Assembly: GCF_013248995.1 (NCBI RefSeq)
Contig: NZ_JABRPK010000002.1
Location: forward strand, 620,001 to 684,000
Origin: Frigoribacterium sp. VKM Ac-2836
Lineage (GTDB): Bacteria; Actinomycetota; Actinomycetes; Actinomycetales; Microbacteriaceae
DNA: 64,000 nt
Direction of reading: 5' to 3'
Shown: piece after piece, positions 1-64,000 of the stretch
How the letters are laid out: every line of letters starts with the position of its first letter
How positions within the stretch are numbered: position 1 is the stretch's first letter
Made by a program: the position numbers and the translations under genes
The notes under the pieces: generated by a model
Told to the model about the DNA's origin: nothing
Database searches by the model: none
The model's input: only the letters and a program-made list of their open reading frames with translations

Positions 1-248
1 GCGGCGACGACCTGGTCCAGGAAGTCGTCGACCTCGTCCTGGTCGTAGCCCTCCTTGAACTTCGTCGGTCGGAAGCGTGAGTCGACGACGTCGACGGCCG
101 TCAGGACGCCGGAGGCCGTCCCCTGCTCGTAGGCCGCGAGAGTCGTCCGGATGCGTTCGAGGAACGCGTCCACGTCGTCCATCGCGTACCCGCCACGGAA
201 TCGGACCGGGGTGAACCCCTTCTCGGTCACGTCTCGTGCGAACACCAT
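1..248 (-). CDS. DivIVA-domain protein (3' end cut by window)
   Basis: Only the first 82 or so residues are in the window, and the gene runs off the left edge. The reading frame starts at an ATG whose complement lies at 246-248, with a purine-rich ggagacaggggg just upstream; the second codon is GTG, so a one-codon shift is possible. The protein carries two copies of the DivIVA N-terminal motif: a first F-x-P-V-R-F-R-G-G-Y-x-M-D-D-V-D-x-F-L, and near residues 53-75 F-R-P-T-K-F-K-E-G-Y-D-Q-D-E-V-D-D-F-L. These short motifs occur in actinobacterial proteins related to Wag31/DivIVA that sense membrane curvature at poles and septa. Tandem short motifs suggest a DivIVA-domain repeat protein rather than Wag31 itself. 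The exact role cannot be told from the fragment. Confidence 0.85.
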   Translation of the reverse strand, partial: MVFARDVTEKGFTPVRFRGGYAMDDVDAFLERIRTTLAAYEQGTASGVLTAVDVVDSRFRPTKFKEGYDQDEVDDFLDQVVA

Positions 249-318
249 GCCCCCTGTCTCCCGGCCGGTTCGTCACGGCCGAGCTCCCCGATCTTTCCAC
301 GGACCGAGGCCCGCGGGG

Positions 319-1215
319 TCAGAGGGTGGTGCTCCCGGACGTCGGCGTCGGGTCGGACTCGCGTGCCTCCAGCAGGATCGTGCGCAGTCGTCGAGCGAGC
401 TCCGCGGCCACGACGCGATCGACGCGATCTGCCGCATGCCCCTCGGTCGATGCTTCGACGGCGCCCGTCACGGCCTCGAGCTGGTCGAGCGGCACGACGA
501 ACCACGGGTCTCGGGTGACGTCGACGTCGACATCGCCACCTCCGGCGTCCTGCTCGAGCGCCCAGGCGGTCCACGCGATGCGTCGTGCACCGACGGCAGC
601 GGTGCTCGCCGGGTCGGGCCGGGGTGCAGGCGCATCGCGGGCGGCACGGGCGGCCCGACGCGACCAGGCGAGCGCGTCCGGCGCGGCGAAGCCGATCTCC
701 CTGGCCGGGTCAGGGGCACCGGAGTCCTCGGCGTTCGCCTGCAGCGCGGCCGACATCATCAGGAGGTCCTGGGTGGAGAACGCCACGACGATCTCTCTCT
801 TCGGGCCGATCGGGCCGTCGCCTCGGTCGTCGACGAGCAGGTGCTCGAGGGTCTCGTCGGCGTCGACTCGACGGAGGACCGGGACGACCCGGTCGACCCA
901 GGCGTGGCGGCGCCGGGAAACGACAGGGGCGACATGCGGGTCCCGGGGGATCGGAGCCTGCCGCCGCTGGAACGGCCAGAGGCTCGGAGACCTGTGGCCG
1001 CCCGGGGTGCCTCCAGGAGGATCGTCGCGCTCGGCGATGACGAGCAAGAACAACCAGAGGGCGACCAGGAAGAGCCCGAACGAGACGAACCCGACGGTCA
1101 GGGAGGCCGAAGGCCACCGGGCCGAGACGGGCACACCGAGCCAGACCGACGACAGGGACAGCCCCAGCAGGACGCCGCCGGCGACGAGCTGGCGGCGTCG
1201 ACGCGGTGTCCCCAT
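319..1215 (-). CDS. two-helix membrane protein of unknown function
   Basis: This 298-residue protein starts with a basic stretch (MGTPRRRR) and has two hydrophobic helices at about residues 11-29 and 40-60, consistent with a small N-terminal membrane anchor. The rest is a hydrophilic cytoplasmic part rich in Ala, Arg and Asp, with acidic patches near the C terminus. I recognise no catalytic motif and no named family. The gene is divergent from the two-component system that starts at 1313 and lies downstream of the DivIVA-domain gene region. Coding support is the long open frame with normal GC-rich third-position usage and an ATG start. The function is unknown. Confidence 0.7.
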   Translation of the reverse strand: MGTPRRRRQLVAGGVLLGLSLSSVWLGVPVSARWPSASLTVGFVSFGLFLVALWLFLLVIAERDDPPGGTPGGHRSPSLWPFQRRQAPIPRDPHVAPVVSRRRHAWVDRVVPVLRRVDADETLEHLLVDDRGDGPIGPKREIVVAFSTQDLLMMSAALQANAEDSGAPDPAREIGFAAPDALAWSRRAARAARDAPAPRPDPASTAAVGARRIAWTAWALEQDAGGGDVDVDVTRDPWFVVPLDQLEAVTGAVEASTEGHAADRVDRVVAAELARRLRTILLEARESDPTPTSGSTTL

Positions 1216-1312
1216 GGGCCGACCCTAGCGGGAGCCGTTCCGGCCGCGACACACACCCGCCACCCAGCCGGCCCATAGCCTCCGCCCACCGGCCGCACCT
1301 ACCGTGCGAAGA

Positions 1313-1981
1313 ATGCTCAGCCCCGCCCGTGTCCTCGTGATCGACGACGACGAGACCATCCGCACCGCCGTCGTCGCCGCGCTCGGTGCCGAGGGCTTCG
1401 CCGTGCACGGCCTGGCCGACGGGTCCGACCTGCCGGATCAGCTCAAGGCCTTCGTGCCCGACCTGGTCGTGCTCGACTGGATGCTGCCCGGGGCCAGCGG
1501 CATCCGCCTGGCGGGCACGATCCGCACCTCGTCCGACGCGGCGGTCGTCATGCTCACCGCCCGCGACGAGGTCGACGACCGGCTCCGTGGTTTCTCCGAG
1601 GGCGTCGACGACTACGTGGTGAAACCCTTCGCCGTCGCCGAGCTGATCGCGCGGGTCACGGCCGTCCTGCGTCGCCGCGGTCGCATCCCCTCGGTGATCG
1701 AGATCGGTGACCTCGTTCTCGACCCCGAAGCGGCCCGCATCACGCGCGGCGGCGAATCCCTCGACCTCACGGCGACCGAGTTCCGTCTGCTCGGGTTCCT
1801 CGCCGAGAGCCGTGGGCGCACCGTCTCGAAGACCCAGATCCTCACGCAGGTCTGGGGCTACGACGACTACGACCCCAACCTCGTCGAGGTGCACCTCAGC
1901 GCCCTCCGCCGCAAGATGGAGATCCGCGGCCCCCGCCTGATCCACACCGTCCGCGGCCTCGGCTACCGGATGAGCGCGTGA
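1313..1981 (+). CDS. OmpR/PhoB-family response regulator
   Basis: This is a DNA-binding response regulator of a two-component system. The receiver domain (about residues 1-115) shows the acidic pocket V-I-D-D-D-E, the phospho-acceptor Asp near residue 55 in V-V-L-D-W-M-L-P-G, and the conserved Lys near 103 in V-V-K-P-F. The C-terminal winged helix (about 125-220) has the typical E-F-R-L-L-G-F-L-A and the ending H-T-V-R-G-L-G-Y-R-M. The ATG at 1313 is chosen; a GTG at 1304 in the same frame would add three residues. The stop overlaps the GTG start of the histidine kinase, so the two are cotranscribed and form a cognate pair. The signal is unknown. Confidence 0.93.
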   Translation: MLSPARVLVIDDDETIRTAVVAALGAEGFAVHGLADGSDLPDQLKAFVPDLVVLDWMLPGASGIRLAGTIRTSSDAAVVMLTARDEVDDRLRGFSEGVDDYVVKPFAVAELIARVTAVLRRRGRIPSVIEIGDLVLDPEAARITRGGESLDLTATEFRLLGFLAESRGRTVSKTQILTQVWGYDDYDPNLVEVHLSALRRKMEIRGPRLIHTVRGLGYRMSA

Positions 1982-3669
1982 TCCGCCGCCGCCGAGCCTC
2001 CCTGTCGACGGGCGATCCGCTCCGCCTCCACGGCGGGGCGGGCCAGCCCCGAGGAGGCGCGGCGCCGGTCCCCGAGGCCACCGCCCCCGGGCTGCGCACC
2101 GGCTCGTTGCGCCTCCGCACGGTCGTCGCCGTGCTGCTGCTGCTGGCCGTCCTGCTGGCCGCGCTCGCCGTGACGGTCGAGCTCACCCTCGGCCAGCGCC
2201 TCCGCGCCCAGGTCGTCGACCGGCTGTCCGACCGCGCCGCGGCCGCCGCTGCCCTGGTCGGCACGGTGGACGGCGACGAGCTCGCCGACCGGCTCTCGGC
2301 CCAGGGGCTCTCGGTCGTCATCCGCGACGCGAACGGCGACGCCATCGTCGCCGGCCCGAGCCCCGACGAGCTGCGCGACGGTCCGCCCTCGCTCGGCGAT
2401 GGCCCCGGGCGCGGCGGCCCGGCCTCGGGCCTCGACGGCGGACGAGGAGGCGCGGGTACCGACGCCCAGGACGGCACCGGCACCGGCGCGACCGGCACCG
2501 ACTCCCCGACCGGCACCGACTCCGGGGACGCGACCGGCGCCTCCTCGTCCGAGGCGGTCACGGTCAGCTCCTCCGAGGTGCGGAGCGACGACGAGGTGAC
2601 CACGCTCGTGTCGCAGCTGAGCGACGGGTCGACGATCACCCTGACCACGGACTCGCGCTCGGTGGGCGAGACCCTGGTGCAGCTGCGCTGGGTGATGATC
2701 GGCGCCTCCGCGGCGTTCCTGTCGATCGCCGCCGTCGGCCTCGCCCTCGTGGTGCGGGCGACCCTGCGGCCGCTCGACCGGATGACGAGCGTCGCCAGGT
2801 CGATCGCGCACGGCGACCGCGGCCGCCGTCTGCGACCGGCGCGACGCGACACCGAGATCGGGCGGGTCGCCCTCGCCTTCGACGAAATGCTCGACGGCGT
2901 CGAGGGCGCCGAGCGGACGGCCCTCGATGCCGAGATGCGCGTGCGGGCCTTCGTCTCGGACGCCGCGCATGAACTGCGCACCCCCGTGGCCGGGATGCGT
3001 GCCGCGGCCGACACCCTCGTGCGGTCGCCCGGCACGGCCGACGAACGGGAGCGTCTCGCGGCGCACGTGGTGCGCGAGGCCGGGCGCGCCTCCCGGTTGA
3101 TCGACGACATGCTGCTGATGGCCCGCGTCGACCAGGGGCTCTCGCTCGACGTCGCCCCCGTCGACCTCGGGGCGTCGCTGCTCGCCGACGTCGAACGCCA
3201 GCGGCTGCGGCGGCCGTCGCTCGACCTGCGCGTCGTGCTGCCCGACGGGCCGGTCGTGGTCGCCGCCGACGCGGGCCGGGTCTCGCAGATCGTCGGCAAC
3301 CTGGTCGACAACGCGGCCCGGGCGACGGGTGGCGCGGGGCAGGTGACGCTCTGGCTCGACGCGTCCCGGGCCGACCAGGTCGCGGTGCTGGTCTCGGACG
3401 ACGGCCCGGGAGTGCCCGCCGCCGACCGGGAGCGCATCTTCGACCGGCTGGTTCGACTCGACGAGGCCCGTCGATCCGGGGACGGAGGCGCGGGCCTGGG
3501 ACTGCCCATCGCCCGCGGACTCGCCCGCGCCCACGGCGGCGACCTGTTCTGCGAGCAGCCTGGGCCGGGTCGCTCGGGCGCGGTCTTCCGGCTGCTCCTG
3601 CCCGCGTCCCCGAGCACACCGTCGTCGCACCACCGGCTGAGCGAGACACCATCGACAAGCGTGGTGTGA
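1978..3669 (+). CDS. sensor histidine kinase (HAMP, HisKA, HATPase)
   Basis: This 563-residue membrane kinase is the partner of the preceding regulator. Its GTG start overlaps the upstream stop. A long basic N-terminal tail leads to a first membrane helix at about 46-68. An extracytoplasmic region follows and contains a Gly/Thr/Ser/Asp-rich linker of roughly 50 residues, at about 145-195. The second helix is at about 238-260, then a HAMP segment. The H-box D-A-A-H-E-L-R-T-P holds the phospho-accepting His near residue 331. N-box (G-N-L-V-D-N-A) near 440 and G-box (G-A-G-L-G-L-P-I-A-R-G) near 503 are intact. The linker includes a copy of the short repeat GAGGAGGCGCGGGT at 2444-2458, so part of it may be repeat-derived. 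Overall architecture resembles MprB/CutS-type kinases. Confidence 0.93.
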   Translation: MIRRRRASLSTGDPLRLHGGAGQPRGGAAPVPEATAPGLRTGSLRLRTVVAVLLLLAVLLAALAVTVELTLGQRLRAQVVDRLSDRAAAAAALVGTVDGDELADRLSAQGLSVVIRDANGDAIVAGPSPDELRDGPPSLGDGPGRGGPASGLDGGRGGAGTDAQDGTGTGATGTDSPTGTDSGDATGASSSEAVTVSSSEVRSDDEVTTLVSQLSDGSTITLTTDSRSVGETLVQLRWVMIGASAAFLSIAAVGLALVVRATLRPLDRMTSVARSIAHGDRGRRLRPARRDTEIGRVALAFDEMLDGVEGAERTALDAEMRVRAFVSDAAHELRTPVAGMRAAADTLVRSPGTADERERLAAHVVREAGRASRLIDDMLLMARVDQGLSLDVAPVDLGASLLADVERQRLRRPSLDLRVVLPDGPVVVAADAGRVSQIVGNLVDNAARATGGAGQVTLWLDASRADQVAVLVSDDGPGVPAADRERIFDRLVRLDEARRSGDGGAGLGLPIARGLARAHGGDLFCEQPGPGRSGAVFRLLLPASPSTPSSHHRLSETPSTSVV

Positions 3670-3700
3670 TGCTCAGGACGTGGTGCGACGCGCGTCGCAG

Positions 3701-4681
3701 CTAGAGGGCGATGAGCCGTTCGTAGGCGTCGTCGACCCAGGGGTCGACCGTGCGGCGCGAGGCGTCGGCATCGTGCCAGGCGACGATCTGGCGGGCTCCC
3801 TCGGCGAAGGGGGTCCGCGCCTCCCAGCCGGGCACCAGCGCGCGGATCTTCGAGGTGTCGAACACGGCCGGGTGGCTGCGGTCACCGCAGAGGTCGGCCG
3901 TCCACTCGGGGACGGCGTCGGTGAGGACCTGCGTCGTGCGGTGGACGACGTGCAGCGACGCCCCGGCGGCGTCGGCCAGGTCGCGCGCGATCATGTTCCA
4001 GGTGAGCAGCTCGGGCGACATGATGTGGAACGCCTCGCCCAGGGCGCCGGGGTGGCCGAGCAGGCCGACGAAGGCCCGTGCGAAGTCCGCCGAGTGGGTC
4101 AGGGCCCAGAGCGAGGTGCCGTCGCCGTGCAGGACGACGGGGTCGCCGCGTCGCATGCGCTCGATCGTCGTCCAGCCGCCGAGCAACGGCACGTGGGTCT
4201 CGTCGTAGGTGTGCGAGGGCCGGACGACCGTCGCCTGCACCCGCCCCGCGAGGTGCTCGTCGCGCAGCAGGCGTTCGCAGGCGATCTTGTCGCGCGAGTA
4301 CGACCACCACGGGTTGAACAGCGGCGTCGCCTCGGTGATCGGCAACGAGACCGGGGGCTTCTGGTACGCCGAGGCCGAGCCGATGAACACGTACTGGTCG
4401 GTCAGCGGGGCCACGACCCGCAGCATCGACGCGAGCTGGTCGGGCGTGAAGGTCAGGAAGTCGGCGACGGAGTCGAAGCGGCGTCCGTTCAGGGCGGCGA
4501 CCAGCGCCTCCTCGTCCCGGACGTCGGCCACGAGCTGCTCGACACCTGCGGGCACGGGCCGGATCGTGGTGCTGCCGCGGTTCACCACGGTCACGGCCAC
4601 GCCGTCACGCAGGGCCTGCCGTACGACCGAGGCGCTGATCTGCCCGGTGCCGCCGATCACGAGGAGGGACGTCGATGTCAT
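3701..4681 (-). CDS. NAD(P)-dependent epimerase/dehydratase-like protein
   Basis: This is an extended short-chain dehydrogenase/reductase with the N-terminal Rossmann motif L-V-I-G-G-T-G-Q-I-S and a further stretch V-F-I-G-S-A-S-A-Y-Q that matches the Ser/Tyr region of nucleotide-sugar epimerase-like proteins. A degenerate Y-S-R-D-K-I-A segment holds the Y-x3-K catalytic pair. I place the start at the ATG complementary to 4679-4681 (MTSTSLLVIGG). A GTG at 4696 would add five residues. The gene is convergent with the histidine kinase and its neighbours give no pathway clue. The substrate is unknown; many proteins of this type are annotated as NAD-dependent epimerases or reductases. Confidence 0.85.
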   Translation of the reverse strand: MTSTSLLVIGGTGQISASVVRQALRDGVAVTVVNRGSTTIRPVPAGVEQLVADVRDEEALVAALNGRRFDSVADFLTFTPDQLASMLRVVAPLTDQYVFIGSASAYQKPPVSLPITEATPLFNPWWSYSRDKIACERLLRDEHLAGRVQATVVRPSHTYDETHVPLLGGWTTIERMRRGDPVVLHGDGTSLWALTHSADFARAFVGLLGHPGALGEAFHIMSPELLTWNMIARDLADAAGASLHVVHRTTQVLTDAVPEWTADLCGDRSHPAVFDTSKIRALVPGWEARTPFAEGARQIVAWHDADASRRTVDPWVDDAYERLIAL

Positions 4682-4798
4682 CCCTCCACTGTGCACCTCC
4701 GCGACCGGGCAGGGTCGTCCACGGGCTTCGGAGTCGGGTGGGAGGCGCCGTGCGCGACCTCTCGACGCGTCGCTCCGGTGTCGTGGTCGGCCGAGGGA

Positions 4799-5629
4799 TC
4801 AGGCCCCGTCGAGCGCGCGACGGGCCGCCCGGACCAGCTCGGGGTCGGTCACGAACCACGAGTCGGTCGACGCCTCGGTGCCGAGCGACACGGTCGACTC
4901 CGGGCGGGACGAGGAGGCGCGCACGGCCTGCGCCCGCTTCGCCGACAGGTGCACGGCGTCGACCCGCGCGGCCACGAGTGCCGGGACGTCACCCAGCTGC
5001 ACCCCGCCCCCGGCCATCACCTGGACGTCGCCGGCGACCTCGACCAGGCGCGGCAGCACCCCCGAGGCCAGGCCCGCCCCGACCGTGGACGCCCCGCCCG
5101 AGGTCAGCACCCGCGTGACGCCGATCCCCGAGAGGGCCGCGACGGCCGCCACCGGGTCGGCCGCGCGATCGACGGCCCGGTGCACGGTGATCTCGAGCGC
5201 CGACACCCCAGGACGTGGCCGAGACGCCTCGGCGTCGAGCGCGGCCTCGACGAACCAGCGGAGGGCGTCGACGTCGAGCGAGCCGTCGTCGCGCAGCGCA
5301 CCGACGACGACGCCGGCCACGCCCGATCGCACCAACGCCCTGATCTCGCGCACCATGACGTCGAGGTCGTCCGCGTCGTAGACGAAGCCGCCGGGCCGGC
5401 TCCGCACCAGCGCGTGCACGGGCACCCCGGTCGCGACGACCGCCTCGACCAATCCCTGCGACGGGGTGACGCCGCCGAGCTCGAGGGCGCTGCAGAGCTC
5501 GACGCGGTCGGCTCCGCCGTCGCGGGCCGTGACGGCCCCGGCGGCACTCGTCACCGCGATCTCGAGGGCGGGCCTCGCCGGGACGGACTCGGCTGCGGAT
5601 GAGGAGGCGCGGGTCGCGTCATTCGTCAT
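4799..5629 (-). CDS. cutC: CutC-family protein
   Basis: This 276-residue TIM-barrel protein belongs to the CutC family, named for copper homeostasis although its molecular activity remains unsettled. Diagnostic segments are E-L-C-S-A-L-E-L-G-G-V-T-P-S, H-A-L-V-R-S-R-P-G-G-F-V-Y, the H-R-A-V-D strand, V-L-T-S-G-G and M-A-G-G-G-V. The family usually begins close to L-E-I-A-V. Here about 22 extra residues precede it (MTNDATRASSSAAES...), and that extension coincides with a copy of the repeat GAGGAGGCGCGGGT at 5601-5614. The true start may therefore be internal, or the extension may be repeat-derived. The gene is divergent from the acyl-CoA synthetase; the intervening 150 bp holds a perfect inverted repeat. 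Confidence 0.9.
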   Translation of the reverse strand: MTNDATRASSSAAESVPARPALEIAVTSAAGAVTARDGGADRVELCSALELGGVTPSQGLVEAVVATGVPVHALVRSRPGGFVYDADDLDVMVREIRALVRSGVAGVVVGALRDDGSLDVDALRWFVEAALDAEASRPRPGVSALEITVHRAVDRAADPVAAVAALSGIGVTRVLTSGGASTVGAGLASGVLPRLVEVAGDVQVMAGGGVQLGDVPALVAARVDAVHLSAKRAQAVRASSSRPESTVSLGTEASTDSWFVTDPELVRAARRALDGA

Positions 5630-5669
5630 GTCACGACCCTAGGCGAGCGGCTCCCCCGCCCCCGTCCCG

Positions 5670-5727
5670 CGAGATGTCACGACTTGCCGCTCATGTTCAT
5701 AGGTGAGCGGCAAGTCGTGACATCTCG
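5670..5727. repeat. perfect 24-bp inverted repeat between divergent genes
   Basis: The left arm 5670-5693 and right arm 5704-5727 are exact reverse complements separated by ten bases. It lies between cutC (minus) and the acyl-CoA synthetase (plus), which are divergent, so an ordinary terminator role is unlikely. A single diverged arm of the same sequence occurs at about 7547-7571, beyond the synthetase gene. A regulator site, RNA hairpin or REP-like element are all possible. Confidence 0.85.
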
Positions 5728-5779
5728 AGCGGCCCGCCCCATGCCGGGCCCGGCATGGGGCGGGGTGCATGATGGCGGG

Positions 5780-7531
<1,752 letters not shown>

Positions 7532-7546
7532 GGCCGCTCGGACGCT

Positions 7547-7592
7547 CGAGACGTCACGACGTGCCCGCCGAGCCCGGGCCGGGGCCGGGCCT
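7547..7592. repeat. single diverged copy of the 5670 repeat arm, then a GC palindrome
   Basis: Bases 7547-7571 resemble one arm of the inverted repeat at 5670-5727, with about five differences in 25 bases. A GC-rich palindrome (CCCGGgccggggCCGGG) follows to 7592. It lies between the convergent synthetase and nagA ends, where a bidirectional terminator is expected, but no T-run is present. Confidence 0.45.
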
Positions 7593-7598
7593 GCCGGG

Positions 7599-8873
7599 TC
7601 AGGGGCGGGGCAGTTCGCGGCCGTCGGCCCAGACCCGGGCGACGGTCCAGTCGTCGTGCCACGTCACGGCGTCGGCGGCGTACCCCGGTGCCAGGCGCCC
7701 GAGCGGCGGCCGGGCCCCGGTGCCCGGTGCCCGGCGCCCGAGCACCGTGGCCGGCACCAGCGTCAGCGCCGCGACGGCGTCGACGGCCGAGAGCCCGGTC
7801 CGCGTGAGGGCGGTGCGGAGTGCGGCGTCCTGCGTCAGGGTCGACCCCGCGATCGTCGACGTGCCCGTGAGCGTGGCCACGCCGTGGTCGACCGTCACCG
7901 CCAGTTCGCCGATGCGGTAGTCGCCATCGGCGGCCCCGGCCGCGGCCATGGCGTCGGTGATCAGGGCGACCCGGCGCGGGGCCGAGCGCAGCACGAGGTC
8001 GGCCACGGCCGGGTGGACGTGCACCCCGTCGAGGATCAGCTCGATCGTCACGCGCTCGTCGCCGACCGCCGCGACGAGTGGCCCCGGGTCGCGGTGGTGG
8101 ATGCCGTTCATTGCGTTGAACGCGTGCGTCACGAGCGAGGCGCCCCGGTCGAAGGCCGCGCGGGCCAGGTCGAAGTCGGCCTCGGTGTGTCCGACGGCGG
8201 CGACCACGCCCGAGGTCACGAGTCGGTCGATCGCGTCGAGTCCGCCGGGCAGCTCCGGCGCGATGGTGACCTGCCGCACGATGCCGTCGCCGGCCTCGAG
8301 CAGGCTCTCGACCGTGGCCGCGTCGGGTTCGAGCAAGAAGTGCGGGGCGTGGGCTCCTCGTCGGTCCGGGGCCAGGAACGGCCCCTCGAGGTGCGCCCCG
8401 AGCACGAGTGGGTCACGGCGCATCAGGTCGCCGACCAGCCCGAGCGACCGGGACAGCACCGGCACCGGGTTCGCGACCAGGCTCACCAACGACCGGGTCG
8501 TGCCGTGCCGTCGGTGCAGGGCGAGACCCGCGTCGAGGTCGTCGGGCCCGCCATCGAAGGCGTGCCCACCGCCGCCGTGCGTGTGCAGGTCGATCAGCCC
8601 CGGGGTGAGCGTCGCGCCCGCGAGGTCGACCGTGACCTCCGCCGGGGGCGGCACCGCGCCTCCTGCGGTCGGGTCGTCGGTCGCACCCCGCGTCGACGTC
8701 GCCGAGGAGGCGCGGGTCGCGTCGACCCCGCCCCTCACCCCGCCCGCGGCGCGCGACCCCGGCACGGTGGCACCGGTGGCGACGATGAGGTCGCCGTCGA
8801 CGAGCATCCAGAAGCCGTCGACCTCGCCGTCGGCGTCGACCTTGCGGGCGTTCGTGAAGAGCGTGGTGGTCAT
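7599..8873 (-). CDS. nagA: N-acetylglucosamine-6-phosphate deacetylase
   Basis: This amidohydrolase-superfamily enzyme deacetylates GlcNAc-6-phosphate to glucosamine-6-phosphate in amino-sugar recycling. Visible family signatures are P-G-L-I-D-L-H-T-H-G-G-G-G, the metal and substrate region G-A-H-L-E-G-P-F-L, V-G-H-T-E-A, T-H-A-F-N-A-M and the catalytic Asp region L-I-T-D-A-M-A-A-A-G. Between the N-terminal β-sandwich (about residue 35) and the barrel there is a low-complexity stretch of roughly 45 residues (about 40-85). It is bounded by two facing copies of the GGAGGCGCGG repeat (8652-8665 and 8704-8717), which is atypical for NagA. The ATG start overlaps the stop of the YrdB-like gene upstream. 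Confidence 0.93.
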   Translation of the reverse strand: MTTTLFTNARKVDADGEVDGFWMLVDGDLIVATGATVPGSRAAGGVRGGVDATRASSATSTRGATDDPTAGGAVPPPAEVTVDLAGATLTPGLIDLHTHGGGGHAFDGGPDDLDAGLALHRRHGTTRSLVSLVANPVPVLSRSLGLVGDLMRRDPLVLGAHLEGPFLAPDRRGAHAPHFLLEPDAATVESLLEAGDGIVRQVTIAPELPGGLDAIDRLVTSGVVAAVGHTEADFDLARAAFDRGASLVTHAFNAMNGIHHRDPGPLVAAVGDERVTIELILDGVHVHPAVADLVLRSAPRRVALITDAMAAAGAADGDYRIGELAVTVDHGVATLTGTSTIAGSTLTQDAALRTALTRTGLSAVDAVAALTLVPATVLGRRAPGTGARPPLGRLAPGYAADAVTWHDDWTVARVWADGRELPRP

Positions 8874-9265
8874 CGGCGGGCCTCCCGGCGGTTCTCACGA
8901 CGGAAGGCCAGGACGCCCGTGACGCCGGCCAGGAAGGCGAAGGCCACGGCGACCACCGGATGGCCGAGCATGGCCCAGGCGGCGACGACGGCCCCCATGA
9001 TCGCGATCTCGACCAGGGCCTTGCCGACGGCGTCGGTGGCGATCGGGGCGCGCGGCGAGCGGAACAGGCCCCAGACGACGATCGCGAAGAGGGGCGCGCC
9101 GATCATGAAGGCCAGCGACGGGAACGGGAACGGCCACGCGAGGTAGCCCCAGAAGCCGAGGCTGAGGAACGCGAAGATCAGCGTGACGAACCGGACGACG
9201 TCGAGGGCGGCGACCGGACCGCCACGGGCCGGGACGGGGGAGGGGGCACGGTCGGTCGGAGTCAC
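8870..9265 (-). CDS. YrdB-family (DUF2568) membrane protein
   Basis: This small protein has three to four hydrophobic helices and the family-typical pattern L-S-L-G-F-W-G-Y-L-A-W, G-A-P-L-F-A-I-V-V-W-G-L-F-R-S-P-R-A-P. It matches the DUF2568/YrdB family, whose function is unknown. I choose the GTG complementary to 9263-9265 (VTPTDRAPS...). The open frame continues upstream to 9355, but that would run through the palindrome at 9308. The stop overlaps the nagA start by the ATGA pattern, so the two genes form a unit. Confidence 0.8.
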   Translation of the reverse strand: MTPTDRAPSPVPARGGPVAALDVVRFVTLIFAFLSLGFWGYLAWPFPFPSLAFMIGAPLFAIVVWGLFRSPRAPIATDAVGKALVEIAIMGAVVAAWAMLGHPVVAVAFAFLAGVTGVLAFRRENRREARR

Positions 9266-9307
9266 CCGCCCAGAGTACGGCCCGGGGTGTGCCATGCGGC
9301 AGCCTCT

Positions 9308-9327
9308 GATCCGGTACGTACCGGATC
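9308..9327. repeat. GATCCGGTACGTACCGGATC palindrome, copy 1
   Basis: This is a perfect 20-bp palindrome with core GATCCGGTACGTACCGGATC, preceded by T. It lies in the 157-bp gap between the end of purU and the start of the yrdB-like gene, about 42 bp upstream of that start. Other copies are at 23620, 23673 and 34119, all outside genes. There is no loop, so a dimeric protein-binding site is more likely than an RNA hairpin. Confidence 0.85.
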
Positions 9328-9422
9328 GAGCTGCGACGTGGCGAGTGGGCAGCAACTGCTCTTCAGGGGGCCGGGGGCAGCATCGTCTGCCCGCTCGGTG
9401 GCGGGTGCGGGGTAGGGCGGGG

Positions 9423-10310
9423 CTAGCGGAAGACGATGGTGCGGGCGCCGTCGAGCAGCACCCGGTCTTCGGCGAACCAGCGGACGGCCTGGGTCAGGGT
9501 GCGGCTCTCTTCGTCCTGCCCGATGGCCATCAGCTCGGGCGCGCTGCGGGTGTGGTCGACCCGCACGACGTTCTGCTCGATGATCGGCCCCTCGTCGAGG
9601 TCGCTCGTGACGAAGTGCGCCGTGGCGCCGATCAGCTTCACGCCGCGAGCGTGCGCCTGACGATACGGATTCGCGCCCTTGAAACCGGGCAGGAACGAGT
9701 GGTGGATGTTGATCGCCCGCCCCTCGAGGGCAGCACAGAGCTCGGGGCTGAGGATCTGCATGTAGCGCGCCAGCACGACCAGCTCGATGTCGTACCGGTC
9801 GACGACCTGCAGCACCCGCGCCTCGAACGCCGCCTTGGACTCGGGGTCGGTGACGGGGTGGTGCTCGAACCGCTTGCCGTAGAACTCGGCGAGACCCGAG
9901 AGGTCGTCGTGGTTGGCCAGGATCAGCGGCACCTCGATCGGCAGGTGCCCGGCCCGCTGCCGGAACAGCAGGTCGTTGACGCAGTGGGCCGCCTTGCTCG
10001 CGAGGACGAGCGTCCGGGTCGGGCGGCCGACCACGTCGAGCTTCGCCTGGACGTCGTAGTGCGCGAGCACGGGGGCCAGCGCCGCTTCGAACGCGTCGCG
10101 CTCGCCGGGTGCCTCGACCTGCAGGCGCATGAAGAACGTGCCGGTGTCGTGGCTCGAGAACTGCGCCGACTCGGTGATGTTGCCGCCGGCCTGCACGACG
10201 GCGCCGCTGATCGCGTGCACGATGCCCGGCTGGTCCTGGCAGACGAGTGTCAACGTCCAGTGCGTCGTCGAGGAGGCGGGAACGGAGGAGGCGCGGGTGG
10301 CGTCGGTCAC
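9423..10310 (-). CDS. purU: formyltetrahydrofolate deformylase
   Basis: PurU hydrolyses 10-formyl-THF to formate and THF, balancing one-carbon units and supplying formate to purine synthesis. An N-terminal ACT domain (about residues 17-95) contains L-V-C-Q-D-Q-P-G-I-V. The formyltransferase-fold domain follows and shows Y-M-Q-I-L-S-P, the catalytic I-N-I-H-H-S-F-L-P-G-F-K-G and T-S-D-L-D-E-G-P-I-I-E-Q. Length (295) is close to that of the family. The GTG start gives a 15-residue extension (MTDATRASSVPASS) ahead of the ACT domain. The extension coincides with a GGAGGCGCGG repeat at 10285-10298, just as in CutC. Confidence 0.95.
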   Translation of the reverse strand: MTDATRASSVPASSTTHWTLTLVCQDQPGIVHAISGAVVQAGGNITESAQFSSHDTGTFFMRLQVEAPGERDAFEAALAPVLAHYDVQAKLDVVGRPTRTLVLASKAAHCVNDLLFRQRAGHLPIEVPLILANHDDLSGLAEFYGKRFEHHPVTDPESKAAFEARVLQVVDRYDIELVVLARYMQILSPELCAALEGRAINIHHSFLPGFKGANPYRQAHARGVKLIGATAHFVTSDLDEGPIIEQNVVRVDHTRSAPELMAIGQDEESRTLTQAVRWFAEDRVLLDGARTIVFR

Positions 10311-10350
10311 CCGCCCAGGCTAGTGCGGTCGACGAGAGAGGACGGGCAGG

Positions 10351-10767
10351 TCAGTACGACGAGACGAGCAACGTGACGAGGGCCACGAGCGGCAGGACTC
10401 CCTGCGTGAGGGCGGCACGGGTCTTCGTGCGGTCCGAGAGCAACAGCACGAGCGCGGCGGCCAGCATCGACCCCGTGCCGACGACGACGAGTGCGTTGCC
10501 CGACGGGGACGCCTCGAAGGCGCTGCCCGCGCCTCCGACCCCACCGGCCACGATCAGGCCGACGCCGACGATCGTGACGACCGCGAGGAACAGGTTGTAG
10601 AACCCCTGATTGAAGGCGAGACCCTTCGTGTGCTCGGCCTGGACGTCGCTGGTGATGCCGAAGGTCGCGCGGACGCGCGGTGTCGGCCAGAGCAACGACT
10701 CCATGACGAAGATGTAGACGTGCAGGAGGGCAGCGAGCGAGGCCGCGACGAGCGAGACGATGAGCAT
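10351..10767 (-). CDS. DUF1304 membrane protein
   Basis: This 138-residue protein has four predicted hydrophobic helices and the DUF1304 hallmarks H-V-Y-I-F-V-M-E-S-L-L-W, followed by K-G-L-A-F-N-Q-G-F-Y-N-L-F-L-A. The conserved His and Glu in the first helix and N-Q-G-x-Y-N in the second are typical. The family is widespread and of unknown function. The ATG start is clear. The gene lies upstream of purU in the same direction with a 40-bp gap, so cotranscription is possible. It is divergent from the CWB2 protein gene. Confidence 0.88.
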   Translation of the reverse strand: MLIVSLVAASLAALLHVYIFVMESLLWPTPRVRATFGITSDVQAEHTKGLAFNQGFYNLFLAVVTIVGVGLIVAGGVGGAGSAFEASPSGNALVVVGTGSMLAAALVLLLSDRTKTRAALTQGVLPLVALVTLLVSSY

Positions 10768-10927
10768 GCCCCGACCCTAGGGGGCCATGCCCGGGGACGG
10801 TGCGCCGGACACGTGTCCGCGGCCCCGTTCGGGGTCGTTCCGGTGGGATCTCGGCGTCCGCTACTCTGACGACCGTTCACGTCACCTGCGAGCCGATCGG
10901 TCTCGTCCCGATCGCTCTGGAGCACCC

Positions 10928-13147
10928 GTGCCGTCGTCTGCTCGTCGTTCGTGGGTCGGCGCCCTCGCCGTCGCCCTCGCCGCCGTCCTGTTCGTCCCCG
11001 TGGCCACCGTCGCGGCGACGCCCACCGCGACCCTGCAGGGGACCGTGACCCTCGAGGGTGGCGGGGCCGCCTCGGGGTACGTGACGGTCCAGTCGACCTC
11101 AGGGTCGGACGTCGCGACTCGACCCGTCGACGCTTCGGGTCACTATTCCGTCGTGGTCCCCACCGGGTCCTACCGGGTGCGAACGACGTACCAGGGGCGA
11201 GAGAACAACGTCGTCACGTCCTACGCCTGCGGGTCGTTCTCGATCGAGACCGCTCCCGTCGTCTCGGTGTCCGGGCCGTCGAGCCTGGACATCGTCGTGC
11301 CCAGGGGTGCCGAGGTCGTCGGGACCCTCACCGGCCGTGACGGGCGCCTCGAGACGGCTCTGATCGACATCACACGCCGAGGCGGGGCCGGCGAGGGCTT
11401 CATTCCCCGGAAGACCTTCGACCCGGCGACGCAGACCTATCGGATCGACCAGCTGCCCCCGGGCGTGTACGACCTCGTCCTGTCGAGCCACGACACCGTG
11501 GGCTCCCGTGAGAAGTACGCGTACGAGTGGCACCATGGCCTGGACGTGGCCGCAGGTGGGTCTCGTCGGGTCGACGCGGCCCTGAAGCGCACGCCCACCA
11601 TCCTCGGCCGCGTGACGTCACCGGACGCCCTGCGGGACCCGTCGCGTCCCGTCGGCGACGTCACGGCCAGCCCGGCGTGGTCCCTCACCCCCGAGGAATG
11701 GCAGGTCCAGTCCGTTTCGACGCCCATCGCCGACGACGGCTCGTTCTCGGTCGCCGGTCTGACGGCGGGCCGCTGGGCGCTCTGTGCCAACCCGAACGTC
11801 GCCCAGGCCTCGCTGCGGGGTGCCTGCGGCGACGGCACGACGCCGGTCGTCGTCGAGCTGACCGCGAACCAGGTCGTCGCGGGTGTCGAGGTCGCGCTGC
11901 TCCCGGCGGGTTCGGTCGCCGGGCGGGTCGTGTCGGAGGTCGAGGACAGCAGCCCTGCGCCCGCGTGGTCGCCGGCGAGGGTCGCGGTGTTCGCGTCCGA
12001 CGACCCGCGGGGTGACCCGGTGGCCGTGGTCTCGGTCGAGCAGGACGGCAGCTTTCGCGTCGACCACCTCAAGCCGGGCACCTACGTCGCTCGGATCGAG
12101 GACACGAGCTGGCGTTCGGACGCCCACGGCTGGTGGCCCGACGCACCGTCGGTCGAGTTCGCCGAGACGATCACCGTGACCGCCGGGGCCACGACCGACA
12201 TGGGCACGGGAACCCTCTCGGATGACATCGCCACCGAACGGCTCGCCGGCAGCGACCGGTACGCAACGGCCGTCGAGGCCAGCCGGGCGCTCTTCCCGGC
12301 GGACTCGCCCACCGTCCCCGTCGTGTACGTGGCGAACGGCACCGGTTACGCCGACGCCCTCTCGGCCGGACCGGCGGCGGCCGCCGAGGGCGGTGGCCTT
12401 CTGATGGTCTCGCGCGACGAGGTGCCGACGGTCGTCGCCGACGAGCTGCGTCGACTGCGGCCCGACCGTGTCGTCCTGGTGGGCGGCCCCGCGGCCCTCT
12501 CGTCGAGCGTGGCGGCGCGCCTCGCCAAGATCACGGGCGTCGAGCCCGAACGCCGTGCCGGCGCGGACCGGTACGCGACGTCCCTCGAGGTCAACGAGGC
12601 GGTCTTCGGTGGAGGCGACGCGCCCGCCGAGCTGTTCCTCGCGACGGGCCGCGGGTTCGCCGACGCACTCGCCGCCGGTCCGGCAGCGGCCCACCTGGGC
12701 GGCCCGGTGCTGTTGGTCGACGGAACGGGCCCCCTCACCGCGGCGCAGACCGAGTTCGTCCGGGGCACCCCGAAGATCGACGTCGTCGGCGGGCCGGCCG
12801 CCGTCTCGGACGCGACGATCGAGGCCATGGGCCCCGTGCTGCCGGGGATCGAGGTGCGTCGACTCGGAGGAGCCGACCGTTACGCGACGGCCGCGTCGGT
12901 CAACGAGCACGCCTTCGCCACGGTCACCGACCGTGCGTACCTCGCCACCGGCTCGGGCTTCGCCGACGCACTCGGCGGTGGGGTGCTCGCCGCCGCCGAC
13001 GACGCACCCTTGTACCTGACGACCGCGACCTGCGTGCCCGAGGTCACGCTGACCGACCTGTTCCGGGTGTCACCCAACATCGTCACGGTGCTGGGCGGCC
13101 GCGCGGTCGTGTCGGACGACGTGCTCGACGGGCTCCCCGCCTGCTGA
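10928..13147 (+). CDS. secreted protein with three CWB2 cell-wall-binding repeats
   Basis: This is an exported protein of about 739 residues. A GTG start gives a signal peptide with a basic start, a hydrophobic core and cleavage near V-A-A-T-P. Residues about 35-430 look like several carboxypeptidase-regulatory or SdrD-B-like β-sandwich modules (recurring G-T-V-T-L and D-G-S-F-x-V-x-x-L motifs). The C-terminal third carries three CWB2 repeats of about 100 residues, starting at E-R-L-A-G-S-D-R-Y-A-T-A (about 436), E-R-R-A-G-A-D-R-Y-A-T-S (about 539) and R-L-G-G-A-D-R-Y-A-T-A (about 642). CWB2 repeats attach proteins non-covalently to cell wall polymers in Gram-positive bacteria. It is probably an envelope protein; ligand unknown. 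Confidence 0.9.
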   Translation: MPSSARRSWVGALAVALAAVLFVPVATVAATPTATLQGTVTLEGGGAASGYVTVQSTSGSDVATRPVDASGHYSVVVPTGSYRVRTTYQGRENNVVTSYACGSFSIETAPVVSVSGPSSLDIVVPRGAEVVGTLTGRDGRLETALIDITRRGGAGEGFIPRKTFDPATQTYRIDQLPPGVYDLVLSSHDTVGSREKYAYEWHHGLDVAAGGSRRVDAALKRTPTILGRVTSPDALRDPSRPVGDVTASPAWSLTPEEWQVQSVSTPIADDGSFSVAGLTAGRWALCANPNVAQASLRGACGDGTTPVVVELTANQVVAGVEVALLPAGSVAGRVVSEVEDSSPAPAWSPARVAVFASDDPRGDPVAVVSVEQDGSFRVDHLKPGTYVARIEDTSWRSDAHGWWPDAPSVEFAETITVTAGATTDMGTGTLSDDIATERLAGSDRYATAVEASRALFPADSPTVPVVYVANGTGYADALSAGPAAAAEGGGLLMVSRDEVPTVVADELRRLRPDRVVLVGGPAALSSSVAARLAKITGVEPERRAGADRYATSLEVNEAVFGGGDAPAELFLATGRGFADALAAGPAAAHLGGPVLLVDGTGPLTAAQTEFVRGTPKIDVVGGPAAVSDATIEAMGPVLPGIEVRRLGGADRYATAASVNEHAFATVTDRAYLATGSGFADALGGGVLAAADDAPLYLTTATCVPEVTLTDLFRVSPNIVTVLGGRAVVSDDVLDGLPAC

Positions 13148-13251
13148 GGTCGACGTCGGCCGGGGCGTCCGCACGGCGGGCCGGAGGCCTGCCGTAGCAT
13201 CGTCCGGGGTCGCCGACGGGGCGCCCCAGGGCGAGGACGAGGAGGCGCGGC

Positions 13252-14280
13252 GTGGCAGAGCGGGTCACCATCGTCGAGGTCGCGGCCCGGGCCGGCGTCG
13301 CGATCAGCTCGGTCAGCAGCGCGCTGAACGGTCGCCCCGGCGTCTCGGAGCAGACCCGTTCGCGCATCCGCCAGGCCGCCGACGACCTCGGCTTCGTGCC
13401 CAGCGTCCGGGGGCGCAGCCTCAGCGCCAAGCGCGCCTTCACCGTCGGCCTGGTCGTGCACCGCGACCCGTTCGTGCTCGAGTCCGACCCGTTCTTCGGC
13501 AGCTTCATCGGCGGGCTCGAGTCGGTCCTCGACCCCCGCGGGTACGCCCTCATCCTGCAGATGGGGTCGGCGGCGGACGAGCCCCTCGACCGCTACCGGC
13601 GGCTCGCGGCGGGGCGTCGGGTCGACGGTGTCTTCCTGAACGAGTTGACGGTCGACGACCCGCGTGTCGACCTGGTCCGCGAGCTCGACCTGCCCGCCGT
13701 CGGGGTCAACCCGGCCGGCGACTTCCCCCTCCCCGCCGTGCGGCAGGACGACTCGGCAGGCATCGGCGAGCTCGTCCACCACCTCGTGTCGCTCGGGCAC
13801 CGACGGTTCGCCCACGTCGCCGGGCCCGACCGATTCGTGCACTCGCGGCGCCGCGGAGCCGCGTGGCGGGACGCCGTCGTGGCGGCCGGACACGACTCCG
13901 GGGTCGTCGTCGCGGCCGACTTCACCTACGACGGGGGTGCCCGGGCCGCGGCTCGCCTCTTCGGGTCGGACGCACCGCAGGGCGACCGGCCCACCGCCGT
14001 CTTCTGCGCCAACGACCTGGCCGCGATCGGATTCATGACCGAGCTCGACCGGCTCGGGGTCCGCGTCCCGGAGGACGTCAGCGTGGCCGGGTTCGACGGC
14101 ATCGAGCTCGGGTCGTACGTCCGCCCCGGGCTGACCACGCTGACGACGGCTCCGCGGCTGATCGGGGCCGAGGCGGCGCGCCTCCTGCTCTCGGCCGTCG
14201 AGGGCGAGACCGTCACCGACGCCGAGATCGAGCCCGCGCGCCTGCTCGTCCGCGCGTCGACGGGCCCCGCCGCCCGCTGA
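13252..14280 (+). CDS. LacI-family transcriptional regulator
   Basis: This is a 342-residue repressor. Residues 1-55 form the LacI helix-turn-helix and hinge (V-T-I-V-E-V-A-A-R-A-G-V-A-I-S-S-V-S, then L-N-G-R-P-G-V). The periplasmic-binding-protein-like sugar domain follows, including C-A-N-D-L-A-A-I-G. The GTG start is preceded by GAGGAGGCGCGGC, in which the repeat core itself supplies the Shine-Dalgarno. Two structures separate it from the glycan operon that follows: a 27-bp hairpin at 14309 and a perfect operator at 14432. It is very likely the local repressor of that operon, with an oligosaccharide inducer that is not identified. Confidence 0.93.
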   Translation: MAERVTIVEVAARAGVAISSVSSALNGRPGVSEQTRSRIRQAADDLGFVPSVRGRSLSAKRAFTVGLVVHRDPFVLESDPFFGSFIGGLESVLDPRGYALILQMGSAADEPLDRYRRLAAGRRVDGVFLNELTVDDPRVDLVRELDLPAVGVNPAGDFPLPAVRQDDSAGIGELVHHLVSLGHRRFAHVAGPDRFVHSRRRGAAWRDAVVAAGHDSGVVVAADFTYDGGARAAARLFGSDAPQGDRPTAVFCANDLAAIGFMTELDRLGVRVPEDVSVAGFDGIELGSYVRPGLTTLTTAPRLIGAEAARLLLSAVEGETVTDAEIEPARLLVRASTGPAAR

Positions 14281-14308
14281 CCCCGCGCCTGCGGCCCGGT
14301 CGTGACGG

Positions 14309-14374
14309 GTCGCACCGCCGACTGAACGTCGCACCGTGGATGTGCGTGGTGCGACGTTCAGTCGGCGGTGCGAC
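14309..14374. repeat. 27-bp perfect inverted repeat, family copy 1
   Basis: Arms 14309-14335 and 14348-14374 are exact reverse complements around a 12-base loop. It starts 28 bp after the LacI stop, so it can act as a terminator, although no U-tract follows. A second, diverged copy with the same core (CCGACTGAACGTCGCACC) lies at 31289-31354. Together they define an intergenic repeat family rather than an ordinary gene-specific terminator. Confidence 0.85.
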
Positions 14375-14396
14375 AGGGATGGGTGAGGTGTAGGGG

Positions 14397-14425
14397 TTCC
14401 GATTGGACCGTGGTCGTGCTAGTTT
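14397..14425 (+). promoter_or_regulatory. candidate promoter of the glycan operon
   Basis: TTCCGA (14397-14402) and TAGTTT (14420-14425) are separated by 17 bp and place the predicted transcription start at about 14432, inside the LacI-type operator. The same -35 hexamer appears in the glyA promoter. This is a reading by eye. Confidence 0.4.
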
Positions 14426-14431
14426 CTCGAT

Positions 14432-14451
14432 CTACCGAAACGTTTCGGTAG
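14432..14451. promoter_or_regulatory. LacI-family operator
   Basis: CTACCGAAACGTTTCGGTAG is a perfect 20-bp palindrome with the central CG typical of LacI-family operators; one more base pair on each side also matches. It sits just downstream of the candidate -10 and upstream of the first operon gene, so a bound repressor would block initiation. The adjacent LacI gene is the obvious ligand. Confidence 0.85.
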
Positions 14452-14470
14452 ATGAGTGAGACCGCACACG

Positions 14471-15721
14471 ATGAAGTGGGTGCCCCTGATGACGACCGCC
14501 ACCGACACGACGAGCACCGAGGCGAGCGCCGACACCACGAGCGCCGACGCCCCGCGCGCCGACACCGGGCCCGACGCCGAGGCGGCCCGCGCCGCCTCGA
14601 AGCCGTACCTCGTCCCGCTGACCCGCGCGCGCCTCCGGACGGTGCTCGACGAGGCCCTCGTCCACCGCAACGAGCTGACCGGTGCCCTCTCGCAGGCCAC
14701 GTTCTCCGACCCCGCCGCGTTCGGCCCCGCCCGCCCGGACTGGGCGGTCGGACCCTTCGCGGCCGACCCGCGCTACGCCTTCACCCTCGACGGCCAGTGG
14801 CCCGACCCCGACGGCCTCGGCTGGACGAGCGAGTCGCTCTACAACCCGAGCCTGATCGAGCACGACGGGACCCTGCACCTCTTCTACCGTGCCTCGCCCC
14901 GCAAGGAGAGCCTCGGCAGCCGCATCGGCCACGCCACCCTCGCTCTCACGTCCGAGGGCGAGCCCGCTCTCGGAGCCACCTGGGTCGACGACCCGGCCAA
15001 CCCGGTCATCCGCCCGACCCTCGACGACGAGCTGTTCGGCACCGAGGACCCCAAGGTCTACCGGGCCGAGGGCCGCTTCTGGTTGTTCTACAACGGCGTC
15101 TTCCCGATCACCGAGGAGGCGCGAGCCGACTTCCCGAGTCCTGGCTACCCCGTGCAGGCGGTCGGCATCGACCTGCTGGTCGCCGTCAGCGACGACCTCG
15201 TGACCTGGCAGAAGCTCGGCCCGATCGCGGACCACGAGCAGACGCGCCTGTGGGCCAAGGGCGCCGTGATCCCCCGCGACGAGCACGGGAACGCCGTCCG
15301 ACTCGGCGGCACCGGCGGCGGCACCGGCGACTACCTCATGTTCGTCAGCGAGGGGTTCGACGGCGTGCTGCACGTCGGCCGCTCGCGCGACCTGCGGCGC
15401 TGGACCTTCGACCCCGTGCCCTACCTCGACCTGTCGGGCGTCGGCGGCCACCTGCACGAGGTCGCCGCCGCGATCGTCACCGGCGACGGCCACCTCGTGC
15501 TCGACGTCTTCCACGACGTCGACGGGATCTTCGCGGCCGGTCAGGCGCTGTACGACGTCGAGCGTCCCCTCGAGCAGCTCGCCCTGACGCCGGGCGGGTC
15601 GCTCAGCTGGGGCGGCCTGCAGAAGGTCGGTGGCCGCTGGACCTTCGCCCAGGGCTGGGACGCCCCCGCCGGGCGCCGCGACCTGTACTTCTACCGAACC
15701 GCTTCCCCCACGACCCTTTAG
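14471..15721 (+). CDS. GH130/GH43-like five-bladed β-propeller glycosidase
   Basis: First gene of the glycan operon. After a Thr/Ser/Asp-rich N-terminal tail of about 40 residues, the protein shows β-propeller glycosidase features: Y-N-P-S-L-I-E-H-D-G-T-L-H-L-F-Y-R-A, R-I-G-H-A-T, G-T-E-D-P-K-V-Y and F-W-L-F-Y-N-G. These resemble the N-P-x-x and E-D-P-R elements of GH130 phosphorylases and GH43-like enzymes. No signal peptide is seen, so it is probably cytoplasmic. Starts at 14471 (used), 14489 (ATG) or 14456 (GTG) are all possible; the tail is probably not structured. Expected to cleave or phosphorolyse imported oligosaccharides; mannoside is a guess based on the GH130 partner at 19079. Confidence 0.78.
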   Translation: MKWVPLMTTATDTTSTEASADTTSADAPRADTGPDAEAARAASKPYLVPLTRARLRTVLDEALVHRNELTGALSQATFSDPAAFGPARPDWAVGPFAADPRYAFTLDGQWPDPDGLGWTSESLYNPSLIEHDGTLHLFYRASPRKESLGSRIGHATLALTSEGEPALGATWVDDPANPVIRPTLDDELFGTEDPKVYRAEGRFWLFYNGVFPITEEARADFPSPGYPVQAVGIDLLVAVSDDLVTWQKLGPIADHEQTRLWAKGAVIPRDEHGNAVRLGGTGGGTGDYLMFVSEGFDGVLHVGRSRDLRRWTFDPVPYLDLSGVGGHLHEVAAAIVTGDGHLVLDVFHDVDGIFAAGQALYDVERPLEQLALTPGGSLSWGGLQKVGGRWTFAQGWDAPAGRRDLYFYRTASPTTL

Positions 15722-15758
15722 TCACACCCGCCGCACCACCCCACCCAAGGAGAACACC

Positions 15759-17060
15759 GTGCAACGACGCACACGCTTCACCCGCCGCGCGACCCTCGGC
15801 GCCGCCGTCCTGGTCACCGCCCTCGGCCTGACCGCCTGCTCGGGCGGCGGCGGAGCCTCGAGCGACGCTCTCACCGCCAAGGGCCCCATCACGATCTGGT
15901 ACTCGAACAACGAGCAAGAGGTCACCTGGGGCAAGGCCATGGTCGAGGCCTGGAACGCCGACCACCCGGACGAGCAGGTCAAGGGGCAGGAGATCCCCGC
16001 CGGCAAGTCGAGCGAAGAGGTCATCGGCGCCGCCATCACCGCCGGCAACGCCCCGTGCCTCGTCTACAACACGGCACCGAGCGCGGTCGGGCAGTTCCAG
16101 AAGCAGGGTGGCCTGGTCGACCTGTCGAGCTTCCCCGACGGCGCGAGCTACATCGAGAAGCGCAGCGGCGACCTCGCCGAGCAGTACCAGGACGCCGACG
16201 GCAAGTACTACCAGATGCCCTGGAAGTCGAACCCGGTGATGATCTTCTACAACAAGGACCTCTTCACGAAGGCCGGCCTCGACGCCGAGAACCCCGACCT
16301 GTCGACCTACGACGACTTCCTCGCGACGTCGAAGACCCTGGTCGACGCGGGCGTCTCGAAATACGCCATCCACCCGGCACCGACCAGCGAGTTCTTCCAG
16401 TCGCAGTTCGACTTCATGCCGCTCTATGCGGCCGAGACCGGCGGCACCGGCCTCGTCGAGGACGGCAAGGCGACCTTCGCCGACACCGCCGGCGAGGACG
16501 TCGCGACCTTCTGGCGCTCGCTCTACGAGCAGGGGCTCGCCGGCCAGGAGCAGTACACCGGCGACTCGTTCGCCGATGGCGAGGCCGCCATGTCGATCGT
16601 CGGGCCCTGGGCCGTGTCGGTCTACGAGGACGTCAACTGGGGTGCCGTGCCCGTCCCGACCAAGGACGGCACGAGCGCCGACGAGACCTACACGTTCAGC
16701 GATGCGAAGAACGTCGGCATGTACACGGCCTGCGAGAACCAGGGCACGGCCTGGGACTTCCTGAAGTTCTCGACCAGCGGCGACGAGGACCGCGCCCTTC
16801 TCGAGACGACGGGTCAGATGCCGATCCGCACCGACCTGGCCTCGACCTACGCCGACTACTTCTCGGCCAACCCGTCGTACCAGCTGTTCGGTGAGCAGGC
16901 GGCCCGCACCGTCGAGGTGCCGGCCGGCCCGAACACCGTCGCCGAGCTGCAGGCCTTCCGTGACGCCTGGTCGAGCAGCGTGATCTTCGGCAAGGGCGAC
17001 GTCGAGTCGTCGCTGAAGGACGCCGCGGACAAGATCGACGAGCTCGCGGCGCAGGGCTGA
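15759..17060 (+). CDS. ABC sugar-binding lipoprotein
   Basis: This 433-residue extracellular solute-binding protein (family 1) feeds the two downstream permeases. The GTG start is preceded by AAGGAG at 15748-15753. An Arg-rich signal peptide (MQRRTRFTRRATLGAAV) ends in the lipobox L-T-A-C, with the lipidated Cys near residue 28. The mature part has the typical I-T-I-W-Y-S-N, A-M-V-E-A-W-N and Y-Y-Q-M-P-W-K-S-N-P-V-M-I-F-Y-N-K-D-L-F segments of carbohydrate-binding members. The operon has no ATPase gene, so a shared MsiK-type ATPase elsewhere probably powers the transporter, as is common in actinobacteria. Confidence 0.94.
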   Translation: MQRRTRFTRRATLGAAVLVTALGLTACSGGGGASSDALTAKGPITIWYSNNEQEVTWGKAMVEAWNADHPDEQVKGQEIPAGKSSEEVIGAAITAGNAPCLVYNTAPSAVGQFQKQGGLVDLSSFPDGASYIEKRSGDLAEQYQDADGKYYQMPWKSNPVMIFYNKDLFTKAGLDAENPDLSTYDDFLATSKTLVDAGVSKYAIHPAPTSEFFQSQFDFMPLYAAETGGTGLVEDGKATFADTAGEDVATFWRSLYEQGLAGQEQYTGDSFADGEAAMSIVGPWAVSVYEDVNWGAVPVPTKDGTSADETYTFSDAKNVGMYTACENQGTAWDFLKFSTSGDEDRALLETTGQMPIRTDLASTYADYFSANPSYQLFGEQAARTVEVPAGPNTVAELQAFRDAWSSSVIFGKGDVESSLKDAADKIDELAAQG

Positions 17061-17062
17061 TC

Positions 17063-18082
17063 GTGTCCACCGTGCACGAGGCGGCGGCAGCGTCGCCGAC
17101 CGCCGGACGAGCCGAGGAGGCGCACCGCGCCTCCTCGGGGGGTCCCGGCTCCGGGCACCGGGTGGGCCGTCGCCGCGACGACGACCCGCGTGGGCGTCGT
17201 CGGGGCGGCCCGCTCGGCAAGCACCCGCTCGGTCTGCTCTTCAGCGCGCCGTACCTGGTGTTCGTGTTGGCGGTGTTCGCGTACCCGTTGGTCTACGCGG
17301 TCTACATCGCCTTCCACGACTACTTCTTCACGGCGCCGGGTGCCGTCGTCGCTCGGCCGTTCGTCGGCCTGGAGAACTTCGTCACCGCGTTCACCGACCC
17401 GGCGGTCATCCGTTCGTTCGGCAACGTCGGCGTCTTTCTGGTGATCAACGTGCCGCTGACGGTCGTACTGAGCATGGTGCTGGCCACGGCGCTCGACAAG
17501 GTGGCGCACTTCCGTGGCTTCTTGCGGGTGGCGTTCTACGTGCCGTATCTGACGGCGAGCGTCGCGGTCGTCGCGGTCTGGCTCTTCTTGTTCAACGGCG
17601 ACGGCCTGGTCAACAACGTGCTCGGGCCACTGGCCCCGACGCCGTCGTGGCTGATCAACTCGGCGTGGGCCATGCCCTCGATCGCGCTGTTCGTCACGTG
17701 GAAGCAGCTCGGCTTCTACATCTTGCTGTACCTCGCGGCGCTGCAGAACGTGCCGAAAGAACTGTACGAGGCGGCCTCGAGCGACGGGGCTGGTCCCATC
17801 CGGTCCTTCTTCACCGTCACCGTGCCGGGTGTCCGGCCGGCCACCGTTCTCGTGCTGCTCGTCTCGACCGTCACGGGAGCGAATCTCTTCACGGAGCCGT
17901 ACCTGCTGACCGGGGGAGGCGGGCCGAACGGCGCGTCGACCTCGCCCGTGTTGCTGATGTACCAGAAGGGCATCGAGCAGGGAAACCCCGACCAGGCCGC
18001 CGCGATCGGCGTCGTGCTCGTGATCCTCGTGCTGGTCATCGCCCTGCTGCAGAACCGGTTCGCCGGCGGAAAGGAGGACTGA
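17063..18082 (+). CDS. ABC sugar permease, MalF-type
   Basis: This membrane permease has six transmembrane helices and the cytoplasmic EAA loop E-A-A-S-S-D-G-A-G-P, which docks the ATPase. A GTG start lies two bases after the stop of the binding protein. The first 50 residues are a hydrophilic, Arg- and Gly-rich tail. Inside this tail, bases 17112-17138 form a perfect 12-bp hairpin made of two facing copies of the GGAGGCGC repeat, encoding E-E-A-H-R-A-S-S. This suggests the tail grew by repeat insertion. The substrate is presumably the glycan product handled by the flanking GH130-like enzymes. Confidence 0.93.
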   Translation: MSTVHEAAAASPTAGRAEEAHRASSGGPGSGHRVGRRRDDDPRGRRRGGPLGKHPLGLLFSAPYLVFVLAVFAYPLVYAVYIAFHDYFFTAPGAVVARPFVGLENFVTAFTDPAVIRSFGNVGVFLVINVPLTVVLSMVLATALDKVAHFRGFLRVAFYVPYLTASVAVVAVWLFLFNGDGLVNNVLGPLAPTPSWLINSAWAMPSIALFVTWKQLGFYILLYLAALQNVPKELYEAASSDGAGPIRSFFTVTVPGVRPATVLVLLVSTVTGANLFTEPYLLTGGGGPNGASTSPVLLMYQKGIEQGNPDQAAAIGVVLVILVLVIALLQNRFAGGKED

Positions 18083-18083
18083 G

Positions 18084-18977
18084 ATGACCGTCTCCGACGA
18101 GAAGAGCACCGCCCGACCCCTGCGGGTGGCGAAGAAGCCACCCCTGACCCGGGCCCAGACCACGTTGCGCGGTGTCGTGCTCGCGATCGGCGCCCTGGCG
18201 TTCTTGTTCCCCTTCTACTACATGGTGATCGGCTCGCTGCAGACCAAGCCCGACCCGACCGTGGCCGGGGCGTTCCCGCACCCGTCGAACCTGACGGTCG
18301 AGAACTACGCCGCGATCGACAGCCGCATCGGATTGCTGAGCGGCTTGCTCAACTCGGGCATCTTCACGGTCGGCGTGCTCGCCTGCACCCTCGTGTTCGG
18401 CGTGCTGGTCGGCTACGCGCTGGCCGTGCTGCAGTGGCGCGGTCGCGGGGTCACCTTCGCGCTGGCGCTGCTCGTGCAGGTGGTGCCGTTCCAGCTGCTG
18501 ATCATCCCGCTGTACGTGCTCATCGCGCGCAACTACGGGCTGAGCGACAACTATCTCGGCATGATCCTGCCGTTCGCGATCAACTCGACGGCGGTGATCA
18601 TCTTCCGGCAGTACTTCCTGCAGCTGCCGAAGGAGCTTTTCGAAGCGGCCCGCATCGACGGCACCGGGGAGTTCCGGCTGCTGTGGAACATCGCGCTGCC
18701 GCTCGTCCGCCCCGCGCTGGTCACGGCCCTGCTGTTGACCTTCATCGGCCCGTGGAACGAGTTCCTCTGGCCGTTCCTCATCACGAAGGAGGCGTCGATG
18801 CAGCCGCTCGCCGTGTCCTTGGCGAACTACATCAGCAACGTGGCGGCGACCGCGGCGAACCCGTTCGGTGCGACCCTCGCGGGTGCCGTCGTGCTCGCCG
18901 CCCCCGTCGTCCTGCTGTTCATCGTGTTCCAGCGCTACTTCATCTCGACCGACGTCGGCTCGAGCGTGAAGGGCTGA
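18084..18977 (+). CDS. ABC sugar permease, MalG-type
   Basis: This is the second permease of the importer, 297 residues with six helices and the EAA loop E-A-A-R-I-D-G-T-G-E-F. An AAGGAGG Shine-Dalgarno at 18071 precedes the ATG at 18084, and only one base separates it from the preceding stop. MalG-type features include the Q-x-V-P-F-Q-L-L-I-I-P-L-Y segment and a short cytoplasmic N terminus. It would form the heterodimeric channel with the preceding gene product. Confidence 0.94.
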   Translation: MTVSDEKSTARPLRVAKKPPLTRAQTTLRGVVLAIGALAFLFPFYYMVIGSLQTKPDPTVAGAFPHPSNLTVENYAAIDSRIGLLSGLLNSGIFTVGVLACTLVFGVLVGYALAVLQWRGRGVTFALALLVQVVPFQLLIIPLYVLIARNYGLSDNYLGMILPFAINSTAVIIFRQYFLQLPKELFEAARIDGTGEFRLLWNIALPLVRPALVTALLLTFIGPWNEFLWPFLITKEASMQPLAVSLANYISNVAATAANPFGATLAGAVVLAAPVVLLFIVFQRYFISTDVGSSVKG

Positions 18978-18997
18978 CCGACCACCTTCAGACCCGA

Positions 18998-19034
18998 GGA
19001 GGCGCGGCGCGCGATCGCCTCGCGCCGCGCCTCC
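18998..19034. repeat. hairpin from two facing GGAGGCGCGG copies
   Basis: Arms GGAGGCGCGGCGCG (18998-19011) and CGCGCCGCGCCTCC (19021-19034) are perfect complements around nine bases. It is located 20 bp after the MalG-type permease stop and 45 bp before the GH130 start. It could attenuate or terminate transcription within the operon, but no T-run follows. Confidence 0.75.
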
Positions 19035-19036
19035 GT

Positions 19037-19064
19037 CGCTTCTCGCTTCTCGCTTCTCGCTTCT
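19037..19064 (+). repeat. four tandem copies of CGCTTCT ahead of a Shine-Dalgarno
   Basis: CGCTTCT is repeated four times exactly, ending about 14 bp before the ATG at 19079 and abutting the GAAAGG ribosome-binding region. Copy-number change would shift the spacing between the upstream hairpin and the start codon. Confidence 0.85.
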
Positions 19065-19078
19065 CGAAAGGGCCTCCC

Positions 19079-20134
19079 ATGGCTGACTTCCCGTACCGAT
19101 TGACCCGTCTGGGCGTCGTGATGACCCCCGACCCCGACTCCCGCGACGAGGCCGAGGGGGTGCTCAACCCCGGTTCGGGACGCGGGCCGGACGGCGAGCT
19201 GTACCTGCTGCCGCGGCTGGTGGCCCCGGGCAACGTGTCCCGGGTCGGGCTGGCCCGGGTCGTCGTCGAGGACGGTGTGCCCGTCGGGGTCACCCGTGAG
19301 GGCGTGGTGCTCGCACCCGACCGGGGCTGGGAACGCGGCGCGACTCACTCCGGCGTCGAGGACCCTCGTGTCACGTGGATCGACGAGCTCGGGCTGCACG
19401 TGATGACCTACGTCGCCTACGGGCCGCTCGGGCCGCGCACCGCCGTCGCCGTGAGCGACGACCTCCGGGACTGGCGTCGGCTCGGGCCGGTCACGTTCGA
19501 GTACGTCGACGAACTCGACACCGACCTCGGGCTGTTCCACAACAAGGACACGGTGTTCTTCCCGTCGCCGGTCACCGCGCCCGACGGCGTGCGCAGCTTC
19601 GCCGTGCTGCACCGGCCGATGTGGCACATCGGGGCGACGGTGCCGGGCGAGGGCAGTCCGCTGCCCGCCGGCGTCACCGACGGTCGGCACTCGATCTGGA
19701 TCAGTTACGTGCCGGTCGCCGCCGTGGCCGCCGACCCCCGGGCGCTGGCGCGGTGGGGGCAGCATCGCTTCGTCGCGGGTCCGGCCTTCCCCTTCGAGGA
19801 GCTCAAGATCGGGGGCGGCCCGCCCCCGCTGCGTGTGCCCGAGGGGTGGCTGCTGCTGCACCACGGAGTCACCGGCGTGATCGAGGACGCGTTCGCGCAG
19901 CAGCAGAACGTGAACTACGCCGCGGGCGGCATGATCCTCGACGCCGACGACCCGTCGCGCGTCGTCACCCGGTCGGAGGTGCCGCTGCTCGAGGCCGAGA
20001 CCGCCGACGAACGCGACGGCATCGTGCCGAACGTGGTGTTCCCGACCGCGATCGAACACGTCGACGGCGTCCCGTACGTGTTCTACGGCATGGCCGACTC
20101 GAAGATCGGCGTCGCCCGCCTCGACCGGGCCTGA
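19079..20134 (+). CDS. glycoside hydrolase family 130 protein
   Basis: This 351-residue β-propeller enzyme is close to GH130, which contains phosphorylases acting on β-mannosides. Typical elements are V-L-N-P-G-S (about 25), G-V-E-D-P-R-V-T-W (about 92), V-M-T-Y-V-A-Y-G-P-L-G-P-R-T-A-V-A-V-S, H-N-K-D-T-V-F-F-P and L-H-R-P. It has no signal peptide, as expected for an intracellular phosphorylase that works on imported oligosaccharides. The ATG at 19079 has GAAAGG upstream. Whether it is a true phosphorylase or a hydrolase, and on which linkage, cannot be read here. Confidence 0.88.
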   Translation: MADFPYRLTRLGVVMTPDPDSRDEAEGVLNPGSGRGPDGELYLLPRLVAPGNVSRVGLARVVVEDGVPVGVTREGVVLAPDRGWERGATHSGVEDPRVTWIDELGLHVMTYVAYGPLGPRTAVAVSDDLRDWRRLGPVTFEYVDELDTDLGLFHNKDTVFFPSPVTAPDGVRSFAVLHRPMWHIGATVPGEGSPLPAGVTDGRHSIWISYVPVAAVAADPRALARWGQHRFVAGPAFPFEELKIGGGPPPLRVPEGWLLLHHGVTGVIEDAFAQQQNVNYAAGGMILDADDPSRVVTRSEVPLLEAETADERDGIVPNVVFPTAIEHVDGVPYVFYGMADSKIGVARLDRA

Positions 20135-20208
20135 GCTCACTCACACACCGTCGTCGAGCACGGCCCGACGACGACCACGGACCACTGACAAGAAGGAGGC
20201 GGTCGACG

Positions 20209-22302
20209 ATGATCGCACGCACCTCACGATGGACGGGCGCGGCACTGGCCGCGGCCCTGGCGACCGTGCTGGGGGTGACGGGGGCGCTGCCGGCTGCCGC
20301 CGCGCCTCCTGGTCCGGCGGCTGCGCCGAGCGGCACGGCTGCGCCGGCCGTCCCGCCGGCCGCACCGGCCGTGGCGCCGCTGACGAACCTGGCGCACCTG
20401 GACTTCCTGCTCGACCGGACGACGCCCGCGCCCGAGGCCGGGCACTCGACCTACCGGCAGAGCAGCGAGCCGACGCTCACCCTGCCGTGGACCTACGCCG
20501 ACGCCCGCGACGGCGGCACCTTCGCCCGGGTGGGCGGTGGTCCGCTCGACCCCGCGACCGGGTACTGGGGGCAGGGCGCGTACAACAGCGACGACGTCTC
20601 GCGGACGGCCGTCGTGTACCTGCGCGACTGGAAGCAGACCGGCTCGGAGTCGAGCCGGCAGAAGGCCTACGAGCTGCTGCGGGCGACCGCGTACTTCCAG
20701 ACGACCACCGGTGACGCGGCCGGCAACGTCGTGCTCTGGATGCAGCCCGACGGCACCTTCAACCGCAGCCCGGTGCCCGTCGAGCTGCCCGACCCGTCCG
20801 ACAGCGGCAACAGCTACTGGCTGGCCCGCAGCATCTGGGCATTCGGCGAGGGGTACGCCGCGTTCGCGGACGACGACCCCGAGTTCGCCGCGTTCCTGCA
20901 GCAGCGGCTGCAGCTCGGTGTCACGGCGCTCGAGCGCGAGACCCTCGCCCGCTACGGTCGGTACGACGTGGCCGACGGGGTGACGGTGCCCGCCTGGCTG
21001 ATCGGCTCCGGGGCCGACGCCTCGGCCGAGGCCGTGCTCGGACTGGCCGCCTACTCGGCTCTCGTGCCGGGGGACGCGGCTCCGCGCACCGCGCTGACGC
21101 AGCTCTCCGAGGGCGTCGCCGCGATGTCGTCCGGCGACGGGCAGACCTGGCCGTACGGTGCCGTGCTGCCCTGGGCGAAGTCCCGCTCGATGTGGCACGC
21201 CTGGTCGTCGCAGATGCCCGTCGCCCTGGCCCGTGCGTCGACCGTGCTCGGCCGACCCGACCTGCTGAAGCCCGCGGTGCTCGACCAGACCTCGTTCACG
21301 ACGACGCTGCTCACCGCGAGCGGGCCCGACAACGCCTGGTACCCGACGCCCGTCGACCAGACGCAGATCGCCTACGGCGCCGACTCGCGGCTGCAATCGG
21401 CCCTCGCCGTGGCGTCGGCGTCGGGTGCGCCGGGCCTGAAGCGGATCGCGGCCGTCACCGCGAGCTGGTACTTCGGCACGAACCGCTCGGGCACCCCCGT
21501 GTACGACCCCGCCACGGGCGTGACCTTCGACGGGGTGCAGGCCGACGGCACGGTGAACCGCAACAGCGGCGCCGAGAGCACGATCCACGGTCTCTTGTCG
21601 ATGATCGCGCTGGACGGCGCCCCCGACGTCTCGGCCGAGGCGCAGGGGCTGACGAGCGTCACCTCGCGTGACGGCCTCACGGTGGTCGAGGCCGAGACGG
21701 CGGCACCGTCCACGGGCACGGTCGTCACCCCCGACTCGGCCTGGACGGGCGAGTCGCAGTACAGCGGCGGCTCGGCCCTGCGGCTCGAGCCCGGGCAGAG
21801 CGCGACGATCACGGTGCCCGCTGGCTCCGGCCTGCGGCACGTCGAGCCGGTGCTGCTCGCCGCCGAGGGAGTGTGGTCGACGTCGGTCTGGAAGGCGGGA
21901 CGCGTGCCCCTCGGGACGCTGACGACGCAGGCCGGAGCGCAGGGCGTGACCGCCGCCTCCGGGGCGCTGCTTCCCCAGACGCTGCCGGTGCCGATCGGTG
22001 CGGGGGCGACCACGATCACCGTGACCGCCGGGCGCAACGCGACCGTGGTCGACGGCCTGATCGTGCGACCGCTCGTCCAGCGGCTCGTTCTCGGTGGCAC
22101 GGCGGCCGACGGGCGGTCGACGACGACCGAGCTGCTGTCGTCGACCTCGCGGCTGCCCTTGCCGGCCTCGGTCGGTGTGCGCGGCACCCGTTCGTCGGTG
22201 TCGTCGTACGACGCGCAGGGCCGACTCGTGCAGCAGCGCGACGTGCAGGGCCGCAGTGTGGTGGTCGTGAAGCCCGGGGGCTTCGCCGTCCTCACCCGCT
22301 GA
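20209..22302 (+). CDS. secreted helical-toroid glycan-active protein
   Basis: Last gene of the operon, encoding 697 residues. AAGGAGG precedes the ATG. A signal peptide ends near A-A-A-A-P and is followed by a Pro/Ala linker (about 30-55). Residues about 65-470 are Trp/Tyr-rich, with helical repeats such as G-Y-W-G-Q-G-A-Y-N-S-D-D, S-Y-W-L-A-R-S-I-W-A-F-G-E-G-Y and W-P-Y-G-A-V-L-P-W, resembling (α/α)6-toroid glycosidases or lyases. From about 480 a β-sandwich begins V-V-E-A-E-T-A, as in CBM6/35-like modules. No sortase motif is seen. It probably cuts the polymer outside the cell to feed the importer. I cannot name a GH family with confidence. Confidence 0.8.
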   Translation: MIARTSRWTGAALAAALATVLGVTGALPAAAAPPGPAAAPSGTAAPAVPPAAPAVAPLTNLAHLDFLLDRTTPAPEAGHSTYRQSSEPTLTLPWTYADARDGGTFARVGGGPLDPATGYWGQGAYNSDDVSRTAVVYLRDWKQTGSESSRQKAYELLRATAYFQTTTGDAAGNVVLWMQPDGTFNRSPVPVELPDPSDSGNSYWLARSIWAFGEGYAAFADDDPEFAAFLQQRLQLGVTALERETLARYGRYDVADGVTVPAWLIGSGADASAEAVLGLAAYSALVPGDAAPRTALTQLSEGVAAMSSGDGQTWPYGAVLPWAKSRSMWHAWSSQMPVALARASTVLGRPDLLKPAVLDQTSFTTTLLTASGPDNAWYPTPVDQTQIAYGADSRLQSALAVASASGAPGLKRIAAVTASWYFGTNRSGTPVYDPATGVTFDGVQADGTVNRNSGAESTIHGLLSMIALDGAPDVSAEAQGLTSVTSRDGLTVVEAETAAPSTGTVVTPDSAWTGESQYSGGSALRLEPGQSATITVPAGSGLRHVEPVLLAAEGVWSTSVWKAGRVPLGTLTTQAGAQGVTAASGALLPQTLPVPIGAGATTITVTAGRNATVVDGLIVRPLVQRLVLGGTAADGRSTTTELLSSTSRLPLPASVGVRGTRSSVSSYDAQGRLVQQRDVQGRSVVVVKPGGFAVLTR

Positions 22303-22311
22303 CGCGGCCGC

Positions 22312-22377
22312 GAGACCCCAGGAACCTGCTCAGACCCGATGCCGCGCGCGAGGGTCTCGGCAGGTTCCCGGGGTCTC
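22312..22377. repeat. long imperfect inverted repeat after the glycan operon
   Basis: GAGACCCCaGGAACCTGC on the left pairs with GCAGGTTCCcGGGGTCTC on the right, with one mismatch. An inner GACCC/GGGTC pair extends the stem. It begins ten bases after the stop of the secreted protein, so it probably ends the operon transcript. It also borders the toxin-antitoxin promoter. Confidence 0.75.
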
Positions 22378-22400
22378 ATCGCGCTGTATGCACGATCGTA

Positions 22401-22406
22401 TATAAT
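22401..22406 (+). promoter_or_regulatory. consensus -10 of a leaderless antitoxin transcript
   Basis: A perfect TATAAT lies seven bases before the antitoxin ATG at 22413, which places the expected transcription start on or next to the start codon. No Shine-Dalgarno can fit, so translation is leaderless. The -35 region is poor. The AT-rich stretch, with GATCG and CGATC flanks, is unusual in this GC-rich window and could be bound by the antitoxin HTH. Confidence 0.7.
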
Positions 22407-22412
22407 CCGATC

Positions 22413-22943
22413 ATGATCACCTCGGATGTCGGTTCTCGTCTGCGGGAGGCGCGGGTCGCCGCGCAGCTCACACAGGGCGAGGTGGGGCGGAGGGCAGGGC
22501 TGCCGCAGAGCGCCGTCTCGAGGTACGAGAACGGCTCGAAGACCCCGTCGTTGCCCGTGCTCGAGCGTCTCTTCGAGGCGTCAGGCCTCGACCTGGCGCT
22601 CACGCTCATGCCGTCTTGTCCTCGGACGTCCACGACCGTGTCCCCGTTCGTCGGGCCCGTAGGGCGCAGCGTGCAACCACATCGTGCCGAACTGAGATCG
22701 TTCTTCGCGCACGAGGGGTTCGGCTCGCCCCAGGTCTTCGGCAGCGTCAGCCGAGGCGACGACCGCGCCGACAGCGACCTCGACGTCGTCGTCGACCTGC
22801 CCGACGGCCTCGGGTTGTTCGGGCTGGCGGCGGCTGCGCGTCGGGCAAGCGACATCGCCGGGGTCGTGGTCGACGTCGTGCCCCGCGACGGCCTGACCCC
22901 CGAGGTCGCCGAGGCGGTCTCGCGGGACGGCGTCGCCCTGTGA
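22413..22943 (+). CDS. HTH-MNT antitoxin (MntA-like nucleotidyltransferase fused to Xre HTH)
   Basis: This 176-residue protein joins an N-terminal Cro/CI-type helix-turn-helix (about 8-62; L-T-Q-G-E-V-G-R-R-A-G-L-P-Q-S-A-V-S-R-Y-E-N-G) to a minimal nucleotidyltransferase domain. The MNT active-site signature GSx10DxD is complete, with Gly110, Ser111, Asp122 and Asp124. In MntA/HepT systems the MNT antitoxin silences the HEPN toxin by AMPylating it near its active site; that activity is inferred here. The added HTH should allow the antitoxin to repress its own promoter. Its stop overlaps the toxin GTG start. Translation is apparently leaderless. Confidence 0.87.
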   Translation: MITSDVGSRLREARVAAQLTQGEVGRRAGLPQSAVSRYENGSKTPSLPVLERLFEASGLDLALTLMPSCPRTSTTVSPFVGPVGRSVQPHRAELRSFFAHEGFGSPQVFGSVSRGDDRADSDLDVVVDLPDGLGLFGLAAAARRASDIAGVVVDVVPRDGLTPEVAEAVSRDGVAL

Positions 22944-23263
22944 GCCGTCACGATCGGGCACGGCTGGACGACATCGCCGCCGCCCTGGTCGCCATCGACG
23001 CGCATCGTCGACGTGGCGACCTCACGGACGGACTCGTCTTCGACGCCGTGCGGGTCCGCCTCATCGAGATCGGCGAGGCGGTGAAGGGGCTCTCGTCCGA
23101 GACGACGAGCGAGGCGCCCGAGATCCCCTGGACCGACGTCGCCCGCATGCGTGACTTCCTCGCTCACCGGTACTTCGACACCTCGCACTCCGTCGTGGCG
23201 CACACCGTCGACCACGACCTGCCGGTTCTGTCATCGGCCGTCGAGCGGCTGCGTCGCGGCTGA
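22940..23263 (+). CDS. HEPN-domain toxin, HepT/DUF86-like
   Basis: This 107-residue all-helical protein is translationally coupled to the antitoxin by a GTGA overlap. It contains the HEPN ribonuclease motif Rx4HxY as Arg71-D-F-L-A-His76-R-Tyr78, the catalytic Arg/His pair and the Tyr that is AMPylated in characterised HepT proteins. Other family features are the R-L-I-E-I-G-E-A-V-K-G helix and the final V-D-H-D-L-P-V-L helix. It is expected to cut RNA (tRNA in studied cases) when free of antitoxin. The target here is unknown. Confidence 0.9.
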   Translation: MSRHDRARLDDIAAALVAIDAHRRRGDLTDGLVFDAVRVRLIEIGEAVKGLSSETTSEAPEIPWTDVARMRDFLAHRYFDTSHSVVAHTVDHDLPVLSSAVERLRRG

Positions 23264-23303
23264 CGCGCTCCGCGGACGAGGAGGCGCGGGTACGGTCGAG
23301 CGC

Positions 23304-23549
23304 ATGAGCGACGACACGCAGCCCCCCGGTCCCGACGGCGCCGGCCGCGACACGAGCCCGGGGCACGAGGTCGACCACGACCCGACCGGCATGACCGACG
23401 ACGAGAAGCGGCACGACCAGCTGACCCGCGCGCCGAAGTCGGACGAGTCGGACGCCGCCCCGCGCATCACGACCGAGGACCGGGGCGACGGCGTCACCCG
23501 CATCGACGTCGCCGACACGGCCAAGGTCCGCCCGGGCAAGGTCGACTGA
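23304..23549 (+). CDS. small acidic hydrophilic protein
   Basis: This 81-residue protein is rich in Asp, Gly, Pro, Arg and Thr and has no hydrophobic segment. It contains E-V-D-H-D-P-T-G-M-T-D-D-E-K and ends in R-I-D-V-A-D-T-A-K-V-R-P-G-K-V-D. It looks intrinsically disordered; similar short acidic proteins are common in actinobacteria and uncharacterised. The ATG lies 11 bp after a GAGGAGGCGCGGGTAC repeat copy, which may provide the ribosome-binding site. Its codon pattern fits its neighbours. Confidence 0.55.
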   Translation: MSDDTQPPGPDGAGRDTSPGHEVDHDPTGMTDDEKRHDQLTRAPKSDESDAAPRITTEDRGDGVTRIDVADTAKVRPGKVD

Positions 23550-23619
23550 CGCGGGGTGCTGGTCGGCGGGCCGTCCGCGGCGGCCGGCCCGCGCCTCCTC
23601 GGCACCTCCCGCGGCCCGT

Positions 23620-23639
23620 GATCCGGTACGTACCGGATC
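23620..23639. repeat. GATCCGGTACGTACCGGATC palindrome, copy 2
   Basis: This is an exact copy of the palindrome at 9308, here extended by T and A to 22 bp. It lies in the 309-bp gene-free stretch 23550-23858 before the molybdenum hydroxylase operon, 33 bp from copy 3. The same gap also holds a minus-strand GGAGGCGCGG copy at about 23590 and a GGTGCC tandem repeat. Confidence 0.88.
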
Positions 23640-23672
23640 AGGCTCTGGTCCAGGGTTCCTCCCGCGGCGGTC

Positions 23673-23692
23673 GATCCGGTACGTACCGGATC
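23673..23692. repeat. GATCCGGTACGTACCGGATC palindrome, copy 3
   Basis: This is an exact copy of the 20-bp palindrome, 53 bp centre to centre from copy 2, which is five helical turns. Such phasing would let two bound dimers sit on the same DNA face. It is about 167 bp upstream of the 2Fe-2S subunit start. Confidence 0.88.
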
Positions 23693-23734
23693 ACGCCCGG
23701 CGCGAGAACACCTCCCGGCGAGAAGTCACCCTCC

Positions 23735-23764
23735 GGTGCCGGTGCCGGTGCCGGTGCCGGTGCC
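23735..23764. repeat. five tandem copies of GGTGCC
   Basis: GGTGCC is repeated five times exactly in the leader region of the molybdenum hydroxylase operon, about 95 bp before its first ATG. A simple hexamer array like this can vary in copy number; no other function is visible. Confidence 0.85.
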
Positions 23765-23858
23765 CCGCCACGCGGGCGTCGACGGCCCCCGCGGCGTCGC
23801 GCTTCGCACACGGGACAGCACGTGGGCACCCGCCCGCCCCCGGGCATACGGTGCACGC

Positions 23859-24464
23859 ATGGTGTCCCAGGTCAGCGCAGAAACCAGTCCACCGGCCACG
23901 AGCCCGAACCCGCCGGGCGTCCCGACGACGACGATCACGCTCGACGTCAACGGCAGCCCCCACCGGCTCGAGGTGGACAATCGCACCTCGTTGCTCGACG
24001 CCCTGCGTGAGCGCCTCGACCTGACCGGCTCGAAGAAGGGCTGCGACCATGGCCAGTGCGGCGCGTGCACGGTCCTGGTCGACGGGCGTCGCACCAACAG
24101 CTGCCTCGTCCTCGCCGTCAGCGCCGAGGGCAGTGACGTCACGACCGTCGAGGGGCTCGCCGACGGCGACACCCTGCATCCGGTGCAGCAGGCCTTCCTC
24201 GACCGGGACGCCTACCAGTGCGGCTACTGCACGCCGGGCCAGATCTGCTCGACGGTCGGCATGCTCGAGGAGGCGCGGGCCGGCATGCCGAGTCACGTCA
24301 CCACCGACATCACGAACGGCGAGATCGACCTCGACGACGAGGAGGTCCGCGAACGCCTGAGCGGCAACCTGTGTCGGTGCGGGGCCTACATGAACATCGT
24401 CCCGGCCGTGCACGACGCGGCCTGCGCGCACGACGCCGACGCCACCGAGGGAGCCACCCGATGA
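23859..24464 (+). CDS. 2Fe-2S subunit of a molybdenum hydroxylase (PaoA/XdhS type)
   Basis: This small subunit (201 residues) carries electrons from the molybdenum centre to FAD. A plant-ferredoxin-type cluster is bound by G-C-D-H-G-Q-C-G-A-C-T-V and a later Cys (T-N-S-C). A second helical-domain cluster is bound by Q-C-G-Y-C-T-P-G and L-C-R-C-G. About 28 residues of Ser/Pro/Thr-rich tail precede the domain and carry no twin-arginine motif, so the enzyme is probably cytoplasmic, unlike Escherichia coli PaoABC. The stop overlaps the ATG of the FAD subunit, and the three subunits form an operon. Confidence 0.93.
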   Translation: MVSQVSAETSPPATSPNPPGVPTTTITLDVNGSPHRLEVDNRTSLLDALRERLDLTGSKKGCDHGQCGACTVLVDGRRTNSCLVLAVSAEGSDVTTVEGLADGDTLHPVQQAFLDRDAYQCGYCTPGQICSTVGMLEEARAGMPSHVTTDITNGEIDLDDEEVRERLSGNLCRCGAYMNIVPAVHDAACAHDADATEGATR

Positions 24465-25576
24465 AAACCTTCGAGTACGAGCGCGCGACCGACGTCGCCT
24501 CGGCCCTCGCCACCCTCGACCGCACCCCCAACGCCATGCTCCTGGGCGGTGGCACGAACCTGGTCGACCTGATGAAGCTCGGCGTCGAGCGTCCCGACCT
24601 GCTGGTCGACGTCAGCCGCGTCGACTTCGGCGGGGTCGACGAGCTGCCCGACGGAGGCCTCCGCATCGGCGCGGGGGTCCGCAACAGCGACCTCGCCGCG
24701 CACCCCCTCGTCCGCACCCGCTACCCTGCCCTGACCCGCGCCCTGGTCAGCGCGGCCTCGGGTCAGCTGCGCAACCAGGCGACGACCGGAGGCAACCTGC
24801 TGCAGCGCACCCGCTGCACGTACTTCATGGACACCACGAAGCCCTGCAACAAGCGTGAACCCGGCACGGGCTGCGGCGCGATCGCCGGGCTGTCGCGCGA
24901 ACTCGGCATCCTCGGCGTCAACGACCTCTGCATCGCCACGCACCCGGGCGACATGGCCGTCGCCCTCGCCGCGCTGGACGCAGTCGTCGTCTTCGAGACC
25001 GTCGACGGCGAACGGCGACTGCCCGTCGACGAATTCTTCCGCCAGCCGGGCGACGACCCGACCCGCGACACGAACCTCCCGAGCGGCGCGCTGATCACGG
25101 CGGTCGAGCTGCCCGCGCTGCCCGTCGCAATCAACTCGACCTACCGCAAGGCCCGCGACCGTCGCTCGTACGCCTTCGCGTTGGGCTCGGTCGCCGCCGC
25201 CCTCGCGGTCGACGAGGCCGGTCTCGTGACCGAGGTCCGCATCGCCCTGGGTGCCGCGTCGCCGGTGCCCTGGCGTGCCCGTAAGGCCGAGGAGGCGCTG
25301 GTCGGTTCGCCGGCGACGCTCGCCTCGTTCGCGGCCGCCGCGCAGCTCGAGCTGGCCGCCGCGACGACCACCAAGCAGAACGCCTTCAAGGTGCCGCTGC
25401 TGACCCGGCTCGTCGTCGGCGTGCTGAGCGAACTCGCCGGCCTCGACCACGAGGGCGACGACTCGGCTGAGGACGTCGACCCGTCGCCGTTCCGCCCGAC
25501 CGGCGGCAACGGGTCGCCCCGTCGCATCACGACCGACGTCGATCCTGGCGCCGACACCGAGGGGAGCGCGTCGTGA
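24461..25576 (+). CDS. FAD subunit of molybdenum hydroxylase with extra 4Fe-4S loop (PaoB type)
   Basis: The 371-residue middle subunit has the FAD-binding L-L-G-G-G-T-N-L-V-D-L-M-K and T-T-G-G-N-L-L-Q-R-T-R-C motifs. An inserted loop follows, R-C-T-Y-F-M-D-T-T-K-P-C-N-K-R-E-P-G plus G-C-G-A, whose Cys residues match the extra 4Fe-4S cluster found in PaoB and 4-hydroxybenzoyl-CoA-reductase-like subunits. This separates the enzyme from classic xanthine dehydrogenases. The start and stop overlap the neighbouring genes by 4 bp. Electron acceptor unknown. Confidence 0.92.
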   Translation: MKTFEYERATDVASALATLDRTPNAMLLGGGTNLVDLMKLGVERPDLLVDVSRVDFGGVDELPDGGLRIGAGVRNSDLAAHPLVRTRYPALTRALVSAASGQLRNQATTGGNLLQRTRCTYFMDTTKPCNKREPGTGCGAIAGLSRELGILGVNDLCIATHPGDMAVALAALDAVVVFETVDGERRLPVDEFFRQPGDDPTRDTNLPSGALITAVELPALPVAINSTYRKARDRRSYAFALGSVAAALAVDEAGLVTEVRIALGAASPVPWRARKAEEALVGSPATLASFAAAAQLELAAATTTKQNAFKVPLLTRLVVGVLSELAGLDHEGDDSAEDVDPSPFRPTGGNGSPRRITTDVDPGADTEGSAS

Positions 25577-27705
25577 CCACCGTCGACGTCGTCACCCCCG
25601 TCGACACGAGCGTCCCCACCGGTCTCGGTGCCCCCGTCGCCCGCCTCGAGGGCCGCGACAAGGTCACCGGCGCCGCCCGATACGCCTACGAGCACACACC
25701 CGACGGCGTGCTGTACGGCTGGATCGTGCAGTCGACCGTGACGACCGGCACGATCACCGGCTCGAACCGTGACGAGGTGCTCGCGATGCCCGGCGTGCGG
25801 GCCGTCATCACCCACGAGCAGGCCCCGCACCTCGAGGACGCCGACGACGGTGAACTGCTCGTGTTGCAGTCGGCCGAGGTCGCCTACCGCGGCCAGCCGG
25901 TCGCGCTCGTGGTGGCCGACACCTTCGACACCGCCCGCGAGGCCGCGTCCGCGCTCGCCGTCGAGTACGACGAGGGCGGCAGGGACGTCGTGCTGAGCAC
26001 CGACCACCCTGGCCTCTACGCCCCAGAGACCGTCAACGCAGGCTTCGAGACCGACACCTCGCAGGGTGACGTCGACGCGGCGATGGCCGATTCGTCCGTC
26101 GTGATCGACGAGACGTACGAGACGGCGGCCCTGTTCAACAGCCCGATGGAGCCGCACGCCACGGTCGCCACCTGGGCCGACGGCGAGCTCGACGTGCTCG
26201 ACTCGAACCAGGGCACGAGCGGAGTCGCGGGCTCGCTCGCGACGCTGTTCTCACTCGACCCGTCCGCCGTGCGCGTCCGTGCCGAGCACGTCGGCGGCGG
26301 CTTCGGATCGAAGGGCTCGGCCCGCCCGGTCGTCGTGCTCGCCTCGATCGGCACCATGCTCACCGGCCGTCCCGTGAAGGTCGCCTACACGCGACAGATG
26401 ATGTTCGCGATCGCGGGCTATCGCACGCCGACGATCTCCCGCATCCGTCTCGCCGCCGACTCCGAGGGGCACCTCTCGGCGCTGTCGCACCAGACGTACT
26501 CGCACTCGTCGACCCTCCAGGAGTTCACCGAGCAGACCGCCGAGCCGACCCGCCACCTGTGGGCCGCCCCCAGTCGTCTGATGACCCACCGGCTCGCGCG
26601 ACTCGACGTGCCGACGCCGCGCTGGATGCGTGCGCCCGGCGAGGCGCCCGGCATCTACGCCGTCGAGTCCGCGATGGACGAGCTGGCGCTGGAGCTCGAC
26701 CTCGACCCGGTCGAGCTGCGCGTCCGCAACGAGCCCGAGGTCGACCCGCACACCGGGCAGCCGTTCAGCAGCCGGCACCTGGTCGACTGCCTGCGGCGCG
26801 GGGCCGAGCTGTTCGGCTGGGGCGGCCGCGACCCGCGTCAGGGCGCGCGCCGGGTCGGGCGCTGGCTGGTCGGCACGGGTGTGGCCGCCGCCACGTATCC
26901 CGCGAGCGTGATGCCCGCGGGGGCTCGGGTCACCGCGCTGCCAGGTGGTCGCTTCGAGGTCGGTGTCAACGCGACCGACATCGGCCAGGGTGCCCGCACC
27001 GTGATGGCGCAGATCGCCGCGGTCGAGCTGGGTGTGCCCCTCGACCTCGTCGACCTGCACATCGCCGACAGTCGGCTTCCGACTGCAGGTGTGGCCGGCG
27101 GCTCGTCGGGCACGGCGTCGTGGGGGTGGGCGGTGACCAAGGCGAGTCGGCAGGTGACCGAGCTGCTCTCGCAGGGCCAGCCCGTGCCTCCGGAAGGTCT
27201 CGAGGTCGTCGTCGACATCGAGGAGGACATCGCGGCGATGAGCGACCACTCGCGCTTCGCCTACGGCGCCCAGTTCGTCGAGGCCCGCGTTGACCTCGAC
27301 TCGGGTGAGGTCGTCGTGCCGCGCATGGTCGGCGTCTTCGCGGCCGGGCGCATCATGAACGCCCGCACGGCTCGATCGCAGTTCATCGGCGGCATGACGA
27401 TGGGCCTGTCGATGGCGTTGCACGAGCACGGCATGCTCGACCCGACGCAGGGCGACTACGGCAACCACGACTTCGCGACGTACCACGTGGCAGCCAACGC
27501 CGACGTGGGGTCGATCGAGGTCGAGTGGCTCGACGAGGAGGACCCGCACCTCGCACCCATGGGCGGCAAGGGCATCGGCGAGATCGGCAACGTCGGTGCG
27601 GCCGCCGCGGTGGCGAACGCCGTCGCCCACGCGACCGGCATCCGCGTGCGCGACCTGCCGATCCAGCCCGACAAGCTGCTCGCCGGGCTGCCCACGCGGT
27701 ACTGA
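25573..27705 (+). CDS. molybdopterin-binding catalytic subunit (PaoC/XdhA type)
   Basis: This 710-residue catalytic subunit has a GTG start overlapping the previous stop. It shows the aldehyde oxidase/xanthine dehydrogenase hammerhead start (A-R-L-E-G-R-D-K-V-T-G-A-A-R-Y), the molybdopterin region G-G-G-F-G-S-K-G, R-A-P-G-E-A-P-G and the terminal G-G-K-G-I-G-E-I-G-N-V-G that holds the catalytic Glu. Together with the 4Fe-4S-bearing FAD subunit this favours an aldehyde or aromatic substrate over a purine, but that is inference. XdhC and a MocA-like transferase encoded just downstream fit cofactor maturation. A hairpin at 27722 follows the stop. Confidence 0.93.
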   Translation: MTTVDVVTPVDTSVPTGLGAPVARLEGRDKVTGAARYAYEHTPDGVLYGWIVQSTVTTGTITGSNRDEVLAMPGVRAVITHEQAPHLEDADDGELLVLQSAEVAYRGQPVALVVADTFDTAREAASALAVEYDEGGRDVVLSTDHPGLYAPETVNAGFETDTSQGDVDAAMADSSVVIDETYETAALFNSPMEPHATVATWADGELDVLDSNQGTSGVAGSLATLFSLDPSAVRVRAEHVGGGFGSKGSARPVVVLASIGTMLTGRPVKVAYTRQMMFAIAGYRTPTISRIRLAADSEGHLSALSHQTYSHSSTLQEFTEQTAEPTRHLWAAPSRLMTHRLARLDVPTPRWMRAPGEAPGIYAVESAMDELALELDLDPVELRVRNEPEVDPHTGQPFSSRHLVDCLRRGAELFGWGGRDPRQGARRVGRWLVGTGVAAATYPASVMPAGARVTALPGGRFEVGVNATDIGQGARTVMAQIAAVELGVPLDLVDLHIADSRLPTAGVAGGSSGTASWGWAVTKASRQVTELLSQGQPVPPEGLEVVVDIEEDIAAMSDHSRFAYGAQFVEARVDLDSGEVVVPRMVGVFAAGRIMNARTARSQFIGGMTMGLSMALHEHGMLDPTQGDYGNHDFATYHVAANADVGSIEVEWLDEEDPHLAPMGGKGIGEIGNVGAAAAVANAVAHATGIRVRDLPIQPDKLLAGLPTRY

Positions 27706-27721
27706 GCGGCCTCGGGAGCAC

Positions 27722-27751
27722 GAGGCGCGGTGTCGGCCGGCACCGCGCCTC
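27722..27751. terminator. hairpin of facing GGAGGCGCGG-type repeats between convergent genes
   Basis: GAGGCGCGGTG (27722-27732) and CACCGCGCCTC (27741-27751) are perfect complements around eight bases. It sits 16 bp after the catalytic subunit stop and 16 bp before the xdhC stop on the other strand, so it probably serves both transcripts. There is no T-run. Confidence 0.65.
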
Positions 27752-27767
27752 CTGACCGTGGGCGGCG

Positions 27768-28742
27768 TCAGCGGATCAGGTGGATGCTGCCGTCGCGATC
27801 GCGCAGCGGGGCCCGTGAGGCGCCCGAGCGCACGGCGAGCACCTCGGCCATGATCGACACGGCCGTTTCTTCGGGGGTGCTCGCCCCGAGGTCGAGCCCG
27901 ATGGGGGAGTGCAGGCGGCCCAGCGAGTCCGGCCCCACGTCGCGTGAGCGCAGTTCGGCGATCCGCCGGTCGTGGGTCACGCGCGAGCCCATCGCCCCGA
28001 CGTAAGCCGCCGGCGAGGCCAGAGCTGCCTCGACCAGGTCGGCATCGAAGCGTTCGTCATGGGAGAGCACGGCGATGACGGTGTGCTCGTCGACCTCGGT
28101 GCGGGCGAGGTAGTGGGGCGGCCATTCGACGACGACCTCGTCGGCCGAGGGGAACCGCTCGCGCGTCATGAACACGGGACGCGGGTCGCACACCGTCACG
28201 CGATAGCCCAGCACGGCCCCGGCGTTGCAGAGGGCGACGGCGAACTCGACCGCCCCGAAGACGAGGAGGCGCGGCGGCGGTGCCGAGCGCTCGCTGAAGA
28301 CCCGCAGACCCTCGCAGTCGTCGACGGTCGGCACGACCTCGCCGGTGCGGACCGGCCCGAGCACGACGTGGGCCGAGGCCCCACGCCCGGCGGCGACGTC
28401 GCGGAGGGCGTCGATCGTCACGGTGTCGTCGGGGGAGACGAGCCGCGCGAGCACCTCGATGCGTCCACCGCAGCTGAGCCCGACCTCGAACGCGGTCTCG
28501 TCGCTGAACCCGAAGGTCTCGAGCTGGGGCGTGCCGTCCTCGAACACCTCCGTGCAGATCTCGTAGACCGCGCCCTCGACGCAACCGCCCGAGATGCTGC
28601 CGATCACGGTGCCGTCGACGGTGACGGCCATCGAGGTGCCGACGGTGCGCGGCGCGCTGCCCACGACCGACACGGCCGTCGCGAGGGCGAGGCTCTCGCC
28701 GGCGTCGAGCCGGGCCAGTAGACGGTCGGCGATCTCGAACAC
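27768..28742 (-). CDS. xdhC: XdhC-family molybdenum cofactor maturation protein
   Basis: XdhC proteins bind molybdenum cofactor, promote its sulfuration and load it into xanthine dehydrogenase-type enzymes. The N-terminal domain shows S-V-V-G-S-A-P-R-T-V-G-T-S-M-A-V and the G-S-I-S-G-G-C-V-E-G-A-V-Y motif. The C-terminal Rossmann domain shows L-V-F-G-A-V-E-F-A and A-Y-V-G-A-M-G-S-R. I choose the GTG complementary to 28740-28742 (VFEIADRLLARL), which has GAGGAG seven bases upstream; the frame extends to 28811 without a better start. A repeat copy occurs at 28262-28275. The gene is convergent with the hydroxylase operon it serves. Confidence 0.9.
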   Translation of the reverse strand: MFEIADRLLARLDAGESLALATAVSVVGSAPRTVGTSMAVTVDGTVIGSISGGCVEGAVYEICTEVFEDGTPQLETFGFSDETAFEVGLSCGGRIEVLARLVSPDDTVTIDALRDVAAGRGASAHVVLGPVRTGEVVPTVDDCEGLRVFSERSAPPPRLLVFGAVEFAVALCNAGAVLGYRVTVCDPRPVFMTRERFPSADEVVVEWPPHYLARTEVDEHTVIAVLSHDERFDADLVEAALASPAAYVGAMGSRVTHDRRIAELRSRDVGPDSLGRLHSPIGLDLGASTPEETAVSIMAEVLAVRSGASRAPLRDRDGSIHLIR

Positions 28743-28861
28743 GGGACTCCTCGGGGGTGGTGTCGGGTGGCACCGGGTCTCGATGCTGTCACGGCCCGGG
28801 GGCGGTGTCACGTCACGCCGCAGGTGGTTCGCCGTGTGGTCACGCCGGTTAGCCTGCAGCC

Positions 28862-29491
28862 ATGCCCGAGATCATCGCTCCGCCGTCCGTCGGCCTGCTG
28901 CTCGCGGCCGGTGCCGGGACGCGCATGGGCCGCCCCAAGGCGCTCGTGGTCGACGGCCACGGACCCTGGCTGACCCGGGCCGTGGCCACGCTCCTCGACG
29001 GGGGCTGCCACAGGGTGCTCGTCGTGCTCGGTGCGGGCGCGACCGAGGCGCGAGCGCTGCTGGCGGCCGACCCGCGCCTCCTCGGGGTGGAGGGGCGGGC
29101 CCGGGTGTCGGCCGTCGTCGCCGACGACTGGGCCGACGGCCTCGCCGCCTCGCTCCGCGCGGGGTTGACGGCGCTCGCCGGGTCGGACCCCGAGGAGGCG
29201 CGGCTCGCCCTGATCACGCTGGTCGACTACCCGGGTCTGCCGTCGTCCGCCGTCGCGCGGTTGCTGTCGTCCCCGGCCGCCGACGGTCCGCTGGGCCCGG
29301 GTGCGCTGCGCCGGGCCGTCTTCCACGGCCGCCCGGGTCACCCCGTCGTGGTCGGCCGGTCCCACTGGTCGGCCCTCGCGGCGTCCCTCACCGGTGATCG
29401 CGGGGCCGGTCCGTACCTGCGGGCCCACGCCGCCGAACCGGTCGACTGCTCCGACCTGTGGGACGGCCACGACGTCGACGCGCCCGCCTGA
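28862..29491 (+). CDS. MocA/MobA-like molybdenum cofactor nucleotidyltransferase
   Basis: This 209-residue NTP-transferase protein contains the nucleotide-binding signature L-L-L-A-A-G-A-G-T-R-M-G-R-P-K-A-L and a later L-V-D-Y-P-G-L. These are typical of MocA (CTP:molybdopterin cytidylyltransferase) and MobA-like enzymes. PaoABC-type hydroxylases use the cytosine dinucleotide cofactor made by MocA, so its place beside the operon and xdhC is meaningful. It is divergent from xdhC over a gap of about 120 bp. Two GGAGGCGCGG copies lie inside the gene (29070 and 29192). Confidence 0.87.
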   Translation: MPEIIAPPSVGLLLAAGAGTRMGRPKALVVDGHGPWLTRAVATLLDGGCHRVLVVLGAGATEARALLAADPRLLGVEGRARVSAVVADDWADGLAASLRAGLTALAGSDPEEARLALITLVDYPGLPSSAVARLLSSPAADGPLGPGALRRAVFHGRPGHPVVVGRSHWSALAASLTGDRGAGPYLRAHAAEPVDCSDLWDGHDVDAPA

Positions 29492-29519
29492 CCCGCGTCC
29501 CGCCCGGCCCACCCGAAGG

Positions 29520-30494
29520 TCAGTTGCACTTTCCGCTGCCGCTGTAACACGGGGTGTAGTTCGCGGGCAGGGGCTCCTGGCGCGGTGTGGGGGACTGCCA
29601 CCGGTCCCCGGGGACGGGGGCGCCGACGGCACCGATCACGACCAGCCCGGCCACGGCGACGCTCGCCACGACGACGCCTCGGTGCCCGGCGGTGATCGCG
29701 GCGAAGAGCGCCACGACCAGGCACGCGAGGCAGGCGACGAGGGTTCGGAGCCAGCTGTTCGCGACCTCCTGGCTGACGGTCACGGGGCTACCGAAGAGGC
29801 TGAACTCGGCCGAGAACCACTGCCCGGCCAGCGAGAGCGTGAGGACGATGCCCGCCGCGAGGGCGAGCGCCTCGACGATCACGGCGACGCGGTGGACGAG
29901 GTGTCGGGGTGCCCGGGTCGCGGGGGCGTCGGCGGGAGCGCGGTCGGCCGGACGTGCTGCGTCGACGGCGGCGTGTGCGACTGGGCGTGCTGCGTCGCCC
30001 GTCGACGCGTCGCGGCCGCCACGGCCCGAGCGCGCGGCGAGCACGACGAACGAGGCCAGGCCGACGGTCGCGACGAACGGCAGGCTGACGAAGACCACGG
30101 TGGGCAGCGTGTAGAGGGAGAAGCCCGCCCGGAGGCCCGACGTGACGCCCGACCCGACGGTGAGCTCGACGCCGGCCCGGGCCACGCCCGCCGCGGCGAC
30201 GTAGAGCCAGGCCCGGCGTGACGCGGGGACGTCGAACCACCGCCACGCGACGAGCACGGCCAGGACGGCCCACACGACGAAGGGCACGAGCCCGGTGTAT
30301 AGGAGCGCGGCCGGCAGCTCGAGCAACGATGCGACCACGCGGCCGGCCGAGGCCGTCGCGGTGAAGAGTGCCCCGCCGATGACGAGCAGGGCTGCGGTGG
30401 TGCCGATCACCCAGGCCACCTCGCGGCGGTCGATCCGCCGACGAAGGCTCGCCGCCACCCCTGCGAGCCGGTCCCTGAGCTGAGTGTTCGTCAT
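29520..30494 (-). CDS. multi-pass membrane protein of unknown function
   Basis: This 324-residue protein has about seven hydrophobic helices: a first at about residues 26-48, three between 60 and 150, and further ones towards the C terminus. An Ala/Arg/Asp-rich cytoplasmic loop sits in the middle. The C-terminal tail ends Y-T-P-C-Y-S-G-S-G-K-C-N with two Cys. I recognise no family motif. The ATG complementary to 30492-30494 gives a short soluble start before the first helix. The upstream 217 bp shared with the divergent DinB-like gene contains no recognisable structure. Confidence 0.7.
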   Translation of the reverse strand: MTNTQLRDRLAGVAASLRRRIDRREVAWVIGTTAALLVIGGALFTATASAGRVVASLLELPAALLYTGLVPFVVWAVLAVLVAWRWFDVPASRRAWLYVAAAGVARAGVELTVGSGVTSGLRAGFSLYTLPTVVFVSLPFVATVGLASFVVLAARSGRGGRDASTGDAARPVAHAAVDAARPADRAPADAPATRAPRHLVHRVAVIVEALALAAGIVLTLSLAGQWFSAEFSLFGSPVTVSQEVANSWLRTLVACLACLVVALFAAITAGHRGVVVASVAVAGLVVIGAVGAPVPGDRWQSPTPRQEPLPANYTPCYSGSGKCN

Positions 30495-30711
30495 GGGTCG
30501 ACGGTAGTGGTGGGTCGTGGGGACGACGTCATCCCCGAGGGGGATGTCGGCCGTGCGACGGCTGCGGCACGAGCCTCCGTCTCTCGAGGTCCTCCCCGCC
30601 CTGGTCCACTCCGTTCCCCGCCCTCGCCGTCCCACCGGTTGGCGCCGGGGGCACCGACGTCGGCAGGATCTCGATGGCGGGTGCCGGGCCGCGCGTCCTA
30701 GCGTCGGACCC

Positions 30712-31305
30712 ATGCCGATCACGCCCGACACGAAGAACTGGACCTGGGTGCTCGAACGCCCCTGCCCCGACTGCGGCTTCGACCCCGCCGAGGTCGCGTT
30801 CCGCGACGTGCCGGGCCTCGTCCGGCAGAACGCCGCCGCCTGGCCCGCCGAGCTCGCCCGGCCCGACGCCCGCACCCGGCCCGACGACGCCACGTGGTCG
30901 CCGCTCGAGTACGGGGCGCACGTGCGCGACGTGTTCCGGGTCTTCGACACGCGCCTCCGGCTGATGCTCGCCGAGGACGCGCCGACCTTCGCGAACTGGG
31001 ACCAGGACGCCACCGCGCTCGCCGACGACTACGCAGCCCAGCAGCCCGCGGTCGTGGCCGACGAGCTCGTGGCGGCGGCGGCGGTGGTGGCCGACGCGTT
31101 CCAGGCGGTGGCCGACGAGCAGCTCGGCCGCACGGGCCTCCGCAGCGACGGCTCGGCCTTCACGGTCGACTCGCTCGCCCGCTACTTCGTGCACGACCCC
31201 GTGCACCACCTGCACGACGTCCGCCGCCGCCCCGCGGGCCGCCGCCCCGCGGGCCGCCGCCCCGCGGGCCGCCGCCCCGCGGGCCGCCGTCGCACCACCG
31301 ACTGA
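30712..31305 (+). CDS. DinB-like four-helix protein with repeat-derived C terminus
   Basis: The 197-residue protein begins W-T-W-V-L-E-R-P-C-P-D-C-G-F-D-P and continues with helices containing W-S-P-L-E-Y-G-A-H-V-R-D-V and a late F-V-H-D-P-V-H-H-L-H-D-V. The spaced His residues and the helical pattern match DinB/DfsB-like metal-binding proteins of actinobacteria. After H-H-L-H-D-V the frame enters four exact 15-bp repeats, giving (R-R-P-A-G)4, and then ends inside an intergenic inverted repeat whose ACTGAACG supplies the TGA. The native C terminus is therefore probably replaced or extended. Enzymatic role unknown. Confidence 0.75.
   Translation: MPITPDTKNWTWVLERPCPDCGFDPAEVAFRDVPGLVRQNAAAWPAELARPDARTRPDDATWSPLEYGAHVRDVFRVFDTRLRLMLAEDAPTFANWDQDATALADDYAAQQPAVVADELVAAAAVVADAFQAVADEQLGRTGLRSDGSAFTVDSLARYFVHDPVHHLHDVRRRPAGRRPAGRRPAGRRPAGRRRTTD
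31225..31284 (+). repeat. four 15-bp tandem repeats at the end of the DinB-like gene
   Basis: CGCCGCCCCGCGGGC is repeated four times exactly. Being a multiple of three, it encodes Arg-Arg-Pro-Ala-Gly four times without a frameshift. It directly abuts the inverted repeat at 31289. Confidence 0.9.
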
Positions 31306-31354
31306 ACGTCGCACCGCCTGTTTCGGCGGTGCGACGTTCAATCGATGGTGCCAC
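31289..31354. repeat. diverged copy of the 14309 inverted repeat
   Basis: It shares the core CCGACTGAACGTCGCACC with the perfect hairpin at 14309-14374. Here the inner part is intact (GTCGCACCGCC opposite GGCGGTGCGAC) around TGTTTC, while the outer part carries several mismatches. The left arm contains the stop codon of the DinB-like gene. Confidence 0.8.
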
Positions 31355-31355
31355 T

Positions 31356-31430
31356 CAGCCCAGCCCAGCCCAGCCCAGCCCAGCCCAGCCCAGCCCAGCC
31401 CAGCCCAGCCCAGCCCAGCCCAGCCCAGCC
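31356..31430. repeat. fifteen tandem copies of CAGCC
   Basis: CAGCC is repeated fifteen times without interruption in the gap before the MOSC gene, directly after the inverted repeat at 31289. It is the longest simple repeat in the window and is likely to vary in copy number. No coding role is visible. Confidence 0.95.
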
Positions 31431-31472
31431 GCACCCTCGACCCCGGCATCTGACGCGGGCAGACTAGGCGAC

Positions 31473-32018
31473 ATGACCCGCGCCTCCGTCCTCTCGGTCG
31501 GTCTCGACCACGCCCACCGGTTCAGCAAGCCGCCGGTCGAGCGCGTCACCCTGCTCGCCGGGCTCGGCGTCGAGGGCGACGCGCACCTCGGGCGCACGGT
31601 GCAGCACCGCTCCCGCGTGGCCCGCGACCCGAGCCGGCCCAACCTGCGGCAGGTGCATCTGATGCACGCCGAACTCTTCGCCGAGCTGGCCGACCGCGGC
31701 TACGACGTCGGGCCAGGCGACCTCGGCGAGAACGTCACCACCCACGGGGTCGACCTGCTCGGCCTGCCCGTCGGCACCGTGCTCTCCCTCGGTCAGGAGG
31801 CGCGGGTCGAGATCACCGGGCTGCGCAACCCGTGCCTGCAGATCGACCGCTTCGAGTCGGGCCTGCTGAAGGTCGTGGTCGGACGCGACGAGGCCGGCGA
31901 ACTCGTCCGCAAGGCGGGAGTCATGGGCGTGGTGCTCGCCGGGGGAGAGGTGCGCCCCGGCGACACCATCGGCGTCGACCTGCCCCCCGAGCCCTGGTCG
32001 GCGTTGCAGCCCGTCTGA
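31473..32018 (+). CDS. MOSC-domain protein
   Basis: This 181-residue protein has the MOSC fold, related to the molybdenum cofactor sulfurase C-terminal domain. Visible elements are V-E-G-D-A-H-L-G, R-Q-V-H-L-M-H, G-D-L-G-E-N-V-T-T-H-G and the conserved Cys in L-R-N-P-C-L-Q-I-D. Such stand-alone MOSC proteins (YiiM-like) bind molybdenum cofactor or transfer sulfur; the substrate here is unknown. The presence of a molybdenum hydroxylase operon nearby is suggestive but not proof of a link. The first codons (MTRASVLSV) overlap a repeat copy at 31477. Confidence 0.88.
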   Translation: MTRASVLSVGLDHAHRFSKPPVERVTLLAGLGVEGDAHLGRTVQHRSRVARDPSRPNLRQVHLMHAELFAELADRGYDVGPGDLGENVTTHGVDLLGLPVGTVLSLGQEARVEITGLRNPCLQIDRFESGLLKVVVGRDEAGELVRKAGVMGVVLAGGEVRPGDTIGVDLPPEPWSALQPV

Positions 32019-32077
32019 CCGCCCCCCGACACGTCACTGCCCCGCCCCGCACCCTGCCCGGTGCCGCCCCGCCGGGC

Positions 32078-32467
32078 TCACGACCGGTGCCGGCGGATGC
32101 GGATCGGACCCCTCGCCGTCGAGGGGTCGACCACCGACCCGCCCTGCGTGATGTCGACCTCGCCCGAAGCGACCAAGCGCCGGGCCGCGCGCCGCACGGG
32201 CTCCATGAGGCCGCGCCAGGCGTCCTCGTCGTCGGGGTGCAGCGATCGCGCGACGTCCGACGGGCAGATCGACGAGGTGGCCGCCCGAGCCGCGAGCAGG
32301 TCGCGGATGCGCTGTTCGAGCGCGCGGTCCTGCGCCGTCACCTTGCGCTTGCGGCAGGCGTCGCTGCAGTAGGCGACCTCGTCCCAGTTCGACGCCCACT
32401 TCTTGCGCCACTCAATGGTGCGTCCGCACGATCGGCAGGTCTTGGGGTCGTGGGTCGTGGCGCTCAT
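32078..32467 (-). CDS. DUF2256 and DUF3253 domain protein
   Basis: This 129-residue protein joins a small Cys-rich N-terminal segment (K-T-C-R-S-C-G-R-T-I-E-W-R-K-K-W and Y-C-S-D-A-C-R-K-R-K, a likely zinc-binding DUF2256 module) to a C-terminal winged-helix-like DUF3253 domain. That domain has A-L-E-Q-R-I-R-D-L-L-A-A-R, I-C-P-S-D-V-A-R-S-L and G-E-V-D-I-T-Q-G-G. Both families are uncharacterised, and their fusion is known in bacteria. ATG complementary to 32465-32467; an in-frame start at 32479 would add four residues. Confidence 0.85.
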   Translation of the reverse strand: MSATTHDPKTCRSCGRTIEWRKKWASNWDEVAYCSDACRKRKVTAQDRALEQRIRDLLAARAATSSICPSDVARSLHPDDEDAWRGLMEPVRRAARRLVASGEVDITQGGSVVDPSTARGPIRIRRHRS

Positions 32468-32774
32468 GTCGACAGTCAACGCGGGAGGCGCGGTGAGCGT
32501 TCCCGGGGACGCCCAGGACGTGCTCCGGCACTGGCCAGGGCGGACGGCAGCGGGTACGATGGTCCCTGGTCGGGCGGTACTCCCGGCCCCGGGCGTGCAC
32601 GACAGCGCGCAGTCGGGATCACCATCCTCCCCGAGTCACCCACGGTCACCAGCGGCACGAGTCGCGAGGGCCGTGCCGCCGACAGGCCTGATCGACCCTC
32701 GAGTCGAACCGACCAGTCGGCCCGTGGCCGCCATCGGGTCGAGAGAACGGCGCCCGCCGACCACCCCAGGTTCC
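32468..32774 (+). promoter_or_regulatory. long leader of the MFS gene with a candidate -10
   Basis: About 300 bp without a gene. An extended -10-like GGGTACGAT (hexamer 32555-32560) would give a 5' untranslated region of about 200 bases before the MFS ATG. A GGAGGCGCGG copy lies at 32484. I see no recognisable riboswitch core. Confidence 0.3.
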
Positions 32775-34070
32775 ATGACACTCGCACCCCTGCGCCCCAC
32801 GGCGTCCCCGTCCACCCCGTCCGCCCGCTTCCCGTGGGCCGGACTGATCGCCATCGCCGTCGCCACGTTCCTCTCGATCTCGGGCGAGATGCTGCCGACC
32901 GGCCTGCTGCCCGAGATGAGCGCCGACCTCGGCGTCACCGAGTCGAGCATCGGCCTGCTCGTCAGCGTCTTCGCCTTCACGGTCGTGCTGACCAGCACCG
33001 GTCTGACCCACCTCACCCGGCGTCTGCCCCGGCACCTGATCGTCGTCGGCCTGATCGTCGTCCTCGCGATCAGCGCGGGCCTGACCGCCATCGCGCCGAC
33101 CTACGAGCTCGTCCTCGCGAGCCGCGTGCTCGGCGGCCTCGCCCACGGCATGTTCTGGGCGATCGGCGGTGCCTACGCCGGGCACCTCGTGCCTCGAGCC
33201 CAGGTCGGCCGGGCACTCGCCGTCGCCATGAGCGGCGGCACCCTCGCGTTCGTGCTGGGCGTCCCGCTCGGCACCGCCCTCGGCCAGGCCCTCGGCTGGC
33301 GTGAGGCGTTCGGCATCCTCGCCGGGCTCATGGCGCTCGGCGCGGTCTTCGTCTACAAGTTCCTGCCTCCGGTCGGGCGGGGCACGGCGCACGAGTCGAC
33401 GCCCGAGCCGGTGACCGACGCGGTCCCGACGCTGGTCGACGGCACCGCGCCTCCTGCGGGTGCCGCGGTTCGTCGTCGCGCGCTGCCGAAGCCGAGCGTG
33501 CTCGGCGTCGTGCTGAGCTGCGTCATCACGGCGGTGTTCATGATCGGGCACTACTCCTTCTTCACCTACATCACGCCGTACCTCGTGCGGTCGACCGGGG
33601 TTCCCGAGCAGGGCCTCGCCGGGTGGCTCTTCGCCTTCGGCATCGCCGGAGCCGTGGGTCTCGGCATGGTCGGCTGGTTCCTCGGGGCGCGACCGCGGGT
33701 GAGCATCCCGATCGGGGTGGCCGTGGTCGGTCTCGCCGTGACGGGCATGCTGGTGTTCGAGGGGCTCCTCGTGCCGTCGTTGGTGGCGTTCGTCCTGTGG
33801 GGCGTGACGTTCGGAGCGTTGCCGCCGCTGTTCCAGACGCGCATGCTGCAGGTCGCCCCCGAACGCATGCGCGACCTGGCGAGTGCCTTCTACACGACCG
33901 GCTTCAACGCCGGCATCGGTGGAGGCGCCCTGATCGGCGCCCTCGTGCTCGACGGCTCGGGGCTCGACTCGCTGCCCGTGCTCTACATCGCGGTCGCCGC
34001 GGTCGTACTGGTCGCCGTGCTCGCGAGCGACCGCCTCCTCGCCCACCGTTCGGCCCGCCCCGCCGCGTGA
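32775..34070 (+). CDS. MFS transporter (sugar-efflux/AraJ-like)
   Basis: This 431-residue major facilitator has twelve hydrophobic helices. The start region I-S-G-E-M-L-P-T-G-L-L-P-E-M-S-A-D-L-G-V-T and the loop R-V-L-G-G-L-A-H-G-M-F-W match the AraJ/sugar-efflux group (family DHA1). The central cytoplasmic loop (about residues 205-245) is Pro/Ala/Thr-rich and includes a CACCGCGCCTCCTG repeat copy at 33443-33456, encoding T-A-P-P-A-G. The ATG at 32775 is the first start that puts helix 1 near the N terminus. Substrate unknown. Confidence 0.9.
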   Translation: MTLAPLRPTASPSTPSARFPWAGLIAIAVATFLSISGEMLPTGLLPEMSADLGVTESSIGLLVSVFAFTVVLTSTGLTHLTRRLPRHLIVVGLIVVLAISAGLTAIAPTYELVLASRVLGGLAHGMFWAIGGAYAGHLVPRAQVGRALAVAMSGGTLAFVLGVPLGTALGQALGWREAFGILAGLMALGAVFVYKFLPPVGRGTAHESTPEPVTDAVPTLVDGTAPPAGAAVRRRALPKPSVLGVVLSCVITAVFMIGHYSFFTYITPYLVRSTGVPEQGLAGWLFAFGIAGAVGLGMVGWFLGARPRVSIPIGVAVVGLAVTGMLVFEGLLVPSLVAFVLWGVTFGALPPLFQTRMLQVAPERMRDLASAFYTTGFNAGIGGGALIGALVLDGSGLDSLPVLYIAVAAVVLVAVLASDRLLAHRSARPAA

Positions 34071-34118
34071 GCCGCGTGCCGCTCGCCGTTCGCTCGGCAG
34101 TCCGACCGCACTTTCTCT

Positions 34119-34138
34119 GATCCGGCACGTACCGGATC
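34119..34138. repeat. GATCCGGTACGTACCGGATC palindrome, copy 4 (one change)
   Basis: The copy reads GATCCGGCACGTACCGGATC, one base off the perfect palindrome, with T and A on its flanks. It lies 48 bp after the MFS stop and before the strong hairpin at 34182. Like the other three copies it is outside genes. Confidence 0.8.
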
Positions 34139-34181
34139 AAGGTGAGAGAGATGCGGTCCCCCTGCGCCCGGGACGACGAAA

Positions 34182-34223
34182 GACGCAGGAGGCGCGACTC
34201 GGGTGAGTCGCGCCTCCTGCGTC
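34182..34223. terminator. 19-bp hairpin built on facing GGAGGCGCG repeats
   Basis: GACGCAGGAGGCGCGACTC (34182-34200) and its exact complement (34205-34223) flank a four-base GGGT loop. It lies between the convergent MFS gene and the 41-codon gene at 34243, which fits a bidirectional terminator. The stem core is the window-wide repeat motif. Confidence 0.75.
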
Positions 34224-34242
34224 CGATGCGGTGCGGGCCGGG

Positions 34243-34368
34243 TCAGCGGCGGCGTCCGGGCTGCTGGTAGCCACCCTGGCCGGTACCGCCCCCGCGACGC
34301 TTGTTCATGATCTTCTTGAAGATGAAGCCGGCGATCAGCGGGGCGAAACGTCGGAGCAGTGATGCCAT
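34243..34368 (-). CDS. 41-residue basic membrane-associated peptide
   Basis: This short gene has an excellent AGGAGG Shine-Dalgarno seven bases before its ATG (complement of 34366-34368). It encodes a hydrophobic N-terminal half (L-I-A-G-F-I-F-K-K-I-M) and a Gly/Arg/Gln-rich tail ending R-R-R. It lies 146 bp downstream of the Gls24-like gene on the same strand, so the two may be expressed together in envelope stress. No named family. The translation signals make it likely to be real. Confidence 0.65.
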   Translation of the reverse strand: MASLLRRFAPLIAGFIFKKIMNKRRGGGTGQGGYQQPGRRR

Positions 34369-34514
34369 GGGTGTGCCTCCTGGGCAGTGGTGCACGGGTC
34401 GTGCGGTCGAGCCGGCTGGCTCGGTCGGGTGCGGTCCGCGAGGGTGCGGGGGACGATCACGTCGGGATGATCGCCGCAGGTGCCAGTGAACTCGTTCTTC
34501 ACTGAACTCGCTGT

Positions 34515-34997
34515 CTACTGAACCCGCTGCGAGTCGGCCTTGTCGCCCTTGTCGTCGTCGTCCTGGCCGGCGATGAAGATGTCGCTGACCTCGATGTTGA
34601 TCTCGACGACCTGCAGGCCCACGAGTTGGGTGATGGCGTCGTTGACGGCCCGACGGACATCGTCGGCGACCTTCTGCACCGACAGGGGGTAGTCGACGAC
34701 GATGCTGAGGTCCGCCGCGGCCTGGGTCTCGCCGACGTCGACCTTGACGCCCTGGCCGTGGTCCTGCTGGCCGACGGCGGTACGCAGGGCGCCCACGGCA
34801 CGCGACGCACCGCCACCGATCGAGTGGACGCCGGGCACCTGGCGGGCGGCGATGCCCGCGACCTTGGCCACGACGCCGTCGGCGATCTGCGTGGTGCCCG
34901 CGGCGTCCGACGAGACGGTCGAGGCGCCGTCGACGCGGGAGACTCCGTCGACGCGTGAGCTCGTGGTGGCGGGGGTGGGCGTGGCGGTGTTCGACAT
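34515..34997 (-). CDS. Asp23/Gls24-family envelope stress protein
   Basis: This 160-residue protein contains the Asp23/Gls24 (DUF322) core: I-A-D-G-V-V-A-K-V-A-G-I-A-A-R-Q-V-P-G-V, then the D-L-S-I-V-V-D-Y-P-L-S-V segment and V-G-L-Q-V-V-E-I-N-I-E-V-S-D-I-F. The first 38 residues are a Thr/Ser-rich tail with a repeated R-V-D-G. Members accumulate under alkaline or envelope stress and can associate with the membrane through partner proteins. ATG complementary to 34995-34997, with AAAGAGG upstream. Small membrane partners such as the product at 34243 would fit. Confidence 0.9.
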   Translation of the reverse strand: MSNTATPTPATTSSRVDGVSRVDGASTVSSDAAGTTQIADGVVAKVAGIAARQVPGVHSIGGGASRAVGALRTAVGQQDHGQGVKVDVGETQAAADLSIVVDYPLSVQKVADDVRRAVNDAITQLVGLQVVEINIEVSDIFIAGQDDDDKGDKADSQRVQ

Positions 34998-35154
34998 CTC
35001 GGGTCCTCTTTCGGCTGGGGGAGTCGTGCGGATGATCGTCGTGCGAGCGGTTCGGGGCGACCCGGGCTGCACGTCCATGAGACGCCGTGCCCGCCCGGTT
35101 CGTCACGGTGAAGATGCTGGCAACCCGCTGAGTGCCCGCGTCTACTGTCGGGGC

Positions 35155-36723
35155 ATGCAGCGCACCCGATGGATCTTCCTCGACCAGCTCGGCCCGCACT
35201 TCGACGACGGCGACCCGATGCTGCTCGTCGAGAGTCGGTCGTCGTGGCGCGGTCGGACCCTGCACCGCGCCAAGTTGCAGCTGATCCTGTCGGCCGTCCG
35301 GCACCGGGCCGCCGAGCTGGGTGACCGCGTCGACTTCCGCCAGGTCGAGCACTACTCCGAGGCCCTCGAGGGTCGCGACGACCTGCAGGTCGTCGACCCC
35401 ACCTCGTACCGGGCCCGTCGCCTCGTGCGTTCGGTCGGCGCCGAGGTGCTGCCGAGCCGCGGCTTCGTCTCGAGCGAGGCCGAGTTCGCCGAGTGGGCCG
35501 CCGGTCGACAAGGGGGACGCGGCTCGAGCCGGGCGGGCGGCGCGGCGGCGGACGCCGACGACGCCCGCCGAGGAGGCGCGGGTCGCCCGACCGGCGCGTC
35601 CGGCGGTCGACCGGCACCGCGCCTCCTGATGGAGGACTGGTACCGGGCCGTGCGTCAGCGCACCGGCCTGTTGATGGAGGGCCCGCAGCCCGTGGGCGGC
35701 CAGTGGAACTACGACCACGACAACCGCGAGAAGCCGCCGAAGGGTGCCGCGACGCTCGGCCTGCCCCCGCAGGAGTGGCCCGTCGAGGACGACATCGACG
35801 CCGAGGTGCGTGCCGACCTCGACCGGTGGGAGCGCGAGGGGGTCGTCCGGTTGGTGGGTGACGACGCACCGCGACGGTTCGCCGCCACCCGCGCCGAGGC
35901 GACGGCGGCGCTCGCGGACTTCGTCGAGGTGCGGCTGCCGGATTTCGGTCCGTTCGAGGACGCCACGCTGTCGGGCGACTGGACGATGGCGCACTCGTTG
36001 CTCAGTGCTCCCATGAACCTCGGCCTGCTCGACCCGCGCGAGGTCGTCGAGGCCGCGATCGCGTCCTACCAGGCCGGAGACGCACCCCTGCGCAGCGTCG
36101 AGGGATTCACCCGGCAGATCGTCGGCTGGCGTGACTGGGTCTGGCACCTCTACTGGCACCTCGGCGAGGACTTCGCGACGACGAGCAACGCGCTCGGGGC
36201 GACGCAGCCGCTGCCCGACGTGTTCGCCGGGCTCGACGCCGAGGCGGTCGAGGCCGAGTGCCTCAGCGACACGCTCGACGGGCTGCGTCGGCACGGCTGG
36301 AACCACCACATCCAGCGTCTGATGATCCTCGGCAACTGGGCACTGCAGCGAGGTGTCGACCCGGCGGCGCTCAACCAGTGGTTCGTCGACATGTACGTCG
36401 ACGGCACCCCCTGGGTGATGCCGGCCAACGTCGTGGGCATGTCGCAGCACGCCGACGGTGGCATCGTCGCGACGAAGCCGTACGCGTCCGGTGGCGCCTA
36501 CGTCAACCGCATGACCGACCACTGCGGCTCGTGCCGCTTCGATCCCAAGAAGCGGTTCGGCGAGGACGCCTGCCCGGTGACCGCCGGGTACTGGGCGTTC
36601 CTCGACCGTGTCGAGCCCGTGCTCGCGGGCAACCCCCGCATGGGTCAGCAGTTCGCCGGGCTGCGCGGGCTGTCCGACCGTGAGGCCGTCGTCGAGCAGG
36701 AGCGCACCCGCACGACCTGGTGA
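35155..36723 (+). CDS. 4Fe-4S photolyase/cryptochrome-related protein (PhrB/FeS-BCP type)
   Basis: This 522-residue flavoprotein resembles the iron-sulfur bacterial cryptochromes and (6-4) photolyases. Four Cys at 369, 457, 460 and 473 (in E-C-L-S-D, D-H-C-G-S-C-R and D-A-C-P) have spacings of 88, 3 and 13, the same as I recall for the cluster ligands of Agrobacterium PhrB. Other family segments are N-Y-D-H-D-N-R, F-T-R-Q-I-V-G-W-R-D-W and P-A-N-V-V-G-M-S-Q. Between A-E-W-A-A-G-R-Q and L-L-M-E-D-W-Y there is an extra low-complexity stretch of about 37 residues (118-156); its second half is bounded by two facing repeats (35570-35583, 35615-35628). Light-dependent DNA repair or signalling is inferred. 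Confidence 0.9.
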   Translation: MQRTRWIFLDQLGPHFDDGDPMLLVESRSSWRGRTLHRAKLQLILSAVRHRAAELGDRVDFRQVEHYSEALEGRDDLQVVDPTSYRARRLVRSVGAEVLPSRGFVSSEAEFAEWAAGRQGGRGSSRAGGAAADADDARRGGAGRPTGASGGRPAPRLLMEDWYRAVRQRTGLLMEGPQPVGGQWNYDHDNREKPPKGAATLGLPPQEWPVEDDIDAEVRADLDRWEREGVVRLVGDDAPRRFAATRAEATAALADFVEVRLPDFGPFEDATLSGDWTMAHSLLSAPMNLGLLDPREVVEAAIASYQAGDAPLRSVEGFTRQIVGWRDWVWHLYWHLGEDFATTSNALGATQPLPDVFAGLDAEAVEAECLSDTLDGLRRHGWNHHIQRLMILGNWALQRGVDPAALNQWFVDMYVDGTPWVMPANVVGMSQHADGGIVATKPYASGGAYVNRMTDHCGSCRFDPKKRFGEDACPVTAGYWAFLDRVEPVLAGNPRMGQQFAGLRGLSDREAVVEQERTRTTW

Positions 36724-36861
36724 GCCGCAGCCCGACCCCGCCGTTGCCCGACCCCGCCGGGGGTCACACCGCGTCGGTGGTGCGTCCTCGGAGGCGCCCC
36801 TCGTTAGGGTGACGACAGCACCGGGCGCAGGGAGCCCGTGGCAGATCACGAGGGAGCCCCC

Positions 36862-37473
36862 ATGGCCATGACCATGCGCAGAACGGCCGCGACGGCCACC
36901 ACCACGGGCGTGCTCGCCCTCGGCCTGCTGCTCGCCGGCTGCACCTCAGGAGGCGCGGGTGACGCGGACGACGCCGGGTCCGGCGGGTCGGCGGGCGGCT
37001 CGGGGTCGACCGCATCCGGCGAGGGCACCTTCGACGACCTCGCCAGCTGCGACGACGTCGGCTCGGCCCTCGGCGGGGTCGTGGACGGCCTCGAGCTGCG
37101 TGACGACAGCACGTTCTCGGGCGACCAGGCGAACTGCCAGTGGGCGACCCCCACGACCGAGGCGACGGACGCCGCCGACGTGACGGCGATCGTCGTCCTC
37201 GCCCAGCGTCAGGACTTCAGCGCCGACGACATCAGCGCCCAGACCTCGCAGATCGAGGGCACGCAGGGTGTCGAGACCGTCGACGACTCGCGCGTCGGGG
37301 CGTTCGGCGGTCAGGCGTTCTCGCAGACGGTGACGCAGCAGGGCATCACGGCGTCGGCCAGCACGATCCTCTCGCCCCACGGCCTGATCGCCGTGACCGC
37401 GACGGGTGCGGGCGACGCCGCCCCGCTCAGCACCGACGAGACCCTCGACGCCGCCTACGGCCTGTTCGACTGA
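36862..37473 (+). CDS. small lipoprotein with two conserved Cys
   Basis: This 203-residue exported lipoprotein has its lipobox L-L-A-G-C at residues 24-28. Immediately after the lipidated Cys the frame crosses a CAGGAGGCGCGGGT repeat (encoding S-G-G-A-G), followed by a Gly/Ser/Asp-rich linker to about 55. The globular part has Cys in A-S-C-D-D-V and N-C-Q-W, a pattern seen in DUF3558-like actinobacterial lipoproteins, but I cannot confirm the family. ATG at 36862 (a second ATG is two codons later). The gene is convergent with the SGNH hydrolase gene over a long inverted repeat. Confidence 0.8.
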   Translation: MAMTMRRTAATATTTGVLALGLLLAGCTSGGAGDADDAGSGGSAGGSGSTASGEGTFDDLASCDDVGSALGGVVDGLELRDDSTFSGDQANCQWATPTTEATDAADVTAIVVLAQRQDFSADDISAQTSQIEGTQGVETVDDSRVGAFGGQAFSQTVTQQGITASASTILSPHGLIAVTATGAGDAAPLSTDETLDAAYGLFD

Positions 37474-37539
37474 GCCGCGCCGGGCGCGCGCCCTCCGCAC
37501 GACGCGCCCTGCGCCTGCTCGTTCCCCCCGACGCGGAGT

Positions 37540-37597
37540 TCGAGTGGTCCCGAATCGTGCTCGTGCGCGGGTCGAACCACGATTCGGGACCAGTCGA
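37540..37597. terminator. 20-bp inverted repeat between convergent lipoprotein genes
   Basis: Arms 37540-37559 and 37578-37597 match at 19 of 20 positions, with core TGGTCCCGAATCGTG, around an 18-base loop. It sits 67 bp beyond the lipoprotein stop and nine bases from the SGNH stop on the other strand. A bidirectional terminator without a T-run, or a repeat element, would both fit. Confidence 0.65.
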
Positions 37598-37605
37598 CGG
37601 GTCGA

Positions 37606-38781
37606 TCAGTAGACGCTGAGCTGCCCGAGCACGTAGTCCGCGATGACGCGCTGGCCGGCGTCGTTCGGGTGGACGCCATCGCCCGAGAGCAGCGAGGCGA
37701 GGCCGTCGTCCGGCAGGGCGTCGGCGAGATCGACGTAGGCGCTGCCGGTCTCGTCCGCGAGGCGCCGCACGACCGCGTCGTAGTCGCCGGCATCCGCGGC
37801 GAGCCCCTTCGTGAGGTTCGTGCCGGGCACGAACTCGCCCATGAGCATGATCGACGGCGGGTCGTCGAGGCTCTGCAGGCCGTCGATCAGGGTGCGGTAG
37901 TCGTCCTCGAACTGGTCCGGCGTGCGGCTGAACGCGTCGTTGGCGCCGAGCGTGATCGTGACGAGGTCGGGTTTCGTCGCGGCGATCGAGTCGAGGTATC
38001 CGGGCAGGTCGGCCGTGAAGGTGCGGGCCGTGGCGCCGGAGCGGGACGAGTCGAAGAGCGTGATGCCGCGGTCGCGATCCCCGTCGAAAGCGGTCAGGCC
38101 CTCGATGTCGACGGGCGTCTCGGCGTGGATCGTCACGGTGTGGGCTCCCGCGTCGAGCCCGGTCACGGACGAGATGCCGCTGGTGGCCATCGAGTCGCGC
38201 GTGTCGACCTCGACCGCGTCGCCGTCGTCGACGGTGTAGCTGAAGGTGCCGCGGCCGCTCGACCACCAGAGGTCGAGGTCGGTGCCGGTGAACGGGTACG
38301 TCGTGGTCGCGTCCGCGCCGAGGGTGACCGAACGGTAGCCGAGGTCGGCGGTGCGGGACGAGGCCGACACCGACACCGACCCCTCGCTGCTCGTGGCCCA
38401 GCGCGCCCAGGTCGACGCGGGAGGAGCGACGGCGAACGCAGTCGGCCGGTAGCCGACCCCGCCCGGCGCGTCCTCGGTCGGGTAGCGCTCGCGCAGACCG
38501 TCGAGGGTCAGGTCGATCCAGCGGGAGTCGACGGTCGAGGCGCCCATGCCCTCGGGGATCGAGTCGCCGACGGCGACCCAGCGGGCGGAGTACTCGTCGC
38601 GGCCCTCGAGGGCGTCGGCCCAGTCGGCGAGCTCCGAGGAGGCGCGGGTCGGCCGGGGCGACGAGGTCGCGCTCGTGGAGGCACCGCCCGTGGGCTCGCT
38701 CGGCTCGGCCGGGTTCGCCGTGCAGCCGGTGAGCAGGGCAAGGGCGGCGGCGACCGCGACCAGTCGGGTGGTTCGGGTCAT
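37606..38781 (-). CDS. SGNH/GDSL-type esterase lipoprotein
   Basis: The 391-residue lipoprotein has lipobox L-L-T-G-C near residue 20 and a Ser/Thr/Pro linker that contains a GAGGAGGCGCGGGT copy at 38636-38649 (encoding T-R-A-S-S). The SGNH blocks are V-A-V-G-D-S-I-P-E-G with the nucleophile Ser, L-G-A-N-D-A-F with the Asn, and D-G-V-H-P-N-D with the Asp/His pair. A β-rich insertion of about 130 residues sits between blocks I and III. It probably de-esterifies an envelope or environmental polysaccharide; substrate unknown. ATG complementary to 38779-38781; MVVM... starts further upstream are possible. Confidence 0.87.
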   Translation of the reverse strand: MTRTTRLVAVAAALALLTGCTANPAEPSEPTGGASTSATSSPRPTRASSELADWADALEGRDEYSARWVAVGDSIPEGMGASTVDSRWIDLTLDGLRERYPTEDAPGGVGYRPTAFAVAPPASTWARWATSSEGSVSVSASSRTADLGYRSVTLGADATTTYPFTGTDLDLWWSSGRGTFSYTVDDGDAVEVDTRDSMATSGISSVTGLDAGAHTVTIHAETPVDIEGLTAFDGDRDRGITLFDSSRSGATARTFTADLPGYLDSIAATKPDLVTITLGANDAFSRTPDQFEDDYRTLIDGLQSLDDPPSIMLMGEFVPGTNLTKGLAADAGDYDAVVRRLADETGSAYVDLADALPDDGLASLLSGDGVHPNDAGQRVIADYVLGQLSVY

Positions 38782-38839
38782 GACGACGACGGTAGTCGAG
38801 GCCCGGGGGAATCGTTCACCGGCAGCGTCGGCACCGGGT

Positions 38840-40531
38840 TCAGGACTCGGTGACGGTGCCGCCCTCGACCCTCCAGTGCCGGTCGAGCCGGACCGTCTCG
38901 AGCATGCGCCGGTCGTGCGTGACGAGCAGCAGCGTGCCGTCGTACGACTCGAGGGCCTGCTCGAGTTGTTCGATGGCGGCGAGGTCGAGGTGGTTCGTGG
39001 GTTCGTCGAGCACGAGCACGTTGACGCCGCGGGCCTGCAACAGCGCGAGGCCGGCACGTGTGCGTTCGCCGGGCGAGAGCTCGTCGACCGGGCGCGAGAC
39101 GTGGTCGGCCTTGAGCCCGAACTTGGCGAGCAGGGTCCGCACCTCGGCCTGGGGCCAGTCGGGCACGAGCGCCTCGAACGCGTCGGCCAACGGCACGTCG
39201 CCGGCCAGGAGCGCGCGCGCCTGGTCGATCTCGCCGACGGCGATGCTGGCTCCGCGACTCGCGCCTCCTTCGCTCGGGGCCTGTCGGCCGAGCAGACCGC
39301 GCAGCAGCGTCGACTTGCCGGCGCCGTTCGGGCCGGTGATGCCGATGCGGTCGCCGCCGTCCACCTGCAGAGAGACCGGGCCGAGCACGAACTCGCCCGT
39401 GGCCGGGTCGCCCTGGCGGAACACCGCGCCGGTGAGGGTCGAGACGACCGCGCTCGAGCGGGTGGCCGCGCCGATGGTGAACTCGAGCTGCCATTCTTTG
39501 CGGGGTTCGTCGACCTCGTCGAGGCGGGCGATGCGGCTCTCCATCTGGCGGACCTTCTGGGCCTGCTTCTCGCTCGACTCGGCCGAGGCCTTGCGGCGGA
39601 TCTTGTCGTTGTCCGGCGCCTTCTTCATCGCGTTGCGGACGCCCTGGCTCGACCACTCGCGCTGCGTCCTGGCGCGTCCGACGAGGTCGGCCTTCTTCTC
39701 GGCGAACTCGTCGTAGGCCTCGCGCGCGTGCCGGCGGGCGGTCTCGCGCTCGTCCAGGTACGCGTCGTAGCCACCGCCGAAGACCCGGTTCGACGACTGC
39801 GCGAGGTCGAGCTCGAGCACCTTCGTGACGCACCGGGCCAGGAACTCGCGGTCGTGGCTGACGAGGACGATTCCGCCGCGCTGGCCCTGCACGAAGCGTT
39901 CGAGCCGTTCGAGGCCGTCGAGGTCGAGGTCGTTGGTGGGCTCGTCGAGCAACGCGACGTCGAAGCGGCTGAGCAACAGGGCCGCGAGGCCGACGCGTGC
40001 GGCCTGGCCTCCGCTGAGGCCGGTCATCGGGCTGTCGGGGCCGACGGCGCCGTCGCCGTCACGGTCCAGGCCGAGGTCGGCGAGCACCTGCGGCAGGCGC
40101 TCGTCGAGGTCGGCGGCCCCGCTGGCGAGCCATCGGTCGAGGGCGCTCGAGTAGACGTCGGAGGGGTCGAGGCCGTCGGGGCGCGGGGCCGGATCGGGGT
40201 CGCCGAGGGCGGAGGCGGCGGCGTCCATGTCGGCGGTGGCCTGCGTGCCGCCGGTACGGCGGCCGATGTAGTCGGCGACCGTCTCGCCGGGCACGCGCTC
40301 GTGCTCTTGAGGCAGCCAGCCGACGAAGGCGTCACCGGGGTTGAGCGTGATCGTGCCGGCCTGCGGCTCGTCGACGCCCGCGAGGAGGCGCAGCAGCGTC
40401 GACTTTCCGGCCCCGTTCACGCCCACCACGCCCACGACGTCGCCCGGGGCGACGGTCAGGTCGAGGTCGTCGAAGAGGGTGCGGTGCCCGTGGCCTCCGG
40501 CCAGGCCCTTGGCCACGAGTGAAGCGCTCAT
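38840..40531 (-). CDS. ABC-F family ATPase
   Basis: This 563-residue soluble protein has two ATP-binding cassettes and no membrane segments, the mark of ABC-F translation factors. Walker A motifs are G-V-N-G-A-G-K-S-T and G-P-N-G-A-G-K-S-T. Signatures are L-S-G-G-Q-A-A-R-V-G-L-A and L-S-P-G-E-R-T-R-A-G-L-A. Walker B motifs are L-L-D-E-P-T-N-D-L-D and L-D-E-P-T-N-H-L-D. The cassettes are joined by a charged, Lys/Arg/Glu-rich linker (about 225-310) that would enter the ribosomal E site. ABC-F proteins of this size either tune translation or give ribosome-protection antibiotic resistance; sequence alone does not decide. Confidence 0.93.
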   Translation of the reverse strand: MSASLVAKGLAGGHGHRTLFDDLDLTVAPGDVVGVVGVNGAGKSTLLRLLAGVDEPQAGTITLNPGDAFVGWLPQEHERVPGETVADYIGRRTGGTQATADMDAAASALGDPDPAPRPDGLDPSDVYSSALDRWLASGAADLDERLPQVLADLGLDRDGDGAVGPDSPMTGLSGGQAARVGLAALLLSRFDVALLDEPTNDLDLDGLERLERFVQGQRGGIVLVSHDREFLARCVTKVLELDLAQSSNRVFGGGYDAYLDERETARRHAREAYDEFAEKKADLVGRARTQREWSSQGVRNAMKKAPDNDKIRRKASAESSEKQAQKVRQMESRIARLDEVDEPRKEWQLEFTIGAATRSSAVVSTLTGAVFRQGDPATGEFVLGPVSLQVDGGDRIGITGPNGAGKSTLLRGLLGRQAPSEGGASRGASIAVGEIDQARALLAGDVPLADAFEALVPDWPQAEVRTLLAKFGLKADHVSRPVDELSPGERTRAGLALLQARGVNVLVLDEPTNHLDLAAIEQLEQALESYDGTLLLVTHDRRMLETVRLDRHWRVEGGTVTES

Positions 40532-40609
40532 CCGGCCATTCTCGCGCACCGGGACGGCGCACGGGGCGTCGGTGGACGTCCTCCAGGCGGGGCTGGCATG
40601 CTCGGGGGC

Positions 40610-40795
40610 ATGGCCACCCTCACTCGTCCCCGCCGCGGCAAGATCATCGCCGGAGTCTGCGCCGCCCTCGCGAACCGGTTCGGCATCAGCGCCTTCTTGG
40701 TCCGCCTGATCTTCGTGCTGTCGATCATCCTTCCCGGGCCGCAGGTGCTCGTGTACCTCGTGCTCTGGGTCGTGTTCCCGAAAGAGAACCGCTAG
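40610..40795 (+). CDS. PspC-domain small membrane protein
   Basis: This 61-residue protein is essentially one PspC domain: R-P-R-R-G-K-I-I-A-G-V-C-A-A-L-A-N-R-F-G, an amphipathic part, then F-L-V-R-L-I-F-V-L-S and a second hydrophobic segment ending Y-L-V-L-W-V-V-F-P. PspC domains sense or transmit membrane stress; the stand-alone short form is common in actinobacteria and poorly characterised. The ATG at 40610 lies 79 bp from the divergent ABC-F start. Confidence 0.88.
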   Translation: MATLTRPRRGKIIAGVCAALANRFGISAFLVRLIFVLSIILPGPQVLVYLVLWVVFPKENR

Positions 40796-40816
40796 TCCAC
40801 GGCGCGGGTCGCGGGC

Positions 40817-41293
40817 TCAGCCCTTGGGCAGGGACCGCAGCAGCGCCTCCTGCAGGTAGCCGAGCCAGTCGAAGACGTGGCTCATCGCCTGCCGTTGCCG
40901 ATCGTCGCTCGGGGGTACGCCTTCGCCCGTGACGCCCAGTCGCTCGCCGAGGGTGAGCCGGAGGTCGTTCAGGGTCCGCAACCACGACTGCTGTGCGGCA
41001 CGGTCGAGGCCCGTGCCCGGTTCTGCGAGTGTCGCGAGCACCGCTCGGCCGTTCTCGATCTTCCGCCGGGTCAGGTCGTCGGCCGTGAACCGCCGGAACT
41101 CGGCGGCCGCCTCGGCGTCGTCGCGGTACGCCGCGGGCAGGAGGCGCGCGAGGGCCGGATCGCCCTCGTCACCGTTCTCGAGCAGCGACACCAGCTGACC
41201 GACCAGGTCGGTCAGCAGACCCCGCTCGTCGGCGTCGAGCCGCACACGGATCTCGTCGCCACCCCGGGGACGGACGAACGGCACGAGCGTCAT
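40817..41293 (-). CDS. DUF2017 protein
   Basis: This 158-residue protein matches DUF2017, an actinobacterial family almost always encoded right after clpS. Typical segments are E-R-G-L-L-T-D-L-V-G-Q-L, L-L-P-A-A-Y-R-D-D, the E-F-R-R-F-T-A-D-D-L-T-R-R-K motif and the final W-L-N-D-L-R-L-T-L-G-E-R-L-like region (here W-L-R-T-L-N-D-L-R-L). The ATG overlaps the clpS stop by 4 bp, so the two are translationally coupled. The function is unknown; a role linked to N-degron proteolysis is inferred only from the pairing. Confidence 0.9.
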   Translation of the reverse strand: MTLVPFVRPRGGDEIRVRLDADERGLLTDLVGQLVSLLENGDEGDPALARLLPAAYRDDAEAAAEFRRFTADDLTRRKIENGRAVLATLAEPGTGLDRAAQQSWLRTLNDLRLTLGERLGVTGEGVPPSDDRQRQAMSHVFDWLGYLQEALLRSLPKG

Positions 41294-41595
41294 GCCTCGT
41301 CCTCTTTCGAGAGCGTCGCCCAGAGTCCGTAGTCGTGCATGGCCTCGACGTGACGTTCCATCTCTTCGCGGTTGCCCGTCGCGACGACCGCGCGGCCCTC
41401 GGTGTGCACGCGCATCATGAGTCGCTTCGCCTCGGCCCGACCGAAGCCGAAATAGCTCTCGAAGACGTGGGTGACGTAGGTCATCAGGTTGACCGGGTCG
41501 TCCCAGACCAGCGTCACCCAGGGGGTGTCGGGCGAGGTCAGGAGGCGCGGGTCGGCCTCCGTTCCCGTGCGGGTGTCGTCGAGGGTGAGGCTCAC
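41290..41595 (-). CDS. clpS: ATP-dependent Clp protease adaptor ClpS
   Basis: ClpS delivers N-degron substrates to the ClpA/ClpC unfoldase. The 101-residue protein has the family core [17 protein letters not shown], the helix [12 protein letters not shown] and the final E-M-E-R-H-V-E-A-M. Asn in D-D-P-V-N and the following hydrophobic pocket residues are kept. A GTG start begins the frame. The disordered N-terminal tail overlaps a CAGGAGGCGCGGGT repeat at 41539-41552. Confidence 0.93.
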
Positions 41596-41639
41596 CCGTC
41601 CAGGGTGTCACACGGCTTCCGACAGCGAGCCCCGGTTGT

Positions 41640-41645
41640 TATGCT
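41640..41645 (+). promoter_or_regulatory. candidate glyA promoter
   Basis: TATGCT at 41640-41645 is preceded, with a 17-bp spacer, by TTCCGA at 41617-41622. The predicted start, near 41652, falls at the 5' edge of the ZTP aptamer, which supports both readings. Confidence 0.55.
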
Positions 41646-41647
41646 GT

Positions 41648-41733
41648 GCGGGTCGCGACTGGCGTTCAGATGGTCACCATCGGGGAGCGACTGACACACG
41701 TGCGTGGCCGTACGCCTGGGCCACGACATCCGA
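41648..41733 (+). ncRNA. ZTP (pfl) riboswitch controlling glyA-folD
   Basis: The leader contains the conserved blocks of the ZTP-sensing pfl motif in order: GGGTCGCGACTGGCG (41650-41664), ACCATCGGGGAGCGAC (41676-41691) and the 3' block CCGTACGCCTGGGCC (41708-41722) that forms the pseudoknot. ZTP/ZMP accumulates when 10-formyl-THF is short, and this riboswitch class then turns on one-carbon genes. It ends about 33 bp before the Shine-Dalgarno and 34-45 bp before the GTG of glyA, so control could act on translation initiation. The two downstream genes, glyA and folD, are classic members of this regulon. Confidence 0.88.
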
Positions 41734-41766
41734 CCTCCGTCCGTCCCGTGTGCCAAGGAGTCCTCC

Positions 41767-43092
41767 GTGACCATCTCCGACCAGACCAGCGCCCAGACCT
41801 CCGAGTCGACCGCCTCCGGCTCGACCGACCGCCAGCCGTCGACCTTCAACCAGCCGCTCTCGGTCGTCGACCCCGAGATCGCGGCCGTCCTCGAGCAAGA
41901 GCTCGGCCGTCAGCGCGACTACCTCGAGATGATCGCGTCCGAGAACTTCGTGCCGCGCGCCGTGCTCGAGTCGCAGGGGTCGGTGCTGACGAACAAGTAC
42001 GCCGAGGGCTACCCCGGACGTCGCTACTACGGGGGCTGCGAGTTCGTCGACGTCGCCGAGAACCTCGCCATCGACCGTGCCAAGTCCCTGTTCGGCGCCG
42101 ACTTCGCCAACGTGCAGCCCCACTCGGGCGCCCAGGCCAACGCCGCCGTGCTCGCGGCCATCGCCGACATCGGAGACACCATCCTCGGCCTCGAGCTGTC
42201 GCACGGCGGCCACCTGACCCACGGCATGAAGCTCAACTTCTCGGGCAAGATGTACAAGGCCGTGGCGTACGAGGTCGATCCCGAGACCTACCTGATCGAC
42301 ATGGACGTCGTCCGTCGCCAGGCGATCGAGCACCAGCCCAAGGTCATCATCGCGGGCTGGTCGGCCTACCCTCGCCAGCTCGACTTCGCGGCGTTCCGCG
42401 CCATCGCCGACGAGGTCGGCGCGTACCTCTGGGTCGACATGGCGCACTTCGCCGGCCTCGTCGCCGCGGGTCTGCACCCGTCGCCGCTGCCCCACGCGCA
42501 CGTCGTCTCGTCGACCGTGCACAAGACCCTCGCGGGCCCTCGCTCGGGCGTGATCCTCTCGAACCACGAGCCGCTGTTCAAGAAGCTCAACTCGGCGGTC
42601 TTCCCCGGCCAGCAGGGCGGCCCGTTGATGCACGTCATCGCCGCCAAGGCGACCGCGTTCAAGCTCGCCGCCGAGCCCGAGTTCAAGGACCGTCAAGAGC
42701 GCACCATCCGCGGCGCCCAGGCCCTCGCCGCCCGCCTCACGGCCGACGACGCGAAGGCCGCCGGAGTCGACGTGCTGACCGGTGGCACCGACGTGCACCT
42801 GGTGCTCGTCGACCTGCGTGCCAGCGAGGTCGACGGCAAGCAGGCCGAGAACCTGCTGCACGACGTCGGCATCACGGTGAACCGCAACTCGGTGCCGTGG
42901 GACCCTCGCCCGCCCATGGTCACCTCGGGCGTGCGCATCGGCACGTCGGCGCTCGCCACCCGTGGCTTCTCCGACGCCGAGTTCGCCGAGGTCGCCGACA
43001 TCATCGCGCTGACGCTGATGCCGTCGCCCGACGTCGAGGCCCTCGCGGCCCGCGTCAAGGCGTTGACCGACGCGTTCCCGCTCTACGCGTGA
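41767..43092 (+). CDS. glyA: serine hydroxymethyltransferase
   Basis: GlyA interconverts serine and glycine while loading THF with a one-carbon unit, using pyridoxal phosphate. The 441-residue protein has [22 protein letters not shown], the PLP-Lys motif [14 protein letters not shown] and V-P-W-D-P-R-P-P. A Ser/Thr-rich tail of about 25 residues precedes the family start. AAGGAG ends seven bases before the GTG at 41767. The stop overlaps the folD start. Confidence 0.96.
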
Positions 43093-44036
43093 GCGCTGAC
43101 GTCACGGCCGGCACTCCGGCGGGCGTCGAGCGCGCCCGTTTCGTCCCCGGCGACGACTCGTCCGCGGTGACGATCGACGGCACGGCCCTGGCCGCCGCCG
43201 TGAAGGACGACCTGCGCCGCCGCGTGGACGTGCTCAAGGCGCGAGGCATCACCCCGGGCCTCGGCACGATCCTGGTCGGTGCGAACCCCGGCTCGTTGTC
43301 GTACGTCGCGGGCAAGCACCGCGACTGCGCCGAGGTCGGCATCGAGTCGATCCGGATCGACCTGCCCGACACGGCGACCGAGGCCGAGATCCGTCAGGCG
43401 ATCGAGACGATGAACGCCGACCACGCGGTGACGGCCTTCATCATCCAGCTGCCGCTGCCGGCGGGCATCGATCCGACGGCCATGCTCGAGCTGATGGACC
43501 CGGCCAAGGACGCCGACGGCCTCCACCCGGTCAACCTCGGCGAGCTCGTCCTCGCGGTGCCCGGCGGCAAGGGCTCGATCGACACGCCCCTGCCGTGCAC
43601 GCCGCGCGGCATCGTCGAGATGCTGCACGCCTACGACATCCCGATCGCGGGCACGCACGTCACGATCATCGGGCAGGGCCTGACCGTCGGGCGTCCGCTC
43701 GGGCTGCTGCTGACCCGGCTCGAGGCGACGGCGACGTTGACGCACTCGCGCACGGTCGACGTGGCCGCCGAGGTGCGCCGAGCCGACATCGTCGTGGCGG
43801 CTGCCGGCGTCGCGGGGCTGGTCAAGCCGGACTGGGTGAAGCCCGGAGCCGCCGTGATCGACGTCGGCATCACCCGCGTGCTGAACGCCGAGACGGGCAA
43901 GTACAAGTTGCGCGGGGACGTCGACCCCGCGGTCGCCGCCGTGGCCGGCTTCCAGTCGCCCGTACCGGGTGGGGTCGGGCCGATGACCCGGGCCATGCTG
44001 CTGAAGAACGTGGTCGAGGCCGCCGAGCGCCCCTGA
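43089..44036 (+). CDS. folD: bifunctional methylene-THF dehydrogenase/cyclohydrolase
   Basis: FolD oxidises 5,10-methylene-THF and hydrolyses the product to 10-formyl-THF, directly restoring the metabolite sensed through ZTP. Family motifs include [30 protein letters not shown], the [11 protein letters not shown] segment, P-C-T-P-R-G-I-V-E and [14 protein letters not shown] start overlaps the glyA stop, and an N-terminal tail of about 27 residues precedes the domain. Transcription probably ends at the hairpin at 44052. Confidence 0.95.
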
Positions 44037-44051
44037 CGCCCTCCCGCCACG

Positions 44052-44105
44052 CCAGACGATGGGCACAGCGCCAGGCTTTCTCCTGGTGCTGTGCCCATCT
44101 CGTGG
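44052..44105. terminator. long hairpin between convergent folD and galK
   Basis: Arms 44052-44075 and 44082-44105 pair with few mismatches around the loop CTTTCT; the core is GATGGGCACAGC against GCTGTGCCCATC. It lies 15 bp after folD and 50 bp from the galK stop, which fits a bidirectional terminator. A run of GGTGC pentamers follows at about 44103-44125. Confidence 0.7.
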
Positions 44106-44155
44106 TGCGGTGCGGTGCGGTGCCGTGCCCGGCGCGGGCGCGGGGCAGCCCGGTG

Positions 44156-45357
<1,202 letters not shown>

Positions 45358-45361
<4 letters not shown>

Positions 45362-46461
45362 GATCGCTCGATCGCCTCTCGGATTCGGTCGGCCTGCACC
45401 TCGGGGACGAGGTCGCCCACCCAGGCTCCCATCGCCGCCTCGGAGCCTGCCAGGAACTTCAACTTGCTCTCGGCCCGCCGGGGCGAGGTGATCTGCAGCA
45501 TCAGGCGCACGGTGTCGCGGCCGACCCCGACCGGGGCCTGGTGCCAGGCCGCGATGTAGGGCGTGGGGTCGTCGTACAGGCCGTCGACACCGCGCAGGAG
45601 GCGCCGGTACATGACCGCGAGCTCGTCGCGTTCGTCGTCGGTCAGCGCCGCGAAGTCGGGGGCGTGGCGGTGCGGCAGGAGGTGGATCTCGATCGGCCAG
45701 CGCGCGGCGAACGGGACGAAGGCCGTGAAGTGCTCGCCGGCCAGGACGACGCGCGGGCCGGAGCGTTCGCGGTCGAGCAGGTCGGCGAACAGGGTCGGCC
45801 CGTAGGTCTCGATGCTGTCGAGCAGGCGGGTGGTGCGCGGTGTGACGTAGGGGTAGGCGTAGATCTGGCCGTGGGGGTGGTGCAGGGTGACGCCGATGGC
45901 CTGGCCGCGGTTCTCGAACGGGAACACCTGCTGGATGCCGGGCAGCGCCGACAGGGCGGCCGTGCGATCCGCCCACGCTTCGACGACCGTGCGGGCACGC
46001 GACTCGCTCAGGTCGGCGAACGACCCGTGCGTCTCGGGGCTGAAGCAGACGACCTCGCAGCGGCCGACGCTGCGGAGGGTGCGCTCGAGGCCGATGCGGG
46101 TGAGGTCGTCGAGGTCGTCGGGGGCGTCGTCGCTCTCGAGCAGCGGCCCGAACGACGGCGAGCGGTTCTCGAACACGGCGACGTCGTAGACGTCGGGGAT
46201 CTCGGACGGGTTCGTCTCGCTGGCCGGTGCCAGCGGGTCGAGCTCGGCCGGGGGCAGGAACACGCGGTTCTGCCGGGAGGCGGCGATCGAGACCCACTCG
46301 CCGGTGAGGACGTCCTGCCGCATGGTCGCGGTGTCGGGCCGCGGGTCGAGCGTGCGGGCGTCGACGCGACGTTCGGCCGTGAGCGTCGTGTCGGCGTCGT
46401 CGAAGTAGATGAGTTCGCGACCGTCGGCCAGGACCGTCGCGCGCTTGGTGATGGACGACAT
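45358..46461 (-). CDS. galT: galactose-1-phosphate uridylyltransferase
   Basis: GalT moves UMP from UDP-glucose to galactose-1-phosphate. The 367-residue HIT-superfamily enzyme has the catalytic H-P-H-G-Q motif in T-L-H-H-P-H-G-Q-I-Y-A, plus R-Q-N-R-V-F-L-P-P, F-E-N-R and H-L-L-P-H-R-H-A-P. The ribosome-binding site, GAAGGAGGCGCG immediately before the ATG, is itself a copy of the window-wide repeat core. galE is not seen in the window. Confidence 0.95.
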
Positions 46462-46507
46462 CGCGCCTCCTTCTGTTCGGGGCACTCGCGACCACGACTT
46501 GCAGTTG

Positions 46508-46532
46508 CGAAAGTACGTGAAAGCATACGAAA
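46508..46532. promoter_or_regulatory. candidate DeoR operator in the galT/deoR gap
   Basis: Three (C/T)GAAA pentamers occur exactly ten bases apart, starting at 46508, 46518 and 46528. They lie in the 79-bp gap between the divergent galT and DeoR-family genes. Direct repeats with helical-turn spacing are typical DeoR-family operators, so autoregulation with control of galTK is likely. The AT-richer composition here stands out locally. Confidence 0.6.
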
Positions 46533-46540
46533 CTGGCCGG

Positions 46541-47407
46541 GTGAACGGCAACTCGACCCCGCCCGTGGCTGCGCGGCCCGCACCGCTGCCGGGCGAGCGT
46601 CGGCGGGACCGCATCGCCGACCTCGTCGGGCGCCGCGGGTTCGTGCGGACGGCCGAGCTGGCGCGCGAGTTCCGCTTGTCCGAGGTGACGATCCGCACCG
46701 ACCTCGAGAGCCTCGCGGCCGACGGTCTGCTGTCGCGCGTTCACGGTGGTGCGTTGTCGGTCGACCGGCCTGCCGAGCGTCCGTTCGAAGAAGAGAGCTC
46801 GGTCTCGACCGAGGCCAAGCGGGCCATCGGGGTCGAGGCCGCGTCGCTCGTGCGTTCGGGTGACTGCGTCGTGCTCGACGTCGGCACGACGACCACGCAG
46901 ATCGCGCTGGCCCTGCTCGAACGTCACGACCTCGAGGGGGTCGTGGTCGTGACGAACGGTCTCACCATCGCCCTGGCGCTCGAGCAGGCGGTGCCGCGGT
47001 TCACGGTGATCGTGTCGGGCGGCACGCTCCGACCCCTGCAGCACTCGCTGGTCAACCCGCTGGCGACGAGCGTGTTCGCGAGCGTCACGGCCGACCTGGC
47101 GTTCATCGGCTGCACCGGCGTCCACGCGACCCACGGCGTCACGAACGTCAACCTGCCCGAGACCGATCTCAAGCGCCTCATGACCCAGACCGCCCGTCGG
47201 TCGTACATCGTGGCCGACGGCAGCAAGCTCGGCGAGGCCCACCTGGGTGTAATCGGGCCGCTCGACACCTTCGAGGGCCTCGTCACGGCGGGGGCCGACG
47301 CCGCCCGTGTCGACGAGCTGCGTCGAGCCGGCCTCGCCGTCGTGACCGCAGGAGGCGCGGGCGAGGTCGCCGCGCCTCCTCGCGACCCTGCCCCCTCGCG
47401 TCCGTGA
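46541..47407 (+). CDS. DeoR-family transcriptional regulator of galactose genes
   Basis: The 288-residue regulator has the DeoR HTH (about 20-70: R-R-D-R-I-A-D-L-V, V-R-T-A-E-L-A-R-E-F-R-L-S-E-V-T-I-R-T-D-L) followed by G-A-L-S-V and the sugar-phosphate-sensing DeoRC domain (V-L-D-V-G-T-T-T-T-Q-I, V-V-T-N-G-L, V-S-G-G-T-L). It starts at a GTG. The last 20 residues (G-G-A-G-E-V-A-A-P-P-R-D-P) are written by two facing repeats at 47351-47379 and look like an added tail. It is divergent from galTK and followed by galM, so it is probably the local galactose regulator; effector may be a sugar phosphate. Confidence 0.9.
   Translation: MNGNSTPPVAARPAPLPGERRRDRIADLVGRRGFVRTAELAREFRLSEVTIRTDLESLAADGLLSRVHGGALSVDRPAERPFEEESSVSTEAKRAIGVEAASLVRSGDCVVLDVGTTTTQIALALLERHDLEGVVVVTNGLTIALALEQAVPRFTVIVSGGTLRPLQHSLVNPLATSVFASVTADLAFIGCTGVHATHGVTNVNLPETDLKRLMTQTARRSYIVADGSKLGEAHLGVIGPLDTFEGLVTAGADAARVDELRRAGLAVVTAGGAGEVAAPPRDPAPSRP
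47351..47379. repeat. facing GGAGGCGCGG pair inside the DeoR 3' end
   Basis: GGAGGCGCGG (47351-47360) and CCGCGCCTCC (47370-47379) form a hairpin with a nine-base loop. It is in frame and encodes the non-conserved C-terminal tail of the DeoR-family protein, ending 28 bp before its stop. Confidence 0.75.
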
Positions 47408-47480
47408 GGCCTGCGGCCGCCGCCCACCGGGCCGGACGAGATGCCGGACGCGACCGACACTCAAGAGTGAGACTGGGGCG

Positions 47481-48422
47481 ATGACGACGAGCAGCCCGAC
47501 CGGAGAACAGTACGACCTCACCTTCGAGCACGAGGGGCACCACGTGACGGGTGTGGTCACGCAGGTGGCGGCGGGCATCCGGGCCCTGGCCGTCGACGGT
47601 GTCGCCCTGACCGAGACGTTCGGCGCCGACGAGGCCCCGCCTTCGGCGTGCGGCATCACCCTCGTGCCCTGGCCGAACCGGGTCGCGGGCGGCCGTTGGA
47701 CGCTCGACGGCCGCGAGCAGCAGCTCGACCTGACCGAGCCGGCCAAGGGCAACGCCAGCCACGGGCTGCTCCGCTACACGGCCTACCAGGTGGTCGACCG
47801 CGAACCGCACGCCGTGACGCTCGGGGCGACGGTGTTCCCACGGCACGGGTACCCGTTCCAGCTCGACACGACCGTCCGGCACGAACTCGTCGCGGACGGC
47901 ATGGTCGTCACGCACACGATCACGAACGTCGGCTCCGGGCGGGCTCCGTTCGCCGTCGGGTCGCACCCGTTCTTCCGGGTGGGTGACCACGATCCGGCGA
48001 CGCTGACCGTCACACTCGCGGCGTCGACCCGGTACGAGACGGACGAGGCCAGCATCCCGGTCGGCACGTCGCCCGTGGCCGGTACCGTCTTCGACCTGTC
48101 GCACGGCCCGCGGCTGGGCGACCTCGACCTCGACACGGGCTATCGGGACGTCGCGCCCGACGCCGACGGGGTCCGGACGACGACGTTCACGGCGCCCGAC
48201 GGTTCGGCGACCGAGCTCTGGCAAGACCCGTCGTTCGAGTACGTGCAGGTGTTCACACCCCGCAACTTCCCTCGCGACGGGGTGAAAGGGTTGGCGGTCG
48301 CCGCCGAGCCGATGACGGCGCCGGCCAACGCACTGGCCACGGGTGAGGGGCTCCGTTGGCTCGGTCCGGGCGAGACATGGACGGGCAGCTGGGGTGTGCG
48401 GTACCGGGCGGGCGACGCGTAG
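47481..48422 (+). CDS. galM: aldose 1-epimerase
   Basis: GalM interconverts the α and β anomers of galactose (and other aldoses), supplying α-galactose to GalK. The 313-residue β-sandwich protein has the L-V-P-W-P-N-R-V-A-G-G-R-W segment, S-H-G-L-L-R with the catalytic His, G-S-H-P-F-F-R with the second His and the late A-A-E-P-M-T-A-P with the catalytic Glu. This is the YphB-like aldose 1-epimerase-related subgroup by its N-terminal layout. It follows the DeoR gene after 73 bp. Confidence 0.92.
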   Translation: MTTSSPTGEQYDLTFEHEGHHVTGVVTQVAAGIRALAVDGVALTETFGADEAPPSACGITLVPWPNRVAGGRWTLDGREQQLDLTEPAKGNASHGLLRYTAYQVVDREPHAVTLGATVFPRHGYPFQLDTTVRHELVADGMVVTHTITNVGSGRAPFAVGSHPFFRVGDHDPATLTVTLAASTRYETDEASIPVGTSPVAGTVFDLSHGPRLGDLDLDTGYRDVAPDADGVRTTTFTAPDGSATELWQDPSFEYVQVFTPRNFPRDGVKGLAVAAEPMTAPANALATGEGLRWLGPGETWTGSWGVRYRAGDA

Positions 48423-48875
48423 AGGTCGTCGTCCCGTCTCGTGTCGTGGGGGTCGTCATCCGAAATGCGCGAACCTGAGACCTGTGCGTCGTCACGCGCG
48501 TACCGTCCACTGCTGTCTCCCCATGGCCCCGAAGCCCTGGCGTACCCCGTAACGACCCGGTCGGCTTGCCCGACACGTGTCGTGAGGAGGCCGAGCGCCC
48601 CTCCCGGCCCGAACCGGAGGGGCGCTTTCTCTCGCCGTCAACAGACCGGCTGAGAAGCCGACGCCGGGGGAGCGTAGGTTCTGCCCATACAGGCGGGTTC
48701 GTCCCGTCTGGCATCGGGGGACAGGATTCGGGTTCGGTCTCTCGTGGTGGGGCCGCCGCATTCGGGTGCGACGCCGGCCCCGCCATCCCTGGCGGGCGGG
48801 TGCGGGTCGACGGCCCAGCGGACGAGGGCTGCGCGGCCCGACGACGACGGTCGCAGCGTCTACGACGGATACAGG
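48423..48875 (+). other. gene-free stretch with a terminator
   Basis: About 450 bp between galM and the tRNA. The only clear element is the hairpin at 48594. Upstream of it is a GACACGTGTC palindrome at about 48571-48580. Short open frames are present but none has both a Shine-Dalgarno and protein-like composition. A small RNA ending at 48632 is possible but not shown. Confidence 0.4.
48594..48632 (+). terminator. intrinsic terminator
   Basis: AGCGCCCCTCC pairs perfectly with GGAGGGGCGCT around an 11-base loop and is followed by TTCTCTC. It is about 170 bp beyond galM, so it ends either the galM transcript or a short independent RNA. Confidence 0.75.
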
Positions 48876-48948
48876 TGGGCCCCGTGGGGCTCGAACCCAC
48901 GACCCGCGGATTAAAAGTCCGATGCTCTACCAACTGAGCTAGAGGCCC
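48876..48948 (-). tRNA. tRNA-Lys (anticodon UUU)
   Basis: On the minus strand the sequence folds into a full cloverleaf: acceptor GGGCCTC with GGGGCCC, D-arm region TAGCTCAGTTGGTAGAGC, anticodon loop around ACTTTTAATC and T-arm GTGGGTTCGAGCCCCAC. The anticodon UUU reads Lys codons. The 3' end is A then CC without an encoded final A, so CCA is completed after transcription. Confidence 0.95.
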
Positions 48949-49107
48949 GTGCGCGTCCACTTTACGGGATGCCGCGGCTCCTGGACGCCAGGCCGACCCG
49001 CGCCTCCTCGGTGTGGTCGAGCGTCGGGGGGCCCCGACGGGGGCCGGTGGTGGTGCCGTGGGCGAACGTGCGGCTCGGTGTCGGTGGGCGCGCCTATCGT
49101 GGGTTCG

Positions 49108-49737
49108 GTGCCGAGACCATTCCATCGCCCGACCCAGTTCTCGGGGTCCGAGTTCGAAGCCTTCCAGGGCGGAGACGACCCCGCGACGATGAACCGTGTG
49201 GCCCACGAGTCGGCCTCGGCCCTCGTTGCCCGCGTGAAGCACGACCCGAGCCCCGAGATCCTCGACCGGCTCGTCACCTTCACCGACCAGCACGGCATCG
49301 ACGCGGTCGCCGAGCTCTGGGCGCGAGCCAGCCCGCACAGCCTGCCCGGCGCCCTCTGGCGCATCTACCTGGTGCGGGCCGTCATCCGGCAGAACCCGGT
49401 CGAGGTCACCCAGCTCTTCGAGCGCGGGGTCGAGGTGGCCACCACGATCGACCCGGTCGTGGCGGGTGCCCCGGCTCCGGCCAGCCCCGAAGAGATCCTC
49501 GAACTCGCCGACCTCATCCTCCGTGGTGTCTTCGTCGGGGACTTCGCGATCGCCCTCGAGCGGGGTGCCGCGTTCTGTCGGCTCGCCGCCGCCGGCGCCA
49601 CGTCGGTGGCCGACGACCAAGACGCCGTCGGGTCCGACCGTGCCGGTGAACTCACCCGCCGAGCCCTTCGCTTCAGCGAACTCGGCGTCGACCTGGTCGC
49701 CTGCGCCCACCTCTGGCGCGACGACAGCCTCGACTGA
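49108..49737 (+). CDS. conserved actinobacterial protein of unknown function
   Basis: This 209-residue, mostly helical, soluble protein starts at a GTG (MPRPFHRPTQFSG). Recognisable segments are F-E-A-F-Q-G-G-D-D-P-A-T-M-N-R-V-A-H-E-S-A, D-R-L-V-T-F-T-D-Q-H-G-I-D and the acidic helix-rich C-terminal half with S-P-E-E-I-L-E-L-A-D-L-I-L-R-G. It gives the impression of a family known from Microbacteriaceae genomes, but I cannot name it. It has no membrane segment or catalytic motif. It is separated from the tRNA by 160 bp on the opposite strand. Confidence 0.75.
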   Translation: MPRPFHRPTQFSGSEFEAFQGGDDPATMNRVAHESASALVARVKHDPSPEILDRLVTFTDQHGIDAVAELWARASPHSLPGALWRIYLVRAVIRQNPVEVTQLFERGVEVATTIDPVVAGAPAPASPEEILELADLILRGVFVGDFAIALERGAAFCRLAAAGATSVADDQDAVGSDRAGELTRRALRFSELGVDLVACAHLWRDDSLD

Positions 49738-49874
49738 GCGACGCCCCGGCGTGGCCGAGGCCAGAGCCTGGCCGCCCGCGACCGTGCGGGCTCGACACGC
49801 GCGAGTCCTCGTCGCGTTCGCACCTCGCGAACTCGTCGGACCGCCCTGCCAGAGGCGGGTAACATCTCTCTGGT

Positions 49875-49949
49875 CGGGCCGCAGTAACCCCGGGCTCCAA
49901 ATTTAGCCGCTTCGAGCGGCCTCGCGCCGAGAGGCGTTTCTGCGGTCCG
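49875..49949 (+). ncRNA. candidate structured RNA
   Basis: CGGGCCGCAG (49875-49884) pairs with CTGCGGTCCG (49940-49949), with one G-U pair, closing a 55-base region. Inside is a strong hairpin, GCCGCT-TCG-AGCGGC (49906-49920), and a second GCCTC/GAGGC hairpin that shares bases with it. An extended -10-like GGGTAACAT (hexamer 49860-49865) would start transcription near 49872, right at the stem. I know no RNA family that fits. It is a reading by eye. Confidence 0.35.
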
Positions 49950-50314
49950 GCACCCTCTTCTCGCGAGACGAGTCCGTGGTCTAGAGCCCGGCGTGACGAC
50001 CTACCGCCGCCCGCCTCTCCTGCGCACCCCGCGCCTCCTCGTCCCCGCCTGCGTGTGCACATCGCGACGACGGGACAGCGTCCGACGGCTACAGATGGAA
50101 GATGAGCGGCGCGTCGAGGCCCGGCTGTCGGGTCTTGCACGCATGTCGAACTGCGAGCGGTCGGGTTCGGCCCAGAGCCCTGACCCGGCGTCACGACCAC
50201 AAGCGAATGTTCGTCCAATCCACCGGGCCGCCGGTGCCGAACCATTGACGTGAGGGATCCACGATCCTCCGCCGACATCCGTCCTCCCTAGGTCTCGGGC
50301 GTCGGCGGGTCGGT

Positions 50315-50369
50315 CTCCCTGCGATGCACCGGGCCTGAACGCCATCCCAGACGGCCGCATCGCAGGGAG
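50315..50369. repeat. 13-bp inverted repeat with a 29-base loop before sigK
   Basis: CTCCCTGCGATGC (50315-50327) and GCATCGCAGGGAG (50357-50369) are exact complements. It lies 110 bp before the sigK start and could be a leader hairpin or another member of the intergenic inverted-repeat class. Confidence 0.65.
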
Positions 50370-50478
50370 TCCCGTCCGCACCGCGAACACCGCACCACGA
50401 ACACCGCACCACATCACGATCCGCTCCGGATCGTGAGCCACGAACCGACGAACAGTGCGACCGGAGGTGAACCCTGAC

Positions 50479-51075
50479 ATGCTCAAGCTCGTGACCCGAG
50501 AGACAGAGACACCCGATTCCGGGCCCACCCCGTCGACTCCCGACGCATTGTTGCCGCGAGTCGCACAGGGCGACCAGGTCGCCTTCGCCGAGTTGTACGA
50601 CCAGACGGCGCCCCGAGTGCTCGGCCTGGTGAAGCGGCTCCTCAAGGACCATGCCCAGTCAGAGGAAGTGACCCAAGAGGTCTTCCTCGAGATCTGGCAG
50701 AACGCCACGCGCTTCGACTCCACCCGGGGCAGTGCGGCCAGCTGGATGCTCACGATGGCGCACCGCCGCGCCGTCGACCGTATCCGCGCCTCCCAGGCCG
50801 GTCGCGACCGCGACCTCAAGATCGGCGTGCGTGACCTCGAGACCGACTACGACTCGGTCACCGAGTCCGTCGAGATCCGCATCGAGCACGAGCGGGTCGA
50901 GCGGGCCCTCGGGCGCCTCACCGAACTGCAGCGTCAGGCGGTGAAGCTCGCCTACTACGGCGGCCTCAGCCACAGTGAGGTCGCGAAACTGTTGGACGTG
51001 CCGATCGGCACGGTCAAGACCAGACTGCGCGACGGAATGATCCGTCTGCGCGACGAGATGGGGGTGGCATCGTGA
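50479..51075 (+). CDS. sigK: ECF RNA polymerase sigma factor SigK
   Basis: The 198-residue protein has ECF region 2 (V-A-F-A-E-L-Y-D-Q-T-A-P-R-V-L-G-L, E-V-T-Q-E-V-F-L-E-I-W-Q and W-M-L-T-M-A-H-R-R-A-V-D) and region 4 (L-Q-R-Q-A-V-K-L-A-Y-Y-G-G-L-S-H-S-E-V-A-K-L-L-D-V-P-I-G-T-V-K-T-R). This matches SigK, whose regulon in mycobacteria includes secreted antigens and which is held by the anti-sigma factor RskA encoded next door. ATG at 50479 with GGAGG 12 bases upstream; a GTG at 50455 is an alternative. The stop overlaps the rskA start. Confidence 0.92.
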   Translation: MLKLVTRETETPDSGPTPSTPDALLPRVAQGDQVAFAELYDQTAPRVLGLVKRLLKDHAQSEEVTQEVFLEIWQNATRFDSTRGSAASWMLTMAHRRAVDRIRASQAGRDRDLKIGVRDLETDYDSVTESVEIRIEHERVERALGRLTELQRQAVKLAYYGGLSHSEVAKLLDVPIGTVKTRLRDGMIRLRDEMGVAS

Positions 51076-52007
51076 CCGACCACGACGAGCCCACGCGCGG
51101 CCGCCATGCGGACGACGCGGGCAGCACGAACGTCGACACCGACAACCTGTCCGGTGCCTACGTGCTCGATGCACTGAGCGACGACGAACGACAGGCGTTC
51201 GAGGCCCTCCTCGACGACACATCAGACCAGCACGACGACACCAGGACGGAGGTGGGCGAATTGAGAGAGACCGCACTACTGCTCGCCCACGCGGCTCGGC
51301 CCGTCATGCCCTCGGCCGAGCTCCGCGCCAGCGTGCTCGACCTCATCGCGTCGACGCCGCAGCTCGCGCCGCTCACGGCGACGGCATCGACGGCAGACCA
51401 CGACATCGCGACGACGACCGCAGGAGGCGCGGGTGACGACGACCACGAGCGTCGCGTCGAGCGCACCCCGGCCCCCGAGATGGAGCCGAGCGAGTCCGAG
51501 GGTGCCCGCGTGCTCCACGCGTCCGGTGCCGCGCACCGGCGCTGGTTCACGCGTCCGGTCGCCGTGCTCGGAGCGGCCGCCGCGGCCGCTGCGCTCTTCT
51601 TCGGCGGCGGAGCCCTCGTCGAGGGTCTCGGCCAGACGGGTCAGCAGCAACAGCAACAGGCCTCCGGCGTGGACGAGATCTACGCCGCGAGCGACTTCCA
51701 ACGCTCGGTGGCCGATGTCAGCACCGGCGGCAAGGCGACGCTCATCTGGTCCGACGAGCTCGGTCGCTCGGCGGTCGTCGTCGACGGCATGACGTCGCTG
51801 CCCGGTGACCAGACCTACGAGTTCTGGTACATCAACGGCGACGGCGCCGTGCCCGCGGGCACCTTCGACGCCGCGTCGAGCGCCCCGGCAACGCACCTCC
51901 TCAAGGGTGAGATGGCCCCGGGCGACACGATCGGCATCACGGTCGAGCCCTCGGGTGGATCGTCGACGCCGACCAGCGACCCGGTCGTCGTCATCCCCAG
52001 CGCCTGA
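51072..52007 (+). CDS. rskA: anti-sigma-K factor RskA
   Basis: RskA spans the membrane once and sequesters SigK until cleaved. The 311-residue protein has an N-terminal cytoplasmic anti-sigma domain (L-S-G-A-Y-V-L-D-A-L-S-D-D-E-R-Q-A-F-E), one hydrophobic helix at about 160-182 (P-V-A-V-L-G-A-A-A-A-A-A-A-L-F-F), a Gln run, and an extracytoplasmic RskA domain (S-D-F-Q-R-S-V-A-D, Q-T-Y-E-F-W-Y-I and G-D-T-I-G-I-T-V-E-P-S-G-G-S). The linker before the helix contains a CAGGAGGCGCGGGT copy at 51421. GTG start overlaps sigK. Confidence 0.93.
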   Translation: MTDHDEPTRGRHADDAGSTNVDTDNLSGAYVLDALSDDERQAFEALLDDTSDQHDDTRTEVGELRETALLLAHAARPVMPSAELRASVLDLIASTPQLAPLTATASTADHDIATTTAGGAGDDDHERRVERTPAPEMEPSESEGARVLHASGAAHRRWFTRPVAVLGAAAAAAALFFGGGALVEGLGQTGQQQQQQASGVDEIYAASDFQRSVADVSTGGKATLIWSDELGRSAVVVDGMTSLPGDQTYEFWYINGDGAVPAGTFDAASSAPATHLLKGEMAPGDTIGITVEPSGGSSTPTSDPVVVIPSA

Positions 52008-52050
52008 CCCCACACCCTCGGTCGGGCCGTGACGGGCCGGCACCACACGT

Positions 52051-52090
52051 GCGAGAGGCGGTCCACCACCCGGTGGACCGCCTCTTCTCG
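52051..52090 (+). terminator. intrinsic terminator of sigK-rskA
   Basis: GAGGCGGTCCACC (52055-52067) and GGTGGACCGCCTC (52072-52084) form a perfect 13-bp stem with a four-base loop followed by TTCTCGTG. It is 48 bp after the rskA stop and faces the convergent pstB. Confidence 0.8.
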
Positions 52091-52150
52091 TGTTCGCACC
52101 GCCGTCGTGCGGCGTGCGGCCCCCTCGCCCCGAGGAGGCGCGGTGCCCGA

Positions 52151-52930
52151 TCAGCCGAAGCGACCCGACACGTAGTCTTCCGTCGCCTGCACGCTCGGGT
52201 TCGAGAACATCTTCGCGGTGTCGTCGTACTCGATCAGCTTGCCGGGCTTTCCCGTACCGGCGATGTTGAAGAACGCCGTCTTGTCGCTGACCCGGCTGGC
52301 CTGCTGCATGTTGTGGGTCACGATGACGATCGTGTACTGCTGCTTGAGCTCTTCGATCAGATCCTCGATGGCGAGGGTCGAGATGGGGTCGAGGGCCGAG
52401 CAGGGCTCGTCCATCAGCACGACGTCGGGTGAGACCGCGATGGCACGCGCGATGCACAGACGCTGCTGCTGGCCGCCCGAGAGGCCCGAACCGGGCTTGT
52501 CGAGGCGGTCCTTGACCTCGTTCCAGAGGTTGGCGCCCTGCAACGACGACTCGACTAGGCCGTCCTGATCGCTCTTCGACATGCGACGGTTGTTCAGCTT
52601 GACGCCCGCGAGCACGTTGTCGCGGATGCTCATCGTCGGGAACGGGTTGGGGCGCTGGAACACCATGCCGACCTGGCGGCGGACGAGCACCGGGTCGACG
52701 CCGGGGCTGTACAGGTCGTTGCCGTCGATCAGCACCTCGCCTTCGACGTAGGCGCCGGGGATGACCTCGTGCATGCGGTTGAGCGTTCGCAGGAAGGTCG
52801 ACTTGCCACAGCCGGACGGGCCGATGAACGCGGTGACCGTGCGGGGCTCGATGATGATGTTGACGTCTTCGACGGCTTTGAACTTGCCGTAGTAGACGTT
52901 GAGGTCGTTGACCTCGATGCGCTTGGACAC
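52151..52930 (-). CDS. pstB: phosphate ABC transporter ATPase PstB
   Basis: The 259-residue ATPase powers high-affinity phosphate uptake. It has Walker [10 protein letters not shown], the PstB-typical F-Q-R-P-N-P-F-P, signature L-S-G-G-Q-Q-Q-R, Walker [14 protein letters not shown] and the switch H-N-M-Q-Q-A. It is the last gene of pstSCAB (read leftward), 64 bp after pstA. No phoU is seen directly downstream. Confidence 0.97.
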
Positions 52931-52994
52931 GGTGATTCCTTCGGGGTGGGAGCCGGGCGGGAGCCGGGACGGGGTGTGGGTCGGGGAGGCCGGG

Positions 52995-54089
52995 TCAGCG
53001 GCCGAGCTTGGGGGCGAACAGGCGGGCGATCAGACGGGCGAGCAGGTTGAGCGCCATCACCATGAGGATCAGGGTGAGCGCCGAGGTCCAGGCCCGGTCG
53101 ATGAAGGCCGCCGCGTCGGTGCCCTGGCTGACGTACGAGCTGTAGGCGAAGACCGGGAGGGACTGCATGGCACCACCGAAGAGGTTGTAGTTCATGTTCG
53201 CCGTGAACCCTGCGGTGATCAAGAGGGGAGCCGTCTCGCCGATGACGCGGGCGATCGCGAGCATCACGCCGGTCGTGATGCCGGCCACCGACGTCGGGAT
53301 GACCACCTTGAGGATCGTCAGCCACTTCGGCACACCGAGGGCGTAGGACGCCTCGCGCAGCTCGTTCGGCACCAGCTTGAGCATCTCCTCGGTGCTGCGC
53401 ACGACCACCGGGATCATGAGCACGGCCAACGCGACCGAGCCCGCGGCACCCATGCGGACGCCGGCTCCGAAGAAGATCACGAACAGGGCGTAGGCGAAGA
53501 GGCCGGCGACGATCGAGGGGATGCCCGTCATGACGTCCACGAAGAACGTGATGGCTCGGGCGAGGCGTCCCTGGCCGTACTCGACCAGGTAGATCGCCGT
53601 GAGCAGGCCGATCGGTACCGAGATGACGGCGGCGAGTGCGGTGATGAGCAGAGTGCCCGTGACGGCGTGCAGCCCACCACCACCGGCGCCGACGATGTTT
53701 CGCATCGACATCGAGAAGAAGCCGCCGTCGAACCGGTTCGCCCCCGAGGTGGCGACCGTGATCAGCAGCGAGACCAGCGGCAGCAGCGCGATGATGAACG
53801 CGGCGCTCACGAGGGTGGTGACGACACGGTCCTTCGCGCGGCGGATGCCTTCGACCTGCATCGCGACGACGAAGACGAGCGCGGCGTAGAGCACCGTCCC
53901 CAGGACGATCGCCCCGACCCAGTTGAACGACTCGGTGACGCCGGCCGCGTTCAACAGGGCGAAGACGACGCCCATGACGATCCAGCTGCCGAGCAGGATG
54001 ACCAGCGGTGCGGCCTTGGGCAGACGGCCCGTCGTGAGGGCGTTGACCGACTGGCTGGGCCGACGCACGCCGGCGGTGGTGGTGGCCAT
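52995..54089 (-). CDS. pstA: phosphate ABC transporter permease PstA
   Basis: The 364-residue permease has about eight hydrophobic segments; an N-terminal extension with two to three extra helices precedes the core of six. The PstA core shows [32 protein letters not shown] and the EAA loop [14 protein letters not shown]. The ATG complementary to 54087-54089 overlaps the pstC stop by one base. Confidence 0.95.
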
Positions 54090-55051
54090 CAGTTCGCTCC
54101 CGAGAATGCCTTGCGGCGGTTGATGACGTAGCGGGCGATCGAGTTGACGATCAGCGTGATCACGAACAGCACGAGGCCGGTCGCGATCAGGGTGTTGATC
54201 CCGATGTCGTGTGCTTCGGGGAACCGCAGGGCGATGTTCGCCGCGATGGTCGACGAGTTCGTCGAGGTCAGGATCGCCGGGTTGATGACGAGTGCCGGCG
54301 AGAGGACGAGAGCCACGGCCATCGTTTCGCCGAGCGCACGACCGAGGCCGAGCATCGCCGCCGAGATGACGCCGGGGCGGCCGAACGGCAGCACGGCGAT
54401 CTGGATCATCTCCCACCGGGTGGCGCCGAGGGCCAGCGCGGCCTCTTCGTGCAGCACGGGCGTCTGCAGGAAGACCTCACGGCTCAGGGCCGTGATGATC
54501 GGCAGGATCATCACCGCGAGCACGATCGACGCGGTCAGCAGCGTGCGCCCGGTGCCCGAGACGGGGCCGGCGAAGAGCGGGAACCAGCCGAAGGTGGTCA
54601 CGAGCCAGTCGTAGAAGGGCTGGATGGCGGGGGCGAGCACGATGCTGCCCCAGAGGCCGAAGACGACCGAGGGCACCGCGGCGAGGAGGTCGATGACGTA
54701 GCCGAGACCCTGCGCGAGCTTGCGGGGCGCGTAGTGCGAGATGAAGAGCGCGATGCCGATGGCCACGGGCAGTGCCATCAACAGGGCGAGGGCGGCCGCG
54801 TAGACCGTGCCGAAGGCCAACGGGCCGACGTACTGGAAGAACGTCCCGGGGTAGCCCGAGAGCGAGACCTCACCCGGACCCGCGGTGAGCGCCGGGATGC
54901 TTTGCACGACGAGGAAGAGCGCGACGGCGGCCAGGATCGCGAGGATGAGACCACCCGCGACGACCGTGCTGCCCGAGAAGATGCGGTCGGCGGGGCGTCG
55001 CTTGGGCTTCGGGACGACGGCGGGGGCCGAGGTCGTGGCGGGGGCGGTCAT
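54089..55051 (-). CDS. pstC: phosphate ABC transporter permease PstC
   Basis: The 320-residue permease has six main helices and PstC motifs P-V-A-I-G-I-A-L-F-I-S-H-Y-A-P, I-D-L-L-A-A-V-P-S-V-V-F-G-L-W-G and the EAA loop H-E-E-A-A-L-A-L-G-A-T-R-W-E. It follows pstS after a 122-bp gap that contains a strong hairpin, and overlaps pstA. ATG start. Confidence 0.96.
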   Translation of the reverse strand: MTAPATTSAPAVVPKPKRRPADRIFSGSTVVAGGLILAILAAVALFLVVQSIPALTAGPGEVSLSGYPGTFFQYVGPLAFGTVYAAALALLMALPVAIGIALFISHYAPRKLAQGLGYVIDLLAAVPSVVFGLWGSIVLAPAIQPFYDWLVTTFGWFPLFAGPVSGTGRTLLTASIVLAVMILPIITALSREVFLQTPVLHEEAALALGATRWEMIQIAVLPFGRPGVISAAMLGLGRALGETMAVALVLSPALVINPAILTSTNSSTIAANIALRFPEAHDIGINTLIATGLVLFVITLIVNSIARYVINRRKAFSGAN

Positions 55052-55125
55052 CGGACGGGGTCCTCCGGAGGCTCGGGTGGGGATTCGGGGTGGAGCGGTG
55101 GTTCGTGGTGCCTGTCAGGCCGATG

Positions 55126-55156
55126 GCCCGGGAACGCACGCGGTGCGTTCCCGGGC
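55126..55156 (-). terminator. hairpin between pstS and pstC
   Basis: GCCCGGGAACGCAC and GTGCGTTCCCGGGC form a perfect 14-bp stem with a three-base loop, 18 bp after the pstS stop and without a T-run. Such hairpins inside pst operons can stop part of the transcripts or protect the 5' mRNA, giving more binding protein than permease. That function is inferred. Confidence 0.7.
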
Positions 55157-55173
55157 CTCGGGGTGGTGCCGTG

Positions 55174-56274
55174 TTACTTGATGAGTGCGATGGCGTCGGT
55201 GACCTGGCCCGAGAGGGTGCTCGAGATCGGGGCCGAGCCGGCGGCGTCGGCCGCGACCTTCTGGCCGTCCTCGCTGGTGACGTACGAGAGGTACGACTTC
55301 ACGAGCTCGCCCTTGGCTGCGTCCTCGTAAGACTCGCACGCGATGAGGTAGCTGACCAGGACGATCGGGTAGACGCCCGAGGCGGTCGAGGTGCGGTCGA
55401 GTGCGATGGCGATGTCACCGTCGGTACGACCCTCTTCTTCGGGCGACTCGTCGACGATGGCCGCGGCGGCCTCGGCCGAGTAGCCGACGAAGTCCTCGCC
55501 CACCTTGACCTTGACCGTACCGAGGTCACCGGCGCGCGAGGCGTCGGCGTAGCCGATGGTGCCGGTCCCGTTGGTGACGGCGTCGATCACGCCGGTGGTG
55601 CCCGAGGCACCCTCGCCGCCGAAGGCGGTGGGCCAGGTGCCGTCGGCCTCTTCCGTCCAGGTGTCACCGGCGGTGGCGTGGAGGTAGTCGGTGAAGTTCT
55701 CGGTGGTGCCCGAGTCGTCCGAGCGGTGGACGGCGGTGATGCCCGTGCTGGGCAGGTCGGCGTCGGGGTTGTCCGCCTTGATCTCGGAAGCGTCCCACGT
55801 CGTGATCTTGCCGCTGAAGATGCCGGCCAGGGTGGCGGGCGTGAGGTTCAGTTCTTTCACGCCGTCCAGGTTGAAGACGACCGCGATGGGCGAGACGTAG
55901 GCGGGCAGTTCGACGAGGCCGGTGTCGGGCGTGCAGCCGGCGAAGGTGCTCGACGAGATCTCGTCGGTCGTGAACGCACGGTCGGAGCCGGCGAAGTCCG
56001 CCGCGCCCGAGATGAAGCTCTCGCGGCCGCTGCCGGAGCCGGAGGGCTCGTAGCCGATGTTCGCGTCGGGGTTGGCGGTCTGGAAGGCCGCGACCCATGC
56101 CTCTTGGGCGGCCTGCTGCGACGAGGCGCCGACGCCGGCGATGGTGCCGGAGACGTCGCTTGCCGAGGCGCCGCCCGAAGACGTGGCGCCGCCTTCGTTG
56201 CTGGCGCAGGACGCGAGGAGCATGGTTCCGACCGCGGCGATCGCGACGATGCTGCCGGTGCGCTTGAAGTTCAC
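55174..56274 (-). CDS. pstS: phosphate-binding lipoprotein PstS
   Basis: The 366-residue lipoprotein captures phosphate outside the membrane. A GTG start gives a signal peptide with lipobox L-L-A-S-C near residue 23 and a Gly/Ser linker. PstS hallmarks are G-A-G-A-S-type loop G-V-G-A-S-S-Q-Q-A, Y-E-P-S-G-S-G-S-G-R-E, D-F-A-G-S-D-R-A-F-T and H-R-S-D-D-S-G-T-T-E-N-F. It is first in the operon, behind a candidate PHO box. Confidence 0.96.
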   Translation of the reverse strand: MNFKRTGSIVAIAAVGTMLLASCASNEGGATSSGGASASDVSGTIAGVGASSQQAAQEAWVAAFQTANPDANIGYEPSGSGSGRESFISGAADFAGSDRAFTTDEISSSTFAGCTPDTGLVELPAYVSPIAVVFNLDGVKELNLTPATLAGIFSGKITTWDASEIKADNPDADLPSTGITAVHRSDDSGTTENFTDYLHATAGDTWTEEADGTWPTAFGGEGASGTTGVIDAVTNGTGTIGYADASRAGDLGTVKVKVGEDFVGYSAEAAAAIVDESPEEEGRTDGDIAIALDRTSTASGVYPIVLVSYLIACESYEDAAKGELVKSYLSYVTSEDGQKVAADAAGSAPISSTLSGQVTDAIALIK

Positions 56275-56372
56275 AGAGGGGGTCCTTTTCGGGATGTGAT
56301 GGCTGGGTGCTGTGGGCCAGGTGCCGACCCGTGCGAGACGCTACGGCGATCGGTTAACCACGGTTGCCTGCC

Positions 56373-56393
56373 CCGGTGAACGGAAGGTGAACG
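56373..56393 (-). promoter_or_regulatory. candidate PHO box upstream of pstS
   Basis: Read on the minus strand, GTTCACCTTCC is followed directly by GTTCACCGGGG, an 11-bp direct repeat matching the actinobacterial PhoP-binding consensus. It lies about 100 bp upstream of the pstS start. It implies induction of pstSCAB under phosphate limitation by a PhoRP-type system not in the window. Confidence 0.75.
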
Positions 56394-56500
56394 AGGGGGG
56401 AACATCGGCCGGGACACGCGCGTCCCGACAGCGGTCGCCCCCCGCCCATCACGGGTGGGGGGCAACGATCCTGCTGCCGGGTGAGCCGAGGAGGCGCGGG

Positions 56501-57442
56501 TCAGGCGGCCGGGCCGTGTGTCTCGATCGCGACGAGCGCCGTGTCGTCGACCGAGACGTGCAACACCGTGAACTCGGCCGTGCCGAGAGAGGAGGCACGG
56601 CGCAGGTCGATGCGGTCGCCCCCCTTGGTGCCCAACGAGATCTGTCGGATGACCTCGGGCAGCACGGGGCCGTGGCTGCAGATGACGGCGGCGACCTTCT
56701 TCTTCAGCCGCTTCTTGACGATTCCGGCGATGTCGTCCGTGCCCTGCTCGAAGGCGTCCTGGCTGATGGCGTCGGTCTGCCGGACGCCCACCCTGGTCAA
56801 CTCGGACAGCGGCTCGAGCGTCGCCAGACAGCGGGCCGCCGTGCTGCTCACGATGCGGTTCGGTGCCCAGGCCGCGATGACGGGAGCGATCGACTTGGCC
56901 TGTCGTCGGCCCTGGGGGAGCAGGGGGCGCGTGGCGTCCGAGCCGTGCCAGTCCGACGGTGAGGTGGTCTTGGCGTGACGGAGGGCGACGATCGGGAAGG
57001 TGCGTGCCCGTCCCGTCGTGACGCGGTCGGCGAAACGCTGCAGCACGTCGGCGTCGCGGGCGTAGGTCAACATCGCCTTCGCCTTGTCGACGCCGACCCA
57101 TTCGATGGCGGCGACCTCGTGGTTGGGCGCGAACGTGCCCGCCGCCGCGTAGGACTCATCGGTCACCTCGGCGGACCAGTAGTGCACGACCTTGTCGCGG
57201 CCGCCGGGCAGCAGGTACTCGGCCGTCCCGAGGGGGGCACCGAGCGTGACGCGGTACCCGGTCTCTTCGTGGATCTCGCGCACGGCCGTCTGCGGGGTCG
57301 CCTCGCCGGGGTCGACCTTGCCTTTCGGTAACGAGACGTCCCCGTGGTGGTCGCGATGGATCAGCAGCACCCGCACCTTGCCGTCGACCATGCGCCAGAC
57401 GACGGCACCCGCGGCGACGACGGTCGTCGAGGTGATGGTCAT
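56501..57442 (-). CDS. mutT1: Nudix hydrolase fused to histidine phosphatase (MutT1-like)
   Basis: The 313-residue fusion has an N-terminal Nudix domain (G-x5-E-x5-[UA]-x-R-E-x2-E-E-x-G-U pattern in [20 protein letters not shown]) and a C-terminal histidine-phosphatase domain beginning V-A-L-R-H-A-K-T. This is the architecture of mycobacterial MutT1, which hydrolyses 8-oxo-dGTP and diadenosine polyphosphates. The ATG overlaps the ppk stop by 4 bp, so the pair is coupled. A GAGGAGGCGCGGGT copy at 56488-56501 abuts its stop. Confidence 0.9.
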
Positions 57443-59610
57443 CGCTTGGCTCGCTTCCGCTGGGTGATGGCCTTCATCTGCGAGTTCTGCAGGTCGGTCA
57501 GCGATCTGCCGTCGGCGTCGCGAGCGTGGCGGGTCCAGGTGCCGTCGGCCTCGAGCCACCACGAGGCGGTGTCGTCCGACATCGCCTGCTCGAACAGGTC
57601 GGCGACCTCGGCGAGGTGGTCGGCCTGCGTCAGTCGCACGAGGGCCTCGACGCGGCGGTCGAGGTTGCGGTGCATCATGTCGGCGCTGCCGATGAACAGT
57701 TGCGGGTCGCCGTCGTTGGCGAACCAGAACAGACGGCTGTGCTCGAGGTAGCGTCCGAGGATCGACCGCACGCGGATGTTGTCGCTCAGGCCCGGCTCGC
57801 CCGGCTTGATCGTGCAGATGCCCCGCACCCAGACGTCGACGGGGACCCCGGCCTGGCTCGCCTTGTAGAGGGCGTCGATGATCTGCTCGTCGACGATCGA
57901 GTTGATCTTGATGCGGATGCCGGCGGGCCTGCCCGCCTGGGCGTTCTCGATCTCGTTCTGGATCTGCTTGAGCAGGCCGCGGCGGAGGTAGCGAGGAGCG
58001 ACCAGCAGACGCTTGAACTTCTTCTCGATGGCGTAACCCGAGAGCTCGTTGAAGAGCCGCGTCAGGTCTTTGCCGACTTGGTCGTCGGCGGTGAACAGCC
58101 CCATGTCTTCGTAGATGCGGCTGGTCTTGGGGTTGTAGTTGCCCGTGCCGATGTGCGTGTAGTGCTTGAGCGTGCCCTTCTCCTGGCGGATGACCAGGGC
58201 GAGCTTGCAGTGGGTCTTGAGCCCGACGAGGCCGTACACGACGTGCACGCCGGCCTTCTCGAGCTTGCGGGCCCAGGTGATGTTGTTCTGCTCGTCGAAC
58301 CGTGCCTTGACCTCGACGAGTGCGAGCACCTGCTTGCCCGCCTCGGCGGCGTCGATGAGCGCCTCGATGATCGGGCTGTCGCCGCTCGTGCGGTAGAGGG
58401 TCTGCTTGATGGCCAGCACGTTGGGGTCGGCTGCGGCCTGTTCGAGGAACGCCTGCACGCTGGTGGCGAACGACTCGTAGGGGTGGTGCACGAGGATGTC
58501 CTGCCGCGCGATGCTGGCGAACATGTCGGGCTTCATGTTGGGCTCGGTCGGCTGCAGCTGCACGGCCGTCGTCGGCAGGTGCTTGGGGTACTTGAGGTCG
58601 GCCCGAGCCATCTTGGTGATCTCGAAGAGGCCGGCGAGGTCGAGCGGTGCCGGCAGCTTGTAGACCTCTTGGTCGGTCACGTCGAGTTCGCGCACGAGCA
58701 GCTCGAGGGTGACCGGGTCCATGTCGTCGGTGATCTCGAGGCGGATGGGCGGCCCGAAGCGTCGACGCAGCAGCTCGCGTTCGAGGGCCTGGATGAGGTT
58801 CTCGGACTCGTCCTCGTCGACTTCGACGTCTTCGTTCCGGGTGACACGGAACACGTGGTGCTCGACGACCTCCATGCCGGGGAAGAGGTCTTGCAGGTGG
58901 TTGGCGATGAGGTCCTCGAGCGGGATGAACCGCACGCGACCGCTGTCGTTGTCGGGCAGCTGCACGAAGCGCGGCAGCATCTGCGGCACCTTGAGCCGCG
59001 CGAACTCCTGGCGCATCGTCTTGGGATTGCGCACGCGGATGGACAGGTTCAGCGACAGCCCCGAGATGTACGGGAAGGGGTGGGCCGGGTCGACCGCCAG
59101 CGGCATGAGGACCGGGAAGATCTGTTCGGCGAAGATCTCGCGCATGCGGACCCGGTCGGCCTCTTCGAGGTCGGACCAGTTCTCGATGTGGATGCCCGCG
59201 TCGTCGAGGTCGGGCCTGACCAGGTCGAGGAACGCCCGCGCGTGTCGCTCTTGGAGCTCGTGGGCCATCTTGCTGATGTCGGCCAACACCTCGTTCGGCC
59301 CGCGCCCCACGTTGGTCGGCACGGCCAGGCCGGTGGCGATCCGGCGCTTGAGGCCCGCGACGCGCACCATGAAGAACTCGTCGAGGTTGCTGGCGAAGAT
59401 CGCCAGGAAGTTCGCGCGTTCGAGCAACGGGGTGGTGGGGTCTTCGGCGAGTTCGAGCACGCGCTGGTTGAAGGCGAGCCAGCTCAGTTCTCGGTCGAGG
59501 TACCGCTCGGCGGGCAGGGTGCCGTCCTCGAAGCTGACGATCTCGTCGAAGTCGTCGAGGAAGTCGGGGGTGACGCCGGCACCGTCGACGCGGGGTTCGC
59601 TGCTGTCCAT
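57439..59610 (-). CDS. ppk: polyphosphate kinase
   Basis: PPK1 reversibly makes inorganic polyphosphate from ATP. The 723-residue protein shows the N-terminal [28 protein letters not shown], the catalytic region [20 protein letters not shown] and the second His region [13 protein letters not shown] complementary to 59608-59610. It reads leftward into mutT1 and then towards pstS, so phosphate capture and storage genes are adjacent. Confidence 0.96.
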
Positions 59611-59710
59611 CGCACCATCGTGCCACCCCCGACGTCCTCGCAGCGTCGTCGCGGGTAAACGCGAGATGACGTGTGGATCCACCGAGGTCGGGGGAGGAGC
59701 GCTCCCACGG

Positions 59711-59749
59711 ACGACGACGCCCCCGCCGGGTCGGCGGGGGCGTCGTCGT
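59711..59749 (-). terminator. 17-bp GC hairpin
   Basis: ACGACGACGCCCCCGCC (59711-59727) and its exact complement (59733-59749) surround a five-base loop. It lies 15 bp beyond the stop of the small membrane gene at 59765 on the minus strand, so it most likely ends that transcript before ppk. Confidence 0.75.
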
Positions 59750-59764
59750 ACGCGGGTGTCGCGC

Positions 59765-59983
59765 CTACTTCTCTTCGTTCTTCAAGGCGAGGCCCAGGGC
59801 GAAGAACGTCGGGGCCCAGTGGCCGATGAAGATGCCCCAGCGGTCGGACTGGGCCTTGTCGGACGAGTCCTTGCCCTGTGAGGCGAGCCAGGCCACGAGG
59901 GCGATGACGATCGAGGCGAAACCGCCCCAGTAGGCGTGCTTGCTCTGGAGGCCGAGATCGGAAAGGAACTTGACGGGGTTCAT
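59765..59983 (-). CDS. small two-helix membrane protein
   Basis: This 72-residue protein has a good AGGAGA Shine-Dalgarno seven bases before the ATG. It has a first hydrophobic segment at about 21-36 ([13 protein letters not shown]) and a second at about 50-66 ([16 protein letters not shown]), joined by a charged loop and ended by K-N-E-E-K. No family is recognised. It resembles small actinobacterial membrane proteins of unknown role. Confidence 0.75.
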
Positions 59984-60125
59984 GATGTTCTCCTGACGAT
60001 GGTGTGCGTGCCGTACGCGGTGCCTCAATCCACTCCCTGGTGCTGTGAGCCCGGTGGCAGGCGGACGGGTCCTGCAGGAGTAAGCCCTGACAGGCCATTC
60101 CTGTACCCCGGCTGTACCCCTCGCG

Positions 60126-61529
60126 TCACGTGAGGGGTGTGGCGACGCTGGACGTGAAGGTGGCGCCGTCACCGGTCACGTCGCTGATCAGGCCCCCCAC
60201 CCGTACGGGCACCGGCGCGAGGGAACCGTAGGTGCCGCGGTTGCCGGCCGCGTCGACTCCCTCGGCGGTGAACGAGGCCGAGCCGGGAGTCGTCGTGCTG
60301 ACCGTCCAACCGCCGTCCTGCCAGTCGCCGACGGTGAACTGAGGCGCGGACTCGAGGGTCCACTTCTGCCCGGTCAACGTGTACCGGCCCGACTCCGTGT
60401 CGTACAGCCCGAAGCTGCAGCCCACGGGACGCAGATCGGTCGAGGCGACGCAGCCCGCGACCCAGGCGTCGACGGCCGCGTTCGCCGCCGTGACGCCCGA
60501 CGGTGTGAGCGTGGTGGTGACCAGGGTCGGTGGGGCGGCCGTCTCGACGCCTTCGACGACCGCCGTGGCGGACGTGGCCGTGTACGAGTCGTTCTCGGTG
60601 GCGAGGGCCACCTCGTAGCTGCCGGGGAAGGCCTTGAGCTCCACCGAGCCGTCGGATCCCCGCGTCACGGGCGTGCCGTCGACGGCGACCTCGGCCGATG
60701 CCGGGCCGGCGACCTGCACCGCGACGGTGCCGAGGTCGACGGGCTGCAGCGCCCATCGGTCGAAGAACAACAGGTCTCGGCCGTCCCGCACGAGGGTGAA
60801 CTTCTGCGCGTGGGTCGAGCCGTCGGACCGGTGCACGACGGCTTCGACCTGCGCGTCGTCGTCGTCGGTCGCGACGGAACCGACCCGGAAGCCGTCGACC
60901 CGGTCGTCGGCCGCGGCGTAGGCCTCGTCGGTCAACAACACGTCGCCGTCGCTCGCCTCGGTGCCGTCGAGGGCCATCGCACGTTCCACCTCGCCGGCTC
61001 GGACGGCGCCGAGGTAGTCCTGGACGGTCGCCTCGGGCCGGTGGGAAGCGCTCATCGTGGCGAAGGTCACAGCGCCCGCCACGACCAGCACGAGCAGCAG
61101 GGCCGATCCGCCGATGACACCGACCAGCAGCCGTCGCCGTCGCGCGGCCTGCTCGGGCGTCCTCGGTGCCGGGGGTGTCGGAGCCTGGGCGTAGGCGAAC
61201 TGTTCGGTCGGCCCTCCGTAGGTCGGCTGCCCGTGGGCTGCCTGCCCGTACCCGGCGTGACCGTAGGCCTCCTGCCCGTGTCCGGCCGGCGGCTGACCGT
61301 AGGCGCCCTGCCCCTGTTCGGCCGGCGGCTGACCGTAGGTGCCCGCGGACTGCTCGGCGTACCCCGCGGGGTGGTGCCCGTACGGCAGCCCGGGGTAGGG
61401 GAATGCCCCAGGGGCCACCGGCGGCTCGTACTGCTGCCCGTCGTGCCGCTGCCCCTCGTGCCGCTGCCCCTCGTCCCCTGGCCCGTCGTGCCCCTGGTCG
61501 TCGCCGTCCGGTCTGGTCTGATCGGTCAT
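60126..61529 (-). CDS. single-pass membrane protein with Gln/Gly/Tyr-rich cytoplasmic tail
   Basis: The 467-residue protein begins with about 130 residues rich in Gln, Gly, Tyr, Pro and His. These include near-repeats of H-E-G-Q-R and of Y-G-Q-P-P-A-x-x-G-Q-x-A. A basic R-R-R-R precedes one transmembrane helix at about 134-157. The extracytoplasmic part shows a domain of about 100 residues (R-P-E-A-T-V-Q-D-Y-L-G-A-V-R-A-G) like DUF4878/NTF2-like lipoprotein modules and a later Ig-like region with two Cys (G-C-V-A-S and G-C-S-F). The layout is like actinobacterial proteins attached to kinases, but no kinase is present. Function unknown. Confidence 0.75.
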   Translation of the reverse strand: MTDQTRPDGDDQGHDGPGDEGQRHEGQRHDGQQYEPPVAPGAFPYPGLPYGHHPAGYAEQSAGTYGQPPAEQGQGAYGQPPAGHGQEAYGHAGYGQAAHGQPTYGGPTEQFAYAQAPTPPAPRTPEQAARRRRLLVGVIGGSALLLVLVVAGAVTFATMSASHRPEATVQDYLGAVRAGEVERAMALDGTEASDGDVLLTDEAYAAADDRVDGFRVGSVATDDDDAQVEAVVHRSDGSTHAQKFTLVRDGRDLLFFDRWALQPVDLGTVAVQVAGPASAEVAVDGTPVTRGSDGSVELKAFPGSYEVALATENDSYTATSATAVVEGVETAAPPTLVTTTLTPSGVTAANAAVDAWVAGCVASTDLRPVGCSFGLYDTESGRYTLTGQKWTLESAPQFTVGDWQDGGWTVSTTTPGSASFTAEGVDAAGNRGTYGSLAPVPVRVGGLISDVTGDGATFTSSVATPLT

Positions 61530-61626
61530 GTCGCCCCCTCGATCGCTGTCATCCTATCGGCAGGATATCAGTGGACCGGATCAGCGAGCGCCCCCCGATC
61601 GAGAAAGGATCGTGGGTGGGTGGGAC

Positions 61627-62457
61627 TCAGCGCGAGAGCGTGTACTGCACGTCGACCGCGTGGTCCGTGAACCCCCGGGCGGCGTAGAGCCGCAGGGCGG
61701 CCGTGTTGTCGCCTTCGACGTAGAGCGCCGCGGTGCGGGCCCCCCGCTCGGCGAGGCGGGCGAACCCGGCGTCGACCACCGCGCCTCCGAGGCCCTCGCC
61801 CTGGTGGTCGGGCGAGACGCCGACCGCATAGAACTCGCCGGGCTGGCCCTCGTCGAGCTTCAACCAGCAGAACGCCAGCAGTTCGTCGTCGCGCCAGAGC
61901 AGGACGAAGTCGTCGGCGTCGAACCACGGCTCGGCCCGCCGGGCGTCGAGGTCGGACTGGGCGAGGGAGCCCTGCTCGGGGTGGTCGGCGAACGCCCGGG
62001 AGTTGAGATCGAGCCAGGCCCGGTCGTCGACTCCCGGTCGGAAGGAGGCGACCCGGTCGCCGTCACGGAGGCGGGGCGCGCGGGGCTCGGTTGCCACGGG
62101 CGCGCGCTGTTGCAGCAGGCGCCGCGTCTCGACGAGGCCGAAGCGCGCGGCGAGCACACGAGAGCCCGGGTGGTCGCCGTGGGCCCAGAGCAGCAGCGGC
62201 CCCCGGGTCTCGTCGACGAGACGTTGCACCAGCTCGGCACCGCGACCCTGGCGGCGGTCGTCGGGGTGCACGACCAGTTCGGCCTCACCGTCGCGCAGCA
62301 CCGCCGCGGCGTGCGGGTCGCCGACGACGGTCGCCACGCCCGACCGGACGTCGACCAGGGACTGGTCGGAGAACGGCGGGCTGCCGTCCGCCTCGGTCGC
62401 CGCGCGCGCGAGCACCGGAACGAAGGAGGCGCCGGTCGAGTCGGTCGAGCCCGTCAC
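61627..62457 (-). CDS. mshD: mycothiol synthase
   Basis: MshD acetylates Cys-GlcN-Ins with acetyl-CoA in the last step of mycothiol synthesis, so the organism makes this actinobacterial thiol. The 276-residue protein has two GNAT domains: a degenerate first with H-P-D-D-R-R-Q-G-R-G-A-E-L-V, and an active second with the Y-A-V-G-V-S-P-D-H-Q-G-E-G-L-G acetyl-CoA loop, N-T-A-A-L-R-L-Y-A-A-R-G-F and the final V-D-V-Q-Y-T-L. GTG start 13 bp after the glnR stop, so both are likely cotranscribed. Confidence 0.92.
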   Translation of the reverse strand: MTGSTDSTGASFVPVLARAATEADGSPPFSDQSLVDVRSGVATVVGDPHAAAVLRDGEAELVVHPDDRRQGRGAELVQRLVDETRGPLLLWAHGDHPGSRVLAARFGLVETRRLLQQRAPVATEPRAPRLRDGDRVASFRPGVDDRAWLDLNSRAFADHPEQGSLAQSDLDARRAEPWFDADDFVLLWRDDELLAFCWLKLDEGQPGEFYAVGVSPDHQGEGLGGAVVDAGFARLAERGARTAALYVEGDNTAALRLYAARGFTDHAVDVQYTLSR

Positions 62458-62470
62458 CGCGGCACCGTGC

Positions 62471-63151
62471 TCACGAGACCACGGCCTGGGCGTCGTCGTC
62501 GTACACGTTGAAGCGGTAACCCACGTTGCGCACCGTGCCGATCAACGACTCGAGGTCGCCGAGCTTGGCCCGGAGGCGCCTGACGTGCACGTCGACCGTG
62601 CGGGTCCCGCCGAAGTAGTCGTAGCCCCAGACCTCGCTGAGCAGCTGCTCGCGGGTGAAGACGCGGGACGGGTGCGTGGCGAAGAAGCGGAGCAACTCGA
62701 ACTCTTTGAAGGTGAGGTCGAGGGGACGGCCGTGCACCTTGGCCGAGTAGCTGGCCTCGTCGATGACGACACCCGAGGCGTGGATCTTCGAGCCGTTCTG
62801 CGACTGGGCGAGACGCCCGGTCACCAGGCGGATGCGGGCGTCGATCTCGGCGGGACCGGCGGTCTCGAGGATGACGTCGTCCACGCCCCACTCGCTGTTG
62901 ACGGCGGTCAGTCCGCCCTCGGTGAGCACGAGGACGAGGGGCACCGTGACGCCGGTGGTGCGCAGGATCTTGCAGAGCGACTTGGCGCTGGCGAGGTCGG
63001 CGCGGGCGTCGACGAAGATCAGGTCGCTCGACGGAGCGTTCACCAGTTGCGCTGGTTCGGCCGGGATCTGCCGGGTACGGTGGCTGAGCAGAGCGAGCGA
63101 CGGCAGGACGTCGGGGCCGCCCGCGGAGGTCAGTACCAAGAGCTGCGCCAC
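62471..63151 (-). CDS. glnR: GlnR-type OmpR-family nitrogen regulator
   Basis: This 226-residue orphan response regulator closely follows Streptomyces GlnR: start [30 protein letters not shown] and [12 protein letters not shown]. The winged helix has [10 protein letters not shown] and [25 protein letters not shown]. The receiver lacks the full acidic pocket, as in GlnR, and no kinase gene is adjacent. GTG start with GGAGG upstream. It probably controls nitrogen assimilation genes elsewhere. Confidence 0.92.
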
Positions 63152-63264
63152 ACGACCTCCAGTGAATGTACTGTCGAGCAGTCTAAAACATGAGACCCCG
63201 CCACTCCGACCATCCGATGCTAGGGCAGGTCGGTAGAACGGCGGACACGAACGAGGGACGAACG

Positions 63265-63555
63265 GTGCAGACAGGCGAACGAGACGTCGACGCGACGACG
63301 GCACGGCTCAAGCCGATCACCGTCGTCCCCGTCTGGGTGGCCACGCTCGTGGTCGCGGTGCTGATCGGTCTGCGCTCGCCCGCCTCCGAGTACTGGGACC
63401 ACGTCGTCCTGGCGCTCGGCGGAGCGATCGTGCTGACCTTCGTGTTGCAGCTGGCCACCAGCCAGAAGGACGGCCTCGTCTCACGCACCATGCTGAGCAC
63501 CTGCGGCAGCCTGGTCATCCTCGCCGTGGTGACGGGCGTCGTCGCGCTCGTCTGA
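63265..63555 (+). CDS. three-helix membrane protein of unknown function
   Basis: This 96-residue protein (GTG start, GAGGGA six to eleven bases upstream) has a short charged N terminus and three hydrophobic segments: about 18-34 ([16 protein letters not shown]), 44-62 ([15 protein letters not shown]) and 74-96. No family motif is recognised. It is divergent from glnR; an in-frame ATG at 63190 exists but has no Shine-Dalgarno. Confidence 0.7.
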
Positions 63556-63609
63556 ACGGTCGCCCAGAGGTGCTGGGCACGCCGGTGGTCGCCGGGTAGG
63601 CTCGACACC

Positions 63610-63726
63610 ATGGATTCCCTGCTCGCACTCGAGGTGTTCTACATCGGGCTCCTCGGCCTCGCCACCCTCGCCATCGGCTTCGTCTCGGTCGTCGTCCTGC
63701 TCAAGTTGTTCAAGGGTCAGCGCTGA
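63610..63726 (+). CDS. 38-residue single-helix membrane peptide
   Basis: This tiny gene encodes M-D-S-L-L-A-L-E-V-F-Y-I-G-L, a long hydrophobic stretch to about residue 32, and a basic end K-L-F-K-G-Q-R. It lies 55 bp after the preceding membrane gene and eight bases before the nitrobindin-like gene, so it may be cotranscribed. Its regular hydrophobic pattern and tight placement favour a real gene, but no homologue can be named. Confidence 0.6.
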   Translation: MDSLLALEVFYIGLLGLATLAIGFVSVVVLLKLFKGQR

Positions 63727-63733
63727 CCGCTCC

Positions 63734-64000
63734 ATGATCGACATCCCCACCGACCTGCCGTCCGAGCTCGTCCCCCTCTCGTGGCTGATCGGCGTCTGGC
63801 AGGGCACCGGCGTCGTCGACTACAAGATCGGCGAGGGCGATCCCGACGCCGAACCCGGCGTCGAGCGGCGCACCCACGAGTTCGGGCAGCGCATCAGCTT
63901 CAGCCACGACGGTCTGCCCTTCTTGAACTACAGCTCGTTCACGTGGCTGCTCGACGACGAGCACACGCCCTTGACGAGCGAGACCGGCTACTGGCGCCTC
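63734..64000 (+). CDS. nitrobindin/FABP-like heme-binding protein (3' end cut)
   Basis: The first 89 residues are visible. The start I-D-I-P-T-D-L-P-S-E-L-V-P-L-S-W-L-I-G-V-W-Q-G-T-G-V-V and the later F-G-Q-R-I-S-F-S-H-D-G-L-P-F-L-N-Y match the DUF1794/THAP4-like β-barrel family with its G-x-W-x-G-x-G motif. Actinobacterial members bind ferric heme and isomerise peroxynitrite to nitrate; the heme His lies beyond the window. ATG eight bases after the preceding stop. Confidence 0.88.
   Translation, partial: MIDIPTDLPSELVPLSWLIGVWQGTGVVDYKIGEGDPDAEPGVERRTHEFGQRISFSHDGLPFLNYSSFTWLLDDEHTPLTSETGYWRL

Follow-up and report, generated by a model that had tools for sequence, protein, structure and literature searches.

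The window analysed here is a 64-kb stretch of the Frigoribacterium genome, and its most frequent 10-mer is GGAGGCGCGG. On the two strands together, the window contains 41 exact copies of this word, compared to 1.6, 0.6 and 2.7 copies expected under first-, third- and fifth-order Markov models, respectively; models of order 6 or higher, which predict 12 to 40 copies, absorb the word itself. The initial annotation had claimed about 40 dispersed copies. All 40 listed positions were correct within 4 bases, and one copy (50784, minus strand) had been missed; the 41 copies and two hairpin-forming core pairs are listed in Table 1. As it had proposed, the word was also counted genome-wide. The whole 3.27-Mb genome carries 684 and 670 copies on the two strands (1354 in total), whereas the reversed word, used as control, occurs only 22 + 30 = 52 times. 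In a 464-kb genome sample, 232 copies were found versus 4.5 expected at third order, far in excess of the Markov prediction.

Table 1. Copies of GGAGGCGCGG and hairpin-forming facing pairs of AGGAGGCGC cores in the window; gene or intergenic status follows the gene calls of this analysis, and folding energies are without shuffle control.
Feature	Positions	Strand	Remarks
Motif copy	2053..2062	+	in gene
Motif copy	2446..2455	+	in gene
Motif copy	3484..3493	+	in gene
Motif copy	3815..3824	-	in gene
Motif copy	5603..5612	+	in gene
Motif copy	6373..6382	-	in gene
Motif copy	8654..8663	-	in gene
Motif copy	8706..8715	+	in gene
Motif copy	10287..10296	+	in gene
Motif copy	10527..10536	-	in gene
Motif copy	13241..13250	+	intergenic
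Hairpin	17115..17135		-26.5 kcal/mol
Motif copy	17125..17134	-	intergenic; second arm of hairpin 17115-17135
Motif copy	18998..19007	+	intergenic; faces 19025
Motif copy	19025..19034	-	intergenic; faces 18998
Motif copy	20300..20309	-	in gene
Motif copy	22445..22454	+	intergenic
Motif copy	23280..23289	+	intergenic
Motif copy	23589..23598	-	intergenic
Motif copy	24269..24278	+	in gene
Motif copy	27743..27752	-	intergenic, between convergent genes
Motif copy	28265..28274	+	in gene
Motif copy	29072..29081	-	in gene
Motif copy	29194..29203	+	in gene
Motif copy	31478..31487	-	in gene
Motif copy	31796..31805	+	in gene
Motif copy	32484..32493	+	intergenic
Motif copy	33445..33454	-	in gene
Hairpin	34187..34218		-43.3 kcal/mol; between convergent genes
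Motif copy	35572..35581	+	in gene; faces 35617
Motif copy	35617..35626	-	in gene; faces 35572
Motif copy	36949..36958	+	in gene
Motif copy	38638..38647	+	in gene
Motif copy	41541..41550	+	in gene; AGGAGGCGC core (from 41540) intact in 15/15 relatives
Motif copy	47351..47360	+	in gene; faces 47370
Motif copy	47370..47379	-	in gene; faces 47351
Motif copy	48998..49007	-	intergenic
Motif copy	50029..50038	-	intergenic
Motif copy	50784..50793	-	in gene; absent from earlier list
Motif copy	51423..51432	+	in gene
Motif copy	52134..52143	+	intergenic, between convergent genes
Motif copy	56490..56499	+	intergenic; adjoins stop end of - gene
Motif copy	61779..61788	-	in gene

The core of the motif is AGGAGGCGC, with small variants between species. 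In the 464-kb sample, the base directly before the core is A in 68% of coding and 78% of intergenic copies; on the 3' side, G, G/T, C and G are more weakly preferred, as is C at -4 and -3 on the 5' side, and the conserved stretch fades within ~7-8 bases of the core. The core is sharp. At positions 1-8, one-mismatch copies are hardly above chance (131 versus ~122 expected), compared to 232 perfect copies. Over all ten positions there are 275 one-mismatch copies (~147 expected) to the 232 perfect ones, a ratio near the range given for Neisseria in PMC3630211, 1.15-1.45 one-mutation copies per DUS. The spacing of AGGAGGCGC is borderline more even than random (5% of simulations), whereas GGAGGCGCGG copies, tested in the same way, are no more evenly spaced than random. 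Some stretches are poor in the motif: L136 and L137 carry 3 and 4 GGAGGCGC, the adjoining L134 and L135 carry 22 and 16, and L139 and L140 carry 7 and 8, compared to 28 and 24 in L138 and L141.

In the window, 28 copies lie in genes and 13 in gaps. Among the 232 copies of the 464-kb sample, 151 (65%) are wholly coding, 79 are intergenic and 2 lie on edges; intergenic DNA makes up 12.5% of the sample, and copies are 2.7-fold enriched there. Genes are hit preferentially near their ends: 48 of 144 GGAGGCGCGG copies (p about 1e-5) and 49 of 168 AGGAGGCGC copies are located at most 100 nt from a start or stop, versus 18% expected in both cases. According to the initial annotation, most copies would sit in gaps, linkers and tails. 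Although both gaps and the ends of genes hold an excess of copies, the majority of the window copies are in genes. Coding copies occupy all six frames, the frame that requires an AGG codon holding just one, and show no preference for reading direction (71 sense, 80 antisense). Strand bias, which the initial annotation had also suggested mapping, was measured in two blocks. Counts were 62/62 in a 264-kb block and 54/54 in one of 200 kb; 66-kb sub-blocks gave no large imbalance, and the data reject a bias of 70:30 (about 2e-10).

Copies of the motif frequently face each other. Within 100 bp, the sample contains 13 facing pairs of GGAGGCGCGG and 20 of AGGAGGCGC, versus ~2.8 and ~3.6 by chance, which corresponds to about 11-15% of the copies (26/232 and 40/261, respectively). 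Back-to-back AGGAGGCGC pairs are also raised (9), whereas same-direction pairs are not (3). When folded without a shuffle control, 18 facing AGGAGGCGC pairs at most 60 bp apart gave hairpins with energies from -25.6 to -54.5 kcal/mol; 11 of them are intergenic and none lies in a divergent gap, a distribution that is not significant by itself. The hairpin at 17115..17135 lies downstream of a plus-strand gene that ends at 17060. At the hairpin at 34187..34218, the left core is unchanged in four of five alignable sequences from the six close relatives, and the right core in all six. The gene call to the right of this hairpin, 41 aa in length, is doubtful. Facing pairs with strong hairpins at gene ends may be reused as transcription terminators, although PMC1939737 speaks against such a role for uptake sequences.

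The orthologue comparison proposed in the initial annotation revealed protection at the DNA level, independent of the protein, in close species. Among six relatives of 88-92% identity, none of 243 third codon positions inside the motif differs, versus 64.8 expected; in the same six species, 7 of 313 non-coding motif positions differ, versus 38.2 expected. In relatives near 80% identity, intergenic motif positions are unprotected (37 of 187 differ, 38.8 expected), and the density is steady at 0.84-1.21 GGAGGCGC per kb, four motif-poor stretches excluded. In three species, the ordinary coding word CTCGGCGA was kept in 72 of 91 cases, compared to 110 of 124 for the motif. Among 66 frequent 9-mers ranked by observed/expected ratio, two words that do not overlap the motif stand lower than it.

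All 16 Frigoribacterium genomes examined carry the motif, with 842-1725 copies each, and positions -1 and 8 vary between species, whereas nine other Microbacteriaceae genera compared alongside contain 5-59 copies. One or two other genera are enriched to a lesser degree, and the remainder of the family is about at chance; the sister genus Curtobacterium, similar in G+C, has few copies, like most family members. GGATGC-type words occur in other Microbacteriaceae genera. It is suggested, but not proven, that these are related dialects of the motif, and several controls went against this status.

As for the competence and pilus genes, ComEC is present in all 16 Frigoribacterium species; it is near universal in Microbacteriaceae (108/110), so its presence discriminates little. 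In genome G000, ComEA adjoins ComEC and flp/tadE-like ORFs were recognized by eye. Weak TadA-like matches were obtained in 16/16 species and PilT in 13/16. The three species with PilT below the cut-off, G002, G003 and G006, carry 1421, 1562 and 1415 motif copies, respectively; therefore, the type IVa pilus seems unnecessary for upkeep of the motif. Natural transformation is known in two Microbacteriaceae, according to PMC11577799; for Frigoribacterium, our literature search turned up nothing on uptake, binding or transformation.

In most features, the motif distribution matches that of published DUS and USS: the word is overrepresented and balanced between strands, exceeds expectation in non-coding DNA, is biased to gene termini and forms inverted repeats in a minority of copies. 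The USS of Pasteurellaceae have extended AT-rich flanks, which the Frigoribacterium word lacks. As described in PMC3630211, the DUS of Neisseriaceae are short non-palindromic words of ~1000 or more copies, with shared-core dialects and dyad-symmetry structures; likewise, the Frigoribacterium word is short, non-palindromic, present in at least ~1000 copies and contained in dyad structures. Different from the Neisseriaceae, its one-mismatch copies are near chance at positions 1-8, and its host is a monoderm actinobacterium of 72% G+C, in which an uptake role is predicted. PMC1939737 reports for the H. influenzae USS 65% intragenic copies, a non-coding excess, ~10% inverted repeats and unbiased orientation, and PMC2346458 reports a bias of Pasteurellaceae USS to gene termini; the Frigoribacterium word shares the 65% intragenic location, non-coding excess, inverted repeats, termini bias and unbiased chromosome orientation. 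However, the published preference for one orientation in reading frames was not found here.

In the literature searched, sequence-specific DNA uptake is described for Neisseriaceae and Pasteurellaceae, each with an outer membrane, and our literature search found no uptake-type signal reported for actinobacteria. A 2025 review describes bacteria as generally accepting DNA whatever its origin and names Neisseria as an exception (PMC12236230). Micrococcus luteus is transformed in a Flp/Tad-pilus-dependent manner and possesses comEA/comEC and tad/flp genes; in the text of that paper, the term 'uptake sequence' has 0 occurrences (PMC4322843). Frigoribacterium shows the same gene combination.

The motif looks like the self-DNA tags that other bacteria use to select free DNA, and we consider it somewhat probable that AGGAGGCGC(G/T)G serves the genus Frigoribacterium as a DNA-uptake-type signal, kept by biased uptake and recombination. 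A putative surface receptor of the competence apparatus would bind word-bearing DNA better than other DNA, which would then enter through a Tad/Flp pilus, a type IVa pilus or both, followed by ComEA and ComEC. If word-bearing fragments are taken in and recombined more often, such alleles would spread and decayed copies would be replaced. Over time, the word would be seeded on either strand where proteins and RNAs permit, mostly between genes, at gene ends and in permissive codon frames. Of the functions named in the initial annotation, the evidence supports a site that a protein reads, and a recombination signal fits in the sense of an uptake signal feeding recombination; the strand balance in the two blocks speaks against the polar types.

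The main rival is an intracellular, non-polar chromosome protein site (nucleoid-associated, compacting or repair-related), maintained by ordinary purifying selection on each site, which we regard as possible though rather unlikely. Copies decayed at positions 1-8 are nearly absent, fewer than expected under an uptake drive, which counts against uptake and fits this alternative, as do the strong close-species protection, the roughly random spacing and the persistence of the motif in species with PilT below the cut-off. However, it does not predict the gene-end bias or the facing hairpin pairs. The word is also strongly enriched in a single genus and less so in one or two others, and its edges vary between species. 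Protein binding sites usually tolerate mismatches, and no chromosome protein with more than 1000 exact 10-bp sites is known to us.

Chi sites are exact short words, overrepresented and lineage-specific, and Chi and KOPS are polar signals. A signal of this kind, for RecBCD/AdnAB-type processing or chromosome segregation, would agree with the exact word, its many copies, the restriction to the genus and the motif-poor stretches; unlike Chi, the Frigoribacterium word shows no polarity in the two blocks, and this strand balance makes a polar signal improbable. HIP1 of cyanobacteria is a highly iterated short palindromic word whose role is unclear; the Frigoribacterium word is similarly iterated, but non-palindromic. 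That the motif is primarily an RNA element, a terminator or processing hairpin with single copies as by-products, is very unlikely: the folding of facing pairs and their absence from divergent gaps would suit it, but most copies are single and within genes. A functionless abundance due to mutation, codon usage or Shine-Dalgarno/EEAR-type coding words is harder still to sustain. The motif does contain GGAGG, one of its frames encodes Glu-Glu-Ala-Arg, and certain frequent coding words are about as conserved; the frame spread (both orientations, five frames in number) and the unenriched single-mismatch variants at positions 1-8 largely refute this origin, and the intergenic excess and the few copies in Curtobacterium also oppose it. 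Equally hard to credit is the dispersed mini-repeat offered as one option in the initial annotation, here taken as a mobile element spread by a transposase (REP/RAYT type): although copies are dispersed on either strand and often close to gene ends, conservation fades near the core, with no longer unit bearing conserved flanks, and most copies lie within genes rather than outside them, so this reading is unsupported.

If the motif does not serve uptake, it would represent a strictly specific protein site spread over the whole chromosome and turning over at the level of genera, for which we know of no described example. If it is an uptake signal, its nearly identical genome signature would suggest that self-tagging evolved again, in a single-membrane actinobacterium and with a different pilus, and Frigoribacterium would offer an environmental organism, to our knowledge not a pathogen, for a receptor search and for testing uptake bias against selection as the keeper of the sites. 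More tentatively, tagged DNA uptake with evolving dialects around a GGA-K-GC core might extend through the Microbacteriaceae: many genera would use GCGGATGC-type words, whose place AGGAGGCGC would have taken in Frigoribacterium and, to some extent, in one or two further genera, and the receptor would belong to a monoderm competence machine. If true, monoderm bacteria would gain their first self-DNA tagging system, as far as the literature searched shows.

The ten-base word GGAGGCGCGG was found 41 times on both strands of the window, which is 71.7% G+C. It is the top-ranking 10-mer of the window, with 0.6 copies expected from a third-order Markov model. The initial annotation had listed 40 copies by eye; all of these positions agree with an exact-word search to within 4 bases, and one further copy, at 50784, had been overlooked. 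Genome-wide, the word occurs 684 + 670 times in 3,273,901 bases, compared to 22 + 30 for the reversed word, which serves as an approximate control; Markov expectations cover the sampled sequence only. In a 464-kb sample, made up of the window and further stretches of the same genome, 232 copies were observed vs 4.5 expected (third-order Markov). The exact word is 48 times the second-order expectation; forms with one mismatch at positions 1–8, summed over positions, number 131 vs ∼122 expected. Constraint is looser at positions 9 and 10, where 144 variants stand against ∼24 expected; position 9 is T in 35 cases vs 2.2 expected. The base directly 5′ of the core is A in 68% of the coding and 78% of the intergenic copies; weaker flank preferences extend 7–8 bases from the core.

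Our own gene caller, used in place of an annotation, puts 151 of the 232 copies inside genes, 79 in intergenic DNA and 2 on edges, in a sample whose intergenic share is 12.5%. The in-gene copies are spread over the frames 34, 1 and 36 in sense and 17, 15 and 48 in antisense; the nearly empty sense frame is the one that requires an AGG codon in register. A coding or Shine-Dalgarno artefact was rejected, owing to this frame spread and to the single-mismatch counts. Chi- or KOPS-like polarity is disfavoured because the strands are balanced (62/62 and 54/54 in two blocks). In genes of at least 450 nt, the copies lean toward gene ends: for GGAGGCGCGG, 24 of 144 are within 100 nt of the start and 24 within 100 nt of the stop, with 9.1% expected each; for the core form AGGAGGCGC, the numbers are 23 and 26 of 168. 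Even spacing along the sequence was not convincing in a spacing test.

Facing AGGAGGCGC pairs (word, then complement) no more than 100 bp apart number 20 vs 3.6 expected; there are 9 back-to-back pairs and 3 in the same direction. The 18 facing pairs within 60 bp fold as hairpins of −25.6 to −54.5 kcal/mol, calculated with no shuffle control. Eleven are intergenic (eight in tandem, three in convergent and none in divergent gaps) and seven are in genes; a run of five T follows the hairpin in one of the 18. Other repeats of the window are listed in the table, together with further located features.

Twenty AGGAGGCGC copies at 33–53 kb of the window were traced in 15 relatives; the resulting counts are non-independent, because the species have common ancestry. 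In six relatives at 88–92% identity, 111 of the 115 copies that could be aligned are intact, compared to 50–55% of flanking 9-mers. In a codon-aware count with expectations from base-specific rates, the motif positions of these relatives differ at 0 of 243 third codon positions (64.8 expected), 7 of 313 non-coding positions (38.2 expected) and 1 of 486 first and second codon positions (11.6 expected). In nine relatives near 80% identity, 33–64% of the copies are unchanged, compared to 10–21% of flanking 9-mers; the differences are 37 of 223 at third codon positions (86.9 expected), 37 of 187 at non-coding positions (38.8 expected) and 57 of 450 at first and second codon positions (41.5 expected). 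At this distance the intergenic sites are past protection; positions turn over, and the density is unchanged. A control set of 66 frequent 9-mers from the same region, with the motif counted in, has a median observed/expected ratio of 0.58; that of the motif is 0.07, with an expectation of 103. Lower ratios belong to two words that overlap the motif and to two that are found in coding DNA only (0 vs 16.7 and 1 vs 15.9). When three species were intercompared, the motif was kept in 110 of 124 cases, flanks were kept in 324 of 690, and two control words, CTCGGCGA and CGTCGACG, in 72 of 91 and 36 of 61, respectively.

All 15 other Frigoribacterium genomes carry 842–1725 copies of GGAGGCGCGG. Neither in nine other genera of the family (5–59 copies) nor in 15 further families within the order (8–120 copies) is the count clearly above that of the reversed word. 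In a survey of 150 family genomes, the word is clearly enriched in 3 of 3 Frigoribacterium genomes drawn, in a second genus, g47 (688 and 673 vs reversed controls of 107 and 118), and in one of two genomes of a third, g70 (399 vs 142; the second 133 vs 98); read by eye, no remaining genome of this table has at least 20 copies at 1.5 times the control. The edges of the word vary within Frigoribacterium. Clade A (G005, G009, G010, G013, G014 and G015) keeps A at position −1 (152 vs 10.3) and C at position 8; G at position 8 is also accepted in G008/G012 (101 vs 21.5) and G001/G011 (58 vs 15.6). Position −1 is relaxed in G004 and in F. endophyticum (G007), the latter with seen/expected counts of 34/7.4 for A, 51/20.0 for C, 38/11.5 for G and 18/5.3 for T. 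Across all of these groups, the density of GGAGGCGC is 0.84–1.21 per kb, leaving out motif-poor stretches of G001 (L136, L137) and G007 (L139, L140).

The genome of the window belongs to Frigoribacterium (Microbacteriaceae); its FolD shares 97% identity with the FolD of Frigoribacterium sp. PhB24, Leaf8 and Leaf186. One record named Frigoribacterium sp. CG_9.8 (L088) reaches just 71% FolD identity, and its 21 kb contain a single AGGAGGCGC and lack GGAGGCGCGG; the name may be wrong and the genus a different one. In each of three IMG/VR contigs (L201, L202 and L203), two copies of the word face each other, and GGAGGCGC occurs 2–4 times in 4.4–9.5 kb.

Located features in the window and in compared genomes
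Feature	Location	Description
20-bp palindrome GATCCGGTACGTACCGGATC	window 9308-9327, 23620-23639, 23673-23692; half at 34128-34138	in gaps (own gene calls); present three times in full and once as a half; sequence deduced from half matches that overlap
Tandem run	window 31356-31429	5-base period, 13 overlapping CAGCCCAGCCCAGC matches; between genes (own calls)
Site directly after folD	window ~44040-44130	alignments to relatives break and resume with ~100 to 700 extra bases in the relative, resembling the gain or loss of a segment
Type IVa pilus locus	G000 (genome of the window) C3:483375-496413	PilB- and PilT-type ATPases, PilC, prepilin peptidase, PilM, PilO
Third ATPase	G000 C1:389125	then Flp-pilin-like ORF with G/AATAEY, TadE-like ORFs
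ComEC frame (1161 aa)	L187:9782-13267	continues into DNA polymerase III delta C-terminal match (residues 1036-1150), as if a comEC-holA fusion or a misread end
Motif-poor stretch L136-L137	G001:C7:140001-180000	66% G+C; heavy-metal ATPase, antiporter subunit, enolase

Candidate dialects were observed in other genera of the family. GGATG-type words recur in Agrococcus (GCGGATGCG), Salinibacterium (CGGATGCC) and one Microbacteriaceae bin (AGCGGATGT), and CAGGATCCG recurs in one Frondihabitans locus (L058). Words of GGATG or GGATCC type exceed the Markov expectation in Agrococcus L086 and L089–L092, Salinibacterium L071, L074, L075 and L077, L070, and Frondihabitans L058; as the sampled loci of Agrococcus and of Salinibacterium are orthologous, their counts include repeats. 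In 48 of the 110 genomes of the family, GCGGATGC is at least three times as frequent as the same word reversed (e.g. 1817 vs 198 and 991 vs 86). This excess is absent in Frigoribacterium (328 vs 412; 368 vs 503), g47 and g70; in the genome of the window, GCGGATGC is twofold over Markov, and its reversed control likewise. These patterns could mean that one word has taken the place of another. Several genera without GGAGGCGCGG also show no GCGGATGC excess (e.g. g5, G074, G076, G079, G080 and G125), therefore simple replacement fails to cover the family. Leaving out five GGAGGCGC-type genomes of the 110, the median GCGGATGC ratio is 3.5 in the 50 genomes with PilT and 2.4 in the 55 without (p 0.08); for genomes of at least 2.5 Mb (46 vs 34), p is 0.37. 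Neither GCGGATGC in Agrococcus (57 of 75 vs 52 of 70) nor CGGATGCC in Salinibacterium (38 of 41 vs 16 of 17) is conserved beyond the level of its control word. Curtobacterium GGAGGCCC reaches 58 vs 10.3 expected in nine loci, which are orthologous and hence non-independent; it was discarded as a dialect, being unconserved between species in four of these loci (6 of 32 vs 75 of 219 flanking words). The family-wide dialect pattern is a lead, against which stand the genera without both words, the missing PilT link and the control-level conservation.

ComEC is present in 16 of 16 Frigoribacterium species; carried by 108 of 110 family genomes, it is useless as a discriminating partner. In the genome of the window, a ComEA-type protein (SLBB and helix-hairpin-helix) overlaps ComEC by four bases. 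The type IVa pilus locus contains three prepilin-like proteins, with the N-methylation motif above the Pfam cut-off in one and below in two. The Flp-pilin-like and TadE-like ORFs were assigned by visual comparison with the processing site given in PMC4322843, which also describes Flp/Tad pili as required for transformation of Micrococcus luteus. All 16 species give TadA-like matches, which are weak hits to the PilT model; PilT is above the cut-off in 13 of 16. The three species below it (G002, G003 and G006) still have 1415–1562 motif copies. The type IVa pilus is thus unsupported as a necessary partner, and the Tad pilus or ComEA would be the likelier route if uptake is the cause. Two other members of the family, Rhodoluna and Aurantimicrobium, are reported to take up DNA naturally (PMC11577799).

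Published uptake sequences provide a comparison. PMC1939737 gives an inside-gene share of 65% in H. influenzae and 35% in N. gonorrhoeae, an excess outside genes, ∼10% inverted repeats and no chromosome orientation bias; PMC2346458 adds, for Pasteurellaceae, a bias to gene termini and a reading-direction bias in genes, and PMC3630211 describes dialects around a common core. The Frigoribacterium word resembles these in its in-gene share, non-coding excess, inverted repeats, lack of orientation bias and bias to gene termini. Unlike the uptake sequences of PMC2346458, it has no reading-direction bias. The word may work like an uptake sequence, a weaker statement than that it is one. Literature searches covering actinobacteria and Frigoribacterium gave, among the matches listed, no paper describing such a sequence.

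The word is real, non-polar and protected. It is strong in all members examined of one genus, and its genomic pattern has most of the marks of uptake sequences. That it is the site of an intracellular binding protein appears unlikely. We lean modestly toward the Frigoribacterium word being an uptake signal.
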